From Undaria pinnatifida (Eukaryota; Sar; Phaeophyceae; Laminariales; Alariaceae), in assembly GCA_012845835.1 (NCBI GenBank), contig JABAKD010000006.1, positions 1,038,116 to 1,102,115 of the forward strand: a DNA stretch of 64,000 nucleotides, read 5' to 3'. Numbering within the stretch: position 1 is the first letter of the stretch; every line of letters starts with the position of its first letter. The notes beneath the pieces were generated by a model. That model was not told where the DNA came from. It searched no databases and was given only the letters and a program-made list of their open reading frames with translations. Position numbers and translations under genes: made by a program. This document shows, one piece after another, positions 1 to 64,000 of this stretch.

Positions 1-480
1 GGTTAAGGAACTTGCACATTGATGGATCACATTTGAAACGATGTAATCAACTTTCGTAGGAAACTACTGTTGCTGTAGACCGGGTTTGAAGGCCATAGCG
101 CATACCAGGAGCTGAGAGCGGGTCGATGCGATGGTATCGCGTGAGGGGTGGTGTTCGAGGTGTACGTGTGGGGGCACGGTGAGGGTAAGAGCGGTGAAGG
201 GAAACCTCTCGAGGGTTGGCAGCGGAGAGTGACCACGCACGAACAGGTGGTTCATGAATCGTACCGGAGATGCCCTTGAAACTGTGCCTCAAAATCGCCC
301 TTGAAAGGTGATTCAGTCTCGTACTGTTGCAGGGAATTTGCTTAGGGCTAGCTGAATGTCGGCCCTCTTAACCCAATATCGTCGGGAACGAGCCATTTTT
401 GTTTTCGCATTATTCTTCGTTGAGCACCTAGGCCCCATGCGATTGTTTTTTCGGGGTTTTCAATTTTATTTCGTCCTAAT
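1..480. other. no supported feature
   Basis: No exon, RNA gene or known repeat family was recognised here. Overlapping short frames on the minus strand at 27-292 show no family match and no convincing splice context. Confidence 0.4.
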
Positions 481-524
481 TTTGTTTTTGTTTTTCGGAC
501 CTAGGGTATACTGTATTGGTAGGG

Positions 525-957
525 AGGATGTTATGATGACGTTATGATGATGTTATGATGATGCTATGATGATGTTATGATGATGTTATGATGATGTTAT
601 GATGATGTTATGATGATGTTACGAGGATGTTCTGATGATGTTTATGATGATGTTATGATGATGTTATGATGACGTTACGATGATGTTTATGATGATGTAA
701 TGATGTTATGATGATGTAATGATGTTATGATGATGTTATGATGATGTTATGATGATGTTATGATCTTATGTTGTTATGATAATGTTATGATGATGTTACG
801 ACGATGTTCTGATGATGTTCTGATGATGTGATGATGATGTTATGATGATGTTACGATGATGTTTATGATGATGTTATGATGATGTTATTATGATGTTATG
901 ACGATGTTATGATGATGTCATGATGATGTTTGAATGATGTTATGATGATGTTACGAT
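525..957. repeat. 11-bp minisatellite
   Basis: Tandem, mildly degenerate copies of TATGATGATGT (11 bp), about 38 units, with some copies shortened or carrying TTATG to TTACG changes. It lies downstream of the inferred PDE stop codon. Confidence 0.9.
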
Positions 958-1473
958 ATACCCCCATTTTTCACTACTGTGATCGAGCCACTCGCACGAT
1001 CGACTCTGCACCTCACTGCTGACAGACAAAGACTTATGGTTGTGCGGCGTTACGAATGGTCAAAAGGTGCGACCCGTATATCGAAGCATCCATCGGGTTT
1101 TGACATCGGTTGTCGTGCTCCTTTTCCCGCATGGCGGCAAAGAAAGCCAGGGTTTTGGGGCGCCTCGTATGTATCGCAGCACGCTGGTATGATGGCCGTT
1201 TATGCCCTGATCAGGGAGGTATGAGAGCATGAAAACAGAGCAGCGGAAAAGCTGCTTTTTTTAGTTACTGTTATCGTTCAGCGCGGTTCCTACTGCTAAG
1301 TCTACGGCTACACCCCATTTTGTTCAAAATGTGGGCGACCTTTTCGTTTATTCTAATGAACCACTAGACACCCCAAAAACCAGTAGCGTATCGTGTGTTC
1401 GGTCTAAACTAGGACTCCCAGAACCGCCGTTAGACAGACGCTGGTTGCATCGGTCTCGTACGGCCCCTGCCTT

Positions 1474-1572
1474 CTAAATAAATAAAATTTCACATGTTCG
1501 TTCGGCTGGGTCGAATCCTGACCTTTCTCTCTTTTGTTCATCTAACGAACTTTCCCAGAGAGCCAACATTGC
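1474..1572 (-). CDS. PDE exon 15: candidate terminal exon and stop
   Basis: A 99-nt candidate coding [20 protein letters not shown] and then [12 protein letters not shown] with a TAG stop. Acceptor GGCAGCACAG|GCAATG is in phase 0, as exon 14 requires. LWESSL sits roughly where the family has PLWE, but with extra residues before it, so similarity is weak. The main support is frame, total length divisible by three, and an array of degenerate acceptor copies directly upstream, as seen at other exons of this gene. Confidence 0.5.
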   Translation of the reverse strand, partial: AMLALWESSLDEQKRERSGFDPAERTCEILFI

Positions 1573-4500
1573 CTGTGCTGCCCAAACCAGAGGTCGGTCA
1601 GGTGGTACCAACGAGAACTCCTTCCACAAGTGCAACATTTCTGGCAACTGATTGCCTGTCATCGCCACCCCCCATGGCAGTTACACAGTCAACAATCCCA
1701 CCATTAGACCGACCGGTCGTGTATGCTACCTAAACCGGAGAATCGTCGGGTGGGGCGGTACCGACAAACTTCTCCTCTCACAGGGCAACATGCTGAGAAC
1801 ACCGTAACTACTTGACCTCCCCCCCAGTGCCTCCCCCACTCAGGACGGTTACACCGTAAAAACAAAAACGATGGCCGTGACACAGTCAGAGAACAGCCCC
1901 CCCTAGATGGGCCGATCGTATCATATGCTGCCTAACCAAAGTTCGCTCGGGTGGTACGGACACCGACGAACTACTCGTGCAACATGTTGGCAACTATCGT
2001 AACTACCTGTCGTTCCCATCCCCCAGTGGTCCCCCCCCCAGGGCAGATACACCGTAAAACTAAAGCAGACTGCCGTTGCACAGTCAGAGAAGAGCCCCTC
2101 TAAATGGGCCGATCGTATCGTTGTGCTGCCTAAGCCAGAGGTCCCTCGGGTGGTGTGGATACCGACAAACAAATCCCCCCAACGAGCAACGCTACAACCA
2201 ACAACCAACTGACTGCCATCCACCGCTGTTACACGGTCGAAGAGTCCCCACTAGGTCGACCGATCGGCACCAAGTCGACCGGTCGTATGCTGCCTAAACC
2301 AGAGGTCCATGGGGTGGTAGGGTACCGACGAGTTAGCTAGTGCAACATTATTGGCAACTAACTGCCTGCCATCCCCCCAATGGCAGCTACACGGTGAAAG
2401 AGCCCCAACTAGATCGACCGGTCGGTACTAGATCGACCAATCATATGCTGCCTAATCCAAAGGCCCGTCGGGTAGAATGACACACACGAACAACTCCTCC
2501 TACAGAGCAACATTAGTGTAAACCAGCTTACTTGACGGCCAGCCTCATCCAGCGCTTCCTCCGATGGCAGTTACACGGTCCGAGGGCTCTCAACTTGATC
2601 GACTGGTCGTTCAAAGAGCCCCCACTATAAAGGCCGACCGTATGCTGCCTCAATCAGAGGTCCGCCAGGTGATACGGTACCAACGGAGAGCTCCTGCAAC
2701 AGTGCAACATATGGCAACTAACCGCAAACTCCCTGACACCCCACTCACCGCAGCTACGCTGTCAACCATCCCCCACTAGATCAGTCGACCGTTCGGTTCT
2801 TCCCCCCTTGGCAGATACAGCGTCATTGACTCGCTATCAGATCGGTCCGTTGGTGCTAGATCGATCGGTCGATAGTAGATAAACCGGTCGGTACTCGAAC
2901 GATCGGTCGGTGCTAGATCGACCGGTCGGCACTAGGCTAACCGGTTGACGCCACGCCCACTGGTTGGTAGTAGATCGATCAAGCGGTACAAGTATGACAG
3001 GTAGTTTCTAGATAAACGGGTTGGTACTGGATCAATCGTATACACGAAATCGACCGGTTGCTAGTAGACCAACCGGTCAATACTAGATCGATCTGTCGGC
3101 ACTAGATTGACAGTTCGGTACTACAGTAGATCAACAGGCCCGTCGTACTAAGTCGATCGGTCTATAGCAGATCAACCGGTCGGTAATAATTGATAGATCG
3201 ACCTGCTGGTACTAGATCGATCGGCCGATAGTGGGTCGATCGGTCGGTACTAGATCGATTGATCACTGCTACATCACCCGATGGGTGCTAGGTCTACCAG
3301 TCGGTACAAAACCAATCGAGCGGTTACGCCGCAGTTACACCTCACAAAGAACCACGGGCGCGCCACCGCGAGGAAGGAGGGGCATGGTAAGACCACACGT
3401 TTCAGAAGCATCCGCTGTATGTCGCCGGGACGTCTCAGATCATTTCTGACCACCTGTGAAAAAAAGTATTATCGGAGAGATGCGACGAGGTAAAGCATCA
3501 AAAATTGCCGACTTAAAGAAGGCGCCCGCCGCTACTTTAATACAGTATGGACCTGCCAGCAAGAAATATCAATTTCTGAAAGGCTTGAGGCCTTACTAGC
3601 TGTGACACTAGCCTTGAGCAACCTCGAGCATGGAGGCTGTTACAGATTGGCAGCGTGATTTAGTGTAGACCTCACCGCTGAGCACGATGTCTCGATCAAA
3701 TTGTTATAGGGGCCTTTCGTTCTGATCTCGGCACTTTCCTTGTTCATGGGTCTATACCGAAGATGGTTCCCTCGTATCATGCTTCGTTTACAAGTGATGA
3801 TACGGAGTGGTATGCCGCAGACCGTAGCAGTTCCGTTTCCTTAACGTATTCGTGAGGCGGTGCCAGTATTATTAATATTTTCGATCATTCTGCTTGCTTC
3901 GATCGGGATATTTTACGCACTAATACCTGTTTTTTTTCTTGCGCCCGCGGGCAAGACTGCTGTGTAAGAACAACAACGACGACCGTAGCTTGTGATGCTG
4001 TAGGTTCCGAAAGTCATTTTCTTACCTTCGGTAGTTGCTCTCGAGTGTGTTGACCCAGACCTTATCCTTGCAAAACTCTGAAAACACCGTCTGAATCGTC
4101 GTAGAATATCACCGTTCGTTTTTTGCGTGGGGATGAAAGCGAGAAAACGACAGAGAAGCGGCAGCAGCAACAACAACAACAGCAGTAGCAAGAGCAGCAA
4201 CATCAACAAATCAAAAAATGGTAAGAACGCAGACAAATGCAACTGATTTTTTGTTGCAGCAAATAAAAATTTTGTTTTTTGTATTAAAATCATTAGTCTT
4301 ACCATCTCGACGCTCGAAAAAAAAAGCAATCGCAGCAAGAAGAAAAAACTCAAGGGTTTCCACGGGTGGGGAGGACAACGAGGAAACAACGGAGACGCAG
4401 CAGCAGCATCCCATCTGTGGTCGTGATCGCTTACCGCGCACGGTCGAACGACAAAGTTGACGAAGTCGCACTGGCTCTTCGCCTGGTTGTGCCCTTCTCT

Positions 4501-7500
4501 CCCGCAAAGCGGGGAAATTGGGAGTCCCCGCTCCGCTTCAAGGTCGCCTTGTCGATGGAACTCCTCTGCGATACGATGGACAACGGATGATGTTTTCACC
4601 AACAACGCAAAATTCCAAAGTGGCAGAGGCGCGCGCACGTCGCAGAGCTTTTAGTCAGGATTCTGCTACGTGACATAAATACACACATCGCCTGCGTCAA
4701 CGGAGGAAAAAAATAAATTCCTTGAATCAGCATTGATTAATGAAATTTCAGCGTTGTATGGTAGTGTTGGGAATATTTCGGTTGGGGTCGGGGTGTTTGC
4801 GGTAATAAAATGGCGACGCCTACAAAAAAAACTACCAGGTATTTACTTTATAAATGAAATTTCGTTTGTCAGCATCAAGAAGAGGAAATATGCCAATCAA
4901 GCAAAGTGGTAATAAAATGGCGACGCCTACAAAAACACTACCAGGTATTTACTTTATAAATTAAAATTTGTTTGTCAGCGCCAAGATTAGGAAATATGTC
5001 AATCAAGCAAAGGAAAAATGCGTACTGCAAAGAGCGTTAGACCGAGTGTTCCACACTACCCCCAAGCAGTCTGGAGTCAATCAAGGCAAAGGGGCTGTCG
5101 GTCAAGGGAGTCAGAGCATCGTCTTCTAACATATTTCGTCGGCACCGTCGAGTGTTGGGTAATTTACGACGACAGCGTTGTGTCGTACCAGGAAACTCTG
5201 CAAAGGATGTCTAATGTGTGTTTGGCGGACAATCTTGCCTCATATTGCTGCTGTTATGTATTTTTAAGCTAGCTGATGTGTTTGGATCCAGTATAAATCA
5301 CAGTAATTTGCGTTACAGTGGGGCGGGCGTTCTAATCGGCAAGCAGCAGGGGTGGCAACAAGAATCACACAGCACAAAGCGAAAGCACCGTATCGGTGTC
5401 ATATGACGCAATGGAAGAAGTGCTTCTCCTGACTAGCTCGGGCGAGCATGTTGAAGACATACACACGTGGTACAACAAACTGCCCGATTGGTGGGCCATT
5501 GGCGAGACAGTCTATTCAAGTTGTTGCGCCATTGGCAATTGCATGTCCGTTGTCGTGGATTATGCATCTATCTGCGCCGCCCACGTTGCTGACCCGTGAC
5601 ACATACGTGTTGGTAGGTATTGACGGTGTAATACCATTAGCCAGTGGCCAGATTTCCTTGCTGTGGATACACGATGCGAGCTATCGACATTGTTTTCTCA
5701 GGTCGTCAGGTTTGATATTGGTTGCCACACGGCGAAAATAACGACATTTTTTGTATCTGTTTTTCCCCCGTCGGTCGTTCAGTCCGTTTTTCTTTGCTGC
5801 CAGAAAACGCCTACTCTAAACAGCGCTCGGCACACCTCCTCATGAACCACCTGTGTTCCTCGACCTCAGCTCAACAACGACCTCCACGCGACTTGCATCG
5901 CAAGCAGCGATCGCCTTGAACGCCCTAACCGGTCTTATCGCGATCCAAATCGAGCACGATAACATTCGCAAAGCAGCCGATCACTTCTGCGGAGCTAGTA
6001 ATCGCTTTGGGTAGTTGTGTGTGCATTGTATTTTGTGCCAAGATAACGTTCCTGTCCCCGGGATAGGTTTTCCCGAGACATTACCCTGCAAGACAAGGGG
6101 GGGTGAAGACACGTCGAAAATAGCAGTGGCTTCGAAAAAATATCGTCGTTTAGGGCCGTTCCTGACGAGCAATAAAAAATGTCGGAAGTCGGGACAAAAA
6201 AAAAACGTAGAAACTCTTGCGAAACGTGGTTATTGTCAGGAATCCGGACCTTGAATCGTTTAGACATACTCCAAAACAAGATGTCAGGATTCCAAACAAA
6301 AAAAACGTCCTATGCTTTAGAAAAACAAGCGTGTGTCAGCTCAGACTTTCAAGAATGTCAAAAAACAATTTCATCAGGATTTCGTCCACGCCGCGACAAA
6401 AACAAAGCGGTGGGCTCGCTGTGTCAGACCCTGCCCCCCCCCCCCGTTCCTTCGTGCCGTTGTTTGCCGTGTCGTGTTGGTTTTTTTAGCCCGACAAGCT
6501 GAATGCGGGTTCTTGACGCGCTTCATCACGGAACTCTTGCTCCGCCTCAAGATCGCCTTGTGACGCGTGCTACACTTGAGCCGGACCGTTTTCAGAATGA
6601 CGGAACTCCTTATCTTATGTAGGCCATGGTAACGTTAATCGGGAAGCACTTTCCTTTGCCTCCAAAAATGTGTTTGCCCTAGAGAGGCATATCATGGTAT
6701 AGCGTTCCTCCACCAACTGAGGAGCACCCGAAAAAATGGTTTACCCTATCGCGGAATGCCTCTTGTTCATGGAACTTCTTTGCGGAAGCGAAACAATGCG
6801 CCACGATATACACCGAAAGCGATCGTTCAAAAACGCGGATTATTTGCCAAAGCACTTTAGTTTTTTTTTTCGAGAGATCGAGTTCGTGAGCGTAATTCGC
6901 GCGGTGAACCCCGACTGGACTACAGGGCTCACCCGTAATGAGCTTCGTCCATCTCGCGTGCAAATCCCATGGTCTCATTGGATGCGCCACGTCGGCTACC
7001 TATTAGGGGATGAGGCGTCCATACGGAGGGGTTAGGGAAACAAGGGGGACACCTATTGAGAAACAGGGTATCACGAACCCCAGGCAGAGATTCACCTGGA
7101 ATAAGAAACTCGGTAGCCGGTGTACCGAAACTACAAGTGTAGAACGCACGCTCCCCCGAGTAAGAAACCCAGCCTAGGTCAGAATTTCTGCTCCTTACTG
7201 CGGTATTAAAGGGTGTCGTGTACCGTAGCTCAAGCCCAGACCGACTGATTCTTAATACGATAGCCCTCCCCAAAACCGGCGATTTCTTTTAACGAACCTT
7301 TCGTGGCTGCTAGACACGAGGAAGGATGCTATGAAAAAAAGCATCCTCAAACATGTTCCATGTTTGCAAAGGTCTATCGAGCGATGACGTCGGGGCGCCA
7401 AGGGGCACTGTATTTCAGGAAATACGATAGGGAGCTGGTTTCAAAACCGGCGATCTCGTTAAAGAAAATTTGGGGGGGCTACCGTAGTAAGATTCTACCA

Positions 7501-10500
7501 TTGGAATGGCAGGGTAGGAGTTGACCCTTAACCTTTAGGGAGGCAGTTGCTTGGCACGGGTTTTGTAGGTTTCAGTGGCAGTATGGATCTGCCACTAAGA
7601 AACAGAAATCCGAGACCTGCACCACCAACTTTGAACAACCTGCTGAACTTGCGCACTCTCAGTGGTATTCGCATTCATCAGCAGGATCTGCGCCTGCGAC
7701 AGGTCCTTCCTATCTCTTGCGCTCCCGTCCCCTTGTACCCTCTTCGTTAGTAGGCGTTTTTTTTTCTGTGCTAATATCATTCCTGCACGTTAAGGATATA
7801 CTTCAGTACGTCCGTGTTCTTCCGCGGTTCATGCTTGTTGCACCTTCAACACTATTTGCGTCAGCAGGATTTGACCTTTTTTTTTCCCATTCATCATTTT
7901 TTGCGCAAGGCCTAAACCTACATATATTCGAGCGCGAGTATGCACTCGGGGGGATTTGAACCCATGAAATCGACGCTAGCGTGAACGAGGTTCACCTACT
8001 ATTCTACCGGGAACACCGGACATGCGTACCTTCAACACCATTTGCATCAGCAAGATCTGCGCCTGGAGTGGATCCTTCCCTTGGGGTCCCTTTGCAGCAG
8101 ACGCCCCTGCGCCCGCCCCGAACCCCGGAAGCCCCGGACTTTTCGCCCCGTCCCTCGCCATGTGCGGTACGATGCTCGGGCGTCGCCCCCCCTTGGTGTT
8201 GGTTGAGGCTTTGAACCTCGCCACGTACTCGAAGCCGTGCGCCAGATCGGTCGCCAAGACTACCTACAAGGTAATTTAGGTCGCGCGCGTGGGGGGTGGG
8301 TGGAGGGGGGGCGTGACTGTTCGAGGAGCTCAATGTTGTCAGCAACAGCAGCAGTAAAGCCGTCATTCGTTGGGTGTTGGTGGAGGGGTTGAACCTTTGC
8401 CGCGTCCAAAAACCTTACGCTAGTTCGGTCGCCGAGATTGTCGACAGGATAATTTTCGGTAGCGCGCGGGGGGGGGGGGGGGGGGGGGTCATCCCACGGT
8501 AGGGGTGCAGCAGCAGAAGATTCTAAGAAATTTCTGAGTTCCTAACATGAGGAGGAGGTCAAGATCATCATCCATCACCATCATCATCATCATCACCCGA
8601 AGCATGACTGCGAAGAGGTTTGTTCGCGCAACCCGACCAACGTTTCTATGAGGAGCTCAACCGGTCACACACAATTAGTTAATCCAACAATTGCAACCTC
8701 TACCGTGGGATGACTCGGGAGTGCAGCATGCCTTGGTCGTTTGACCATCGAGCGCGCACTCCGTTAGAGTCGGAGCACCGTTCACACTCCTGATAGAGAC
8801 ATCTGCAACATTCTGGACGCTGGCCTCGTAACGTTATACGGTTGTAAGCTCGGAGTTGAAAATGGAGATAAAACCCAGAAAAAAGGAAGAAAAAGCTGTT
8901 GAGGTGGGACATGATAGGACGGGCGCATCACCATCACCGGAGGGTTGTGCCGTACACCAAAAACGTCACAGAAGCAGCAGCAAAGCCGCCCGCTCTAGTG
9001 TTGGTTGAATCTTTGAACCGCGCCACGCGCCGCGTGCGATACTGCATTCGCCAAGAATATCTACAGGGTGTTTTTCGATCGAAGGCGGGGGGGCGGGGGG
9101 GGTTGAGGTAGGACATAGTTATTGGGTCGCGCACCATTGTCGGCAGCAGAAGCAGCGGCTGTAAAGCCGGTCTCCTTTCGTGTGGGTTGAGACTTTGCAT
9201 CGCGCGGTGTTCTCAAACTCGCGCACTAGATCGGGCGCCAAGTTTTTACCCACAGGGATTTTTCAGTTGTCGGTGTTCAGGGTGGAGTCTGAGGGTGGCC
9301 GAGGTGGTTGGGCCGCGCGCGTGATTGTCACCATGAGGGTTATCAGCTGTTCACGAAAAACGTCTCTAGCTTTAGTATCGCATTTTGTTTAATCTCACCG
9401 TACTTTTTAGGTATGCACCGTGTGTTAAATCAACTCGATTGCCGACACAACGGTGTGTGCTACCGTGGCTATGCACCCAGCGTGACCCAACGTTCCTGTT
9501 GCTCACTATCGATAAGGGTGGCCTACCTTGATGACGAATTGGCGGAAATGTCGCATGTCGTCGATCGTCAACCCGCTGAGGATGTCGGTGCGGTCGTCGT
9601 AGATTATCTTGAACGCTTCTGCTATGTGGAAGTTCTCCAGCACTGACGCGTCGTTGTACGTGATGGCTAAGCTGTCCTTCGACTGGAGGTGCGGTTCCAG
9701 GATTTGGGGAGGATTACAGATGGTCCACGTGTTAGAGAGAATCGCAACGATAGCATCTGTGCGGTAAACTTCCGGGTGACGGCTGCTTCGAAACTGTTGG
9801 CTTAGTTGGATTGATTTGGCCGTTTGGTTGGCCGATTGGTGTGTACTGACGCATTGTTGTATATACGTGATGGCCAAGCTATTCTTTGACTGCCACTGCC
9901 GTTCCATGATTTGAGGGTTAAAGGTGACCCATGCGTTAGGATCACGTTCCATATGTTGGCGATTTAGGTGACACCTGCATGTGTTAGAGGATTGCAACGG
10001 TTGCACCCTGTACGGCTAGCTTGTCCGGGATATCCGCCTAAAAAAACCTTCTCGTCGATTGATTGGTTTGGTCAGTTGGTTGGTCAAAACTTGTGCGGAA
10101 AGGCTACGCTGTCCTTCGCCTGCCGCCGTCGTCCCATGATTTTGGGTTGGAAACGATACCTTCAGCAAGGCTGCGTTCCGTGACGGGAATGAAGATGATC
10201 ATGTGCTAAGACTGCAATCATTGTACGGGTATGTGGGAGGTCTCCAGGACTGACGCGTTGCTGCACAATACGTGATAACTACGCTGCCTTTCGACTAGAG
10301 TTGGCGTTCCACGAGTTGGGAGCTACATGACAGTAGTGGCGATGATAGGAAACGAGGATTATTGTATGGGCGGTGACCAAACTTGGCATAAATGCAGAAA
10401 TTTCTTTAAACAGCTTCACGACATTACTGCGACGTTGTCTCCTGGAAAACAAAACATTATTTTTTATGGTCGTTTCACCCGTCTGTGACAAAATAACAAT

Positions 10501-13500
10501 GCACCCTTGAAGTAACTGTTTACGAGTGGACGACGTTCGAAAGACTACACGTCGACGGCTGATGCTATAGCTTTTCTATCATGACATTTGCGAGCGATTG
10601 TGAAGTTTTACCAAAAACTAAGGACCCCTGTCGAGATGGCCGAAGCCGGAACACACGACCGCCGCCGCCGCCGATCACCAACGATTATGGGGGTTGGATA
10701 CATACAACGCGTATTTTCGGTAGAAATGATCAATTATTAATGATTGCCGGCGGCCTGCCATGGTGAGAGCCGCCAACGAAGCTGAGACACGCAGTCAACA
10801 CACCCTTCTATTCCCAAGTGTTCTTTGTCGGCTCTCCGGTTTAACACGCCCCTTCCCATGACGACGCCAGATTTTTTACGCAAAATCAGATCGAACGTTT
10901 CTTGGTAAGCATCATCACGGTACTCGCTTTCGACATATTTAAACCCTTTTCCAATTTTCCAAGAAGTTGTTGTTGTTGCTGTTGTTGTTGTTGTTGTTCT
11001 CACATTAACTCGCATTATCAAGTCCGTCGTCACAGGACAGGCTCCAGTCACTCTGGAGCTGAGGAATGCCCCAGGGAAAAAACAATAACAAACCAAAGGT
11101 GGTACACACATATATCACAGCAGACGCGATTAATGCTCCACCAGAAACATATAAAAAGTGAAAGCGGGAGTCAGCCTACGATGTGCCAGGTCCATACTGG
11201 TGCATACGACTCACTACTCGCACCTGGAAAACCGACCATATACCGCGTGCCACCCAAGAAAGTATTTGTATGAAAATACGTGGAAGTGTGGTGAGCTAAA
11301 GCTTTGTTTTTCCCCATCCGCCGGAGGATAAAAAAAAAAAATAACTACCACGTATATAAATTGCACGTGGTACCTAGCACTACGTATACGCACGGCAGGC
11401 GCAAGTCAATTGGAACAAGAAGTATCCTGGCCCAACTCCAAGCGTTTTCTCCTGGACTCGTGCTACGTTAGAGACCGAAAAATTAGACTAAATATGCTAT
11501 GACCGCATATGTTATGGCCGCCGGGATTCCTGAACAGCAGGGAAGTACATTACTAGGTAGATTTTTATGTGATACAGAATTAGTCGACGTATGCCTACGT
11601 CATGGGGTTGTTCCTCGGGTTTTACACGCTGTTTGTATCAAAATCAGTTTTTCGGTGCTGTATAAGAGCTCTTCATCTAAGCAACGAGCCTCAGAACGAA
11701 GCAGGCGCATCTGTAACGTACTACGGAAAGAGCTCGGAGCATGCGTCCCACCGTGTTGGCGGTGCGGCGCTAACCGGGTTGCAACGATCAGCGCGTGATT
11801 AAACCCATTTTTCCCGATGTACTTTCACGAGGGACGGCGCCTATTTGCTCAAGTACAGTCCACACCCCTATTATTGTAGTGCATTTGTGTTCTACGCTTG
11901 AAACGCTTGAAATGGAGTGCTCAGCAGACCACACCACCTTTTTTGATTGGTCAACACCTCTACCTTCATTCCGTCCGAACCGGATCCCATTTGGTGCCTT
12001 GCTCCCATTCAGTAGATGCGTTAGGGTTAGGTTTAGGGTTAGTGGAATGGCGTATGGACTGTAAATAGTTGCTCTCTTCACGAGGAGGGTTTCTTGCGAA
12101 CAGAGACGGTAAGACGAGAGCTATGACGGACGCACTGTACCTCTTTTTGGCGGAAATAATCTGACTGAAGGAATTGGCCAACAATTTTTAATTCCCGCTT
12201 ATATGTTTTACAATACCTAGGCCGTGGGTTTGTTCATCGAGGCAGGCGTTTTTATTCTTCATGTCAGTTTAGGGATGGGGTATAGACATGTACAAGTGAA
12301 CTTTTGGAGTCACCCCCCTCTACGGTAGCATTCGCCTACCTTAAAGATGAGGGTTTCTTGTGAATAGAGGCGGTTCTGTGTGGGTATGTGTACTTTTGAA
12401 ACGGTTTTCAAGGTATTCATGCAGTATGGTTTTTTTTTTTTTTTGAGGCAATATCTGTTTGACCTTACCTTCGTCAAGAAGCCATTGTTAACCCCTCTGT
12501 GTCGATAGTCGTGTACGATCGCCGACACAAGCAGTGCGAATCCCTGCAAAGCTTTAATCCCCGAAGAAACGATCTGTGCCCGGATAAAGAAGCAAGCCAA
12601 GCATGACATGGTGTGGAATGCTTTAGTACAAAGACTGCGGTAGGGTCCAACACCGACACCAACACCAACACCAACACCAACACCGACACCGACACCAACA
12701 CCAACACCAACACCAGCACCAACACCAACATCAACACCAACACCAACACCAACACCAACATCAACACCGACACTCTGACCATCACCAACGCCACCACCAC
12801 CACCACCACAACCGAATAATTGCTGAGCGTTGTCCGCGCATGCGCTTCCATGAGGCACCACCGGTTAAGGCAAAACCTAAACTAAATCAGCACTCGCTCA
12901 AGATACTCACCAAATAGTCACAAGAGAGTTTAATGCCCACGGATGCTGTCACAAAAAGAGAGTGCAAAGCTTCACGAATTGTCACAATAGAGTACAGTCC
13001 TCACCGAATTTTCACAAGACGAGTGTGCAATACTCACCGAACTGTCACAAGAGAGCTCAGAGATCATTGAACCGTACAATACGCGCCGAATTATCATCAG
13101 AAAGCAAAATACCCACTGAATTACCGCAAAGAAAGCATATTTCTCACCGAGTTATCACAAAAGTGTGCCACGGTCAACGTGACATCTGCCGCGTGTACAG
13201 AAGTGTGGTAAGGGTTGGGAGCCGCTGGGTCGAAGCAGTAGTTTTGCTCGATGTGCGCCAAGAACCTCGACAAATTCTGCAAGTAAGCAAGCAGTTGGGT
13301 CGACACGTGAGTTACGGTTAGAGACTTCAGAAGACGGTCAGTTAAAGGAAAATGTTCCGCGGTCAAGGATAGCAGTCAAACCGATCGTTCCACACTAAAA
13401 AGTAGTAGTTTAGCGTCAGTCAAGGCAAATGATTGGAAAGTTGCCCTCTGTCAAGGGGTGAAAGTTCCGTCTCCCGACGCCTTCCACACTAAACCTAGCA

Positions 13501-16500
13501 GTTTGGCGTCAGTCAAGGGAAATTAGTGGAAAATTGCCATCTGTCGAGATCTCAAAGGGCCATCTCCCGACGCTTTCCACGTTAAAGCCTTGTAGTTTGG
13601 CGTCAGTCAAGGTAAATCATTGAAAAATTTCCGTCGGTCAAGGGGTGAAAGTGCCGTCTCCCGACATCTTCCACACTAAAGCCTAGTAGTTTGGCGTCAG
13701 CCACGGTAAACTATTGTAAAATTGCCGTCGTTCACGGGATGAAAGTGCCATCCGCCGACATCTTCCGCGCCAAAACCTGTTAGTGTGGCGTCAGTCAAGA
13801 TAAAGTATTGGAAAATGCTTTCGGCCAAGCGCTAAAAGCTCCGTCTCCCGAAGTCTTCCACACTAAAGCCTAGTATTTTGGCGTCGGTCAAGGAGAACTA
13901 TTGGAAAATTGCCGTCCGTTAAGGGCTAAAAACTGCCGTGTCCTGACGTCTTCCACACTGAAACCTGGTAGTAGTTTGGCGTCAGTCAAGGTAAACTATT
14001 AATATTAGAAAATTGCCGTCAGTCAAGGGCTAAAAGTGCCGTCTCCCGACGTCTTCCACACTAACACGTACCCGGTAGTAGTTTGGCGTCAGTCAAGGCA
14101 AACTATTAATATTAGAAAATTGCCGTCAGTCAAGCGCTAAAAGTGCCGTCTCCCGACGTCTTCCACACTAACACGTACCCGGTAGTAGTTTGGCGTCAGT
14201 CAAGGTAAACTATTAATATTAGAAAATTGCCGTCAGTCAAGGGCTAAAAGTGCCGTCTCCCGACGTCTTCCACACTAACACATACCCGGTAGTAGTTTGG
14301 CGTCAGTCAAGGTAAACTATTAATATTAGAAAATTGCCGTCAGTCAAGGGCTAAAAGTGCCGTCTCCCGACGTCTTCCACACTAACACGTACCCGGTAGT
14401 AGTTTGGCGTCAGTCACGGCAATCTATTAATATTAGAAAATTGCCGTCAGTCAAGGGCTAAAAGTGCCGTCTCCCGACGTCTTCCACACTAACACGTACC
14501 CGGTAGTAGTTTGGCGTCAGTCAAGGTAAACTATTAATATTAGAAAATTGCCGTCAGTCAAGGGCTAAAAGTGCCGTCTCCCGACGTCTTCCACACTAAC
14601 ACGTACCCGGTAGTAGTTTGGCGTCAGTCAAGGTAAACTATTAATATTAGAAAATTGCCGTCAGTCAAGCGCTAAAAGTGCCGTCTCCCGACGTCTTCCA
14701 CACTAACACGTACCCGGTAGTAGTTTGGCGTCAGTCAAGGTAAACTATTAATATTAGAAAATTGCCGTCAGTCAAGCGCTAAAAGTGCCGTCTCCCGACG
14801 TCTTCCACACTAACACGTACCCGGTAGTAGTTTGGCGTCAGTCAAGGCAAACTATTAATATTAGAAAATTGCCGTCAGTCAAGCGCTAAAAGTGCCGTCT
14901 CCCGACGTCTTCCACACTAACACATACCCGGTAGTAGTTTGGCGTCAGTCAAGGTAAACTATTAATATTAGAAAATTGCCGTCAGTCAAGGGCTAAAAGT
15001 GCCGTCTCCCGACGTCTTCCACACTAACACGTACCCGGTAGTAGTCTGGCGTCAGTCAAGGTAAACTATTAATATTAGAAAATTGCCGTCAGTCAAGGGC
15101 TAAAAGTGCCGTCTCCCGACGTCTTCCACACTAACACGTACCCGGTAGTAGTTTGGCGTCAGTCAAGGTAAACTATTAATATTAGAAAATTGCCGTCAGT
15201 CAAGGGCTAAAAGTGCCGTCTCCCGACGTCTTCCACACTAACACGTACCCGGTAGTAGTTTGGCGTCAGTCAAGGCAAACTATTAATATTAGAAAATTGC
15301 CGTCAGTCAAGCGCCAAAAGTGCCGTCTCCCGACGTCTTCCACACTAACACATACCCGGTAGTAGTTTGGCGTCAGTCAAGGTAAACTATTAATATTAGA
15401 AAATTGCCGTCAGTCAAGGGCTAAAAGTGCCGTCTCCCGACGTCTTCCACACTAACACGTACCCGGTAGTAGTTTGGCGTCAGTCAAGGCAAACTATTAA
15501 TATTAGAAAATTGCCGTCAGTCAAGGGCTAAAAGTGCCGTCTCCCGACGTCTTCCACACTAACACGTACCCGGTAGTAGTTTGGCGTCAGTCAAGGTAAA
15601 CTATTAATATTAGAAAATTGCCGTCAGTCAAGGGCTAAAAGTGCCGTCTCCCGACGTCTTCCACACTAACACGTACCCGGTAGTAGTTTGGCGTCAGTCA
15701 AGGTAAACTATTAATATTAGAAAATTGCCGTCAGTCAAGCGCTAAAAGTGCCGTCTCCCGACGTCTTCCACACTAACACGTACCCGGTAGTAGTTTGGCG
15801 TCAGTCAAGGTAAACTATTAATATTAGAAAATTGCCGTCAGTCAAGCGCTAAAAGTGCCGTCTCCCGACGTCTTCCACACTAACACGTACCCGGTAGTAG
15901 TTTTGCGTCAGTCAAGGTAAACTATTAATATTAGAAAATTGCCGTCAGTCAAGCGCTAAAAGTGCCGTCTCCCGACGTCTTCCACACTAACACATACCCG
16001 GTAGTAGTTTGGCGTCAGTCAAGGTAAACTATTAATATTAGAAAATTGCCGTCAGTCAAGGGCTAAAAGTGCCGTCTCCCGACGTCTTCCACACTAACAC
16101 GTACCCGGTAGTAGTCTGGCGTCAGTCAAGGTAAACTATTAATATTAGAAAATTGCCGTCAGTCAAGGGCTAAAAGTGCCGTCTCCCGACGTCTTCCACA
16201 CTAACACGTACCCGGTAGTAGTTTGGCGTCAGTCAAGGTAAACTATTAATATTAGAAAATTGCCGTCAGTCAAGGGCTAAAAGTGCCGTCTCCCGACGTC
16301 TTCCACACTAACACGTACCCGGTATAAGTTTGGCGTCAGTCAAGGCAAACTATTAATATTAGAAAATTGCCGTCAGTCAAGCGCTAAAAGTGCCGTCTCC
16401 CGACGTCTTCCACACTAACACATACCCGGTAGTAGTTTGGCGTCAGTCAAGGTAAACTATTAATATTAGAAAATTGCCGTCAGTCAAGGGCTAAAAGTGC

Positions 16501-19500
16501 CGTCTCCCGACGTCTTCCACACTAACACGTACCCGGTAGTAGTTTGGCGTCAGTCACGGTAATCTACGATATTAATATTAGAAAATTGCCGTCAGTCAAG
16601 GGCTAAAAGTGCCGTCTCCCGACGTCTTCCACACTAACACGTACCCGGTAGTAGTTTGGCGTCAGTCAAGGTAAACTATTAATATTAGAAAATTGCCGTC
16701 AGTCAAGGGCTAAAAGTGCCGTCTCCCGACGTCTTCCACACTAACACGTACCCGGTAGTAGTCTGGCGTCAGTCAAGGTAAACTATTAATATTAGAAAAT
16801 TGCCGTCAGTCAAGCGCTAAAAGTGCCGTCTCCCGACGTCTTCCACACTAACACGTACCCGGTAGTAGTTTGGCGTCAGTCAAGGTAAACTATTAATATT
16901 AGAAAATTGCCGTCAGTCAAGGGCTAAAAGTGCCGTCTCCCGACGTCTTCCACACTAACACGTACCCGGTAGTAGTTTGGCGTCAGTCAAGGCAAACTAT
17001 TAATATTAGAAAATTGCCGTCAGTCAAGGGCTAAAAGTGCCGTCTCCCGACGTCTTCCACACTAACACATACCCGGTAGTAGTTTGGCGTCAGTCAAGGC
17101 AAACTATTAATATTAGAAAATTGCCGTCAGTCAAGGGCTAAAAGTGCCGTCTCCCGACGTCTTCCACACTAACACGTACCCGGTAGTAGTTTGGCATCAG
17201 TCACGGCAAACCATTGGAAAATTGCCCTCGGTCGTTCCCATCCGTCAAGGGCTGAAGCGCCGTCGCCTGACATACTTTTTTCTTCGATAGGGGTAAGCAC
17301 GGCAGCAGATTTTTTTTTTTCGGAATGGCGAGGCTCTTAACTCTAAAATCGCCGAAATTTCTTGGCATTTTTTTCCGCAAACGTTTTGGTTGGACAATGT
17401 AGGCCAGGTGGGATTTTGTTCATGGGGTAGGCGAGTCATCTCACGGACGGGTTGCAGTTGTTGGATTTACTAATAATGCAGTTGTTGGATTTACTAATGA
17501 TGCAGTTTTTGGATTTACTACTAGGGGTTGCAGTTGTTGGATTTACTAATAATATACCTGCTGTCCGATTGAGCTCAAGGGAGAAACTAGCGGTTAGTCA
17601 TTGATCAAGTCATTTCACGAGTGCACATCGTTTTTTTAGGACTAAGTAAGGCATAGAAGCTTGGTCGGGTTGTGCGAACGAAGAACGACTTCGAAGTCAT
17701 TTTTTGGCTGAGATACTCGAGAAATTTCTTAGAATCTGCTGCTGCACCCCTACCGTGGGACGGTAGAAAAAAAAAAAAAAAAATGGTCCATCACTATGGT
17801 AGCATGCGCTGTGTATAGCGCTCTTAGATCGCTGGGTTTTGTGAATGACACGGGGCTCCTAGGCCCAACATCATCAGAATGCCAGTCACCTTATTTGTTT
17901 ATTGTTTTGCTCATCCTCTTCTATTTTCTTCGCACTCTGCATTTTCTTTTTTTCTCTCCCTAGATGCCTTTTTTTTTTTTTTTTCATCCTCCGGCGGATG
18001 GGGAAAAATAAAGCTTTAGCTCACCACACTTCCACGTATTTTCATACGCGTCGCGTGTCGATTTAACTCAGTTGCTTTCGCAGCCCAACGCCAGCTGGCG
18101 CACCCTTCGGGTCATATTGTAGGTATAGCGTAAGCTGTCCCTACCAGTGGTCTTCGTTACAACCCCGGCAGCGCAAGCTGCCGTTGATGCCATTCAGATC
18201 CGAGGTCGCTCCTGATGCTTGGTATAAAGCGGGCCCTTCTTCCCCCCCCACTACGATACGCGCCTTCATTTTCTTATAGCGACAAGACCCCGGCCCTTTC
18301 TTCCCTCGTCGACTGCAGTAGCATCGAATTGGGTTCTTGCGGCAGAATATCGTTCGTTGTATCGCTAGACCATGGGATATTTTATCAGGTTTTTCATTTT
18401 TTCTTTTTTGTGTTTGGGTGAGGTATCTTCTCCTTGTCATCTTTTTTTTTTCCATCACTTTTTTCTCTCGAGCTCAACTCATGAAATTTTTTAGACAGGG
18501 CTTTTCACGCGTTGGATCACTTCTAAATCTCGCGGGGTCGGATCGGGTCAGGATAACCCGACCCGACCCGACCCGACCCGACCCCTGAGATTTCGAACAC
18601 CTTTTGACCCGACCCGGCTCGACCGGCCAGCTTTTGAAAATATTTTGACCGGACCCGCGAGCCGGGTCATGGCCCATGAAAAACATATTTTTTTTTGCCG
18701 CTCAGTGACCTTCTGGACAAAGTCGTGGTCACAAGTGTCTTTCCTCCCCCCCCCCTCCCTGGGTACATACGTGCCTTCACCTGTATTGCGTGTGGGTTCA
18801 GTATTCACAGCCTTCAACTTTTTGTTTTCTACCGCCCGATTATCTCGATTCCGGCACTCCTTAAGTCAAAAACACCGGAGAGCACTAGGCGTGCCCCGAC
18901 CGAAACCGGCACCGGAGCAAAACTAACAAAGACCAACCACAGACTAATGCTACGGATACAGCAGGGGGAAGGGGGGGGGAGTTCACCTTTTTGGAGGCTT
19001 TTTTTTGTGCAGTGGATCGGGGTCACTTCGCGCGAGTGACCCCCCGCTTGCTCCTTGGCGGTGGCGTCTTTAGCTCTCGCGTCGCTAAGCTAACACTGCG
19101 ATATGAGTCCGCAAATGGAATGGTGGACGCGCGCTACGATAGAGGTTCGCAACTTTTTTTTCTAACACTACCCCTCAATTGGGGAGCTCAGGAGATGAAA
19201 AAATTGCTGCTGCCGGACTAAAAACCTCGGGGGCCTAAGCTACACAACGAAAATCACGCAACAAAAAAAAAATGGCCTTCTATTTAATTTTTTCCGACGA
19301 TAGTATTAGTAGGCTAAGGAGCCCCGTCATTCAGAAAGCCATTTTCGCCAAAAAAAAGGTATACCTCTGCCGCAGCATGCGTCAGTGGCCTACGCTGCGT
19401 CTAAACAATCACCCTAAAGTAGCCCTAACGTATTTGTGTCCGTGAGGTACGAGGCCACTCGTGCGGCGCGGCTCAAACCTGGCTGTCAAGATGGGGGAAG

Positions 19501-22500
19501 CCCTAACCCCGTACTGTAGCCCTGGCCCAAAACCGACTTTGTCCTTTGGGGACACAGGCTACGGCAAAGGCTGTTTCGTGGAGGTGTTAAGGTATACCAC
19601 GTTTTTTGGCTGAGAGCGTGAGTTAGCAACACTCGATGAAAAACTCGACGAGCAGTGGGATTGCTGAACCCTGTGCGCGATAAAAGTTGAAGGCAGTTAG
19701 AACCGGGGGGGGAGAAGGGACGACACCTGTGACCACGGTTTGTCCAGAAGCTGGAAAGTAGAAGTGTGGGAAAAAATAAAACAAGAAATGGACGCGTGCT
19801 ACGATAGAGGTCGCACTCTTTGGCTGAAACGTTTTGTTTTTTCAATGACGGGCCTCATTAACCCATCACCGTCGAAAAAAAAAATGCCGTTCATCAACAT
19901 GAACGTTTTGGAAACGTAGGCCATGAAATTTTGCTCATCGGGTAGAACTTCTCAGCTCAGTCGAAATCGTTTTTCTTTCACCCGGGCTTCTCAAGCGCGG
20001 CAACCCCAGGTGAAAAGAAAAAAAAAAGAACGGTGTACGAAGTGTCTCTGCAGTGGCGTATGTCTAATTTTGTTTTGATTTCGTTTTGTTCTGTTTTTTT
20101 TCTCTGCAGTAGCGTATGTCTAATTTTGTTTTGATTTTTTTGGTTTTGTTTTTTTCACACTTCTACTTTCCAGCTTCTGGGCAAGCCGTGGTTACAGGTG
20201 TCGTCCCTTCTCCCCCCCCATTCTAATTGCCTTCACTTTTTTATCGCGCATAGGATTCAGCAATCCCACTGCTCGTCGAGTTTTCATCGATTGTTGCTAA
20301 CTTACGCTCTCGCGCTTTCCCCAAGTCAATTTGTTCATAAGAAAAAGTCCCCACGAATTAATACGAGTATGCACTCGGGGGGACTCGAACTCACGAAACT
20401 GATATATACTATTCTATACCAGGCTCGAGGATGACCTCATACGCCACCGGGGCGACCGGCCGTCTGTACCTCACACCATGACGTGTTTTGCGTAAAACTG
20501 AAAAGTACAACTCCATGGCCTCATGGCCTAGGCATGAAAAAAAACAAACATATTTTGGCCAAAAACAAAATGCACATTCCGACCATTTTTGGGTTCAGGA
20601 ACGTTTCATGGCTGCTCGACACGAGGAAGGATGCTATGAAAAACCTATCTTCACATGTTTTCTCGTTCGCAAAGAACTATCGAACGAGGACGTGAGGGGC
20701 GGCAAGGGGCACCGGATTTCAGGAGATACGGCCGGGAGCTGGGTTTGAAAACCGGCGATTTCGTCCAAGAAAAGTCGGTGGGGCTACCGTAGAAACTGCA
20801 CACACATTTTTTTTTTGGTCTGTCCGGAATAAACAGCATGCGCATCTTTTTGCTACGGTTCAAGCCACCAACTCGCCAGCCAGATACAGAAGTATTGCTT
20901 GATGTGCATGCAACAAAGAACAAACCCGACAAGTTCTGCCAGCGAAGAAAAACAAGACTCGTGCCATCGGGTCGGTAAGAGAATGGGGGAAGCGGGGGGT
21001 GGGCGTACTCGATATTCATGCATGGCCGTAGTCGTATGACCGTAGACCCTCGCATCCCTATATACTATGACGGAGCACGTCGGGTTTTCACCAACCAGGC
21101 AGGCATTCCCTGCACCAAGCGCGAAGCCCCGTGAGGTGTTCGGCGAGTCGCATGAAAGGTGAGCTTCATCCTTCCAAGAGCCGCTTGTGAGGCGGACTTG
21201 CGTGTGGATGACAGCTTCAATGAGTTCATTTATTTTCCGGTATGGCTCCTTCCAGAGACAACAACGGTAGTACTATGCAACTGCCTCGTGAGTGCCTTAT
21301 CATAAACATTACGTGATGCGATCGCTCCCCTTGTGCGGAATAATAGTTCTCCACCCCGCACAAATGACCTAACTCGGCCGCCAGCTGTGATCGACAGCCC
21401 GAAAAACAAAACGTTATCCCGGTGGTTTAGCTCATGTAGTGAGCGGCATGTTTTACAGTGTCGTTGCCAACCGACGCCACCCCAACCTACATACCGGTAT
21501 AACATACGAGGGGGGGGGGCAATACGCCTTGATGCTCACTGCAAGAACCACGACACTGACGTCATAGATATTCAGATGGAAAAAGAGAAGATTAAGTATG
21601 TCGTCTGGCCGTCTAAGCAGTAGTTTTGCTCGATGTGCATCCAGAACCTCGACAAATCCCGCAAGGAAAACGAAGATTCACGCTATAGAGTTGGTAAGAG
21701 AAAGGGGAAAGGCGGGGGGGGGGGGGATGCTAGAGTGCTTACTTTCACTGCAAGAAACACTAGATTTATGCCGCAGACAGGTAGTTAGAAAAGGAGAAGA
21801 TTGAGCAAGCCGGTTGACAATCTAAGCAGTAGTTTTGGTTGATGTGCATCAAGAACCTCGACAAATTCCGCAAGGGAAAACATGATTCATGCCTAGAGGG
21901 CCGGTAAGAGGAGGGGAAAAGGGGAAGGGGGGGTAATGGTCCTTGGTTCACTGCAAGATCAATGCCACAGATAGTCAGTTGGAAAGGGAGGAGAAGGTTA
22001 AACCTATCGGTTGACGGTCTAACAAGCAAGTTCACTCGATGTGCACCAAGAACCTTGACGGCTTTTGCAGTGGAAAACGAGATTCATCCTTCATAGCGGC
22101 GGTGGGAGAAAGGAGAAAAAGGGGGGGCTGGGGGGTGTCAGACCTCACGTCCATTCCATCTACCACAGCAGAGGGGGGTGCACAATAGTTTCGGCCAGGC
22201 CGTGAACGCCTTCTGCAACCGGAAACCCATCTTGGGGGACATTTTACTTGGATTTAGCACCGTCAACGCCTTCCACATCCAGAATCCCATTTTTTGTAAT
22301 ACTCGGAAGTAGTACCGTGAATGCCTTCTACAACCGGAAACTCATCTTTGGTGGACATATTACTCGGAATTAGTACCGTTAACGCCTTCCACAACCGGAA
22401 ATCCATTTTTGGTGTACATACTACTCGGAAATAGTACCATTAACGCCTTCTATACTAACCGGAAGCCCATTTTTGGCAGACATACTACTTGGGATTAGTA

Positions 22501-25500
22501 CCGTTAACACCTTCTGCAACCGGAAACCCGTTTTTGATGGACATAACATATTACTCGGAATTAATACCGTTAACGACTTCCACAACCGGAAACACATTTA
22601 TGGTGGACTTACTACTCGGAACTAGCACCGTTAACGCCTTCTACAACCGGAAACCCATTTTGGGGGATAGGTTACTTGGAATTAGTACCGTTGACGCCTT
22701 CTACAACCGGAAATCCATTTTTGGTGGACATATTACTCGGAATTAGTACTGCCTTCTACAACCGGAAACCCATTTTGGGGAACATTTTACTTCGAATTAG
22801 TATTGGGAATGACGCCTACTACAACCGGAAACCATTATGGGGGATATATTACTCGGAATAAGTACCGTTAACGTCTTCTGCAACCGGAATCCCATTTTTG
22901 GTGGACATACTACTCGGAATTAGTACCGTTAACGCCTTCTACAACCGGAGACACATTTTTGGTGGACATATCACTCGGAATTAGTACCGTCATCGCCTTC
23001 TACAACCGGAAACCCATTTTGGGGGATATTTTACTTGGAATTAGTACTGCCTTTTACAACCGGAAATCCATTTTTGGTAGGCATATCACTCGGAATTAGT
23101 ATGGGGAGTGACGCATGCCACGGGAGAGGTACACCTTTTTTTTGGGGGGGGACAGCTACGGTAGGGGGGGTCACTTTTTTTTTTCGGAAAAAACAAAAAA
23201 AAATGGGAGTTGGCTCGGGGTCGCTCGCGCGAGTAATCTTACTATTTTTCGTGCCGTTTTACTCCGCAATGGGACGGTTAGCTGCACCGCGCCTAGCAAT
23301 AGCTCTATCGCTATGGTGGGACCCGAAGGACTATCGCTATGGTGGGACCCGAAGGACTATCGCTATAGTGGGACCCGAAGGACTATCGCTATGGTGGGAC
23401 CCGAAGGACTATCGCTATGGTGGGACCGGAAGGACTATCGCTTAGTGAGACCCGAAGGACTATCGCTATAATGGGACCCGAAGGACTATCGCTATGGTGG
23501 GACCGGAAGGACTATCGCTTAGTGGGACCCGAAGGACTATCGCTATATTGGGACCCGAAGGACTATCGCTATGGTGGGACCCGAAGGACTATCGCTACGG
23601 TGGGACCCGAAGGACTATCGCTATGGTGGGACCCGAAGGACGCGCCAGCTAGCGCTGGATTGCGAATGCAATTGAGGTAAATCGACACACGACGTGTATA
23701 AAATTACGTGGAAGTGTGGTGAGCCTAAGCTTTATTTTGCCCCATCCGCTGGAGGATAAAAAAAGAAGAAAAAAGAAAAAAATAGCCGCCCCAACGTATG
23801 CTTTGCCGAGTGAATAAACAGGGTCAGCCGTGCGAGTGGCTCAGAACCCGGTAGGGCGATGTCGAAAAAGTGTAGCCTTGGCGTCTTAAGCTTCCAGAAC
23901 TCGCACGAAAAAGCTTTTCGTAGCCCGCCCCAAATGCCTGATTTCGAAAAGAAAAAAAAACGTAACTCGATGAGCAATCCCCCCATGGCCTAGTACTAGT
24001 ACTTGAAGAGGAATACGAAACCTTCCTACCTGGTAGGTCATATCCCGCGGCAAGGGGTGGCGTTTTAAGGGGGAGACAAACGTTGCGGACCGGTTGAGCC
24101 CCACCAGTCGGTGTGGGGACTATTGATAATCGATCGGAATGATATCTTTAACAAGAGTATGTTTCGACGCAGTATTCGTAGTAAAGGACTATTAAGAGCT
24201 AGCGCGTAGAAACGGTTGTTCGGGCTGCTGCGTTCGAAACACAAACGTCTTCGAGGTCCACGTTTCGGGGTGACAAAAAAATGCGTCCCTCGTGTCAGGA
24301 GCTCGGAAAATTCTCAGAAACTTTTTTCTGCTGCACACAACTAGCGTGGGATGACTCTTACGTTGCCCAAATGAAAATAGTGACATTCTAACAACAAAAA
24401 AGGATTAAGAAACCCCAGTCATTTAGAAAATTATTTGGGGAAAAAAACAATGGTTGGCACACGCCGGTAGTCGACGTGACGACTGACTTTGAGGAGCTTC
24501 TCAAAATTGAGGAGCCTAGGGTGCACCAACCATTGTTTTTTGCCTTCTGAGGGTGACGGATTTTTGACAAAACAGCGGTTGGTACACCTCACCCAAAAAA
24601 ACAATATTAATGAAAAAAAAATCAAGTTTGAAATCCGACAAACAAAAATGCATGTCTCAGGTACGAAAAAAAACGCGCGTAATTGAAAAAGCAAGAATGA
24701 CAATTCCCCGACGATTTGAGACCAAGTAGCGCCGTGAATCCAAAAATTATTTTTCACCAAAAAAAGGGATACCAGGTACCTTATTACCTCTAGAACTCTT
24801 TCGAAGAACTCGACTGTTTATGGACAAATAGAGTGTTCGCGATTTTTTTTTGTCCAACCTCTGCTGGGTAGGGAAAAAAATGTGAAAATCGTACTAAAAC
24901 CGCCAAACATTATGAAACCCAAGGCCAACCAACCAACCAACCAACCAACCAACCAACCAACCAACCAACCAACCAACCCATCAACCAACCAACCAACCGC
25001 CTGGCAAAAAAAAAAGTTTATTACGGAGATCAATCCGTTGTTTGTAACATGAAATCCAAAACAAAAAAGAAAAACGAAAGTATGCTCCCCGTTGGTGTCT
25101 TCAGCTTTTGAGTCGACAACTGAACGGAACGCCATACGGCGCCACACGAACACCGCCGTTACGTAGGAGAGCTGGACCTAAAAGTGTAAACGGTAAACTT
25201 GTTTTTATGTCAACCTAGTCCTACCAACGAAGGATCTCCGTGGTAGAAAAAAAAAGAAAAGAAATGTTGAAACCACCGTACATCACAAAATAAACCCACC
25301 AGAAGGCCAATCGACCCACGAAAACATACGTTTCAACATAAAAAAAAGGCAGGAAAAACGTGTTTCCGACCAAAACGGTTTTCACCTGATTTTGCGCGGG
25401 TTGGGTTGGCGTTGGATTGACAAATTTGACGGTTTCAATTACTAGCATCATATGTTTTTTTTACACTCTATCCAAAACAAAAGTTGGTTTTCATCGCAAA

Positions 25501-28500
25501 CACCCGACCTGTACATTTCATAGTGGTACTTTACTAGATCCCTACGAGCCCATGGGGTTTTGTATCCATGGGGGTTTTGTATAGGGCTTGGCGCTCCGTT
25601 CCTCTCAAAGTCTGCGGCCGGGTGAAATTTCCGTTTCTTTTCTTAATCATTACTTATTGTTTTTTCGAGCTCAACTCACACAAGCGGTATCACCTTCGGC
25701 AACCTCCTGGACAACAAGCCGCGGTCACAGAGATGTCTTTCCTCCCCCCCCCCCCCGATACATCTGATATGTACGTGCGTTCTCTTGTATCGCCCATAGG
25801 CTACAGCATTCCCACTCTTCAGTTTTTTTCATGCTCGTCGATGTTCATCGAGTTGTTGGGGAAGCTGCACAACCCCCCACCCCAAGTAGAACGCGCCCTC
25901 GTTTCGCTTAGCTTGTGTCGACTTCTCGTGCGCGGGAAGTCGCTTACCGCAGGATTGATGCCGAAAACGCCCACAAAGTTGTAGTGGTAGAGCGTCAGCA
26001 TTCCGGTATACCAGAGCGCGTGACCCCCCGACAGCTCCTGTCAAAAGGCGGGCGCGAGGGCGAGGGCAGGGCACGAGAGAGGAGGAGGTAGCTTTACGGG
26101 CCTCACTCACCACCCCCACGTATACTCCAGGTAAAGCACCAAAGATATTACGCTCTCTATACCTGGTAGAGGTTTTTAGGCACGTTTTTTTTTTGTTTTT
26201 TTGCGTTTTCTCTTTTGCGGGTCTTTTGCGGTTATATCAAGGGGTATAGACCCAACCCAGCCAGCCCAAACCCTTTCTTTTTTTCACGCTTCTACTTTCC
26301 AGCTTCTGGACAGGCCGTGGTCACAGGTATCGTCTCTACTCCTCCCCGGCTCTTGCCTTCAATTTTTAGCGCGCGTAGGGTTCAGCAATCCCACTGCTCG
26401 TCGATTTTTCATCGAGCTTTGCTAACTCTCGCTCTCGCGCTTTCCGCAAGTCAACTTGTGCACACGAACAAGTCCCAACGAATCTATACGAGTAAGCACT
26501 CGGCGGGGCTCGAACTCACGAAACTGACCTGTACCAGGCTCGAGGATAACCTGATACGCCACCGGGGCGACCGGCTAACCCAAACCCTAACCCTAACCCC
26601 GCCCCCAGCCCTAGCCCAGGCTAACGCTACGGCCCTCATTCGCGTGCTACGATAATAGAGGTGCGCCACTTTTTTCCTAAAGTTCCTCAGTTTGGGAGCT
26701 TAAGACCTATACCAAGAACGGATTTAGAGAAAAGCCAAACTGCTATGATACCGGATGCAAATTCCCATGGCCTAGGTACGCAACGAGAAACATGCAAAAC
26801 AAAAGTCCTATTATTAGCAGGTTAAGGAGCCCCATCATTCAGAAATCATTTTCGCCAAAAAAAGGTATACCTCTGCCGTATCATGCGCCCTTAGCGTGGC
26901 TTCGCCGCGCGAAGTTGAAGGTTAACGATGATCTCATGAAAATATGTGCGAACCAAGATAAAAAGACGTCATGTTATTGGTACTTTATCTGGTATCTTTG
27001 AAGTGGCGAGAAGGTGGTGACGTCTAATGCAAGAAAGAAAGAGAGTGAAACAGATCCAAGGCCACGATATTGTTGGGGAGGGCGGGGGGGAGGGGGGGTG
27101 TACTCGATATTCATGCATTGCCGTAGTCGTATGACCATAGACCCTCGCATCCCTACTCTGCCGGGACGGAGCACGTCGGGTTTTCGCCAACCAGGCAGAC
27201 ATTGCTTGCACCAAGAGCGAAGCGCCGCGAGGTGTTCGGCGAGTCGCATGAAACGGTGATCTGCATCCTTCCAAGAACCACTCGTAAGACGGACTTCGGC
27301 ACCTTGTGCCTGCTTTCTTGCTTATGGATGACAGCGCCAATAAGTTACTTTGTTTTCTGGTGTGGCTACTCCAGAGACAGCAATGGGCATTACTATGTAT
27401 CTGCCTCGTGGGTGCCTTACCGTATTCACACTACGCGATGCTATCATTCCTCTTGTGCGGAGTTAGGGTTCTTCACCCCGCACAATATGATCTAACTCGA
27501 TATAACCATCATGGTGACGACCAAAAAAAATAAAAGGTATGATACCCTTGGTTGTCGATTAATAGCTCACGGCAGTGAATGGCATGTTTTTACAGCGTCG
27601 TTGCCAACTAACGCCTTCCCCAACATATAATGATTTACAGCGTCGGTGCCAACCGATGCTGAATATATATATACTAGTGGTACTCCCGAAATATGCCAGT
27701 TGCCGGCCGGTATGGCGGACAAAAACAAATTGGTGCTGTATCCTCTGTATTAAGTACTAAAAGAACAAAAAAGAACAAAATAATAACAGAGCAGTACGGT
27801 AATGCCGCCGTACGTACGGTAGTAAAGGTATCATCCTCTGTAGATTATGTAAGTTTTGCAAAACAAAAATAAATGATAACACGGCAGCAGTAGTACGTAC
27901 GGTAGTAAAGGACAAAGGAGTGCAGCAGTGGGGACGGTGGTACTCCCAAGCACCAGTGGGAGGCCGGTATTGCAGAAACAAAAAAAAGGGTTAATCTCCC
28001 ACAGGACGCAAAAAGACTCCCACGTACAGAACGGCCCACCCACCCACCACGGACGACGCAGTGCACCCTCCGCCCACCCACCGACCAAACCTTTACTACA
28101 TACAGCAGAACAGCAGTGCAGCAGTACGTACATCAGAACAGCCGTGCAGCAGTACGCACAGCAGTATACACCTGGTACGCGGGGCGCATTTAGCTGGTTG
28201 GTTCTTATGAAACAGGAAACAGCAAAAAAAAGACTCCCACGTACAGAACGGTCCACCCACACACAACGGACGACGCAGTGCACCCTCCACCCACCCACCG
28301 ACCAAACCTTTACTACATACAGCAGAACAGCAGTGCAGCAGTACGTACAGCAGTACACGTGGTACGCGCGGCGCAGTTAGTTGGTTGGTTCTTGAGGACC
28401 TTGTATGAAACAGGAAACAGACGGGGGGGAATTCCTTTTTTGACGATACTCGGCCATCTCGGGGAGCGGGCGAGCCGCCGCCCACCACCCACCCACCACC

Positions 28501-31500
28501 CAACACCCACCCACCACCTACCATTCACCCACGAACCTACCCAGTACAGCAGTACAGCAATGCAGCAGTAGTACGTAGAGCAATACACCTGACAGGCGAG
28601 CAGCAGCCGATTTGTTGGTTACAATGCTCTCGGGCTAGGCGGGATTCGCCATTGTTAGGCCAAGCGAAAAGCGCTCGCGTTGCCGATTCTGCGCACGGCG
28701 AGCGGCGACGGCTGGACGCTGTTGTGATTGGTGCTGGTGTTGTTGTGCTTGCTGTTGACGCAGGCGCGCTTGTGGTCTCGTGTCCATGGCTCAGGGCTTC
28801 GTCCATGGCTCAAGTGGCCAAAAAGCAATTCGAAAGTTCAATATAGTTGGAGTTCGAAAAAACAAAAATAGCAGGCAGCGACGATGAAAAAGAGGGGGGG
28901 GGCAAGCGAGCCGTCCCCGGGAGGGCGATTTCCATGCTCCCCCCTCGCCGAGGTGGGGCACCGACGCCCGTTCTTCCGCCGGCATGTCGTAGTGCTGCTG
29001 TGCGGATGGGACGTGGCAGCACCGCGAGGCCGCCTGAGGCCGAGTGGAGCTCGGGAGTCGCCGCTTTTTTCGGGGGGGTGTTTTAACCTAGATATTTCAA
29101 AGATCCAAAAAAACGTCACGACCACCTTAGCGTATTATATAATAAGGATATATATATATGTGTATTTATATATATTTAGCAGGGGTGGGAGGGGGGGGGG
29201 GGTATCCCAATTTTCACTGGCATGGTGCTGCAGACACTTGCCACCTGGGATAGAGGGGCGCCAATCGATATGTTTTCTCGTTGGCTCGTTCCTCGATTTG
29301 CGATGACAAAGCTCCCATGGCCTTTGGCCTACAAAATCATCATACTTCAACCCCCCCCTCGAATGTGTTAAGAGGAGGAGAGGAGGAAATTAGACGAATG
29401 TGACTTGGAAGAGTTTGGTAGACTAGATAGTATGATAGCGAGAAATCGATCGCTATCCTAGGAGATAGGTGGTGGCTCCAGACGGCGAAACAGGAAGGGG
29501 GTAGGACAAGCAAACAGTTTTTTATGTAGTATATGGAAAAACCGTAATGAGCGCCCAGTTGTTGGAGGTGTCTCTATTAGGAGCAGGAACGGTGCTCCGC
29601 CTCGAAAGGGATGCGCGGTCAATGGTCGAATGAATAAGGCAAGCAACAAATGAGCATGCCCCCCCCCCGCTTAACAAGCCCCCCTTAACATGCCCCCCCC
29701 CCCCGTGATTGAGAAAATATTTCAAGATTTACCCAAAAGTTGCGTTTTTTCAGCAAAAAAAGTTTCTGACCGATTGAGCTCAGCAAGCGTGGAAAGCATG
29801 GAAAAAGTTACTACGAGCGTGCTTGTTTTGGGGCTATCGCAGAGAAAACACTGGTCAGGCTGCGCGAGCGAATGCCTCCAAAGTCATGTTCCGGGCGAGA
29901 TATTGAGCTCCTCGTTTCAGGAGCTCAGAAACTTATGCTACACTCCTAGCTAGCGTGGGATAACTAACTCCTTTACTAAAAGTATTAAAAAAAGAGTTTT
30001 TTTGCAAAGTGTGCCATACATACCTTAGCATAACACGCGTGAAATGCCCACCTCTAGCTTGAACACGTCGAACCCCCAATCCAAAAAGTGTTTTGCAGTT
30101 AATAAATCAACCAGCGATTTTTGAGCCTCGGGCTCGATCCCTGGCCAAACCGGCATCAAATCCAATAACTCCTGCAGTTTGGTGCCGAACGATTGCGGTC
30201 GCGGTTGGTAGATGGGTGGGTGGGTGGGTGGGTGTGGGGGTGCGTTTGTTGGTTTGTTGGTTGGTTGGTTGGTTGGTTGGTTGGTTGGTTGGTTGGTTGA
30301 TTGGCTGGTTGGTTGGTTGGGTGGTTGGGTGGTTGGGTGGTTGGTCGGTTAGTTGGTTGCATGGTCGGTTTGCTTGGTTGGCGAGCTTGTTGGTTGTTCG
30401 GTTAGTTGCTTGATTAGTTGGTTGGTTGGTTGGTTGATTGGTTGGTTGGTTGGTTGGTTGGTTGGATGATCGGTTTGCTTGGTTGGTTGATTGGTTGATT
30501 GATTGATTGGTTGGTTGATTGGTTGGTTGGTGTGGTTGGTGTAGTTGGTTGGTCGGTTGGTTGGTCGGTTTGCTTGGTTGGCGAGGTTATTGGTTGTTTG
30601 GTGCTTATTTTAGTTGATTGGTTGGTTGGTTGGTTGGTTGGAGGGCTTGTTGGTTGGTTGGTTGGTTGATTTTCGTCTTGGCCGGTTGGTTGATTTGTTG
30701 CTTGGTTGGTTAGTTGGTTCGTTGGTTGGTGGATAGATTGTTTAGTTGTTTGCATTGATAGTTGCTTGGGTAGTTGGATGATCGGTTGGTTGGATGATTT
30801 TTGTTGGTGGGTTGGTTGAATAGACAATTGGTTGTTTGGTTGACTGGTTGGTTAGTACGTTCGTTGGTTAGCTGATTTGTTGGATGGATAATTAAAATTG
30901 ATCGGTCGGTTGATGGGTTGATGCGTTGATTGCTTTGTTGCTTGGTTGGTAAGTCGGCTGGGTGGTTGGATGATTGGTTGGTCCGTTGATTGGTCGGTTG
31001 GATGGGTAGCTGGTTGGGTGGTCGGTTGGTTGATTAGAAGGTCGGTTTGATTGTTGGTTGATTGGTTGGTCGGTTGGTTGATTCGTTGGTTGGTTGATTG
31101 GTTGATGGATTGATTGGTTTGTTGATTGGTTGGTTAGCCGGATGGGTAGTTGCATGATTGGTTGGCCGATACATTCGTTGATTGGTTTGTTAGTTGATTA
31201 GTTTGCTGAATGATTGGTTGGCTAATTGATTGGTTTTTCAGTTGAATGGTTGGTAAGTCGGTTGAGTGGGTGGATGATTGGTTGATTGGATAGTTCGTTT
31301 GCTGGTAGGTTGGATGAATAATTGGTTGGTCGGTTGACTGGTTGGTTGGTATGTAGGTTGGTCGGTCGGTCGGTTGGTTGATTTAGTGGATGGTTGTTTG
31401 GTTGTTTGGTTGTTTGGTTGTTTGGTTGGATGTTTGGTTGGTTGATTGGTTGGTTGATCGGTTGGTTGGTTTGTTGGTTGATTGGTTGGTTGGTTGGTTG

Positions 31501-34500
31501 GTTGGCTGGCTGGCTGGCTGGCTGGTTGGTTGGGTATTAGTTGGTTGGTTAGTATGTTGTTTGGTTGGTTTGGTTGGTTGGCGGGTTGATCGTGGGACGC
31601 TGAGACACTGATCCCCAAAGAACATTAAAATAGCTATCTTGCACCCGGCATCCGTTCGTTTTTCTGCTAACCGCAGGTTCAACAACGAGTTACCGAAACG
31701 TCCGCGTGACGGGTTGTCCTGCGACAAGAGACCGCTGTTCAGACGTAGACTACGGTGTGGGCGCATCTAAGTATTCTGAGGTTCCTAACCTTGAGGCATG
31801 ACCCACTCAACAACACGGATACAGAGCCAAAGCGCAAGTACAACCGGAGGAACCATGGACTAAGCACGCAACGAATGCTACAACCGTACTGTGGTTAGGC
31901 ATAATTCGATGCGGGTCGACAAGGGAAGAAATAAGTGGAATATTCCCACGAAAAAAGTGAAGGCATGTATCATCGTGGGGCGGGGAGAGAATAGCCTGCT
32001 TAGTGATACCTTCTCTAAAGTTTATGTACGTCTGGGGCTGCACGTCTAAGGAGGGAGAAGCAGAAAGGAAAAATCCAAAGATAATAGAAGGGACGAGCAC
32101 AAAAAAAAGAAAAAAAACTGTAATACACAAAGGGTACACAGCGATTTTGGGAATGAGTTATTTCTCCCTGCTTCGTGGATCACTCCATGTAAGTAAGTCT
32201 TGGATAGGGCCTCCGGCTCTCGTCGCTCGTGTTGTATCTATGCTTTTTTACAGGAGCTAATGGACACCTGACCACCGCACTTGATACGGTTCAAAGAAAA
32301 ATTGATCAGAGGTGTGGCTCCAACATCTGAGTCGTTCTATGGTAGCCCGCCCAACTTTTCTTCAACGAAATCGCCGGTTTTGAAACCAGTTCCCGGCTGT
32401 ATATCCTGAAACACGGCGCCCCTTGCCACCGCGATGTCATCGTTCGATAGTTCTTCCTTTGCAAACAAGAACGCGCATGAAGATGCTTGTTTCGTAGCAT
32501 CCTTCCTCGTGTCGAGCAGCCATGAAACGTTCGTTCGTTAAAGAAAATCGCTGATTTGGGGGGGGGGGCTATCGTATTAAGAATTAGTCATCTTCTCCAC
32601 GGTTTGGATCCATTCTGATCGGATATGGCGATATTGCTCGGTTGGGAGGCCCCGCCCGTCAGTGGAAAAAAAAACCGTTGAAAAAAAAACAGGGCTTTTT
32701 AACGGGTCATGACCCGACCCGCGGCCGATCATGCTAGAAGGTTCTAAAAAATCTTTGCGGGTCGAGTGAAGTCGGGTCAGGAGGTGATTAAAACCTCACG
32801 GGACGGGTCGGGTCGGGTCGGGTCGGGTCGGGTCGGGTCGGGTCGGGTCGGGTCGGGTCGGGTCGGGTCAGGTCGGGTCGGGTCGGATCAGAAGGTTTCA
32901 AAATATCGCGGGCCGGGACGGGTTACCCGTACTCGATCTGACCCGCGAATAGCCCTGACAGAAGTGGCCAAAAAGTAGCACATCTACCGAGGCATACGTC
33001 CAGAACGCCGTCGTTCCCCGGTAGAAAGAAAGCGACGAGGGGTTTCCAGACCTGTTTATCGGTGTTTTCCTCCTCGAGAGATTCCTGGCTGCTCTCGTCC
33101 ACCTCGTACAGAGTCGCCGAGGCCACCCGCGCACCCTGTGCACCATGTCAGATTCGGATATTCAAGTGGTGAGGAGCAGGAAACACAGCAACCGCGAAGT
33201 ATGTGGAGTACAGATCCAACCGCGGAAATACTTGATAGATGCTGCAGATCGTACGGGTCCCACCCGGCAACATGAGCTAGATCAAACAGATCCATCTAGA
33301 TATTCCCTGAAATATCCAGATCATCAACTGGGGATAGATCATCGATGATCTGTCGGACGTGTGAGCTATGGTTATTTTGTATTCCGCGATGTACACCGCC
33401 GTCATCATGGAAATATACTTTTTTAAATGCTTCAAATACGTCAGCTTTGAGTTAGATCAATTTAACAACCCATTTCCAACTCCTAAAAACTTGACTGTAC
33501 AATTCCAAGTGTTTTTGTCCTCGTATCGGGAGTGTGGTGCCAAAAGGGTAAGGGTAGATACTCATCTTTGCAAGTTGCGTGATACGCCGGCCGCTCGTTT
33601 TTACAGATGTATCATCCTTTGAATATGTATGTAGGATTCCCCCGGATGTTGCCAGAGCGACCCTCAACAACAAAAAGTTATCAACATAACAATGGTAGGT
33701 ACTATATTATGAGTAGTATGATAAGTTACTATACTTGATCTCAATGTAGTAGATTTGTGATGATTCGTGAGTGCTAATAGCAATACATGAAATGCATACG
33801 ATGCACCAAACAATAATCAATGGTAATAACGCCGCCAACAATACGTGCATCACGTCGAACAGTCAACACCAAACCTGCAATGAAACGTAATATATTAGCA
33901 TTAGCGTTGTAGATGACATGACAAGCAAGACGGCTTGCGCTTCGCCAACTAAAGCCAAGTTGGATCCGTTTCAAGCAAGTTAGAAATCAGCTAATGCGTG
34001 AACATGATCTCCATCACCGTGCGTTAGGGGGGGGGGAGAAGAGGGATGCGGGGGAGCGCTAGGGATACATACCGGCAGCGTCATGAGCTGGCTGACGTTC
34101 ATGTTGGTACTCCGCCGCATAGACCGTGTCGTCGCTGCTTTCTCAATTTTGTACGCTCGCCCGACCTGCCCAAAACAAGCAGGACGACGAGGGTCAGCGG
34201 TCTCTTGCCATGAGGCTTGACGCCTATACAACTCGAAACCCGTTTTTAGGGACAAATCGTTTGGAATTGGTATAGGGAGGGGTTGTGGGGCTCTGAAGGG
34301 CGTTACGCTTGGGTAGGGATCTGGTTAACCCTTTTTATCAGTAGTCCAGTAGACTGACGCCCTCCAGTATCTTAACACACCCTCTGGTACCTTGTTGCTT
34401 TTACCGTGTGTTTTATACCCCTCAAACACACACCTGTACAAGCCAATAAAGCGCCTACAACAATGTGATATCTACAAATATAAAAACCATCTGTTGTAGG

Positions 34501-34628
34501 TAGCCGTCGTTCGCAGGTACGGTGGCCGCCGTCTGTGTGATTTCCAATGTAAAGAAGTTCCTTGCGTTCCCGCCAGGGGAACGTTCGATTTTTGTGGTGG
34601 TCTGCACAATTCACAACATTATTATTAT

Positions 34629-34666
<38 letters not shown>

Positions 34667-37600
34667 CTCACCTGGACTCGCATAATCGAGCCCATGGTCA
34701 GTCACAATACACGCTCCAGCCATTCTGGAGTGGAGAAATACCCCAGGGAAGAAAATAAACCAAAGCTAAGAGTGGTGCACGTGTATGTCATAGCTGAAGC
34801 AAGTCTCACATCCGCCAAAACACAACATAAAAGTGAAATCGGAAGTCAGCGTACCCGTACGTGACAGCTCCACGCTGGTACTCACGTTTCAAAGATTCGC
34901 AGCTGATTGGGTCTCGTCGGGGTATCAACACGTATGACATCTTAAAGCTTTCCTGACATCACGCCGAGACGGGCGCAAGATAAAGGTGCCAAAACGCATT
35001 TTAACTTTTTTGTGGTGGTCGTGCACGTTTGTTTTTTTGTACCAGAGTTGAAAAAATCTCGCGGCGATGCCGCGCTCGGGCATAGCCTTCGCCTTCGCTA
35101 GGCGTGAGGGTTAGGGCTTGGGGTAGGTAGGGCTAGGAGTTACGCCACGATAGAGAGATTAAGGTAAACCTTTTTTGGCGAAAATGATATCTGAATGAAG
35201 GGGTTCCTTAACCCAAATTCGTCGGAAAAGAAAAAAAATAATAGGCCATTTTTTGTTTTGTGCATGATTCTTGGTGTGCACATAAGGCCGTGGGGGGGGG
35301 GGGGGGGGGGGTCATCCAGCAGTAGTTGTTTAATTTTTCTCCAAATCAGTTTTTTCGGGGGTTAAGATTGACATGTCTTAAGCTCCCAAAGTGAGGGGTA
35401 GTATTAGAAAAAAAAGTGGCGCACCTCTACGTAGCACTTGTCGTTAGTACGATCTTAACACGACTAGTTCAACATCTGTCTTACCCAGAAAGCACGACTT
35501 TTTAAAGAGCGAAACATTCATTCGCGCAACAGGATCGGCCTTCTCTGCGCTTGCCCTAAAAGACATTAAACTAACAAAATGTACTTCAAAGTATAAGGAT
35601 AACCGAGAGTTCCTCTCTTGAGGGAGCTCAACCGGCCAGGTATACCTTTATTTGGCTCAAAAACTGACCCCACTACCGTGGGTTTGACATCGAAAATCAA
35701 AGCACAGAAAATTCCGACGGTAGTGGGTTAAGGAGCTACGTCCGTCCTTCAGAAACAAAATTCCGTCCGAAAAGTGCTACCCCTTTGGTAGCCCTCGTCG
35801 CGTACACAACGTCTTTCCTTATTACGCGGGCCAAGATGTATGTACAACCCACCTCCTTCTGTCGTCGAAGCTGCTCCGACGTCATTCCCGTGTCCGCCTC
35901 GCTTGAGTCGCGCTGGTCCCCGGAGAGCTGCGCGCACCACGCAAAAACGTCGGTCGCGTTAACCGCAGCCACCTTAAAATACCCACGATGAGGCAACCCT
36001 TTGTCTACGGTAGTCCAGTGTACCAGATCCAGTCCTCGGGACACGGTCAATGACGCGACAGTTCCAATGATTTTGAGGTTTCCCATTGCAAGGGCGCCAG
36101 GAAATGAAATGACTTACGTCCTCGGCAGTCCCAAGACCAGGAGCTGGAACGACCTACGAGTAGTCCTTGCCAGTCTCAAGGGTACCAAAGGCTGAAATGG
36201 TGTGGTGAGCTCAAGCTTTATTTTTCCCCATCCGCCGGAGAAAAAAAAAAAAAAAAAGACTTAGTCCCGGCGCCCCGGTGGCATATCAGGTTATTATCCT
36301 CGAGCCTGGTACAGGTCAGTTTCGTGAGTTCAAGTCCCCCCGAGTGCATACTCGTATAAGAGCAATGGCCGAAATCAGGTACACCCGATCGACCGATGGC
36401 CGTTATCGGGTACCCCTTGAACACACAGTCCCACAACGACTCAGGACGACATCTCATTGGTCGAAACCACATCGCATCCGAACGCAGCCGCATATCCATC
36501 GGGTGCACCCGATTATGGCTGAACAAGTCCTCCAAATGTACCCGACTCGCATACAAGCCACCCGATTATGGCCGGACTACTCGACCACCAGCCCACACGC
36601 ACACACGCACGCGCAGCGGGCGCGAACTCGCGCCACGTCATGAGGCGGGGCATTGTTTGTTCTTTCGTCTCGTAGCTCTTTTTCCGGAGCTCTTTTTTAT
36701 GGACCATGAAGTCGCAGTTAGCACCCCTACACACAAGGCACAGAAGCACATATATGCAGATGGTTTAGACATAGATCACAGACTACCTGGGCATGGACAC
36801 GGCTCGAGAAGGGCTAAGGATTCAGATGCTCCTTTCCGAATGGCACAGGGAGATATGTTCGTGGCGTGGCGGGCCCGAGAAATGTATTGCCGCCACCTGT
36901 CACATCACACCTCGAGAAATTATTTGATCAAATGATTTGAGTCCAATGATTTCCTAGGTCTCGCTAACAGGTGCCCTGCAGTGACGCCGTTTTCAGGAAA
37001 AGCTCTGTGGGTCGTGATTGTACCTCTCTTACATGGGAAGCAGTTTTGCAATGGCCAACATCCAGCAGTCCTGTACACAGCAGTGCTTTATGCTATGTGT
37101 GGAGTCTCATGTATATTCGTGCACATGTTGCATTGTGTTGCCAATTTTGTGTGTACTCGGCTGTCGCTGGTGGCCGTTGTCGCACATCACTACTGCTGTG
37201 GCTGTGGTTGGGCGCGCCGGCGTGAGCGGAGCGGGGTCTCACAAGCCACAAAAAAGAGCTCCGGAAAAAGAGCTACGAGACGAAAGAACAAACAATGCCC
37301 CGCCTCGTGACGTGGCGCGAGTTCGCGCCTGCTGCGCGTGCGTGTGTGCGTGTGGGCTGGTGGTCGAGTAGTCCGGCCATAATCGGGTGGCTTGTATGCG
37401 AGTCGGGTACATTTGGAGGACTTGTTCAGCCATAATCGGGTGCACCCGATGGACATGCAGCTGCGTTCGGATGCGATGTGGTTTCGACCAATGAGATGCC
37501 GTCCTGAGTCGTTGTGGGACTGTGTGTTCAAGGGGTACCCGATAACGGCTATCGGTCGATCGGGTGTACCTGATTTCGGCCATTGCTCCTCGTATAAATT

Positions 37601-40600
37601 CGTAGGGACTTTTTCTTGTGCACAAATTGACTTGCGAAAAACGCGAGAGCGTGAGTTAGCAACACTCGATAAAAGATCGACGAGCAGTGGGATTGCTGAA
37701 CCCTATGCGCTATAAAAGTTGAAGGCAAGAACCGGGGGGAAAAAGGGACGACACCTGTGACCACGGCTTGTCCAGAAGCTGGAAAGTAGATGTGAGAAAA
37801 AAAAACTCACCTGCCCTAAGGGTGCCTGGAGCTGAACTGACTGGTACCCGGAGGAATGGCACTCTGACAACGCTTGCTATCTTTCTCCTCACATCGCGCT
37901 TTCAAGGTGCGGAAAAGCTGCGAGGGCGGGGGTCTGTATGTGTTTGATTTTTGTTTGTTTGTTTGTTCGTTTGGCTATTCGTTTGCTTGGTTGTGTGTTC
38001 GTTCGTTTGTTTGTTTGTTGGTTTGTTTGTTTTTGTTTGGCTTTATCGCTAGTTCTACTGTACTGCGTGCCGCATAACTTTGTAACTCTACGTGAGGTTT
38101 TGCCTCCAACCTTGCTTTTTCGCCAGCTTTTTGCATCATTTTTGGGCATACCGCTTTAAACCCCGCACGAAAATACGCTTCCGAAAACAATCGTACACAG
38201 ATGCGTGCTACGGCAGAGGTATACCTTTTTTTGGCGAATGTGGGTTCTGAATGACGGGGCTTCTTAACCCAAAATCGTCAGAAAATAAATAAATTATAGG
38301 ACATTTTTCTTTGCGTGATTCTCGTTTTGTACCTAGGCCGTAGAACGTTTTGCACACGATAGCAGTTTTCGTTCTCATCCGGGATCAAACCAGTTTTTGG
38401 GAGGGTTAGGGATATGCCTCAAGTTCCCAAATTGAGGAACCTCAGAGAAAAGTGGCAAACCTCTATCGTAGCACGCGTCGTTATTTTTTTTTTCTCAGTA
38501 CGTGTGCGACTACAAAGGTGGCGCTTTTTGAGTCGCAAATATGAGTTGTTCTGCGGCAGCCCCTCCAACTATTCTTTAACGAAGTCGCTGGTTTGGAAAC
38601 CAACAGCCCGACCGTATATCTCCTGAAATGCGGTGCCCCTTGCCAACCCCGATGCCGTCGTTCCATAGCCCTTTTACCAACAACAAAATGTGTGCGGAGA
38701 TACTTTTTTCACTGCGCCCTTCCTCGTGTCGAGCAGACACGAAAAACGTTCGTTAAAGAAACTCGCTGTTTTTTTTTTTTCGAGAATTTTTTGGGGGGTG
38801 GGGGAGCATACTCGTTTGTTGCTTTGAGCGCTGAGGGTTGTTTTTTTTTGGGGGGGGTATCGTGGAATCAGTCATACCAGGTATATAAGTTCTGGGATTT
38901 CGAGACTCCTTAGCGAAATATGCTCGACAAGACGTACGCTACGATAGAGGTGTACCTTTTTTTGGCGAAAATGTTTTTCTGAGTGACGGGGCTCCTTAAC
39001 CTACTAATACTATTGTCGGAAAAAAATAAATAATAGGTCTTTTTTTGGGGGGGGCGCGCGCGCGATTATCGTCGTCTACCTAGGTCATGGGATGTTTCAT
39101 TCGGTAGTGTAGCAGTTTTATTTTTTCTCCAAATCAGTCTTTTTGGAAGAGGTCTCAAGCTCCCAAAGTGAGGGGTAGTATTAGAAAAAAAATGGTGCGC
39201 CTATATCGTAGCATGCGGTCGGGTCGGGTCGGGTCGATGCTATTTTTCATATCTTTTGGCTTTTTCATTTTTCGTTTATACCTAGGCCATGGGACTGTTT
39301 GTTGATCGGGTTCCGCTCTCACTTTGCTTTTTCGTAAAAAATCATTTCTTTTTGTTCATAGAGCTCCTTAAGCGATGAACCTCACAAAAAAAAACACGTC
39401 GAACCTCTAATACCGCCCCGCAGCACGTATCTTAAAGAAGAAAATAAAACTATACAAGAAAGTCTACACGAGATTCTTACTTTTCACACACGATACGGTC
39501 GAGGTGCACTGGCTCTTTTTTGCTCCTTCTGAGGGTGTTGGCTTGAGAAACTACTATACCTCACCACAGAAAAAAAAAAAAATCGGCGCACCTCTGTTAC
39601 CGTGGCGTGTCTTGAAGAAGAAACTAAGACTGATTCTACGATAGCCCCCCCCAAAACCAGCGGTTTTCTTTAACGAACGTTTCATGGCTGCTCGACACGA
39701 GGAAGGATGCTATGAAAAGAGTATCTGCATATATTATTTTGTTTGCGGAGGACTATCGAACGATGACGTCCGGGTGGTAAGGGGGACCGTATTTCAGGAG
39801 ATACGGCCAGGAGCTGGTTTCAAAACCGGCGATTTCGTTAAAGAAAAGTTGGGGGGGCTACCGTAGAACCACACCTAAAAGATATATACTTTAGAACAAG
39901 TCTATACTAGATTTCTTATATTACGACGATGCTAAAAGAAAAAGAGAGAGAGAGACTCCCTTCACGCTGAGGTAGAGCGGAAACACCCTTTTTTTTCTGA
40001 GGTTACTAACTACCTTGAGGAGCTCTATAGGTCACACCCACAAACTAATTTTGAGTGAACAAGTCATCTCACCGTTGGGGGGGGGGCAGGGGGGGTGTAC
40101 TCAGTTTGTGCACGGCCGTAGTCGTATGACCGTAGACCCTCGCATCCCTACTCTGCCTGGACGGAGCACGTCGGGTTTTCACCAACCAGGCAGAAATTGC
40201 TTGCACCAAGCGCGAAGCGCCGTGAGGTGTTCGGCTGAGTCGCACGAAAGGGTGAACTGCATCCTTCCAAGAACCGCTCGTAAGACGGACTTCGACACCT
40301 TGTGCCTCCTTTCTTGCTTATGGATATGACAACGACCAACGAGTAGCTTTGTTGTTTTGGTGTGGCCACTCCAGAGACAGCGATGAATGGGTATTACTAT
40401 GTGTCTGCCTCGTGGGTGCCTTGCCACGTTCACACTCCGCGATGCGATCGTTCCCCTTGTAAGGAGTTAGGGTTGGTTCTCCACCGCGCACAATGTGATC
40501 TATAGGTCACCCACACACTGATTTTGTGTACTATTTTAATTAGAGTTTTCGGGTGGTAGGGGTTGAGCTTTTATGGTCAGGCGTTTCTGACCGGGTGAGA

Positions 40601-43600
40601 GCCCCGTCACGTGAGGAACTACCGGTCATCCTGATACGAAGTATGCTTACCAGTATAGCTGCTTCCGGGACTATTAATAGCGCATGATTAAGTGTTGGTC
40701 GGATTGCGCGAGCGAACGCCTTCGAAGACATGTTCCGGGTGATGACGGATGATGGATGAAAATAGATTATGGATGATGGATGATACTGAGCAGCTCCTCG
40801 TGTCAGAGCTCAGACAATTTCGGTTACGTATCTGAAACATTTTTTTTTTTCAAATAGCACGAGTGGTTTCTACGGTAGCTGTAATGGAGTGCCCTCCGTA
40901 GAAAGATAGTTTATAGATTCGGCGTGAAACTATGTCATGGTTGAGGTGAAACCACGTGACATTAGATGTCACATTCACGTCAAGGCCATCATAGATGGGC
41001 GATAACGTAGGTAACGATGATGGGACAAGCAGGACGCTCCACATCTCACTACCTTCTCTACCTACTCTACCTCCTCTACCCTGCCCTACCGTAACTAGGC
41101 CTGTTACGTCTGTCTTTAAGTATCCTCTTTAAGGAAATAATGCAAATAAGCTTTTGAGTCTATCCAGCGAGCCATGAGGAGAGACCAAACAAGGGCACCG
41201 GAACCCATGAGGAGCACGCTTCCCAACACCGACCAACCACGCATCCCCCACTCGGAGTACCACTACATAGCCCCCCCCCAACACTTTTCTTCAACGAAAT
41301 CGCCGGTTTTGAAACCAGCTCCCGATCGTATCTCCTAAAACACGGTGCCACTTGCCACCCCGACGTGATCGTTCGATAGTCGTCCGCAAACACGAAAACA
41401 CATGTAGAAATGTTTTTCATAGCATCCTTCCTCGTGTCGAGAAGCCATGAAACGCTCGTTAAAGAAAATAGCTGCTTTGGGGGGGCGGGGGGGTATCGTA
41501 GAATCAGTCGTACGCAATAGCTGACCTTAACAAGCCGAGCTTACCTCCCCCACCATCCTGTTGACCACCCCGCTAAGCCCCGCCCTCAGCCGGCCCCAGT
41601 CCTTCCCGCCTTTCAAGGTCTCGACCCCCATGTCCCCCGAAGACAGCTGTGCTTCTATCCATTGCGTTGTAGAGGAGTCTAGGTCGGCGTTCATGATGGT
41701 CTGGATCGTCACCGCATTCAGGTCCTCCGGGAGACTGCGTCGGTGAGCGATGCACGATTACTCTTAAGGGTCATTCCAAACGAACGAAAACGACATCGTG
41801 ACGAAAAACAAGAAGTACTGGTAGCATTTTTGTGCGAATATCGCGATAATTTTTTACGACTCCCACATGTCTTCTCCACTCCGTTGGCGGTGGTGTCGCG
41901 TGTAAAAAGATAAACATGAAGCAAGCCCACCTGATGATGTCGAGGACCGTCTCCAGCTTTTCGCGAGTCCTGCCATCCGGCGAGTACTCATCTAAAACAA
42001 ATTCGAGTATCCGTGCCACCTGGGGTGCGGGAGTGACCAGCGCAAAGCAGACGATTTTTATTAAAGTTCCTCTTCGGAATGTGGGCAGTTTGAAGTACCG
42101 GGGAGTCCGCAAGGCGAAAAAGGGAGTCACAGATAACACAGACAGTAGAGAGGGTGAAAAAACAAATTGGACCGACGATGTCACACACCGGGGGCTACAA
42201 TAGTGAAACGTTGAAAGCGTTAGGTGCAAGGCATGTGGCTTATCATACGATACGACCTTTCGAGCTATTAACACTTTCGACTTTTAACAGTGCACTCCCT
42301 ACACGAGAATCAACGCGTTTTTAAACGTTGAATGCCAGGCGCGCGACGGAAGTCACATACGACTAGCAAGGATTCGTTCTACGTTAGCCCCCCCCAACAT
42401 TTCTTCAAAATGAAATCGCCGGTTTTGAAACCAGCTCCTGGCCGTATCGCGTTAAATAGGGTGCCCCTTGCCACCCCGACGCCATCGTTCGATAGTCCTT
42501 GGCACACAAGAACATGTAAGGAGATTTTTTTTTTGTAAATGACATCGTTCCTCATGTCGAGCAGGCAGGAAACGTTCGCTAAATAAAACTACTGTTCGTT
42601 TTTTTTTGGGGGGGGGAGTTCTCGTAGAATCAGTCCGTAGACAAAGGATGCGGTAGGGGGGTTGTGTTGTTTGGAGGCGTTTTTTTTCGCGATGGTGCGG
42701 GGTCACTCGCGCGAGTGACCTCCCTGTTCCTTTGGGGGCCGTGAGCTTAAGACCAATGCTACGGTAGTGAGGTTATGCTGTTTGGAGGCGTTTCTTGCGG
42801 TGGTTCGGGGTCACTTGCGCGAGTGACCCCCTTGTTCCTTTGGCGGCCGTAAGCTCAAGACCAATGCTACGGTAGGGGGGTTATGTTGTTTGGAGGCGTT
42901 TTTGCGGTGGTTTGGGGCCACTTGCGCGAGTGACCCCCTTGTTCCTTTGGCGGCCGTAAGCTCAAGACCAATGCTACGGTAGGGGGGTTATGTTGTTTGG
43001 AGGCGTTTTTTTGCGGTGGTTCGGGGTCACTTGCGCGAGTGACCCTCTTGTTCCTTTGGCGGCCGTAAGCTCAAGACCAATGCTACGGTAGGGGGGTTAT
43101 GTTGTTTTTACCCCCTTTTGACCACTTTTGGGCACTTGTCTTTTAGTGGTTCGGTGTCACTCGCGCGAGTGGCTCCCCTGTTCCTTGCGGCCACAGGCTT
43201 TCGAGTGCTGTTTAACATAATTCTCGATGTTAATACGAAAAGGGATGGTTAGCTACGCGCTGCACCAAAAAAATCGCCGAATGTGTTTTTTATCAGTGAG
43301 GTACAGAGTCACTCGCGCGACTGGCTCATGTACCCGGTGGTGAACAATTGAGGGGTACCCCCCTACCGTAGCCTTCATCAGAGGTATACCCTTTTTTGGC
43401 TTTGAACCGGCAGTGAAAATTGGGGGGTAACCCCCTACCGTAGCCTTCATCAGAGGTATACCCTTTTTTGGCTTTGAACCGGTAGTGAAAATTGGGGGGT
43501 ACCCCCCTACCGTAGCCTTGATCAGAGGTATACCCTTTTTTGGCTTTGACCCGGTAGTGAACAATTGAGGGGTACCCCCCTACCGTAGCCTTCATCAGAG

Positions 43601-46600
43601 GTATACCCTTTTTTGGCTTTGACCCGGTAGTGAACAATTGAGGGTACCCCCCTACCGTAGCCTTGATCAGAGGTATACCCTTTTTTGGCTTTGAACCGGC
43701 AGTGAAAATTGGGGGGTACCCCCCTACCGTAGCCTTGATCAGAGGTATACCCTTTTTTGGCTTTGACCCGGTAGTGAACAATTGGGGGGTACTCCCCTAC
43801 CGTAGCCTTGATCTTTCGTGCTGTTTTCAGTTTTCGACGTGAATCCGCAATGAAATCGCTAGCTTGCGCTGCGCCAAAACCATCCGCCCACGGTGTTCTT
43901 GTCAGCGGGGAACGAAAAAAAGTCAGTCGTGCGTTTGACCCACAGTCGGCCGCGTGAAAGGGGGCGTGATATAGAGTATGATGCTACGATCCCGTACCCT
44001 TGATCCGTTACTTTGCAGGTACAGAGGCATGGTAGGGAAATAAAATGACAGTACAGCTTGCCAGTTTTTTGGGACGATGACGGTGTACGAGACGAAGGGG
44101 TTTTTACCCTACATTGGTTGGTTGGTTGCGTTCCATTGGGTTAGGGATAGGATTAAGGATAGGGTTAGGTTTAGGGTATATATAATTCAAAGAGTATGCC
44201 AACTATTTTCTCGAAAAAGCGGTAAGGTACCCTCAAAAGTGCAGCGAATTTCGTTTCTGGGACTCTTCGTTTGAGGAAAAGCATATCTCACCGAGAAAAA
44301 AATAAAAAAAATGTTTTTTTTGGAGAAAAAAATAAAAAAAGAAGTTATCCGTGATGAAAAATCCCTCCCGTGGCCAAGGCAAACAAAACAACCGTTTAAA
44401 AAGAAATAATAATAATACGTATGGGTCGCAGGTACACTTCCTACCGTCACGTAGGCAGATCCCCTCGTGAAGATTTGTATGAACGGTAGCCGTTCCAGAG
44501 GTATTGGATATAGTGTCTTGCTGTACTAAAGTGGTCGTGGAGTCGGCAACCAAATCACACCTATCGTTGAGTGTGGGAATATGGCCCAAAGTTTTATGAA
44601 CCATTTCTGTGAAAAGCCACGGGGCAATACAAACACCAAACGGCATACGTTTATAGCAGTAATATTAATGACCTTCCGAGGGTTGTGGCTAAAGAAACCC
44701 CGTCGTTCCGGAAGCGTTGAAGCCAAAAAAGAGGTATACCTTGATGCCTCTATCGTGGCACGCAGACGACACAGAGCCACTGCGGTAGAGGTTGAACATT
44801 TTTTTTTCTGAGGTTTATCGTACTCGCTTGAGAAAAACGTCAGCTACGAGTACGACCGATTCAATGGTGGAAACTTCAACTTTGCGAGCTGCGTGGTACA
44901 TCTATATTTCATTCATGACATGGTGTTCGTGAAGCAAACCTACGATAGGATTGTTAACACACAGTTTCGCAAGTTGTGCGGAAGGTCGTTCGCGGGTGTT
45001 CGAAAACTGATTTGGAGAGACCAAAAAACTGCTACCGGGTGAACAATTCCATGGCCTGGGGATACAGGGGGAAATCGTGCATAAAAATACCGAGTATTCC
45101 GACGGTTTTTGGCTCAGGGGCCCCGTCATCTCAGAATCTGTTTTCGACAGTAGTGATATCTCTACCGTACTACACGTCAGACACCTCACGACTTACCCAG
45201 GCAGCGGCCCCGGCTGCTTCGCGTGGCCGATGTTGTTCTGTCATCAAGCTGTTTTTTCCACGGTTTTTCGCGGGTCGGGTCACTTCTCGCGGGACGGATC
45301 GGGTCAACGCGACCCGGACCGTCCAGTGAGATTCGATAACCTCCTGACTGACCCGATCCGATTCAACCCGTGACATTTTGAACGCCTCTCGACCTAAGCG
45401 GAGTTGACCCGGATTGATTCTGCGATAACCTTCTCCCCCCCAAAAAAACAGCGATAATAATTTAACGAACGTTTCACCGCTGCTCGGCATGAGGAAGGAT
45501 GCTAAGAACTAAACATCTTCACTTATTTGTCCTTTTATAAACGACTATCGAACGATGACGTCGGGGTGGCAAGAAGCACCGCATTTCAGGATATAAGACT
45601 GGGGGTTTGTTTCAAAATCGGCGATTGCGTAGAAGAAAAAATGGAAGGGCTGCCGTAAAACGGCTCCCCGGGGGACTTTGACAAACGCCCTGACCCGATT
45701 CGCGGGTCGGGTCATGGCCCGTCGAAAAAAGACTGGTTTTTCCAACTTTTCTGTTAGAGAGGGGAGGTTTAATTCAGGTACTAGTGGTTGGACAGACCTC
45801 GAACCGTAAGAACGCATCCGAAACGAGACCGGTCAGCTTTTTTTTTGTTTACCCACTCCTTTAATTTTTTTGAGGAAACTAAAAACGACTACCGAGCTAT
45901 GCTTTGTACGGCGTTTTTTTTCATTTTTGATCCCAAACATGGTTTCGCTGATGGGATTCCTCAAGCGAAGAGCTATAATAGTCTAATAATTAATTGCCAA
46001 CTTAATTGGATTCGGTGTGATTATTACAGTACTATTTAGGGCTGTGAGTCGGCACGACTTAAGTCACCAATTAGTTTTAGACAGAGTAATAATTAGTCGC
46101 TTCCCGAAGGTGCCGACTACCCGACTTATTTGGTTTCCATATAGGAATAGATGTTCGATGCGGGATGCATTGTTTTAGTTTAGGCAACCCCTCCCCGGCC
46201 GGGTATAGATACTTTGGCTCGCTTGGATCGCCTGGCTTAAATCGGAAAGTTGGCTGGCCATCAGCTGGCTGCACTAGCCGACTTGCCGACTATATGTCAG
46301 CTAGTCGGCTAACGGCACCCAACTATTAGTGTTTAGTCGTTAAATCCTGCCGACTCAGGGGTCTAGCACTATCGGTTTAGACCCCGGCTACAGTAGGGAA
46401 GGTCACTGTCGGTGCCTGTTTTTGCGGTAGCTCGTCGGGGTCACCCGCGCGAGCGACCCCCCTGGTCTTAAGCTTGACCGTGCTGTTCTAATTTTGCGAT
46501 ACGAATCCGCAATGAAGTAGGTAGCTACGTTGCGCTAATCAAATCGCCTGAAGCCGTTTCATCAATGAGGTGCAGAGTCACTCGTGCGAGTATGATAGCT

Positions 46601-49600
46601 CGAATCTATTAGTGAAAAACGGGGTACCCCCCCCCCCCCCCAATGTAGACCTGGTCGCTAGATACCTACGGGCCTAAAAGATTGCGACACATACTACAGT
46701 AGAGGTACACCTTTTTTGGCCGAGACTCTTTACTTGGGGCTTTCCCATATATCACCCCAAAAAAACTGCTTTTGAGGGAATACTGAAAATCCAAACCCGG
46801 AGAACAAAACCCAAGGCCTAGTAGGAATGATAATAATAAACAAAACACCTAAATCAAGAATAGCACGCCGACTGTTTTGGGTTGAAAGGCCCGCCTCGTC
46901 GTCACGAAGATTTTTTTCTTTTTGGTAAAAAAAAGTTTACCTCTATTGTAGCACGCGTCTTGTGTATCCGATTTACTGTACATGAGCCTTCCCACGGTAG
47001 AGGTTTTGCACTATTTAGGGGCAAGTGTTTTCTGACCGGTTGAGCTCCTCCAGTTTGGAAACTATCGGTTAGGTACGATAATGTCTACGAGTGTGTTTGT
47101 TTCAGGATCAGCGCATGGAAAATTGTTGGTCGAGTTGTTTGCACAAACGAACGCCTTCGAAGTCATGTTTCGGGTGATATGTTGAGCTCTTCACGATAGG
47201 AGCTCAGGAAAATTCTTAGAATCTGCTGCACCCCTAACGCGGGATGACTCACTTTTTTTTCTAAAACAGTGGTCATTGGCTGGGGGATAGGGCCCGTATT
47301 CGCTTGTGTGGGTACAAAACATTGAAGGCACTCATTCCCCAGAGAGCCTCCTAAAACTACCATGCCAGTCCTACCGTAGCTTGCTCCCCCTTCAATTATT
47401 TTCAGTTTAATCAAACAACCACTGGGTGATGTGCGTGGATGATTGCCAATGCTTGCCAATGCTTGAGAGAGGCGGCAGACTTGCTGGTGGGTGTTACGTG
47501 CTGGGTTACTTGCGCGGTGGGTAAACTGTTTTTTTATTTAGTTTTTACAAGAGTTTTGTCCCCTTCTTCAGCTTAACGCACTCCCGGGAATTTCGAGCAA
47601 ACCACATCCCGAAGGGGAAGCATGTAGACTAAGCTCATAAAGAGCAAAAGAAAACGCACAATGTAAAATAGTTTCCTGCAGTGTGTTGTTGTGTACCGTC
47701 AGTTCCCACCCCCACCAAACTTGGGGAAAAACCTGACCCCCCCCCCCCTCCCTCACCTGCTGCAGCGGAGTCTCTAGCGCGAATTGCTTGTCGAGACATG
47801 CTTCCCCCCCAGGCCCAGCCGCGATCTTCCTCGTCGACCGAACTTGACTGGTTTCGTATTTCCTAATAGACCTAGTAGAACCTGTGTTCGCTTTTGGGAC
47901 GTAGTTGCTGCCACCGCCACTGGTCCCTTGCTCCATCGTGCTCTCGTCGCCAGCCACGGTTAACGTTCCTTCCGCGTGAGTCTGCTCAGACTGGGGGGGG
48001 GTGACTGTTGGGGAAGCTTGTGCGAGGCTACCGCCTGGGTTTGGTTCTCTTGGGGACGAGGTTGGACGTAGCCGTGTCGACTGGGTGGATCCCTTCCACA
48101 ACATTGCTCCGCATACCACCTGGAACGGGTATAGTATTGGGGGGTGGAGTTATGGTTGTTTAAACGTTATAGCTCGAGCTAGGAACTCAAGTTGGCGATA
48201 AAGTTGTAACTGTCGACAGCATAACACAACGCAAGCCAACACAACACAGTCCGGCCCAACCAAAACCAACACAGTCCAACCCAACCTAGCACAACACAAC
48301 ACAACCTAACGCAACACAACACAACCCTGCCTAATGCAACACAACATAACACAACACAACACAACACAACACAACACTAGCACAGCACAACACAACACAA
48401 CACAACACAACACGACACAACACAACACAACACAACACAACGCAACACAACACAACACAACACAACACAACACAACACAACACAACACAACACAACACAA
48501 CACAACACAACACACAACTCAATCCAACCTCAACGCAACTCAATCCAACCCTACAAGATTCGCACTGCTGCTACTGCTGTTACGCATTTCTGCCATGTAC
48601 CAGGTACATGGATACCATCACCCAGTGACTAAGGACGATAATGTAAGAACTGTTTGGACTTCGTATTTATTGCCCAATGGCCAGTACACTTCCGTTCAGA
48701 GCGGTGCGTCACAGCGCACCATAAATACTACCAGGTGTCACCCAGTGCATACGGACGGTAATGTAAGGACCATTCGGACTTCGTATTTATTGCCCAATGG
48801 CCAGTACACTTCCGTTCAGAGCGGTGCGTCACAGCACACGATAAACACTGGTATCACCCAGTGAATACGGACGGTAATGTAAGGACCGTTCGGACGTCGC
48901 ATTTATTGCCCAATGGCCAGTACACTTCCGTCCAGAGCGGGGCATGACAGTGGCTCGGGGTCACTCGCGCGAGTGACCCCCCTGCTATTCATTTCGTGGC
49001 CTTAAGAAATTCCGATCAAGAATCAAGTCTACGGTAGAGGGGTACCCCCCAATTTTCAACCCCGGTTCAAAGCCAAAAAAGGGTATACCTCTGATCAAGG
49101 CTACGGTTGGGGGGTACCCCCCAATTTTCACTACCGGTTCAAAGCCAAAAAAGGGTATACCTCTGATGAAGGCTACGGTAGGGGGGTACCCCCCAATTTT
49201 CACTACCGGTTCAAAGCCAAAAAAGGGTATACCTCTGATGAAGGCTACGGTAGGGGGGTACCCCCCAATTTTCACTACCGGTTCAAAGCCAACAAAGGGT
49301 ATACCTCTGATCAAAAGGCTAAGTACGGTAGGAGGGTGCCCCTGTTGCGATTCATCGGGCTTCCCGATGTATGGGATCCCTTCGGCAATATCCGAACCCC
49401 ACTTCAATATATCACCCCCCCTTGAAACATATCACCCCCCCCCCAGAAATATGACACCCGCCCCCTGAAACATATCATCCCCACCAGAATGATATAATCC
49501 CCCCCAGAATTATATCACCCCCCCCTGAAATATATTATCCCCTCCTCCCAAACACGGGTGAGATATAGCCCCCTTGTATTCTATCAACGAGCGGGGTGAT

Positions 49601-52600
49601 ATGTTGGAGTGGGGTTCTTAGTATCGCGGAGGGGGTCCCATAAACATACCCCCCAATTGTTCACTACCGGGTCAAAGCCAAAAAAGGGTATACCTCTGAT
49701 CAAGGCTACGGTAGAGGGGCACCCCCCAATTGTTCACTACCGGTTCAAAGCCAAAAAAGGGTATACCTCTGATCAAGGCTACGGTAGGGGGGTACCCCTC
49801 AATTGTTCACTACCGGGTCAAAGCCAAAAAAGGGTATACCTCTGATGAAGGCTACGGTAGGGGGGTACCCCCCAATTGTTCACTACCGGGTACATGAGCC
49901 AGTCGCGCGAGTGATTCTGCCCCTCACTGACAAGAACGCGTTCGGTGATTTTTCAGGGGCAGCGTAGCTAACCATCAAACTCTTTCGTGTTTGATATCGA
50001 GGATGTTAAAGCAGCACGAAAAAAAAACTGTGACCGCAAGGAATAGGGGGATCACTCGCGCGAGTGACCCCAAGCCGCTGCAAGAAAAAAAGGCCCTTAA
50101 AAAGGGACCCACCCCTCTACCCTAGAATTGGCCTTCCGTAGTGTTTTACTTCTTTCTGCGATATGGATCCGCAACGGACTGGTGTTTTAGGTACTAGTCC
50201 GGTACTATTCCGTTTGACCACTTTCAAAAGGTTAACCACTACCTTACCCAAACCAAGCCTTTACATGGTATAATAAACACTCTTCCCCCCTGAAACGGCG
50301 GGATACCAGGTCGGCCGGATAGACGGGCGGACCTGTCAACAACGGACTATTACCCCACTACCACCTTAACACTGGAAAGCTGCGCTGCGCCAAAAAAGCC
50401 GCCTAAAGGCTTTTTTGGCGGTAAGGTACAGAGCCACTCGTCGTGCGGGTGGCTCAAACCGGTAGCGCACAAAGGTGGGTACACCATAATATCTTCCCTG
50501 CTGTATACCCTTGATCCCCAACGAAGAAACCCCATGGCTTATTTATAGAGAGCACCTTGCCACTTAGTGTACCTTACCGCTTTTTCGAGAAAATGGTTGG
50601 CACACTCTTTAAACTATATATACCCTAAACCTAACCCTAACCCTAACCCAATGAAACGCAACCAACCAACCAATGTAAAGTGAAACCCCCTTCGTCTCGT
50701 ACACAGTGTGCGTCAACCATTTTTCTCGAATAAGTGGTGGGCTCTACTTGTACTGCGTTTATATTAGGTTTATAACCAACCATTGTGCAATAACAAGAAT
50801 GTCATTCCGGCGGCTTTGGGCTATGATAAGAAGTCCCGTCTTTTTTTCAGAAAATGTTCCAGAACAAAGAAGCGCCTCCCCCTTTTACCGTATCAGGCGC
50901 CCCTTATGCACCAGTTCCTTCCACTGCACAGTGCAGCTGGATACCAAGTTTTTTGCTCAGGTATTTTGGCTTAATGAGAAGAACACAAAGGGGGGAGGGG
51001 GAGAAACAGGAGGAGTAGAAGGAAAGCCGTCCAAGGGAATGGGGGCAGGGGGGGCAACAGGAGGAATAGAAGGGAGACCGCGGTGGACGAAGGCAGGAAG
51101 GAGATGGCAAACAGGGTAGCAAGGTACCAGGCCGACTAGTAGGTACATAGCACTTTTCGTCTTTTTCTGGGGTATTTTTTTCCCCTTTGTTCCCTCCTTC
51201 CGTGTCCAGGTTTTTGGCTCGTGTTCGGATTATCTTATTTTGGTTTTCTTTACTTTATTTTATTTCATTTTATTATGTTTCTTTTCCGAGCTTTGGCTCT
51301 CCTTTCCGGTTGGGTTGTTTCTTCGATTTCCCCTTCATTTTGTTTGTTTCATTTTTTGTTTTATTTTTATCTTTGTTTTTATTTGTTTTCTTATTTTGTT
51401 TTTGTTTTTTGTTTTTGTTTTTGTTTTTGTTTATTTCGTATTTCTCTCTACCAATGTATTTCTGTTGCTGACGTATGTATGTTGTGCCTGTCGTACCCAG
51501 TACTAGGGCATGACATTGCGTTGTCGAATGCATTACGATGCATTATCTCTGTGTCGTAGCTTGTGACCACAGAGCTGATCTTTCTAGGGTGAAGAATCAG
51601 TACGGACACTGGGTGTGCTGGATGTCGACGAGTAGAAGAACGGTTTAATGTGAAGAATACACACACACACTGCAAACTAAGACCACACCCAGAAGCCCGG
51701 GGCTTGCTTCGTTTTTTTTTTCGGAACATCGTCACTGGTGTTGTTCGGCTTTTTTTTTATTTGTTCTTACCCGCGTTTTCGCTGTCTAGATCAACTCGTA
51801 AGAGGTTTTACCCCCAGCGACCTTCTCAGTTCTGGACAAATCCGTGGTCACAGGTGGGTGCTTTACTTCTTGCCCGTCGGTACACGCATTCGACATATTA
51901 TTGCGCGTATGGTTTAGCATTCGCACACTTTTCAGTTTTTTTTTCTTATTATGCTCGTCGATTTTCATTTTTTTTTTTTTTGCTGACTCACGCTCTCGTC
52001 GCACTTTCCGCTTGTCAAACGGCACGCCAGCGAAAAATTCCCTACGAGCACGAGTATGTACCTGGTGAGACTGGAACCCACGACCTTGGCGCTACCACGT
52101 GTTGAAGAATTAGTGAGGTATTAGTCCGTTTGACCACTTGCAAAAGGTTAACCGATAGCTTACCCAACGCCAAACTAAGCCTTAAAACACTCTCCCCCCC
52201 TGAAACGGCGGAATAGCAGGTCGGCCGGATATACGGCGGACCTGTCAATATCCAAGCCGTTTCATTCCCTGGGCATACCGGGGAGAGTATTTTTCAAGTT
52301 CGACATAGGGAAAATCTGAAAAAGTTTATTATGGTGGATGTGGGGCTTGAACCCACGACCCAAAAAAACCATGGTCCTGCCGACCACGCCATTTGTTAAG
52401 GATTTAGTGGGGTATTAGTCCGGTTGACCACTTGCAAAAGGTTAACCAATAGCTTACCCAAACTAAGCCTTATAACGCACGGACGATATTCACCTACCAC
52501 TCCATCGTGGACGCATTTCGCGCACGAAAATAAACATACTTTCTCATAAGGAATCACGCAACCAACTAGACGTGATCGTTCCTGTAACACAAGGCATGTT

Positions 52601-55600
52601 TATTGAGCAAGAGTCCGCGGCCACGTGAAAAAAAAAACGTATCAGGAGGCAGGCAACGAAAACTCGCCGTCATTCTCCTTGTCGTACGACCCGAAGAGCA
52701 AACGCATACCGTTGTTAAGCCTACCTCTAACCATTACAGTATCAGGTGGCTGGTACCTAGTTATGGTACCTAGTTATGGTACCTAGTTATGGTACCATTG
52801 CAGCAGGCATATATGCCATGCCATTCTTTTCTCAAAGGGCATACGTCTACGGCGGAGGCGCGCCAATTGTTTTTTTGTTTTTTTATGGATCCTGGCTCAA
52901 GGAGCCCCCCCCCCAAAAAAAAAAAAAACTTTGGGTAAACTACAAGGGCCCTAACCCGATGAAAAACTCATGATAAATATATGTTTAGAAAAGGAAAAAA
53001 TGCACTTCAGCCGTGAGATCGACCAAAAAGGAAGTTTTGATCAAAGCCCAGGTTTGCAAGCTGCGTGCAATACTTTGATCGCGCGTCATGACATATATAT
53101 GTATACACACAGCTTGCAAAGATGAGCTTCGACGAAATCTTCGATCTCACAGCTGGAGTGTATTTTTATTTTTATAATATATATACATATACACACATGT
53201 ATATGTATATTTGTACAAAAAAGGGATAGTACAAAACAAGGGACAGTAAAGGTTATTACTTGGTCTTAAAATAAGCACGTTGTTTTGGCAGAAAAAAAGT
53301 TGTTTTCGTGCTAGTAGAGGTATAGCAGTTTTTGGCCGAATCGTTTTCCGAATGGCGTGGGTTCCTCAATCCAAAATCGTCTGAATTTCAGTTTTTCTTT
53401 TTCCCAACTATTTTCGTGGTGTATCTAGGTCATTGGATGTTGCTCGTCGTACACCAGAAACACTTTCATCTCGACGCAAATCGCTTTTGGGGAGAGGATT
53501 AGGGTCGTTCCACGGTAGCCCCCCCAATTTTTCTCTAACGAAATGGCCGGTTTTCAAAACCAGCCCCCGGTCGTATCTCCTGGAACACCGTGCCAGTTTG
53601 CCATCCCGACGCCATCGTTCGATAGTCCCTTGAAAACAAGAAACCAGGTGAAAATGTTTCTTTTTCAGCACTCTTCCTGGTGTCGAGCACCTACGAAACG
53701 TTCGTCAAAGACAATCGCTGGCTTGGGAGGAGGCTATCGTAGAATCAGTCCTTAGAGCTCCTGCACCCCTTTAGAGCCCAAAAATCCCTCCCTAGTGTAG
53801 TAACTTCAAGTAATTTTGTCCCCCAAAAGGGTTTGCAGTAGCAAAGGCGTTACGCCACCACCCTCAGAAGGACAATGGTGCACTTCTACCGTCGCTTGCG
53901 TCAAGGATGTTATTCGGACGACTTTGGGTTAAGACGAGTTAAGGAGTCCCGTCATTTCATTTAAAAAAAAACGATTTTCCCCCAAACAATTTGCTGCGCT
54001 ATCGTAGCGCACGTCTATAAAAAATTCCCCGTTCACTAGACATCGTTGCTCTATCATACGAGTGGACTACAGTAACTACTACCGGAAGCGGGCAACGAAA
54101 AAACGTCGTCGCTCTCTTTGTCACGACGTTCAACCGTAGCTCGTCTCTCTATGAGTCATCAACGCGGACGCTGATTGCGCTGGATGTACATGGGTAGATG
54201 GGTGGAAATATCAGTTTGGTGTGAAGGACACAAACACAGGTCACGTCTACCTGAAGAGCAAACGCCGGCGCAGTTTACACTTAACACCTGGTGTGGTCAA
54301 TGCATTGTTGACAAGTAGCAGGCACCCGTGACGTAGTTAATCTTCTACAATCACCGCCCTTCCGGCACCACGAGTTGGCAAATTTTGCTCAAGAGAAGGC
54401 GGGCAACTAAAAAACACCGGTCGTCGTTTGACGCGTGCTACGATAAAGGTAGCACTTTTCGTCTGAAGTGAATGTTTTTTTAATAACGGGGCTCCTTAAC
54501 CCAAACTCGTCGGAAATACGACATTTTTCTGAGCATCATTATCGCTGTATACCTAAAGCCATGGCAAGTTTTATCCGGTAGTGCTCAGCAGTTATATTTT
54601 TCTCCAAATCGTTTTTTTTTATCAAGAAAGGTCTTAAGAAAGGTCTTAAGAAAGGTCCTAAGAAAGGTCCTAAGAAAGGTCTTAAGAAAGGTCTCGAGAA
54701 AGGTCTTAAGAAAGGCCGTAAGAAAGGTCTCAAGGAAGTTCTTAATAAAGGTCTTAATAAAGGTCTTAAGAAAGGTCTTAAAAAAGGTCTCAAGAAAGGT
54801 CTTAAGAAAGTTCTTAAGGAAGGTCTTAACTTCCTAAAGTGAGGAACCTCAGAAAAAAAAGTGGTGCACCTCTATCGTCTTACCAGGTATAACCAAGGCT
54901 ATGGCAGGGTTATGGCAAAGGGCGATACCCTGTTTTTCACCGCCGGATTCGAGCCACTCGCACGAGCGGCGGTTGGGTATAACAGGGGTTTCCAACGATA
55001 GGTTGGCTACATGGTGTCGGGATGTCGGGATGGTGAAAATATTCTGGTTGTTGGTTAACCAGAATATTTCCACCATGATCCCGACATCCCGTTATCAACG
55101 GACTCTGTACCCTCACAGACAAGAAATACCAGGTACGTTGTTGGGCGATTCGTTTGGCGCAGCGTAGCTAACCATTCCATTGCGCATGTGGCAAAATGAA
55201 AACAGCACGAAACAGCAACGAAAGCTTAACGCCGGGTTGGAACAGGGGGTCACTCGCGCGAGCCATCGCAAAAGTAGGCTCAAAACGTCACCCCCCCCTA
55301 CCATGTGGCACAACAAAACAGAGAGTAAGACTCACATAATAGGAGAATGAGAAGTAAACAAGGAGGGACGGGATGTGTTAGAGGAGAGGATGAGGAAATT
55401 AGGCGAATGTGACATGGAAGGGTTGGGTAGGCTAGAGAGTAGCGAGAAAACGATCGCCATCCTAGGAGGTAGATGGTGGCCGCAGACGGCGAAACAGGAC
55501 GGGGATACGACACGCAAACAGTTTTTTGTAATATATGGAAGAGGCGTAATAAGCGCCCAAATGTTTGGAGGTGTCTCTATTAGGAGTAGGAACGGTGCTC

Positions 55601-57155
55601 CGACTCGGAAGGGGTGCGTGGTCAATGGTCAAATGACTAAGGCAAGCAACAAATGAGTACGCCCCCCGTAGCATTTGTCGTACAACACACGCAGCTCGCA
55701 ATTCTGAGTTTCGACGCAATCCTCGACCTCCCAGCTGGCGTGCTTTTCAAATAACGCCTCCTTATGCAGGAGGCGTTCTTCTTATCGTACGCGAAGGACA
55801 AACGGACAATGCCATCATGACGAGTAGGCATCTCTGCCCACAAGGAAGCCGGAAAGAAAGCAACTCGTTCTTCTCCTTAAGAATAATCCTATACTTGGAG
55901 TATTGCCGCTATTGGGAGTGGACACCCTTGCTCATACTGCACAAGGAAACAGACAATAAGAAAACGTCGCCGTTCCATATAAGTATTTTATAAAACCATT
56001 CTAAACGCGTCAGTTGTGATTTCGATAAATTTAGGGTCGACACTCATCTTTGCAAGCTTGTGACGGTATTAGAACAAGATGTTACGCATTTATTATTACG
56101 TTTGCCATCCGACTCAGTGTGCAGCGTGTCAATCGCAAGAAGGGTGACGAAGAATCAATCACAATCGTAAGGAGATATTTCTGGACAGGAGGCAGACAAC
56201 GAAACAAGCGTCGTCGTTTTTTGTCCTTACCAAGCTTGACTGTTGAAGATCAGGTGCCGCCATTACGTCAACACGAGTGGACACATTTTATAAAATTTGC
56301 CCATGAGATATTGGGCAACGAAAACACGTCGCCGTTCCTTCATCATTCATAAGACATTTATGTAACTAAACAGAAGGGAGGCAAGGAAAACACCTTGCCT
56401 GATATAGTTATTTGTTCTTGTCATACATCATACATGAAGAGCAAGCCTAAGCTGCCGTCTTTTAGAGATATTTCTGCAAAAGGAAGCGCGCAACGGAAAC
56501 CGTTGCTCTTCTTTATCCCACTTGAAGAACAAACCTAACCCGCCGTCATTACGAATGAGTAAACGTCTTATCAATAGCTCACACATAAGAAAGCGGGGAA
56601 CGAAATAAACGTTGTCGTTCCTTATCGCACCACACCTTACCCGGAAAGCAACCCTTAACTGTGCAGTCATACGAGTACAAGTAGACGTTTTGCTCAATGG
56701 AAGACCGGGAAGAAAATTACCGTCGTCCCTTGCAACCTAGAATCGCCTACGTTACGAGCACAGACATGTAGACGTCTTCGCTCATACAAAAAATATGAAG
56801 CAGACAACAAAAACAACGTCGCTCCCTATCATACACAAATATGGGTTTAAATGTAAGAATTCTTTTCTGTATTAACACGAGTGCTAAATGCTCCTTATAT
56901 TTACGTAGAGGTTGGTGCCAGACGTACCTGAAGAAAAAATGCCGCCGCGCTTACAAGGAGCGGAAACCAACTCCTCTCCACAAGCTGCAGCACAAGCGCC
57001 ACCAGCATCAGCAGTAGCGAAGCCAGCCCAGAACACAGAAAAGCTAACCGGCCCATGCTGTTACCCCCCCCGCCCGCCCCCGCCCCGCTACCCGTCATCC
57101 CCTCACTCCTGGTTTTCACCATCAATTGTCGCGTGTGCACCATCCGCCCCCTCAT
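1474..57155 (-). CDS. membrane-anchored class I cyclic-nucleotide phosphodiesterase, 15 exons
   Basis: Predicted enzyme hydrolysing cAMP and/or cGMP to the 5' monophosphate, held in a membrane by two N-terminal helices. Exons in coding order (high-low): 57155-56928, 48119-47757, 42019-41931, 41734-41545, 35972-35853, 34165-34073, 33135-32998, 26037-25948, 13276-13148, 12573-12469, 9682-9527, 8263-8030, 6999-6933, 4565-4435, 1572-1474. They sum to 2232 nt with all phases compatible and GT..AG at every intron. The catalytic domain covers about residues 408-715: H461 and H465 ([10 protein letters not shown]), H501-D502 ([13 protein letters not shown], which fits the PDEase I signature), D648 (VADVAHP) and Q699 (SQCDFVNF). 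The sequence shows frame, splice sites and motifs; family role is established knowledge; substrate is unknown. Exons 5-7 and 15 are the least certain, and a small exon supplying the usual W-x-F-D segment before exon 8 may be missing. Confidence 0.85.
1573..2775 (-). repeat. tandem echoes of the exon 15 acceptor region
   Basis: About seven degenerate copies, spaced roughly 147-200 bp, each with CCTAAACCAGAGGTC-like sequence at about 1583, 1730, 1930, 2128, 2291, 2451 and 2647. On the minus strand each reads as pyrimidine tract then GGTTTAGGCAGCAT. The copy at 1573-1590 is the acceptor of exon 15. Each unit also carries GACCGGTCG, which expands further upstream. Confidence 0.75.
2780..3310. repeat. 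GATCGACCGGTCGGTACTA satellite
   Basis: Degenerate tandem repeats of about 18 bp based on TAGATCGACCGGTCGGTAC, which is largely self-complementary. The core word also occurs inside the adjacent exon 15 echo unit at about 2410-2450, so this array probably grew from that unit. Confidence 0.8.
3310..4434. other. intron 14 remainder
   Basis: Intronic sequence with a CAGCAACAACAG-type triplet tract near 4,160-4,210. No mobile element ends were identified. Long minus-strand frames here are read-through from exon 14. Confidence 0.5.
4435..4565 (-). CDS. PDE exon 14: nucleotide-clamp region
   Basis: A 131-nt exon: [20 protein letters not shown] and then [19 protein letters not shown], ending RPCA. 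It matches the EFF-x-QGD-x-E-x-x-x-G-x-x-x-S-P and SQ-x-x-F-x-x-x-V-x-P segments of class I PDEs. Q699 is the expected purine-binding Gln and F702 the stacking Phe. Acceptor ATCGCAG|AGGAGT and donor GCG|GTAAGC. Confidence 0.92.
4799..5016. repeat. two-copy 110-bp tandem duplication
   Basis: Two head-to-tail copies (about 4799-4908 and 4909-5016) share GGTAATAAAATGGCGACGCC and end AATCAAGCAAAG, differing by a few substitutions and indels. Both carry TACCAGGTA. Confidence 0.85.
5020..6520. other. intron 13 body, no clear feature
   Basis: Mixed-composition intronic sequence. A plus-strand frame at 5396-5599 is compositionally protein-like but has no recognised family or splice partners. Nothing else could be supported. 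Confidence 0.4.
6525..6800 (-). repeat. degenerate copies of the exon 14 5' end
   Basis: Three minus-strand segments resemble the start of exon 14 (AGGAGTTCCATCGACAAGGC): about 6525-6560 with circularly permuted order, 6592-6620, and 6765-6800 (CGCAAAGAAGTTCCATGAAC). They lie upstream of exon 14 in its intron. The last keeps the acceptor-side CGCA but has lost the AG. Confidence 0.6.
6933..6999 (-). CDS. PDE exon 13: last metal aspartate
   Basis: A 67-nt exon coding [20 protein letters not shown] and then IT plus one base. D648 is the expected final metal ligand (usual motif C/A-A-D-L/V-x-x-P). Acceptor CCTAATAG|GTAGCC and donor CGG|GTGAGC. The single base G is completed by AG at the start of exon 14 to give Glu, the only phase 1 intron. 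Confidence 0.9.
7257..7498. mobile_element. MITE family B copy
   Basis: Terminal inverted repeats of the type TTCTACGGTAGCCCCCCC bound about 240 bp. Conserved internal words are GAAATCGCCGGTTTTGAAACC, split by variants, and CTCGACACGAGGAAGGATGC. Non-autonomous, no ORF. Other copies are at 20590, 32334, 38549, 39632, 41264, 42375, 45418 and 53506. Confidence 0.7.
7640..7890 (-). repeat. degenerate copies of the exon 12 3' end and donor
   Basis: Two copies lie downstream of exon 12. At 7830-7880 the minus strand reads [10 protein letters not shown] followed by GTGCAA, a diverged version of [16 protein letters not shown]. At 7655-7700 a second copy keeps AQILLM and then diverges. Confidence 0.7.
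7925..8012 (-). repeat. tRNA-like SINE head fragment
   Basis: On the minus strand a B-box-like GGGTTCAAATCC is followed by CCCCGAGTGCATACTCG, as in the dispersed SINE family. No complete cloverleaf was found, so it is not called as a tRNA gene. Confidence 0.4.
8030..8263 (-). CDS. PDE exon 12: LATD segment with Gly/Ala-rich insert
   Basis: A 234-nt, phase 0-0 exon of 78 codons. It starts [20 protein letters not shown], giving the family sequence FVIK-VVLATDL across the junction, and ends [11 protein letters not shown], leading to VADVAHP. Between these lies a Gly/Ala/Pro-rich insert at about residues 588-632, where the family usually has a loop of some 20 residues. Acceptor CTTGTAG|GTAGTC and donor AAG|GTACGC. 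A split into two smaller exons is possible, but the continuous frame needs none. Confidence 0.85.
8345..9270 (-). repeat. degenerate copies of the exon 12 5' end and acceptor
   Basis: Three copies upstream of exon 12, at about 8345-8470, 8965-9085 and 9150-9270. Each contains a TTGGTTGAGGCTTTGAACC-like core (antisense to ARFKASTNT) and, in most, an acceptor-like TACAGG/CACAGG followed by a G-rich run, as next to the real exon. Confidence 0.75.
8465..8800. mobile_element. dispersed repeat family E copy
   Basis: Starts TCATCCCACGGTAGGGGTGC and ends CTCTACCGTGGGATGAC, inverted-repeat-like ends. Similar ends and an internal CTTAGAATCTGCTGCTGCAC segment (or its complement) occur near 17,700, 24,300, 29,950, 40,800 and 47,220. 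Confidence 0.5.
9527..9682 (-). CDS. PDE exon 11: catalytic helices
   Basis: A 156-nt, phase 0-0 exon: [40 protein letters not shown], then [12 protein letters not shown]. It aligns with the LA-x-x-YND-x-S-V-L-E-N-H-H segment of class I PDEs; the first His of ENHH is Phe here. Acceptor CACCTCCAG|TCGAAG and donor AAG|GTAGGC. Three degenerate copies of its 5' end and acceptor lie upstream in the preceding intron. Confidence 0.93.
9836..10345 (-). repeat. degenerate copies of the exon 11 5' end and acceptor
   Basis: Three copies at about 9836-9990, 10085-10210 and 10235-10345, upstream of exon 11. Each carries a diverged form of GACGCGTCGTTGTACGTGAT and GCTGTCCTTCGACTG, i.e. [13 protein letters not shown] in antisense, plus about 100 bp of acceptor-side intron. 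Confidence 0.8.
10965..11220. repeat. dispersed repeat D (copy 1)
   Basis: A TTG triplet tract followed by about 220 bp starting TTCTCACATTAACTCGCAT. A second copy with the same order and words such as ACCCCAGGGAA/GCCCCAGGGAA lies at 34,628-34,885. Nature unknown; perhaps a retroposon. Confidence 0.6.
11265..11342 (+). mobile_element. retroposon 3' end with A-rich tail
   Basis: Shared 3' sequence GTGGAAGTGTGGTGAGCTAA, then CCCCATCCGCCGGAGGATAA and an A run. The same end occurs at 17,970-18,062 (minus), 23,690-23,765 and 36,205-36,258. The A tail suggests LINE-mobilised elements. Confidence 0.55.
11345..12300. other. intron 10 body
   Basis: No exon recognised. Short plus-strand frames at 11,499-11,802 show no family match. 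The sequence GAGGGTTTCTTG occurs here (12,085) and at 12,345, and may be a faint echo of the exon 10 donor side. Confidence 0.4.
12469..12573 (-). CDS. PDE exon 10: HD metal-binding motif
   Basis: A 105-nt, phase 0-0 exon: [20 protein letters not shown] followed by [16 protein letters not shown]501-D502 are the central metal ligands. [12 protein letters not shown] fits the PDEase I signature even though the commoner D and P of HD-x-D-H-P-G are both Arg. Acceptor CCGGGCACAG|ATCGTT and donor AAG|GTAAGG. Confidence 0.93.
12650..12815. repeat. CCAACA hexamer microsatellite
   Basis: About 25 copies of ACCAAC with ACCGAC and ATCAAC variants, followed by a short ACC run. It lies in the 574-bp intron between exons 9 and 10, only about 75 bp from the exon 10 acceptor. 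Confidence 0.9.
12885..13147 (-). repeat. tandem echoes of the exon 9 3' end and donor
   Basis: About eight degenerate copies immediately downstream of exon 9. The plus-strand word CTCACCGAATTGTCACAAGA in variants matches the antisense of TTGTGATAACTCG|GTGAG. Copies lie near 12,908, 12,936, 12,968, 12,997, 13,034, 13,086 and 13,110. Several keep GTGAGT/GTGAGG in donor position. Confidence 0.85.
13148..13276 (-). CDS. PDE exon 9: general-acid and first metal histidines
   Basis: A 129-nt, phase 0-0 exon: [40 protein letters not shown], then DNS. It carries the YHxxxHAADV motif, with H461 as the expected general acid and H465 as a metal ligand. The Asn usual after the first His is Thr here. Acceptor TTACTTGCAG|AATTTG and donor TCG|GTGAGA. 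Degenerate copies of both ends occur in the two flanking introns. Confidence 0.93.
13385..17220. repeat. 107-bp satellite with 10-unit higher-order structure
   Basis: About 30 near-identical 107-bp units from 14,074 (start GGTAGTAGTTTGGCGTCAGT) to about 17,220, preceded by about six older, diverged units from 13,385. The variant CATACCCGG (for CGTACCCGG) recurs at 14281, 14923, 15351, 15993, 16421 and 17068, i.e. spacings of 6, 4, 6, 4 and 6 units. A TCTGG variant at 15045 and 16115 is exactly 1070 bp apart. A 5-bp insertion near 16,565 is the only length change seen. No coding frame. Confidence 0.97.
17450..17770. mobile_element. dispersed repeat family E copy
   Basis: Begins with three copies of GTTGTTGGATTTACTAATAA-like sequence. 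It then matches other family copies (GTCGGGTTGTGCGAACGAA, AAATTTCTTAGAATCTGCTG) and ends CACCCCTACCGTGGGACG. Confidence 0.5.
17970..18062 (-). mobile_element. retroposon 3' end with A-rich tail
   Basis: Reverse orientation of the 11,265 family: a T run, CATCCTCCGGCGGATGGGG, then TAGCTCACCACACTTCCACG. Confidence 0.55.
18500..18690. repeat. GACCC pentamer tract inside a dispersed repeat
   Basis: A (GACCC)n run at 18,548-18,582 is flanked by sequence ending GAGCCGGGTCATGGCCC. Related blocks lie at 32,690-32,955 and 45,250-45,730. Confidence 0.6.
18705..18845 (-). mobile_element. SINE family, partial
   Basis: Matches the body of the SINE family (CTTCTGGACAAAGTCGTGGTC, GGGTTCAG) without the tRNA-like head. 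Confidence 0.45.
19127..19383 (-). mobile_element. MITE family A copy
   Basis: Ends are GCGCGCTACGATAGAGGT and ACCTCTGCCGCAGCATGCGTC, imperfect inverted repeats, with the family's internal AAGGAGCCCCGTCATTCAG. About 257 bp, no ORF. Confidence 0.75.
19600..19775 (+). mobile_element. SINE family, body fragment
   Basis: Shares GAGCAGTGGGATTGCTGAACC and CCAGAAGCTGGAAAGTAGA with full copies; the tRNA-like head is missing. Confidence 0.5.
20155..20460 (-). mobile_element. tRNA-derived SINE
   Basis: About 305 bp. On the minus strand the head carries an A-box-like GGTGGCGTATGAGG and a B-box-like GAGTTCGAGTCCC. The body continues to CCAGAAGCTGGAAAGTAGA and a T/A-rich end. Closely related to the copies at 26,280 and 36,265. 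Confidence 0.65.
20590..20795. mobile_element. MITE family B copy
   Basis: Conserved ATGGCTGCTCGACACGAGGA and GAAAACCGGCGATTTCGT, ending GGGGCTACCGTAGAA. Confidence 0.65.
20890..22125 (-). repeat. degenerate copies of the exon 9 5' end
   Basis: Four copies at about 20,890-20,985, 21,600-21,700, 21,815-21,920 and 22,020-22,120; the last three are about 215 bp apart. The antisense reads NLSRFL-H-x-x-QNYC with changes. At the position of the exon 9 acceptor CAG the copies read CAG, CGG, CGG and CAA respectively, so most have lost the splice site. They lie 7.6-8.8 kb upstream of exon 9. Confidence 0.85.
20985..21530. repeat. dispersed repeat F (copy 1 of 3)
   Basis: Shares GTCGTATGACCGTAGACCCT, CGGAGCACGTCGGGTTTTC and GTGTTCGGCGAGTCGCATGA with copies at 27,065-27,660 and 40,075-40,505. 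In antisense the best-conserved part gives a protein-like stretch. Confidence 0.7.
22188..23105. repeat. 61-bp minisatellite
   Basis: About 15 degenerate copies built on TTAACGCCTTCTACAACCGG and ATTTTTGGTGGACATA, with an ACTCGGAATTAGTACC spacer. Short frames inside are repeat products. Confidence 0.92.
23313..23643. repeat. 26-bp minisatellite
   Basis: About 12 copies of GACCCGAAGGACTATCGCTA plus TGGTGG, with minor variants. Three reading frames stay open because 26 is not a multiple of three; these are not genes. Confidence 0.95.
23690..23765 (+). mobile_element. retroposon 3' end with A-rich tail
   Basis: Matches the family at 11,265 (GTGGAAGTGTGGTGAGC, CCCCATCCGCTGGAGGAT, A-rich). Confidence 0.55.
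24100..24360. mobile_element. dispersed repeat family E copy
   Basis: Contains the family's CTGCTGCACACAACTAGCGT and GGGATGACTC end, and a diverged middle. Confidence 0.4.
24430..24550. repeat. short inverted repeat
   Basis: AAAAAACAATGGTTGGCACA near 24,443 is inverted as GGTGCACCAACCATTGTTTTT near 24,520, a possible hairpin or foldback element. Confidence 0.6.
24926..24997. repeat. CCAA tetranucleotide microsatellite
   Basis: About 18 copies of AACC/CCAA with one interruption. Confidence 0.95.
25948..26037 (-). CDS. PDE exon 8: start of catalytic domain
   Basis: A 90-nt, phase 0-0 exon coding [20 protein letters not shown] and then [10 protein letters not shown]. Acceptor TTTTGACAG|GAGCTG and donor GCG|GTAAGC. 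It matches the helix region that opens class I PDE domains (x-L-x-G-G-x-x-L...L-F...F-G-I-D). It joins exon 9 as [19 protein letters not shown], as expected for the family. The next intron is the largest at 12.7 kb. Confidence 0.85.
26280..26575 (-). mobile_element. tRNA-derived SINE
   Basis: About 295 bp. On the minus strand the head reads GGTGGCGTATCAGG (A-box-like) and GAGTTCGAGCCCC (B-box-like). The body matches the other copies and ends at CCAGCTTCTGG antisense plus a T/A-rich end. Confidence 0.7.
26640..26887 (-). mobile_element. MITE family A copy
   Basis: Ends GCGTGCTACGATAATAGAGG and ACCTCTGCCGTATCATGCG, internal GTTAAGGAGCCCCATCATTC. No ORF. Confidence 0.75.
27065..27660. repeat. 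dispersed repeat F (copy 2 of 3)
   Basis: The longest copy of the family at 20,985 and 40,075, with the same internal order. Confidence 0.7.
27980..28600. repeat. tandem repeats with ACCC and CAGCAGTAC tracts
   Basis: Three diverged units share GACTCCCACGTACAGAACGG, a CCACCCACC tract and ACCAAACCTTTACTACATAC, then CAGCAGTACGTACAGCAGTA. Frames within it are repeat products. Confidence 0.8.
29340..29655 (+). mobile_element. protein-coding repeat fragment (copy 1), degraded
   Basis: Homologous to 55,370-55,656. Shared amino acids include [12 protein letters not shown] and KASNK before a stop; this copy has frameshifts. It looks like the 3' end of a transposable-element ORF, but no RT or other catalytic motif was seen. 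Confidence 0.5.
29690..29960. mobile_element. dispersed repeat family E copy
   Basis: Contains TTCTGACCGATTGAGCTC, AGTCATGTTCCGGGCGAGAT and a CTAGCGTGGGATAACTAAC end, as in 46,985-47,250. Confidence 0.45.
30207..31600. repeat. degenerate GGTT tetranucleotide array
   Basis: About 1.4 kb of GGTT/AACC repeats with many GATT, GGTC and GTTT variants. It lies in intron 7 of the PDE gene. Thr/Asn/Gln/Pro-rich antisense frames are artefacts of the repeat. Confidence 0.95.
31605..31718 (-). other. possible exon or gene fragment
   Basis: The minus strand has acceptor-like CTCTTGTCGCAG|GACAAC, then [20 protein letters not shown] and [20 protein letters not shown] without stops. No good donor follows, and a GGTT repeat follows directly. 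It lies between PDE exons 7 and 8 but does not resemble the missing PDE segment. Confidence 0.3.
32334..32586. mobile_element. MITE family B copy
   Basis: Ends TTCTATGGTAGCCCGCCC and GGGGGCTATCGTATTAAGAA; internal AAATCGCCGGTTTTGAAACC. Confidence 0.75.
32690..32955. repeat. GGGTC pentamer tract in dispersed repeat
   Basis: About 16 copies of GGGTC at 32,803-32,885 inside a repeat related to 18,500-18,690 and 45,250-45,730. Confidence 0.8.
32998..33135 (-). CDS. PDE exon 7: acidic linker leading to catalytic domain
   Basis: A 138-nt, phase 0-0 exon of 46 codons starting [20 protein letters not shown] and ending LPGNDGVLD. Acceptor GTGCACAG|GGTGCG and donor GAC|GTATGC. An alternative donor, CAG|GTCTGG, would give a 28-codon version also in phase 0. 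The usual W-x-F-D segment of PDE domains is not visible at its end, so a small following exon may be missing. Confidence 0.65.
34073..34165 (-). CDS. PDE exon 6: basic helical linker
   Basis: A 93-nt, phase 0-0 exon coding [20 protein letters not shown] and then [11 protein letters not shown]. Acceptor TTTTGGGCAG|GTCGGG with a pyrimidine-rich tract; donor CCG|GTATGT. The other two frames contain stops, so the frame is unambiguous. Function is not recognised. Confidence 0.7.
34628..34885. repeat. dispersed repeat D (copy 2)
   Basis: TTG tract plus about 220 bp homologous to 10,965-11,220. Confidence 0.6.
35141..35440 (+). mobile_element. MITE family A copy
   Basis: Starts GCCACGATAGAGAG and ends GCGCACCTCTACGTAGCAC; internal GGGGTTCCTTAACCC and a 20-base G run. 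No ORF. Confidence 0.7.
35853..35972 (-). CDS. PDE exon 5: linker
   Basis: A 120-nt, phase 0-0 exon of 40 codons starting [20 protein letters not shown] and ending [10 protein letters not shown]. Acceptor TATTTTAAG|GTGGCT and donor GAG|GTGGGT. The frame stays open upstream to about 36,086, so an earlier acceptor cannot be excluded. A possible tiny extra exon ([12 protein letters not shown], followed by GTAAGT) lies just upstream at about 36,112-36,147. The sequence has no recognised domain. Confidence 0.65.
36205..36258 (+). mobile_element. retroposon 3' end with A-rich tail
   Basis: GTGTGGTGAGCTCAAGCTTT, CCCCATCCGCCGGAG and an A run, directly followed by the head of a SINE. Confidence 0.5.
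36265..37800 (+). mobile_element. SINE split by a nested Mutator-like element
   Basis: The SINE head lies at 36,265-36,359 (GGTGGCATATCAGG, GAGTTCAAGTCCC) and its body resumes at 37,589 and runs to about 37,800 (GAGCAGTGGGATTGCTGAACC, CCAGAAGCTGGAAAGTAGA). The interruption is the element at 36,360-37,588. Confidence 0.75.
36360..37588. mobile_element. long-TIR Mutator-like non-autonomous element, 1229 bp
   Basis: Starts GAGCAATGGCCGAAATCAGG and ends with its exact complement, CCTGATTTCGGCCATTGCTC. The terminal inverted repeats extend about 340 bp (36,360-36,700 against 37,245-37,588) with few differences. It is flanked by a perfect 9-bp target duplication, CTCGTATAA, at 36,351-36,359 and 37,589-37,597. 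Long TIRs plus 9-bp duplications are typical of Mutator-like elements. The roughly 540-bp centre has no transposase-sized ORF. Confidence 0.88.
38200..38480 (+). mobile_element. MITE family A copy
   Basis: Ends TGCGTGCTACGGCAGAGGT and ACCTCTATCGTAGCACGCGT; internal CTTCTTAACCCAAAATCGTC. No ORF. Confidence 0.8.
38549..38870. mobile_element. MITE family B copy, with G-rich insertion
   Basis: Ends CTGCGGCAGCCCCTCCAAC and GGGGGTATCGTGGAATCAG, longer than other copies because of an added segment near 38,780-38,860. Confidence 0.65.
38931..39217 (+). mobile_element. MITE family A copy
   Basis: Ends GACGTACGCTACGATAGAGG and GCGCCTATATCGTAGCATGC. No ORF. Confidence 0.8.
39632..39870. mobile_element. 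MITE family B copy
   Basis: Ends ATTCTACGATAGCCCCCC and GGGGGGGCTACCGTAGAA, well-matched inverted repeats. Confidence 0.8.
40075..40505. repeat. dispersed repeat F (copy 3 of 3)
   Basis: Same order of conserved words as the copies at 20,985 and 27,065. Antisense protein-like segments are conserved but interrupted. Confidence 0.7.
40550..40835. mobile_element. dispersed repeat family E copy
   Basis: Contains GTTGGTCGGATTGCGCGAGC, CCTTCGAAGACATGTTCCGG and a GAGCTCAGACAATTTC end. Confidence 0.45.
40862..41262. repeat. dispersed repeat G (copy 1)
   Basis: About 400 bp starting CTGTAATGGAGTGCCCTCCG and ending CCCCCACTCGGAGTACCACT. Copy 2 at 61,200-61,580 has the same order, including ACGTCAAGGCCATC/ACGTCTCAAGGCC and CTATCCAGCGAGCCATGAGG. 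Confidence 0.75.
41264..41508. mobile_element. MITE family B copy
   Basis: Ends CTACATAGCCCCCCC and GGGGGGTATCGTAGAATCAG. It abuts repeat G directly. Confidence 0.75.
41545..41734 (-). CDS. PDE exon 4: N-terminal region
   Basis: A 190-nt exon whose first base completes the split Ser codon. It reads [20 protein letters not shown] and continues to VVNRMVGE. Acceptor GACGCAG|TCTCCC and donor GAG|GTAAGC. It is part of the region before the catalytic domain and has no recognised domain of its own. The boundaries are well supported by phase and splice consensus. Confidence 0.8.
41931..42019 (-). CDS. PDE exon 3: N-terminal helical region
   Basis: An 89-nt exon coding [16 protein letters not shown] and then [12 protein letters not shown]. 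The acceptor CACCCCAG|GTGGCA follows a pyrimidine-rich tract and the donor is CAG|GTGGGC. It leaves two bases (AG) of a codon that exon 4 completes as AGT (Ser), the only phase 2 intron in the gene. A following short intron of 196 bp and the exact frame match make this pair convincing. Confidence 0.8.
42375..42633. mobile_element. MITE family B copy
   Basis: Ends GTTCTACGTTAGCCCCCCC and GGGGAGTTCTCGTAGAATCA. Confidence 0.75.
42640..43125. repeat. 110-bp tandem repeat with GCGCGAGTGAC palindrome
   Basis: Four to five units start near 42,672, 42,784, 42,893 and 43,000 (GGAGGCGTTTTTTGCGGTGG). Each carries GGTCACTTGCGCGAGTGACC, a near-perfect palindrome, then GGCGGCCGTAAGCTCAAGAC. Confidence 0.9.
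43325..43815. repeat. 73-bp tandem repeat
   Basis: Seven units of about 72-73 bp with GGTACCCCCCTACCGTAGCC and AGAGGTATACCCTTTTTTGG. The reverse orientation occurs at 49,020-49,340 and 49,640-49,890. The 127- to 151-residue frames inside are repeat products. Confidence 0.95.
44090..44245. repeat. telomere-like tract (TTAGGG-type) in dispersed repeat
   Basis: GGTTAGGGATAGGATTAAGG, then GGGTTAGGTTTAGGG, followed by AAAGAGTATGCCAACTATTT and TCTCGAAAAAGCGGTAAGG. The inverted equivalent lies at 50,565-50,700, and a related copy at 63,600-63,720. Confidence 0.75.
45250..45425. repeat. GACCC/GGGTC-rich dispersed repeat
   Basis: Degenerate GGGTC and GACCCG words resembling 18,500-18,690 and 32,690-32,955; it continues at 45,680-45,730 beyond an inserted MITE B copy. 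Confidence 0.5.
45418..45661. mobile_element. MITE family B copy
   Basis: Ends TTCTGCGATAACCTTCTCCC and GGGCTGCCGTAAAACGG, inserted in a GGGTC-rich repeat. Confidence 0.65.
46686..46960 (+). mobile_element. MITE family A copy
   Basis: Ends CACATACTACAGTAGAGGTA and ACCTCTATTGTAGCACGCGT. The centre is diverged. No ORF. Confidence 0.65.
46985..47250. mobile_element. dispersed repeat family E copy
   Basis: Contains CTGACCGGTTGAGCTCCTC, GCCTTCGAAGTCATGTTTCG, CTTAGAATCTGCTGCACCCC and GCGGGATGACTC. Confidence 0.55.
47757..48119 (-). CDS. PDE exon 2: end of helix 2 and disordered linker
   Basis: A 363-nt, phase 0-0 exon of 121 codons with acceptor TTCCAG|GTGGTA and donor CAG|GTGAGG. Its first residues VVCGAMLW complete the hydrophobic helix begun in exon 1. 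The rest is Ser/Thr/Pro/Gly-rich and probably disordered. It ends ETPLQQ, which runs into [11 protein letters not shown] of exon 3, a helical start typical of PDE N-terminal regions. This is the largest exon. Confidence 0.75.
48215..48525. repeat. ACAAC pentanucleotide array
   Basis: About 60 copies of CACAA with substitutions. It lies just upstream of PDE exon 2. The Cys/Val antisense frames and Thr/Gln/His plus frames are artefacts. Confidence 0.95.
48610..48945. repeat. three 118- to 120-bp tandem repeats
   Basis: Three units share TCACCCAGTG, GGTAATGTAAGGACC and TATTTATTGCCCAATGGCCA, then AGTACACTTCCGTTCAGAGC. The plus-strand frame is open across two units ([18 protein letters not shown]) but has no known family. 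Confidence 0.9.
49020..49340. repeat. 73-bp tandem repeat, reverse orientation (block 1)
   Basis: Four units with CCAAAAAAGGGTATACCTCT and GGCTACGGTAGGGGGGTACC, complementary to the 43,325 array. The preceding 48,957-48,980 contains GGGTCACTCGCGCGAGTGAC. Confidence 0.93.
49425..49575. repeat. CCCCCCTGAAATATATCA-type repeats
   Basis: Six or seven degenerate units of about 20-25 bp with ATATCACCCCCCCC and GAAACATATCA. Confidence 0.8.
49640..49890. repeat. 73-bp tandem repeat, reverse orientation (block 2)
   Basis: Three to four units as at 49,020, then ACATGAGCCAGTCGCGCGAG, which matches the inverted flank of the 43,325 array. Confidence 0.93.
50565..50715. repeat. telomere-like CCCTAA tract in dispersed repeat
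   Basis: CCCTAAACCTAACCCTAACC followed by AACGCAACCAACCAACC and CCCTTCGTCTCGTACACAGT; inverted relative to 44,090-44,245. Confidence 0.8.
51805..52105 (-). mobile_element. diverged SINE
   Basis: Body CTGGACAAATCCGTGGTCAC is related to the SINE family. The minus-strand head has a B-box-like GTGGGTTCCAGTC. Confidence 0.45.
52110..52490. repeat. repeat H, two copies, with tRNA-like segment between
   Basis: TTAGTCCGTTTGACCACTTG and CAAAAGGTTAACC at 52,120 and 52,410, and also near 50,200. Between them, 52,330-52,395 has minus-strand GTGGGTTCAAGCCCC, B-box-like, but no foldable tRNA. Confidence 0.6.
52985..53165. repeat. foldback repeat around an AT microsatellite
   Basis: CAGCCGTGAGATCGA with TTTGCAAGCTGCGTG on the left is mirrored by CAGCTTGCAAAGATGAG and TCGATCTCACAGCTGG on the right. 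Fragments of the TTTGCAAGCTGCGTG word recur near 33,560, 44,890, 55,690 and 56,050. Confidence 0.6.
53506..53748. mobile_element. MITE family B copy
   Basis: Ends TTCCACGGTAGCCCCCCC and GAGGCTATCGTAGAATCAG. Confidence 0.75.
54430..54880 (+). mobile_element. MITE family A copy expanded by AAGAAAGGTCTT repeats
   Basis: Ends GACGCGTGCTACGATAAAGG and GGTGCACCTCTATCGTC. An internal run of about 17 AAGAAAGGTCTT units (54,625-54,830) makes it longer than other copies. Confidence 0.8.
55018..55092. repeat. hairpin-forming inverted repeat
   Basis: GGGATGTCGGGATGGTGAAA, then ATATTCTGGTT, is mirrored by AACCAGAATATTTCCACC and ATGATCCCGACATCCCG with a loop of about 10 bases. Confidence 0.8.
55370..55656 (+). 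mobile_element. protein-coding repeat fragment (copy 2)
   Basis: A 93-codon open frame ([13 protein letters not shown], then [16 protein letters not shown], ending KASNK) homologous in DNA and protein to 29,340-29,655. Probably the 3' end of a transposable-element ORF. No enzyme motif was recognised. Confidence 0.5.
56928..57155 (-). CDS. PDE exon 1: start and first membrane helix
   Basis: Encodes 76 residues from an ATG at 57155, although the frame stays open further upstream. A basic N-terminus and Gly/Ala-rich stretch precede a hydrophobic helix at about residues 37-59 ([20 protein letters not shown]). A second hydrophobic run starts at W63 and continues into exon 2. The donor is CAG|GTACGT, phase 0. 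A second possible donor, CTT|GTAAGC (exon end 56955), is also in phase 0. The echo repeats downstream centre closer to that inner site, so the exact end is open. The helix continuing into exon 2 favours the longer form. Confidence 0.65.
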
Positions 57156-57954
57156 GATACTATACCTTCCTATAGTGCGGGTATGTGCCAGCCAACAATA
57201 TCGGCAGTAGCCAGGACACCGGCACTATTGGGTATGCACCGATGCTAGCGGGTTCCAGTCGCGCCAAGCGATTGCACCAGCACTATACGGGAACAGGCAA
57301 TATTTAACCGGCACTATAGGGACACCCTCACTGAACAGCTACCAGGCACCAGTACCACAGGTACCTGGTACCGGTATGTATTGCCCCGCAGCGGCTACCC
57401 GGCTTCCCTGTTGAGAGGTAGCCGGGACTCAGGTCAACTTGGGGTCCGTGGGGCAGGCGCTACTGGTAGCGCCCCGATGTCTGCGGTGCCCATGCTGGGA
57501 CCTAACCAAGTCGAGTGCGTGCGTTGTTCTTGTGGGTGTTGTGTCGATGGTGGTGTTGCTACTCGTACGGGCTCCAAAACCCTCAGGCTGATTGATACAT
57601 GCCGACTCTGATTTGCCCACCATGATTTGGTTACTGTATAATGCCTATCTGGGCTCAAGTGTAAGAACTATTTGAATTTTAAATAAATATAAAACGATAT
57701 TTATAATTCCGTCCGATTGGGTCTGATCTGATGATACGTCGTCGTATTGATTTTTTGGCGGTTTCACGTTGTGGGGAGTTTTTATTGCCTGAAGTGCGTT
57801 TCCATTTGTTCACTCAACTACAAATTTGCTAATGTGATGCGGCGCAATTACAGCTGCGCTACTTGCTGCTCTCCTTCCTCGCGTCTCGTGTATCCTGCTT
57901 CCGGTTCGGGAACAGTACTCAGCAGAAGCAGTACAACGCGCGACGCACATCAGC
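57156..57954. promoter_or_regulatory. candidate bidirectional promoter region
   Basis: About 800 bp between the start codons of two divergent genes. No clear TATA box or ORF was found. A motif like CCGGCACTATWGGG occurs four times within 57,168-57,325, three on plus and one (CCTATAGTGCGG) on minus. A palindromic run around GGTACCTGGTACC lies at 57,355-57,377. Regulatory function is inferred from position only. Confidence 0.35.
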
Positions 57955-58454
57955 ATGAGGCTGCACGTAGCGTCCCTTGCGGTAACCACGTGTTGCCTTT
58001 TGCTACGCTTGGAAGCGCTCGTTACTCTTCCCCAGATGGCGCTTAGGTTAGCGTTTGAGAGATCGTCTATGCAACGAACACATCCGCGGCATCATCAGCA
58101 GCATCATCATTGCCATCAGCAGCAATACCAGCAGCTTAGACTAGATATGGGTACAAAACACACCCTGAACTGTCACTGCAGCTTTGGCGTCGGCCGTAAG
58201 CCTCAGCTATCCCTGCCAGCCAGGTGGACAACACCAAAAACCACCCCGTTGCAACAGCAACAGCGACGGCAGGGTTCCTCCCGGGGCGATGCTAGATGGG
58301 TCCCCGGGAAACATGCGGGGCCTGAAGCTCTGTTGGCGAGGTGGGGGGCCGCGTCGTCGGATACAGGTGGGGGGGAAGAGGAGAGCAATGCTCTGCTTCT
58401 CAGGATGGACTTCGAGGATGCCGATGTGGAGGGGCTTCGAAATTGGATTAGAAG
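57955..58454 (+). CDS. first exon of divergent gene, signal-peptide-like, unknown product
   Basis: A 206-codon open frame starts at ATG 57955 and is read here to a candidate donor AGAAG|GTACGA at 58454 (phase 2). An earlier donor, GATACAG|GTGGGG at 58366 (phase 1), is equally possible. The N-terminus MRLHVASLAVTTCCLLLRLE looks like a signal peptide. A His/Gln-rich stretch from CAC/CAG repeats follows, then an acidic part ending MDFEDADVEGLRNWIRR. I do not recognise the family. It lies head-to-head with the PDE gene about 800 bp away, and the large triplet microsatellite begins 160 bp downstream, presumably in its first intron. Confidence 0.5.
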
Positions 58455-58622
58455 GTACGAAGATACAAACAATGCGGGTGCGGCACGCGGTACATCCCAA
58501 TCTGAATGGAAATTTAAGGATTGTTGTAATTCTAACATGAATAACGACACGGCTATTATACATTTACGTTCGTAGTGGCACGCGGGTTGTGGCGGGTTGT
58601 TCGGTGGTCTGACATTTTGCTG

Positions 58623-59320
<698 letters not shown>

Positions 59321-59344
59321 CTCTGTTGGTATGGTATGTGATGT

Positions 59345-60403
59345 GACGCGTGCCACGATAGAGGTGCACCGCTTTTTTTCTATTACAACCCCTCAATTTG
59401 GGGGCTGAAGGCCATTTCTTATACAGTCGGATTCCGCCAGTGGAAAACGACCCTTTTCGACTGGACTTCTTTTCGACTGGATTACTCTGGTCCTTCTTCT
59501 TATTGTCAGTCGAGTCGATTTTATAGTTTTTGTGCTCTTCCTAGAGGCGGTAGGTGTGAGGGAGTACTGCTGTATGGCACTCGAAAATCGGTTGGCAGCT
59601 CTGTGCTTCGCGCGTTCTTCGCGAGCAACGCGTGCTTCACGCGCGACGAACCTTCGTCCTAGCGGGTTGGTGGCGTTGGGCTTAGCCGAAAGCCGCCAAA
59701 GCTACGTTCGTGGCGTTGCACTCAGCCGAGAGCCGCCAAAGCTACAGCAGGCGTAGCCGTTGTTGGCAAAATGGCATCGATAACGCGCGCTACTGCTGCC
59801 GTGTAATACACGCTGCTGGCGAGCGGAGCTAGGAGTGCGCCACGCTGACTTGCGGCGAAAATCAACAGCAGTGATAGCCAAGGCAGCGTCGGCGCTGTTG
59901 TATGATACTGCTGTGTGGTACCTGGTATGGGTGTGTGGGCGTGTGGGTGTGTGTTTGTGGTGGGATGAGCGATGCGATGGTTCAAAACACAGGTGTAAAA
60001 CTTTTTCAACTGAGTTTTTCGACTGACAGATCCAGTCGAAAAAGTCAAGTTTTTCGACTGGATCCCCCAGTCGGAAAACTCAGCCGAAAAAAGTTGGGTC
60101 GAAAAAGCCCTTTTTCGACTGTGTAAGAAAGCCCGATTTGTGCCTCAGTCGAAAACAGCCGTTTTCGACTGACAAATCCGACTGTATAAGAACTGGCCTA
60201 AGACCTCTCCCAAAAACTGATTTGGAGAAAATAAAACTGCTACATAAACCGGATGAAGAATCCCATGGCCGAGGTACACACAAAATTCATGCAAAAAAAA
60301 CCCGGCCTATTATTGAGTTTTTTTTCGACGATTTGGGTCAAGGAGCCCCGTCAATCGGAAACACTTTCACACGAAAAGTGATACCTCTATCGTTGCGTGC
60401 GTC
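59345..60403 (-). mobile_element. MITE family A copy carrying a nested element
   Basis: Outer ends GACGCGTGCCACGATAGAGG and ACCTCTATCGTTGCGTGCGT; family sequence AAGGAGCCCCGTCAATC lies near the right end. The element is split at the family's GCTTAAGACC site by 59,409-60,198. Confidence 0.75.
59409..60198. mobile_element. nested TIR element, about 790 bp
   Basis: Terminal inverted repeats read AGGCCATTTCTTATACAGTC and, from the right, AGGCCAGTTCTTATACAGTC, then GGATT and CAGTCGAAAAC-rich subterminal repeats. Internal CAGTCGAAAA/TTTTCGACTG words repeat many times. No transposase ORF. The flanking outer sequence suggests a TTAA-like target, but the duplication is not clean. Confidence 0.7.
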
Positions 60404-60404
60404 A

Positions 60405-61195
60405 TGTACCAGAGATGACAACATCACTCGTACCAGGGTACGTTTGGCCGCGGTATAGTTTTTCGAGCACAGTACCCACAAGGAACGCCAGTCCTCTTTT
60501 TGGAGGTGAAATATATGGAGGCAGAACGCTAGGCAGAATAAAAAAGTGAGGGTAGAACCTCAGCTCTAAACATAAACAAACGAGACGTCCGTAGCAGCGA
60601 ACCGCGGAGTTGAAAACGAAGAGAAGCATCACAAGAGAGGTGCGAGCAGACCAAAAGAGGGTGACGCAAGAAAAGAGAACGAAAAACATATGTATGAGGT
60701 AGTGTTAGTAGTAGCACCATAGCAAAGAGGCAGCAGCAACAACTAAGTAGGAGCAAAGAATATTAGTAAAAACAAGATATGACCGATACCACAAAAAAAA
60801 CGTCAACGCGTGCCAGGTGGGATGAGGAGAGAACTAGGAGGAGGACAATTATTGTCTTTGTGCAAACACGAGATTGAGTATGTATTAGTAGTTTTTTTCG
60901 GGCTACTACGCCAATTTTTTTCATGGCAGTTATTATATGTGTTGCAGTTGAGGCAACGTCCCCCAAAAAATGTCAACAATCAAAGTTGTATTTGTTTAAG
61001 AAAAAGCAGTTAGGAACGCGAATATTTCTTGAATGAAAAATACACTTATATCATACCAGGTATGTAGTAGGAGAAGGTGAACCGAGAGCAGACGGCTCTA
61101 GACAGACGAAAACGTAGAAATGTCGTGGAAGACGCACAGATAGCATGGGGGGATAGGAGCACGACGCGTGAGAGTAAAAACGGAAGGATCCCTTT
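60405..61195. other. no clear feature
   Basis: A-rich on the plus strand with many AGAG/GAGG words. No exon or named repeat was supported. Confidence 0.4.
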
Positions 61196-61199
61196 CGGA

Positions 61200-61580
61200 G
61201 GGGGGTACTGTAATGGAGTGCTCTCCGTACAAGGATAGTTTATAGATTCGACGTGAAACCATGTCATGGTTGAGGTAAAACCACGTGATATTATATGTCA
61301 CATTCACGTCTCAAGGCCAAAAAGATGGGCGATAATGTAGGTGACGATGATGGGACAAGCAGGGCGCCCCTCATCTCACTACCCTGCCCTACCCTGCCCT
61401 ACGCTGCCTAGCCCTGTTATGTCTGTTTTTTCTCATTATATTTAGGGAATAATGCATAATAAGCTTTGAGCCTAGCCAGCGAGCCATGAGGAGAGACTAT
61501 CAAAGACACCGGAACGCATGAGGGGCACGTTTCCCAACGCCGATCAACCACGCACCCCCCACTCGGAGTGCTGTCACATT
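61200..61580. repeat. dispersed repeat G (copy 2)
   Basis: Same order as 40,862-41,262, starting CTGTAATGGAGTGCTCTCCG. It ends in a local duplication of CACTCGGAGTACTGTCACA. Confidence 0.75.
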
Positions 61581-62089
61581 GCCCACTCGGAGTACTGTCA
61601 CAGTACGTAGCGATTAGACGAAGAAGAGGCAACTAAAGAAGCTCTTGTGCAGTACGTGCAGGTCAAAATACGTCGACATCCAAAATTGCGCACGAAGAAA
61701 GGTATTACAAATCAATAATTAGGTGCAGAAGAGGGTGACGCAAGAAGATTAATAACGCGTACCATCGTTTTTTTGTGTGTGCACTTTCTGTGCTTGTTTA
61801 CGTAGCGAGAACAGTGTTCCGTCGCCCCTACCCTGCTTTTTAACGATGTACATACGAATTTATTTTATTCTCAATAGCAGCACAATCATCGCTTTTGTTT
61901 TATACACGGTATAGTTGCTGTCCCACTTCCTTGATACCTCGAACCTGGGTACGGTATAGTACAGCCACCATACGGCCGCAGCGCACACACTTTAAATGGC
62001 GGAGAAATAATCGCGAAAAATAACAAAAGCATTAAAAAAAATCAGCAGGAGCCAGCAGCAACAAACAATCCTCGTGTATTTTTTTTAAG

Positions 62090-62146
62090 AACCAGAGGAA
62101 CCAGCTGAACAAGATACGATACTTGCTTTTCGGAGTCCCCAGACCG
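62090..62146 (+). CDS. candidate small exon of the plus-strand gene
   Basis: A 57-nt segment between acceptor TTTTTTTTAAG|AACCAG and donor CCG|GTAAGC. It reads NQRNQLNKIRYLLFGVPRP in phase 0 or EPEEPAEQDTILAFRSPQT in phase 1; the phase 1 reading would join the 58366 donor. Its last 20 nt and donor recur, diverged, at 62,405-62,435, resembling the donor echoes of the PDE gene. Which gene and frame it belongs to is inferred. Confidence 0.35.
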
Positions 62147-62149
62147 GTA

Positions 62150-63060
62150 AGCTATAGTTGGCGTCCCCCATGCTGAAATTCTATAATTTCTAATGGGCAC
62201 ACTGCTTGACTGACTCCTTTCAATCCTACGGCGCTACGCGCTCTCGCTCCCCTGTGCCCCAGGCGGCCGTCTCTGGCAAGCGCGACAGCTCTTCTGTCGC
62301 TGCTGTCTGGGCTATCCTATTTTTTTCGTCTCGAGACGATCGACCAAAATTATCTGTTAAACCAGAATCCTTTCCACGCCTCCACAAACACCACTTTACT
62401 ACTTAAAGTTATATTTTCGAAGCCCCCAAACCGGTAAGATATCCTGAAATCAAGTAAAACACAGACAGGAAAGAACGCGTTTTTTTTTTCCGTTGCACGT
62501 ACCAAGTACGAATATCAACGTACGTATTACAGAAACCCAGCCCCAACTGCTTGTTAGGTGCTAATTCTGACGTATGGGGAGGAGTGTGGTGTCGCTTTCT
62601 CGTGTTGTCGAGTGTACCCCTGCCTAGCTTCCCCTGGCCCATCCAGAATCGACTGCGCAAGGCCCAACCACTCGACCTTTTGAGCGAGAATGCAAGCCCA
62701 AACGTCGCGCCAAAGCGATTTGCGGGCTGAAAGAGCCTGGGATAGCGGCCGCACTGGGGGAACCAACAACAATCTTGCCATGGTTGGGTGCTCTCGCGTA
62801 TTGTGTTGGACTTCTCCTTGCATGGCTTGGGGGATCCCTTGCATCTATTGTGCAGCTTCCGGCGGCTTTTCCTTAGCTTCAAGCAACATGACGCTTGTGG
62901 TGTTGCATACCATGTTTCGAGTGAAACGTCGAGTTGGCACTGTCGTAGTTCTCTTCCTGTGGCGACAGGATGGAGCCCGGCTGCAGGAGTGTTATGCCGT
63001 CGCTGAATTTGCGAGGCTGGAACAGTCAACGATCAGAAGGTTTCAAGCTACTCGTAGATG
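62150..63060. other. long minus-strand frame of unknown status
   Basis: A 206-codon minus frame (63,029-62,409) and overlapping frames on both strands are open. None shows a recognised motif. The sequence has more even base composition than the repeats around it and could be an old element or exons of the plus-strand gene. A donor echo lies at 62,405-62,435. Confidence 0.3.
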
Positions 63061-63124
63061 AAAAGGAGCTTGAAGGTCTCGGGTGATAGGCTGCAGTGAT
63101 GTGAGCAGCTACTATTGCTGTTGA

Positions 63125-63240
63125 AGTAGCGACAAGAGCTAGGTAGGGCTTAAGAGTTAGAAACCGGGCAAAAAAACGGACGATACGAGAAGAGGTAGGG
63201 CTAAAGAGCTAGAAACCGGGCAAGAAACCGAGCGATACGA
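63125..63240. repeat. two-copy tandem duplication
   Basis: GAGCTAGGTAGGGCTTAAGA and AGAAACCGGGCAA occur twice, about 55 bp apart. Confidence 0.75.
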
Positions 63241-63599
63241 AAAGCGTACTGAAAGAGCATAGTGGGAAGCTAGAGGAAACTGCTCATCTCTTTCCCCGAA
63301 AAAATTCAGTGGATGCGAATCATGATCGATCTGTCCAGCCAGAAGCAAGCCTGCTTGGGCTAGTCGAACCAAAACGTATGTGAAAGCGAGCTTTGGGCTG
63401 GTCGCATCGGCCACCGCACACGAGTTTATATTTATTAGTAATATGCTGCATTACCGTTCTCTCGTCAAAGTATTAGTCCCTTTGAGTACTAGACGGAGGC
63501 GTTACGCGTTGCCGGACCACCACCCCTACCCCCACCCTCACCCCCTGCTAAGAAGAGTATGTTGCCTAGCTTATCAGTTATTCGAAAAGATGGCCGACA

Positions 63600-63725
63600 T
63601 AAGCTTTGAATTATATCCAACCCTAAGCGCAATCCTAACCCTCTCCCTAACCGCATCAAGCCCAATCAACCATTGCAGGGATATTCCCCTTCGTCTCGTA
63701 CGCAGTGTGCCTCAGGCCAACTCTT
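63600..63725. repeat. telomere-like dispersed repeat copy
   Basis: CAATCCTAACCCTCTCCCTAA and CCTTCGTCTCGTACGCAGTG match the family at 50,565-50,715 in the same orientation. Confidence 0.6.
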
Positions 63726-64000
63726 ATGGGAGACAAAACCAAAAACCAAAACAGGTTTCCCACTTATGGTGTTGACACCCACACGTAAATATTACGGTGG
63801 ACTACCTGGTACTCCGTTGCACCCGTAGTAAGGTAACTATCCTCAACGCCCGGGCCCTCAAACTTGGCAGCGGGCACCTTCAAAGCGGTAGGGTATACAG
63901 CCTCGAAGGTTTGACGCCATCTCGCGCCCTGTGAGGCGAGGAATCACCGGCGGCGTGTGCAAAACTCACATTTTTTTTGTTTGGGCAGTGATCAGAAATG

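What the first reader, a model, noticed from the sequence alone, without database searches (positions are those of the whole stretch)
1474..57155. Splice boundaries of one gene are repeated inside its own introns ('boundary echoes')
At exons 1, 9, 11, 12, 14 and 15 the exon edge plus adjoining intron recurs as degenerate copies. Copies of an exon's start lie only upstream of it; copies of an exon's end lie only downstream. At exons 9 and 12 both sides show it. Coding sequence is thus repeated only where it touches an intron. This suggests introns here grew by repeated local duplication across splice sites. Tandem duplication spanning AGGT is a proposed route of intron gain, but many ordered, decaying copies per boundary is not a pattern I know.
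Basis: partly seen in the sequence, partly recalled or inferred. Interest (0 to 1): 0.92.

Follow-up and report, generated by a model that had tools for sequence, protein, structure and literature searches.

The report
Splice junctions caught in tandem repeats
In a gene with very long introns, probably from a kelp, the edges of several exons are repeated as decayed copies in the neighbouring introns because local stretches of DNA were duplicated across the splice sites, a kind of repeat previously described in lancelets and found here in other genes of the same genome too.

Summary
The gene lies on the minus strand and encodes a 3',5'-cyclic nucleotide phosphodiesterase (PF00233). At exons 9, 11, 12 and 15 the splice junction with its flanks recurs as roughly 60-80% identical copies in the adjoining intron, far above shuffled DNA; exons 9 and 12 show it on both sides (their ends weakly). 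Exons 1 and 14 were not confirmed.

Of 84 junctions tested in phosphodiesterase, PEP carboxylase, Cu-ATPase, G-alpha and kinesin genes, 15 carry such copies, and all 35 copies lie on the predicted side. But junctions are not preferred: 201 of 900 random positions in the surrounding 264 kb have equally good local copies, and rates track each gene's own background.

Best explanation: frequent local tandem duplication, blind to splice sites; those across a junction persist only where the outermost splice site is still used. Copies decay without coding constraint and are not ordered by age from the exon.

This matches the "mirages" of amphioxus; I found no report of it in this lineage. Some decoy donors score above the donor inferred to be used, which makes splice-site choice testable. 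No RNA data were available.

The parts
1474..1647 (-). PDE exon 15 (last; stop codon 1476-1474), acceptor CAATCAG|TTGCC
   Evidence: frame and phase continue exon 14; fit to a PDE C-terminus judged by eye
1745..2824 (-). echo array of exon 15 start; copies 1862-1745, 2029-1937, 2254-2136, 2412-2300, 2779-2655
   Evidence: (E 0.03 to 6e-10), longer alignments
4435..4565 (-). PDE exon 14 ([24 protein letters not shown]...); no echo confirmed
   Evidence: PF00233 positions 170-220, PDB match, echo test
6933..6999 (-). PDE exon 13 ([21 protein letters not shown]); no echo
   Evidence: weak second stretch of a PDB match (5.3 bits), echo test
7571..7877 (-). echoes of exon 12 end: 7873-7815 and 7725-7623
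8030..8263 (-). PDE exon 12 ([18 protein letters not shown]...)
   Evidence: coding scan and frame; PDE motif recalled
8383..9380 (-). echoes of exon 12 start: 8488-8383, 9114-9006, 9311-9188
9527..9682 (-). PDE exon 11 ([27 protein letters not shown]...)
   Evidence: PF00233 positions 55-108, PDB matches
9843..10384 (-). echoes of exon 11 start: 9939-9843 and 10320-10230; the second extends over the whole exon at 62% identity
12469..12573 (-). PDE exon 10 ([35 protein letters not shown]); no echo
   Evidence: metal-site motif, PF00233 match C55:1050560-1050742; start corrected by eye from paralogue L029 and retested
12899..13066 (-). echo array of exon 9 end, units of about 30 bp, three with a GTGAG donor
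   Evidence: TRF 12903-13055; not significant
13148..13276 (-). PDE exon 9 ([43 protein letters not shown])
   Evidence: motif search and frames; PDE motif recalled
20883..22069 (-). echoes of exon 9 start: 20984-20883, 21701-21605, 21910-21808, 22069-22016, separated from the exon by a 107-bp satellite and dispersed repeats
30052..30164 (-). probable PDE exon 8 ([40 protein letters not shown]); start not settled; end shows no echo
   Evidence: assigned by eye to a recalled PDE N-terminal motif
56928..57155 (-). predicted exon 1 (signal-anchor-like by eye); no homology shown; no significant echo
   Evidence: coding scan, frames, echo test

Best explanation
The echoes are degenerate local tandem-duplication arrays that overlap splice junctions, the arrangement called 'mirages' in amphioxus. 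In this genome short stretches of DNA are duplicated locally at a high rate in and around genes. When a duplicated stretch contains a splice junction, the mRNA is unchanged only if the outermost site keeps being used: the 3'-most acceptor and the 5'-most donor. So extra copies of an exon's start are left upstream and extra copies of its end downstream, inside the intron. There they decay without coding constraint, multiply by array turnover and lengthen the intron. Shown: the copies, their locality, the side rule, the lack of coding constraint in 11 copies of the own gene, junction rates no higher than background. Inferred: that the outermost sites are used in mRNA, that each array began with a tandem duplication across the junction, and that selection explains the side rule.
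For: 15 of 84 junctions, located by family match or (Cu-ATPase, G-alpha, some own exons) by eye, have junction-spanning copies (15 of 70, 0 of 14); 35 of 35 copies on the predicted side, against 70 upstream only, 66 downstream only and 65 both at 201 random positions with copies. Rates are near or below each gene's own background. Windows with any local copy fall into the exon: 22/70 at 120 bp inside the intron, 17/70 at the junction, 14/70 at 40 bp into the exon, 3/30 mid-exon, 67/300 random. For seven echoing junctions scanned over 264 kb on both strands, chunk matches at E below 0.01 lie within 10 kb on the same strand, none beyond; whole-genome searches with the E12 and E15 junctions return only self. 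In 11 copies mismatches by codon position are 87/76/74 and 9 of 11 meet a stop. In 38 copies the exon side matches at 0.79 and the intron side at 0.71, as expected if only the exon master is constrained. Six of eight PEPC copies resemble each other (60-82%) more than the exon (59-67%), a sign of turnover within the array.
Against: No RNA data. In the E11, E12, E15 and L044 arrays most copies are closer to the exon than to each other, which repeated seeding from the boundary would also give. The exon-intron difference is small in the longer alignments (divergence 0.247 vs 0.270). Among unverified exon candidates 3 of 9 echoing junctions had copies on the wrong side, and an uncertain PEPC junction (943710 start) has a wrong-side match below the E threshold. 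Three of the 15 junctions have uncertain or low-complexity boundaries, and E9 end depends on the random seed.
Confidence: 0.85

Rival explanations
1. Splice sites themselves provoke duplication (for example AGGT microhomology, R-loops or repair of nicked introns), so introns grow from their ends in repeated steps.
For: Echoes occur at both ends of several exons and repeat many times; mostly star-like relations in the E11, E12, E15 and L044 arrays.
Against: No enrichment at junctions over random or gene-body positions; identity does not fall steadily with distance at E11, E15 or L044, though it does at E12 start.
Confidence: 0.07
2. The copies are functional: alternative or recursive splice sites, or decoys that regulate splicing of long introns.
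For: GT kept in 19 of 25 donor copies (15.1 expected from flanking identity) and AG in 13 of 20 acceptor copies (12.2 expected); six scored copies in three arrays have donor scores above the used one (hand-made donor matrix).
Against: Dinucleotides are kept at 0.85-0.88 per base against 0.79 for the exon side, little above what a constrained master predicts; no coding constraint; most other scored decoys are equal or weaker; no RNA evidence.
Confidence: 0.05
3. Exon edges were recruited from intron arrays (exonisation), not the reverse.
For: Array units extend into the exon.
Against: The repeated part of E11 is conserved phosphodiesterase sequence, and that of E9 looks so by recalled motif, so the exon is the older.
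Confidence: 0.02
4. Dispersed repeats or assembly artefacts.
For: The window is rich in dispersed repeats and satellites.
Against: Copies are local and same-strand and mostly 20-40% diverged, unlike misassembled haplotypes.
Confidence: 0.01

Closest known systems
[quoted passage not shown] Adh3, globins BflGb6 and BflGb9, troponin C, and similar repeats in PGBD5)
   Same: [quoted passage not shown] units of 150-160 bp in BflGb6 and 157 bp in BflGb9 (PMC3087553 and PMC3902484, passages read)
   Different: Here another lineage, older copies (mostly 60-80% identity against 81-100% among BflGb6 units), several exons of one gene and several unrelated genes, measured against a background; splicing not tested
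[quoted passage not shown] potato RdRp case)
   Same: Duplication crossing an intron-exon boundary (PMC4974935, passages read)
   Different: There a new intron arises; here existing introns lengthen and no new intron is shown
Introner elements
   Same: Many copies linked to introns (recalled)
   Different: Introners are dispersed with a common sequence (recalled); here the arrays tested are private to their junction

Membership tests
Mirage (boundary-spanning minisatellite) | Tandem copies that contain the exon-intron boundary | tested here: met
Mirage (boundary-spanning minisatellite) | Both 5' and 3' boundaries can be affected | tested here: met
   6 starts and 9 ends, plus E9 start
Mirage (boundary-spanning minisatellite) | Many but not all units keep AG/GT | tested here: met
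   19 of 25 donor and 13 of 20 acceptor copies
Mirage (boundary-spanning minisatellite) | Normal mRNA splicing despite the copies | not testable with these tools
   no RNA data
Mirage (boundary-spanning minisatellite) | Length instability between haplotypes | not testable with these tools
   one assembly held
Intron gain by tandem duplication | A new intron position absent from relatives | not tested
   no related genomes held
Introner elements | Same sequence dispersed over many introns | tested here: not met
   (close copies only)

The most novel reading that the evidence does not exclude
Across this genome, splice-site-spanning tandem duplication is a standing source of intron lengthening, and the spliceosome uses the outermost junction through arrays that include equal or stronger decoys, which would mean unusually strict exon definition and would make these genes a natural test of how splice sites are chosen.
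Probability: 0.3. Interest if true: 0.7.

Novelty: new member of a known kind. Interest (0 to 1): 0.45.

Why it matters
It extends a pattern known from lancelets to a very distant lineage, with a measured rate (15 of 84 junctions sampled) and a background control, and gives natural arrays of near-alike splice sites in which it can be asked how the spliceosome finds the right one. It also points to a source of intron length other than transposons. Gene predictors may be misled by such copies.

Tried and rejected
Plus-strand Pfam scans of most of the window gave only a PT-repeat match in simple sequence and matches below the curated cut-offs. A weak PDB match to dihydrofolate reductase at about 10315-10605 on the plus strand (E 0.002) was dropped: no thymidylate synthase was found and its start overlaps an echo of exon 11; one search was in another frame and so did not retest it. 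Minus-strand Pfam scans of 17-27 kb and 38-48 kb gave only matches below cut-off. An automatic exon search was too strict; exons 2-7 were not resolved. A fixed nucleosome-like unit was considered because of 145-160 bp spacings, but nearest spacings at random positions peak broadly over about 80-220 bp. De novo exon candidates in the window and the 200 kb around it (57 junctions, 9 with copies, 3 of them wrong-sided) served only as leads, because their exons are unverified; a stretch with a reverse-transcriptase-like frame (window-relative 70-126 kb) was left out. Organism: 511,146,479 bp in 68 contigs is close to the published Undaria pinnatifida assembly (511,280,173 bp in 114 scaffolds; PMC7058681, passages read); this is an inference. 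Literature: searches (listings with the start of abstracts) showed no brown-alga or stramenopile report that I recognised; the original Adh mirage paper was not held (identifier recalled).

Rows set aside: one search left out four echoing junctions (PEPC 943710 start, G-alpha end, Cu-ATPase w144867 end: uncertain or low-complexity; and E9 end) and used E9 start in addition. Without the first three, would be 12 of 67. In one search the Cu-ATPase w144867 end and E9 end gave no copy at its score threshold; its 45 copies include uncertain junctions and one wrong-side copy. E10 start was mis-set by 30 bp and retested (none). E9 end passes E 1e-3 but not. Junctions outside the own PDE gene were placed by an automatic rule. 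Cu-ATPase and G-alpha exons were recognised by eye from recalled motifs. In one search two of eight PEPC copies (35-48% to everything) are outside the turnover statement. In one search the exon 9 array lists only GT sites scoring above 2. L-loci of other PDE genes have 1.5 kb flanks, so copies farther away are missed.

Full report
What the gene is. The finding's two ends are an ATG at 57155 and a stop codon at 1476-1474, both on the minus strand. Pfam PDEase_I (PF00233) matches minus-strand frames at 4590-4438 and 9688-9527 and at 12627-12445. PDB phosphodiesterases align to the first two and, weakly, to 6999-6937. Exons with the metal-binding motifs were found at 13.2 and 12.5 kb. Exons 9-15 could be placed with frames that join, partly by eye; exon 1 rests on a coding scan and exons 2-7 were not resolved.

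Noticed in passing
window 13592-17215: Satellite of 107-bp units, about 34 copies, most 97-100% identical, inside the intron before exon 9; 112 matches listed on many contigs of the genome, this array included.
   Followed up: partly
window 36360-36702 and 37246-37588: Inverted repeat with 343-nt arms, 98% complementary, 543 nt apart: looks like a recent mobile element or palindrome.
   Followed up: no
window 7243-7495, 20599-20799, 32325-32589, 38539-38780, 39624-39878, 41272-41512, 42371-42641, 45410-45666, 53499-53756: A dispersed family of about 200-270 bp in both orientations within this one gene.
   Followed up: no
window 12903-13055 and L044: Predicted decoy donors stronger than the donor inferred to be used.
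   Followed up: partly
window 30244-31581 and 58623-59317: Long simple-repeat tracts (GTTG-like, 1.3 kb; hexamer, 0.7 kb).
   Followed up: no
G000:C2:16034374-16037637 and 16063521-16066784: Two kinesin-domain loci with identical match scores 29 kb apart: a recent gene duplication or an assembly duplicate.
   Followed up: no
window 10315-10605, plus strand: Weak dihydrofolate reductase-like match (E 0.002), probably chance.
   Followed up: partly
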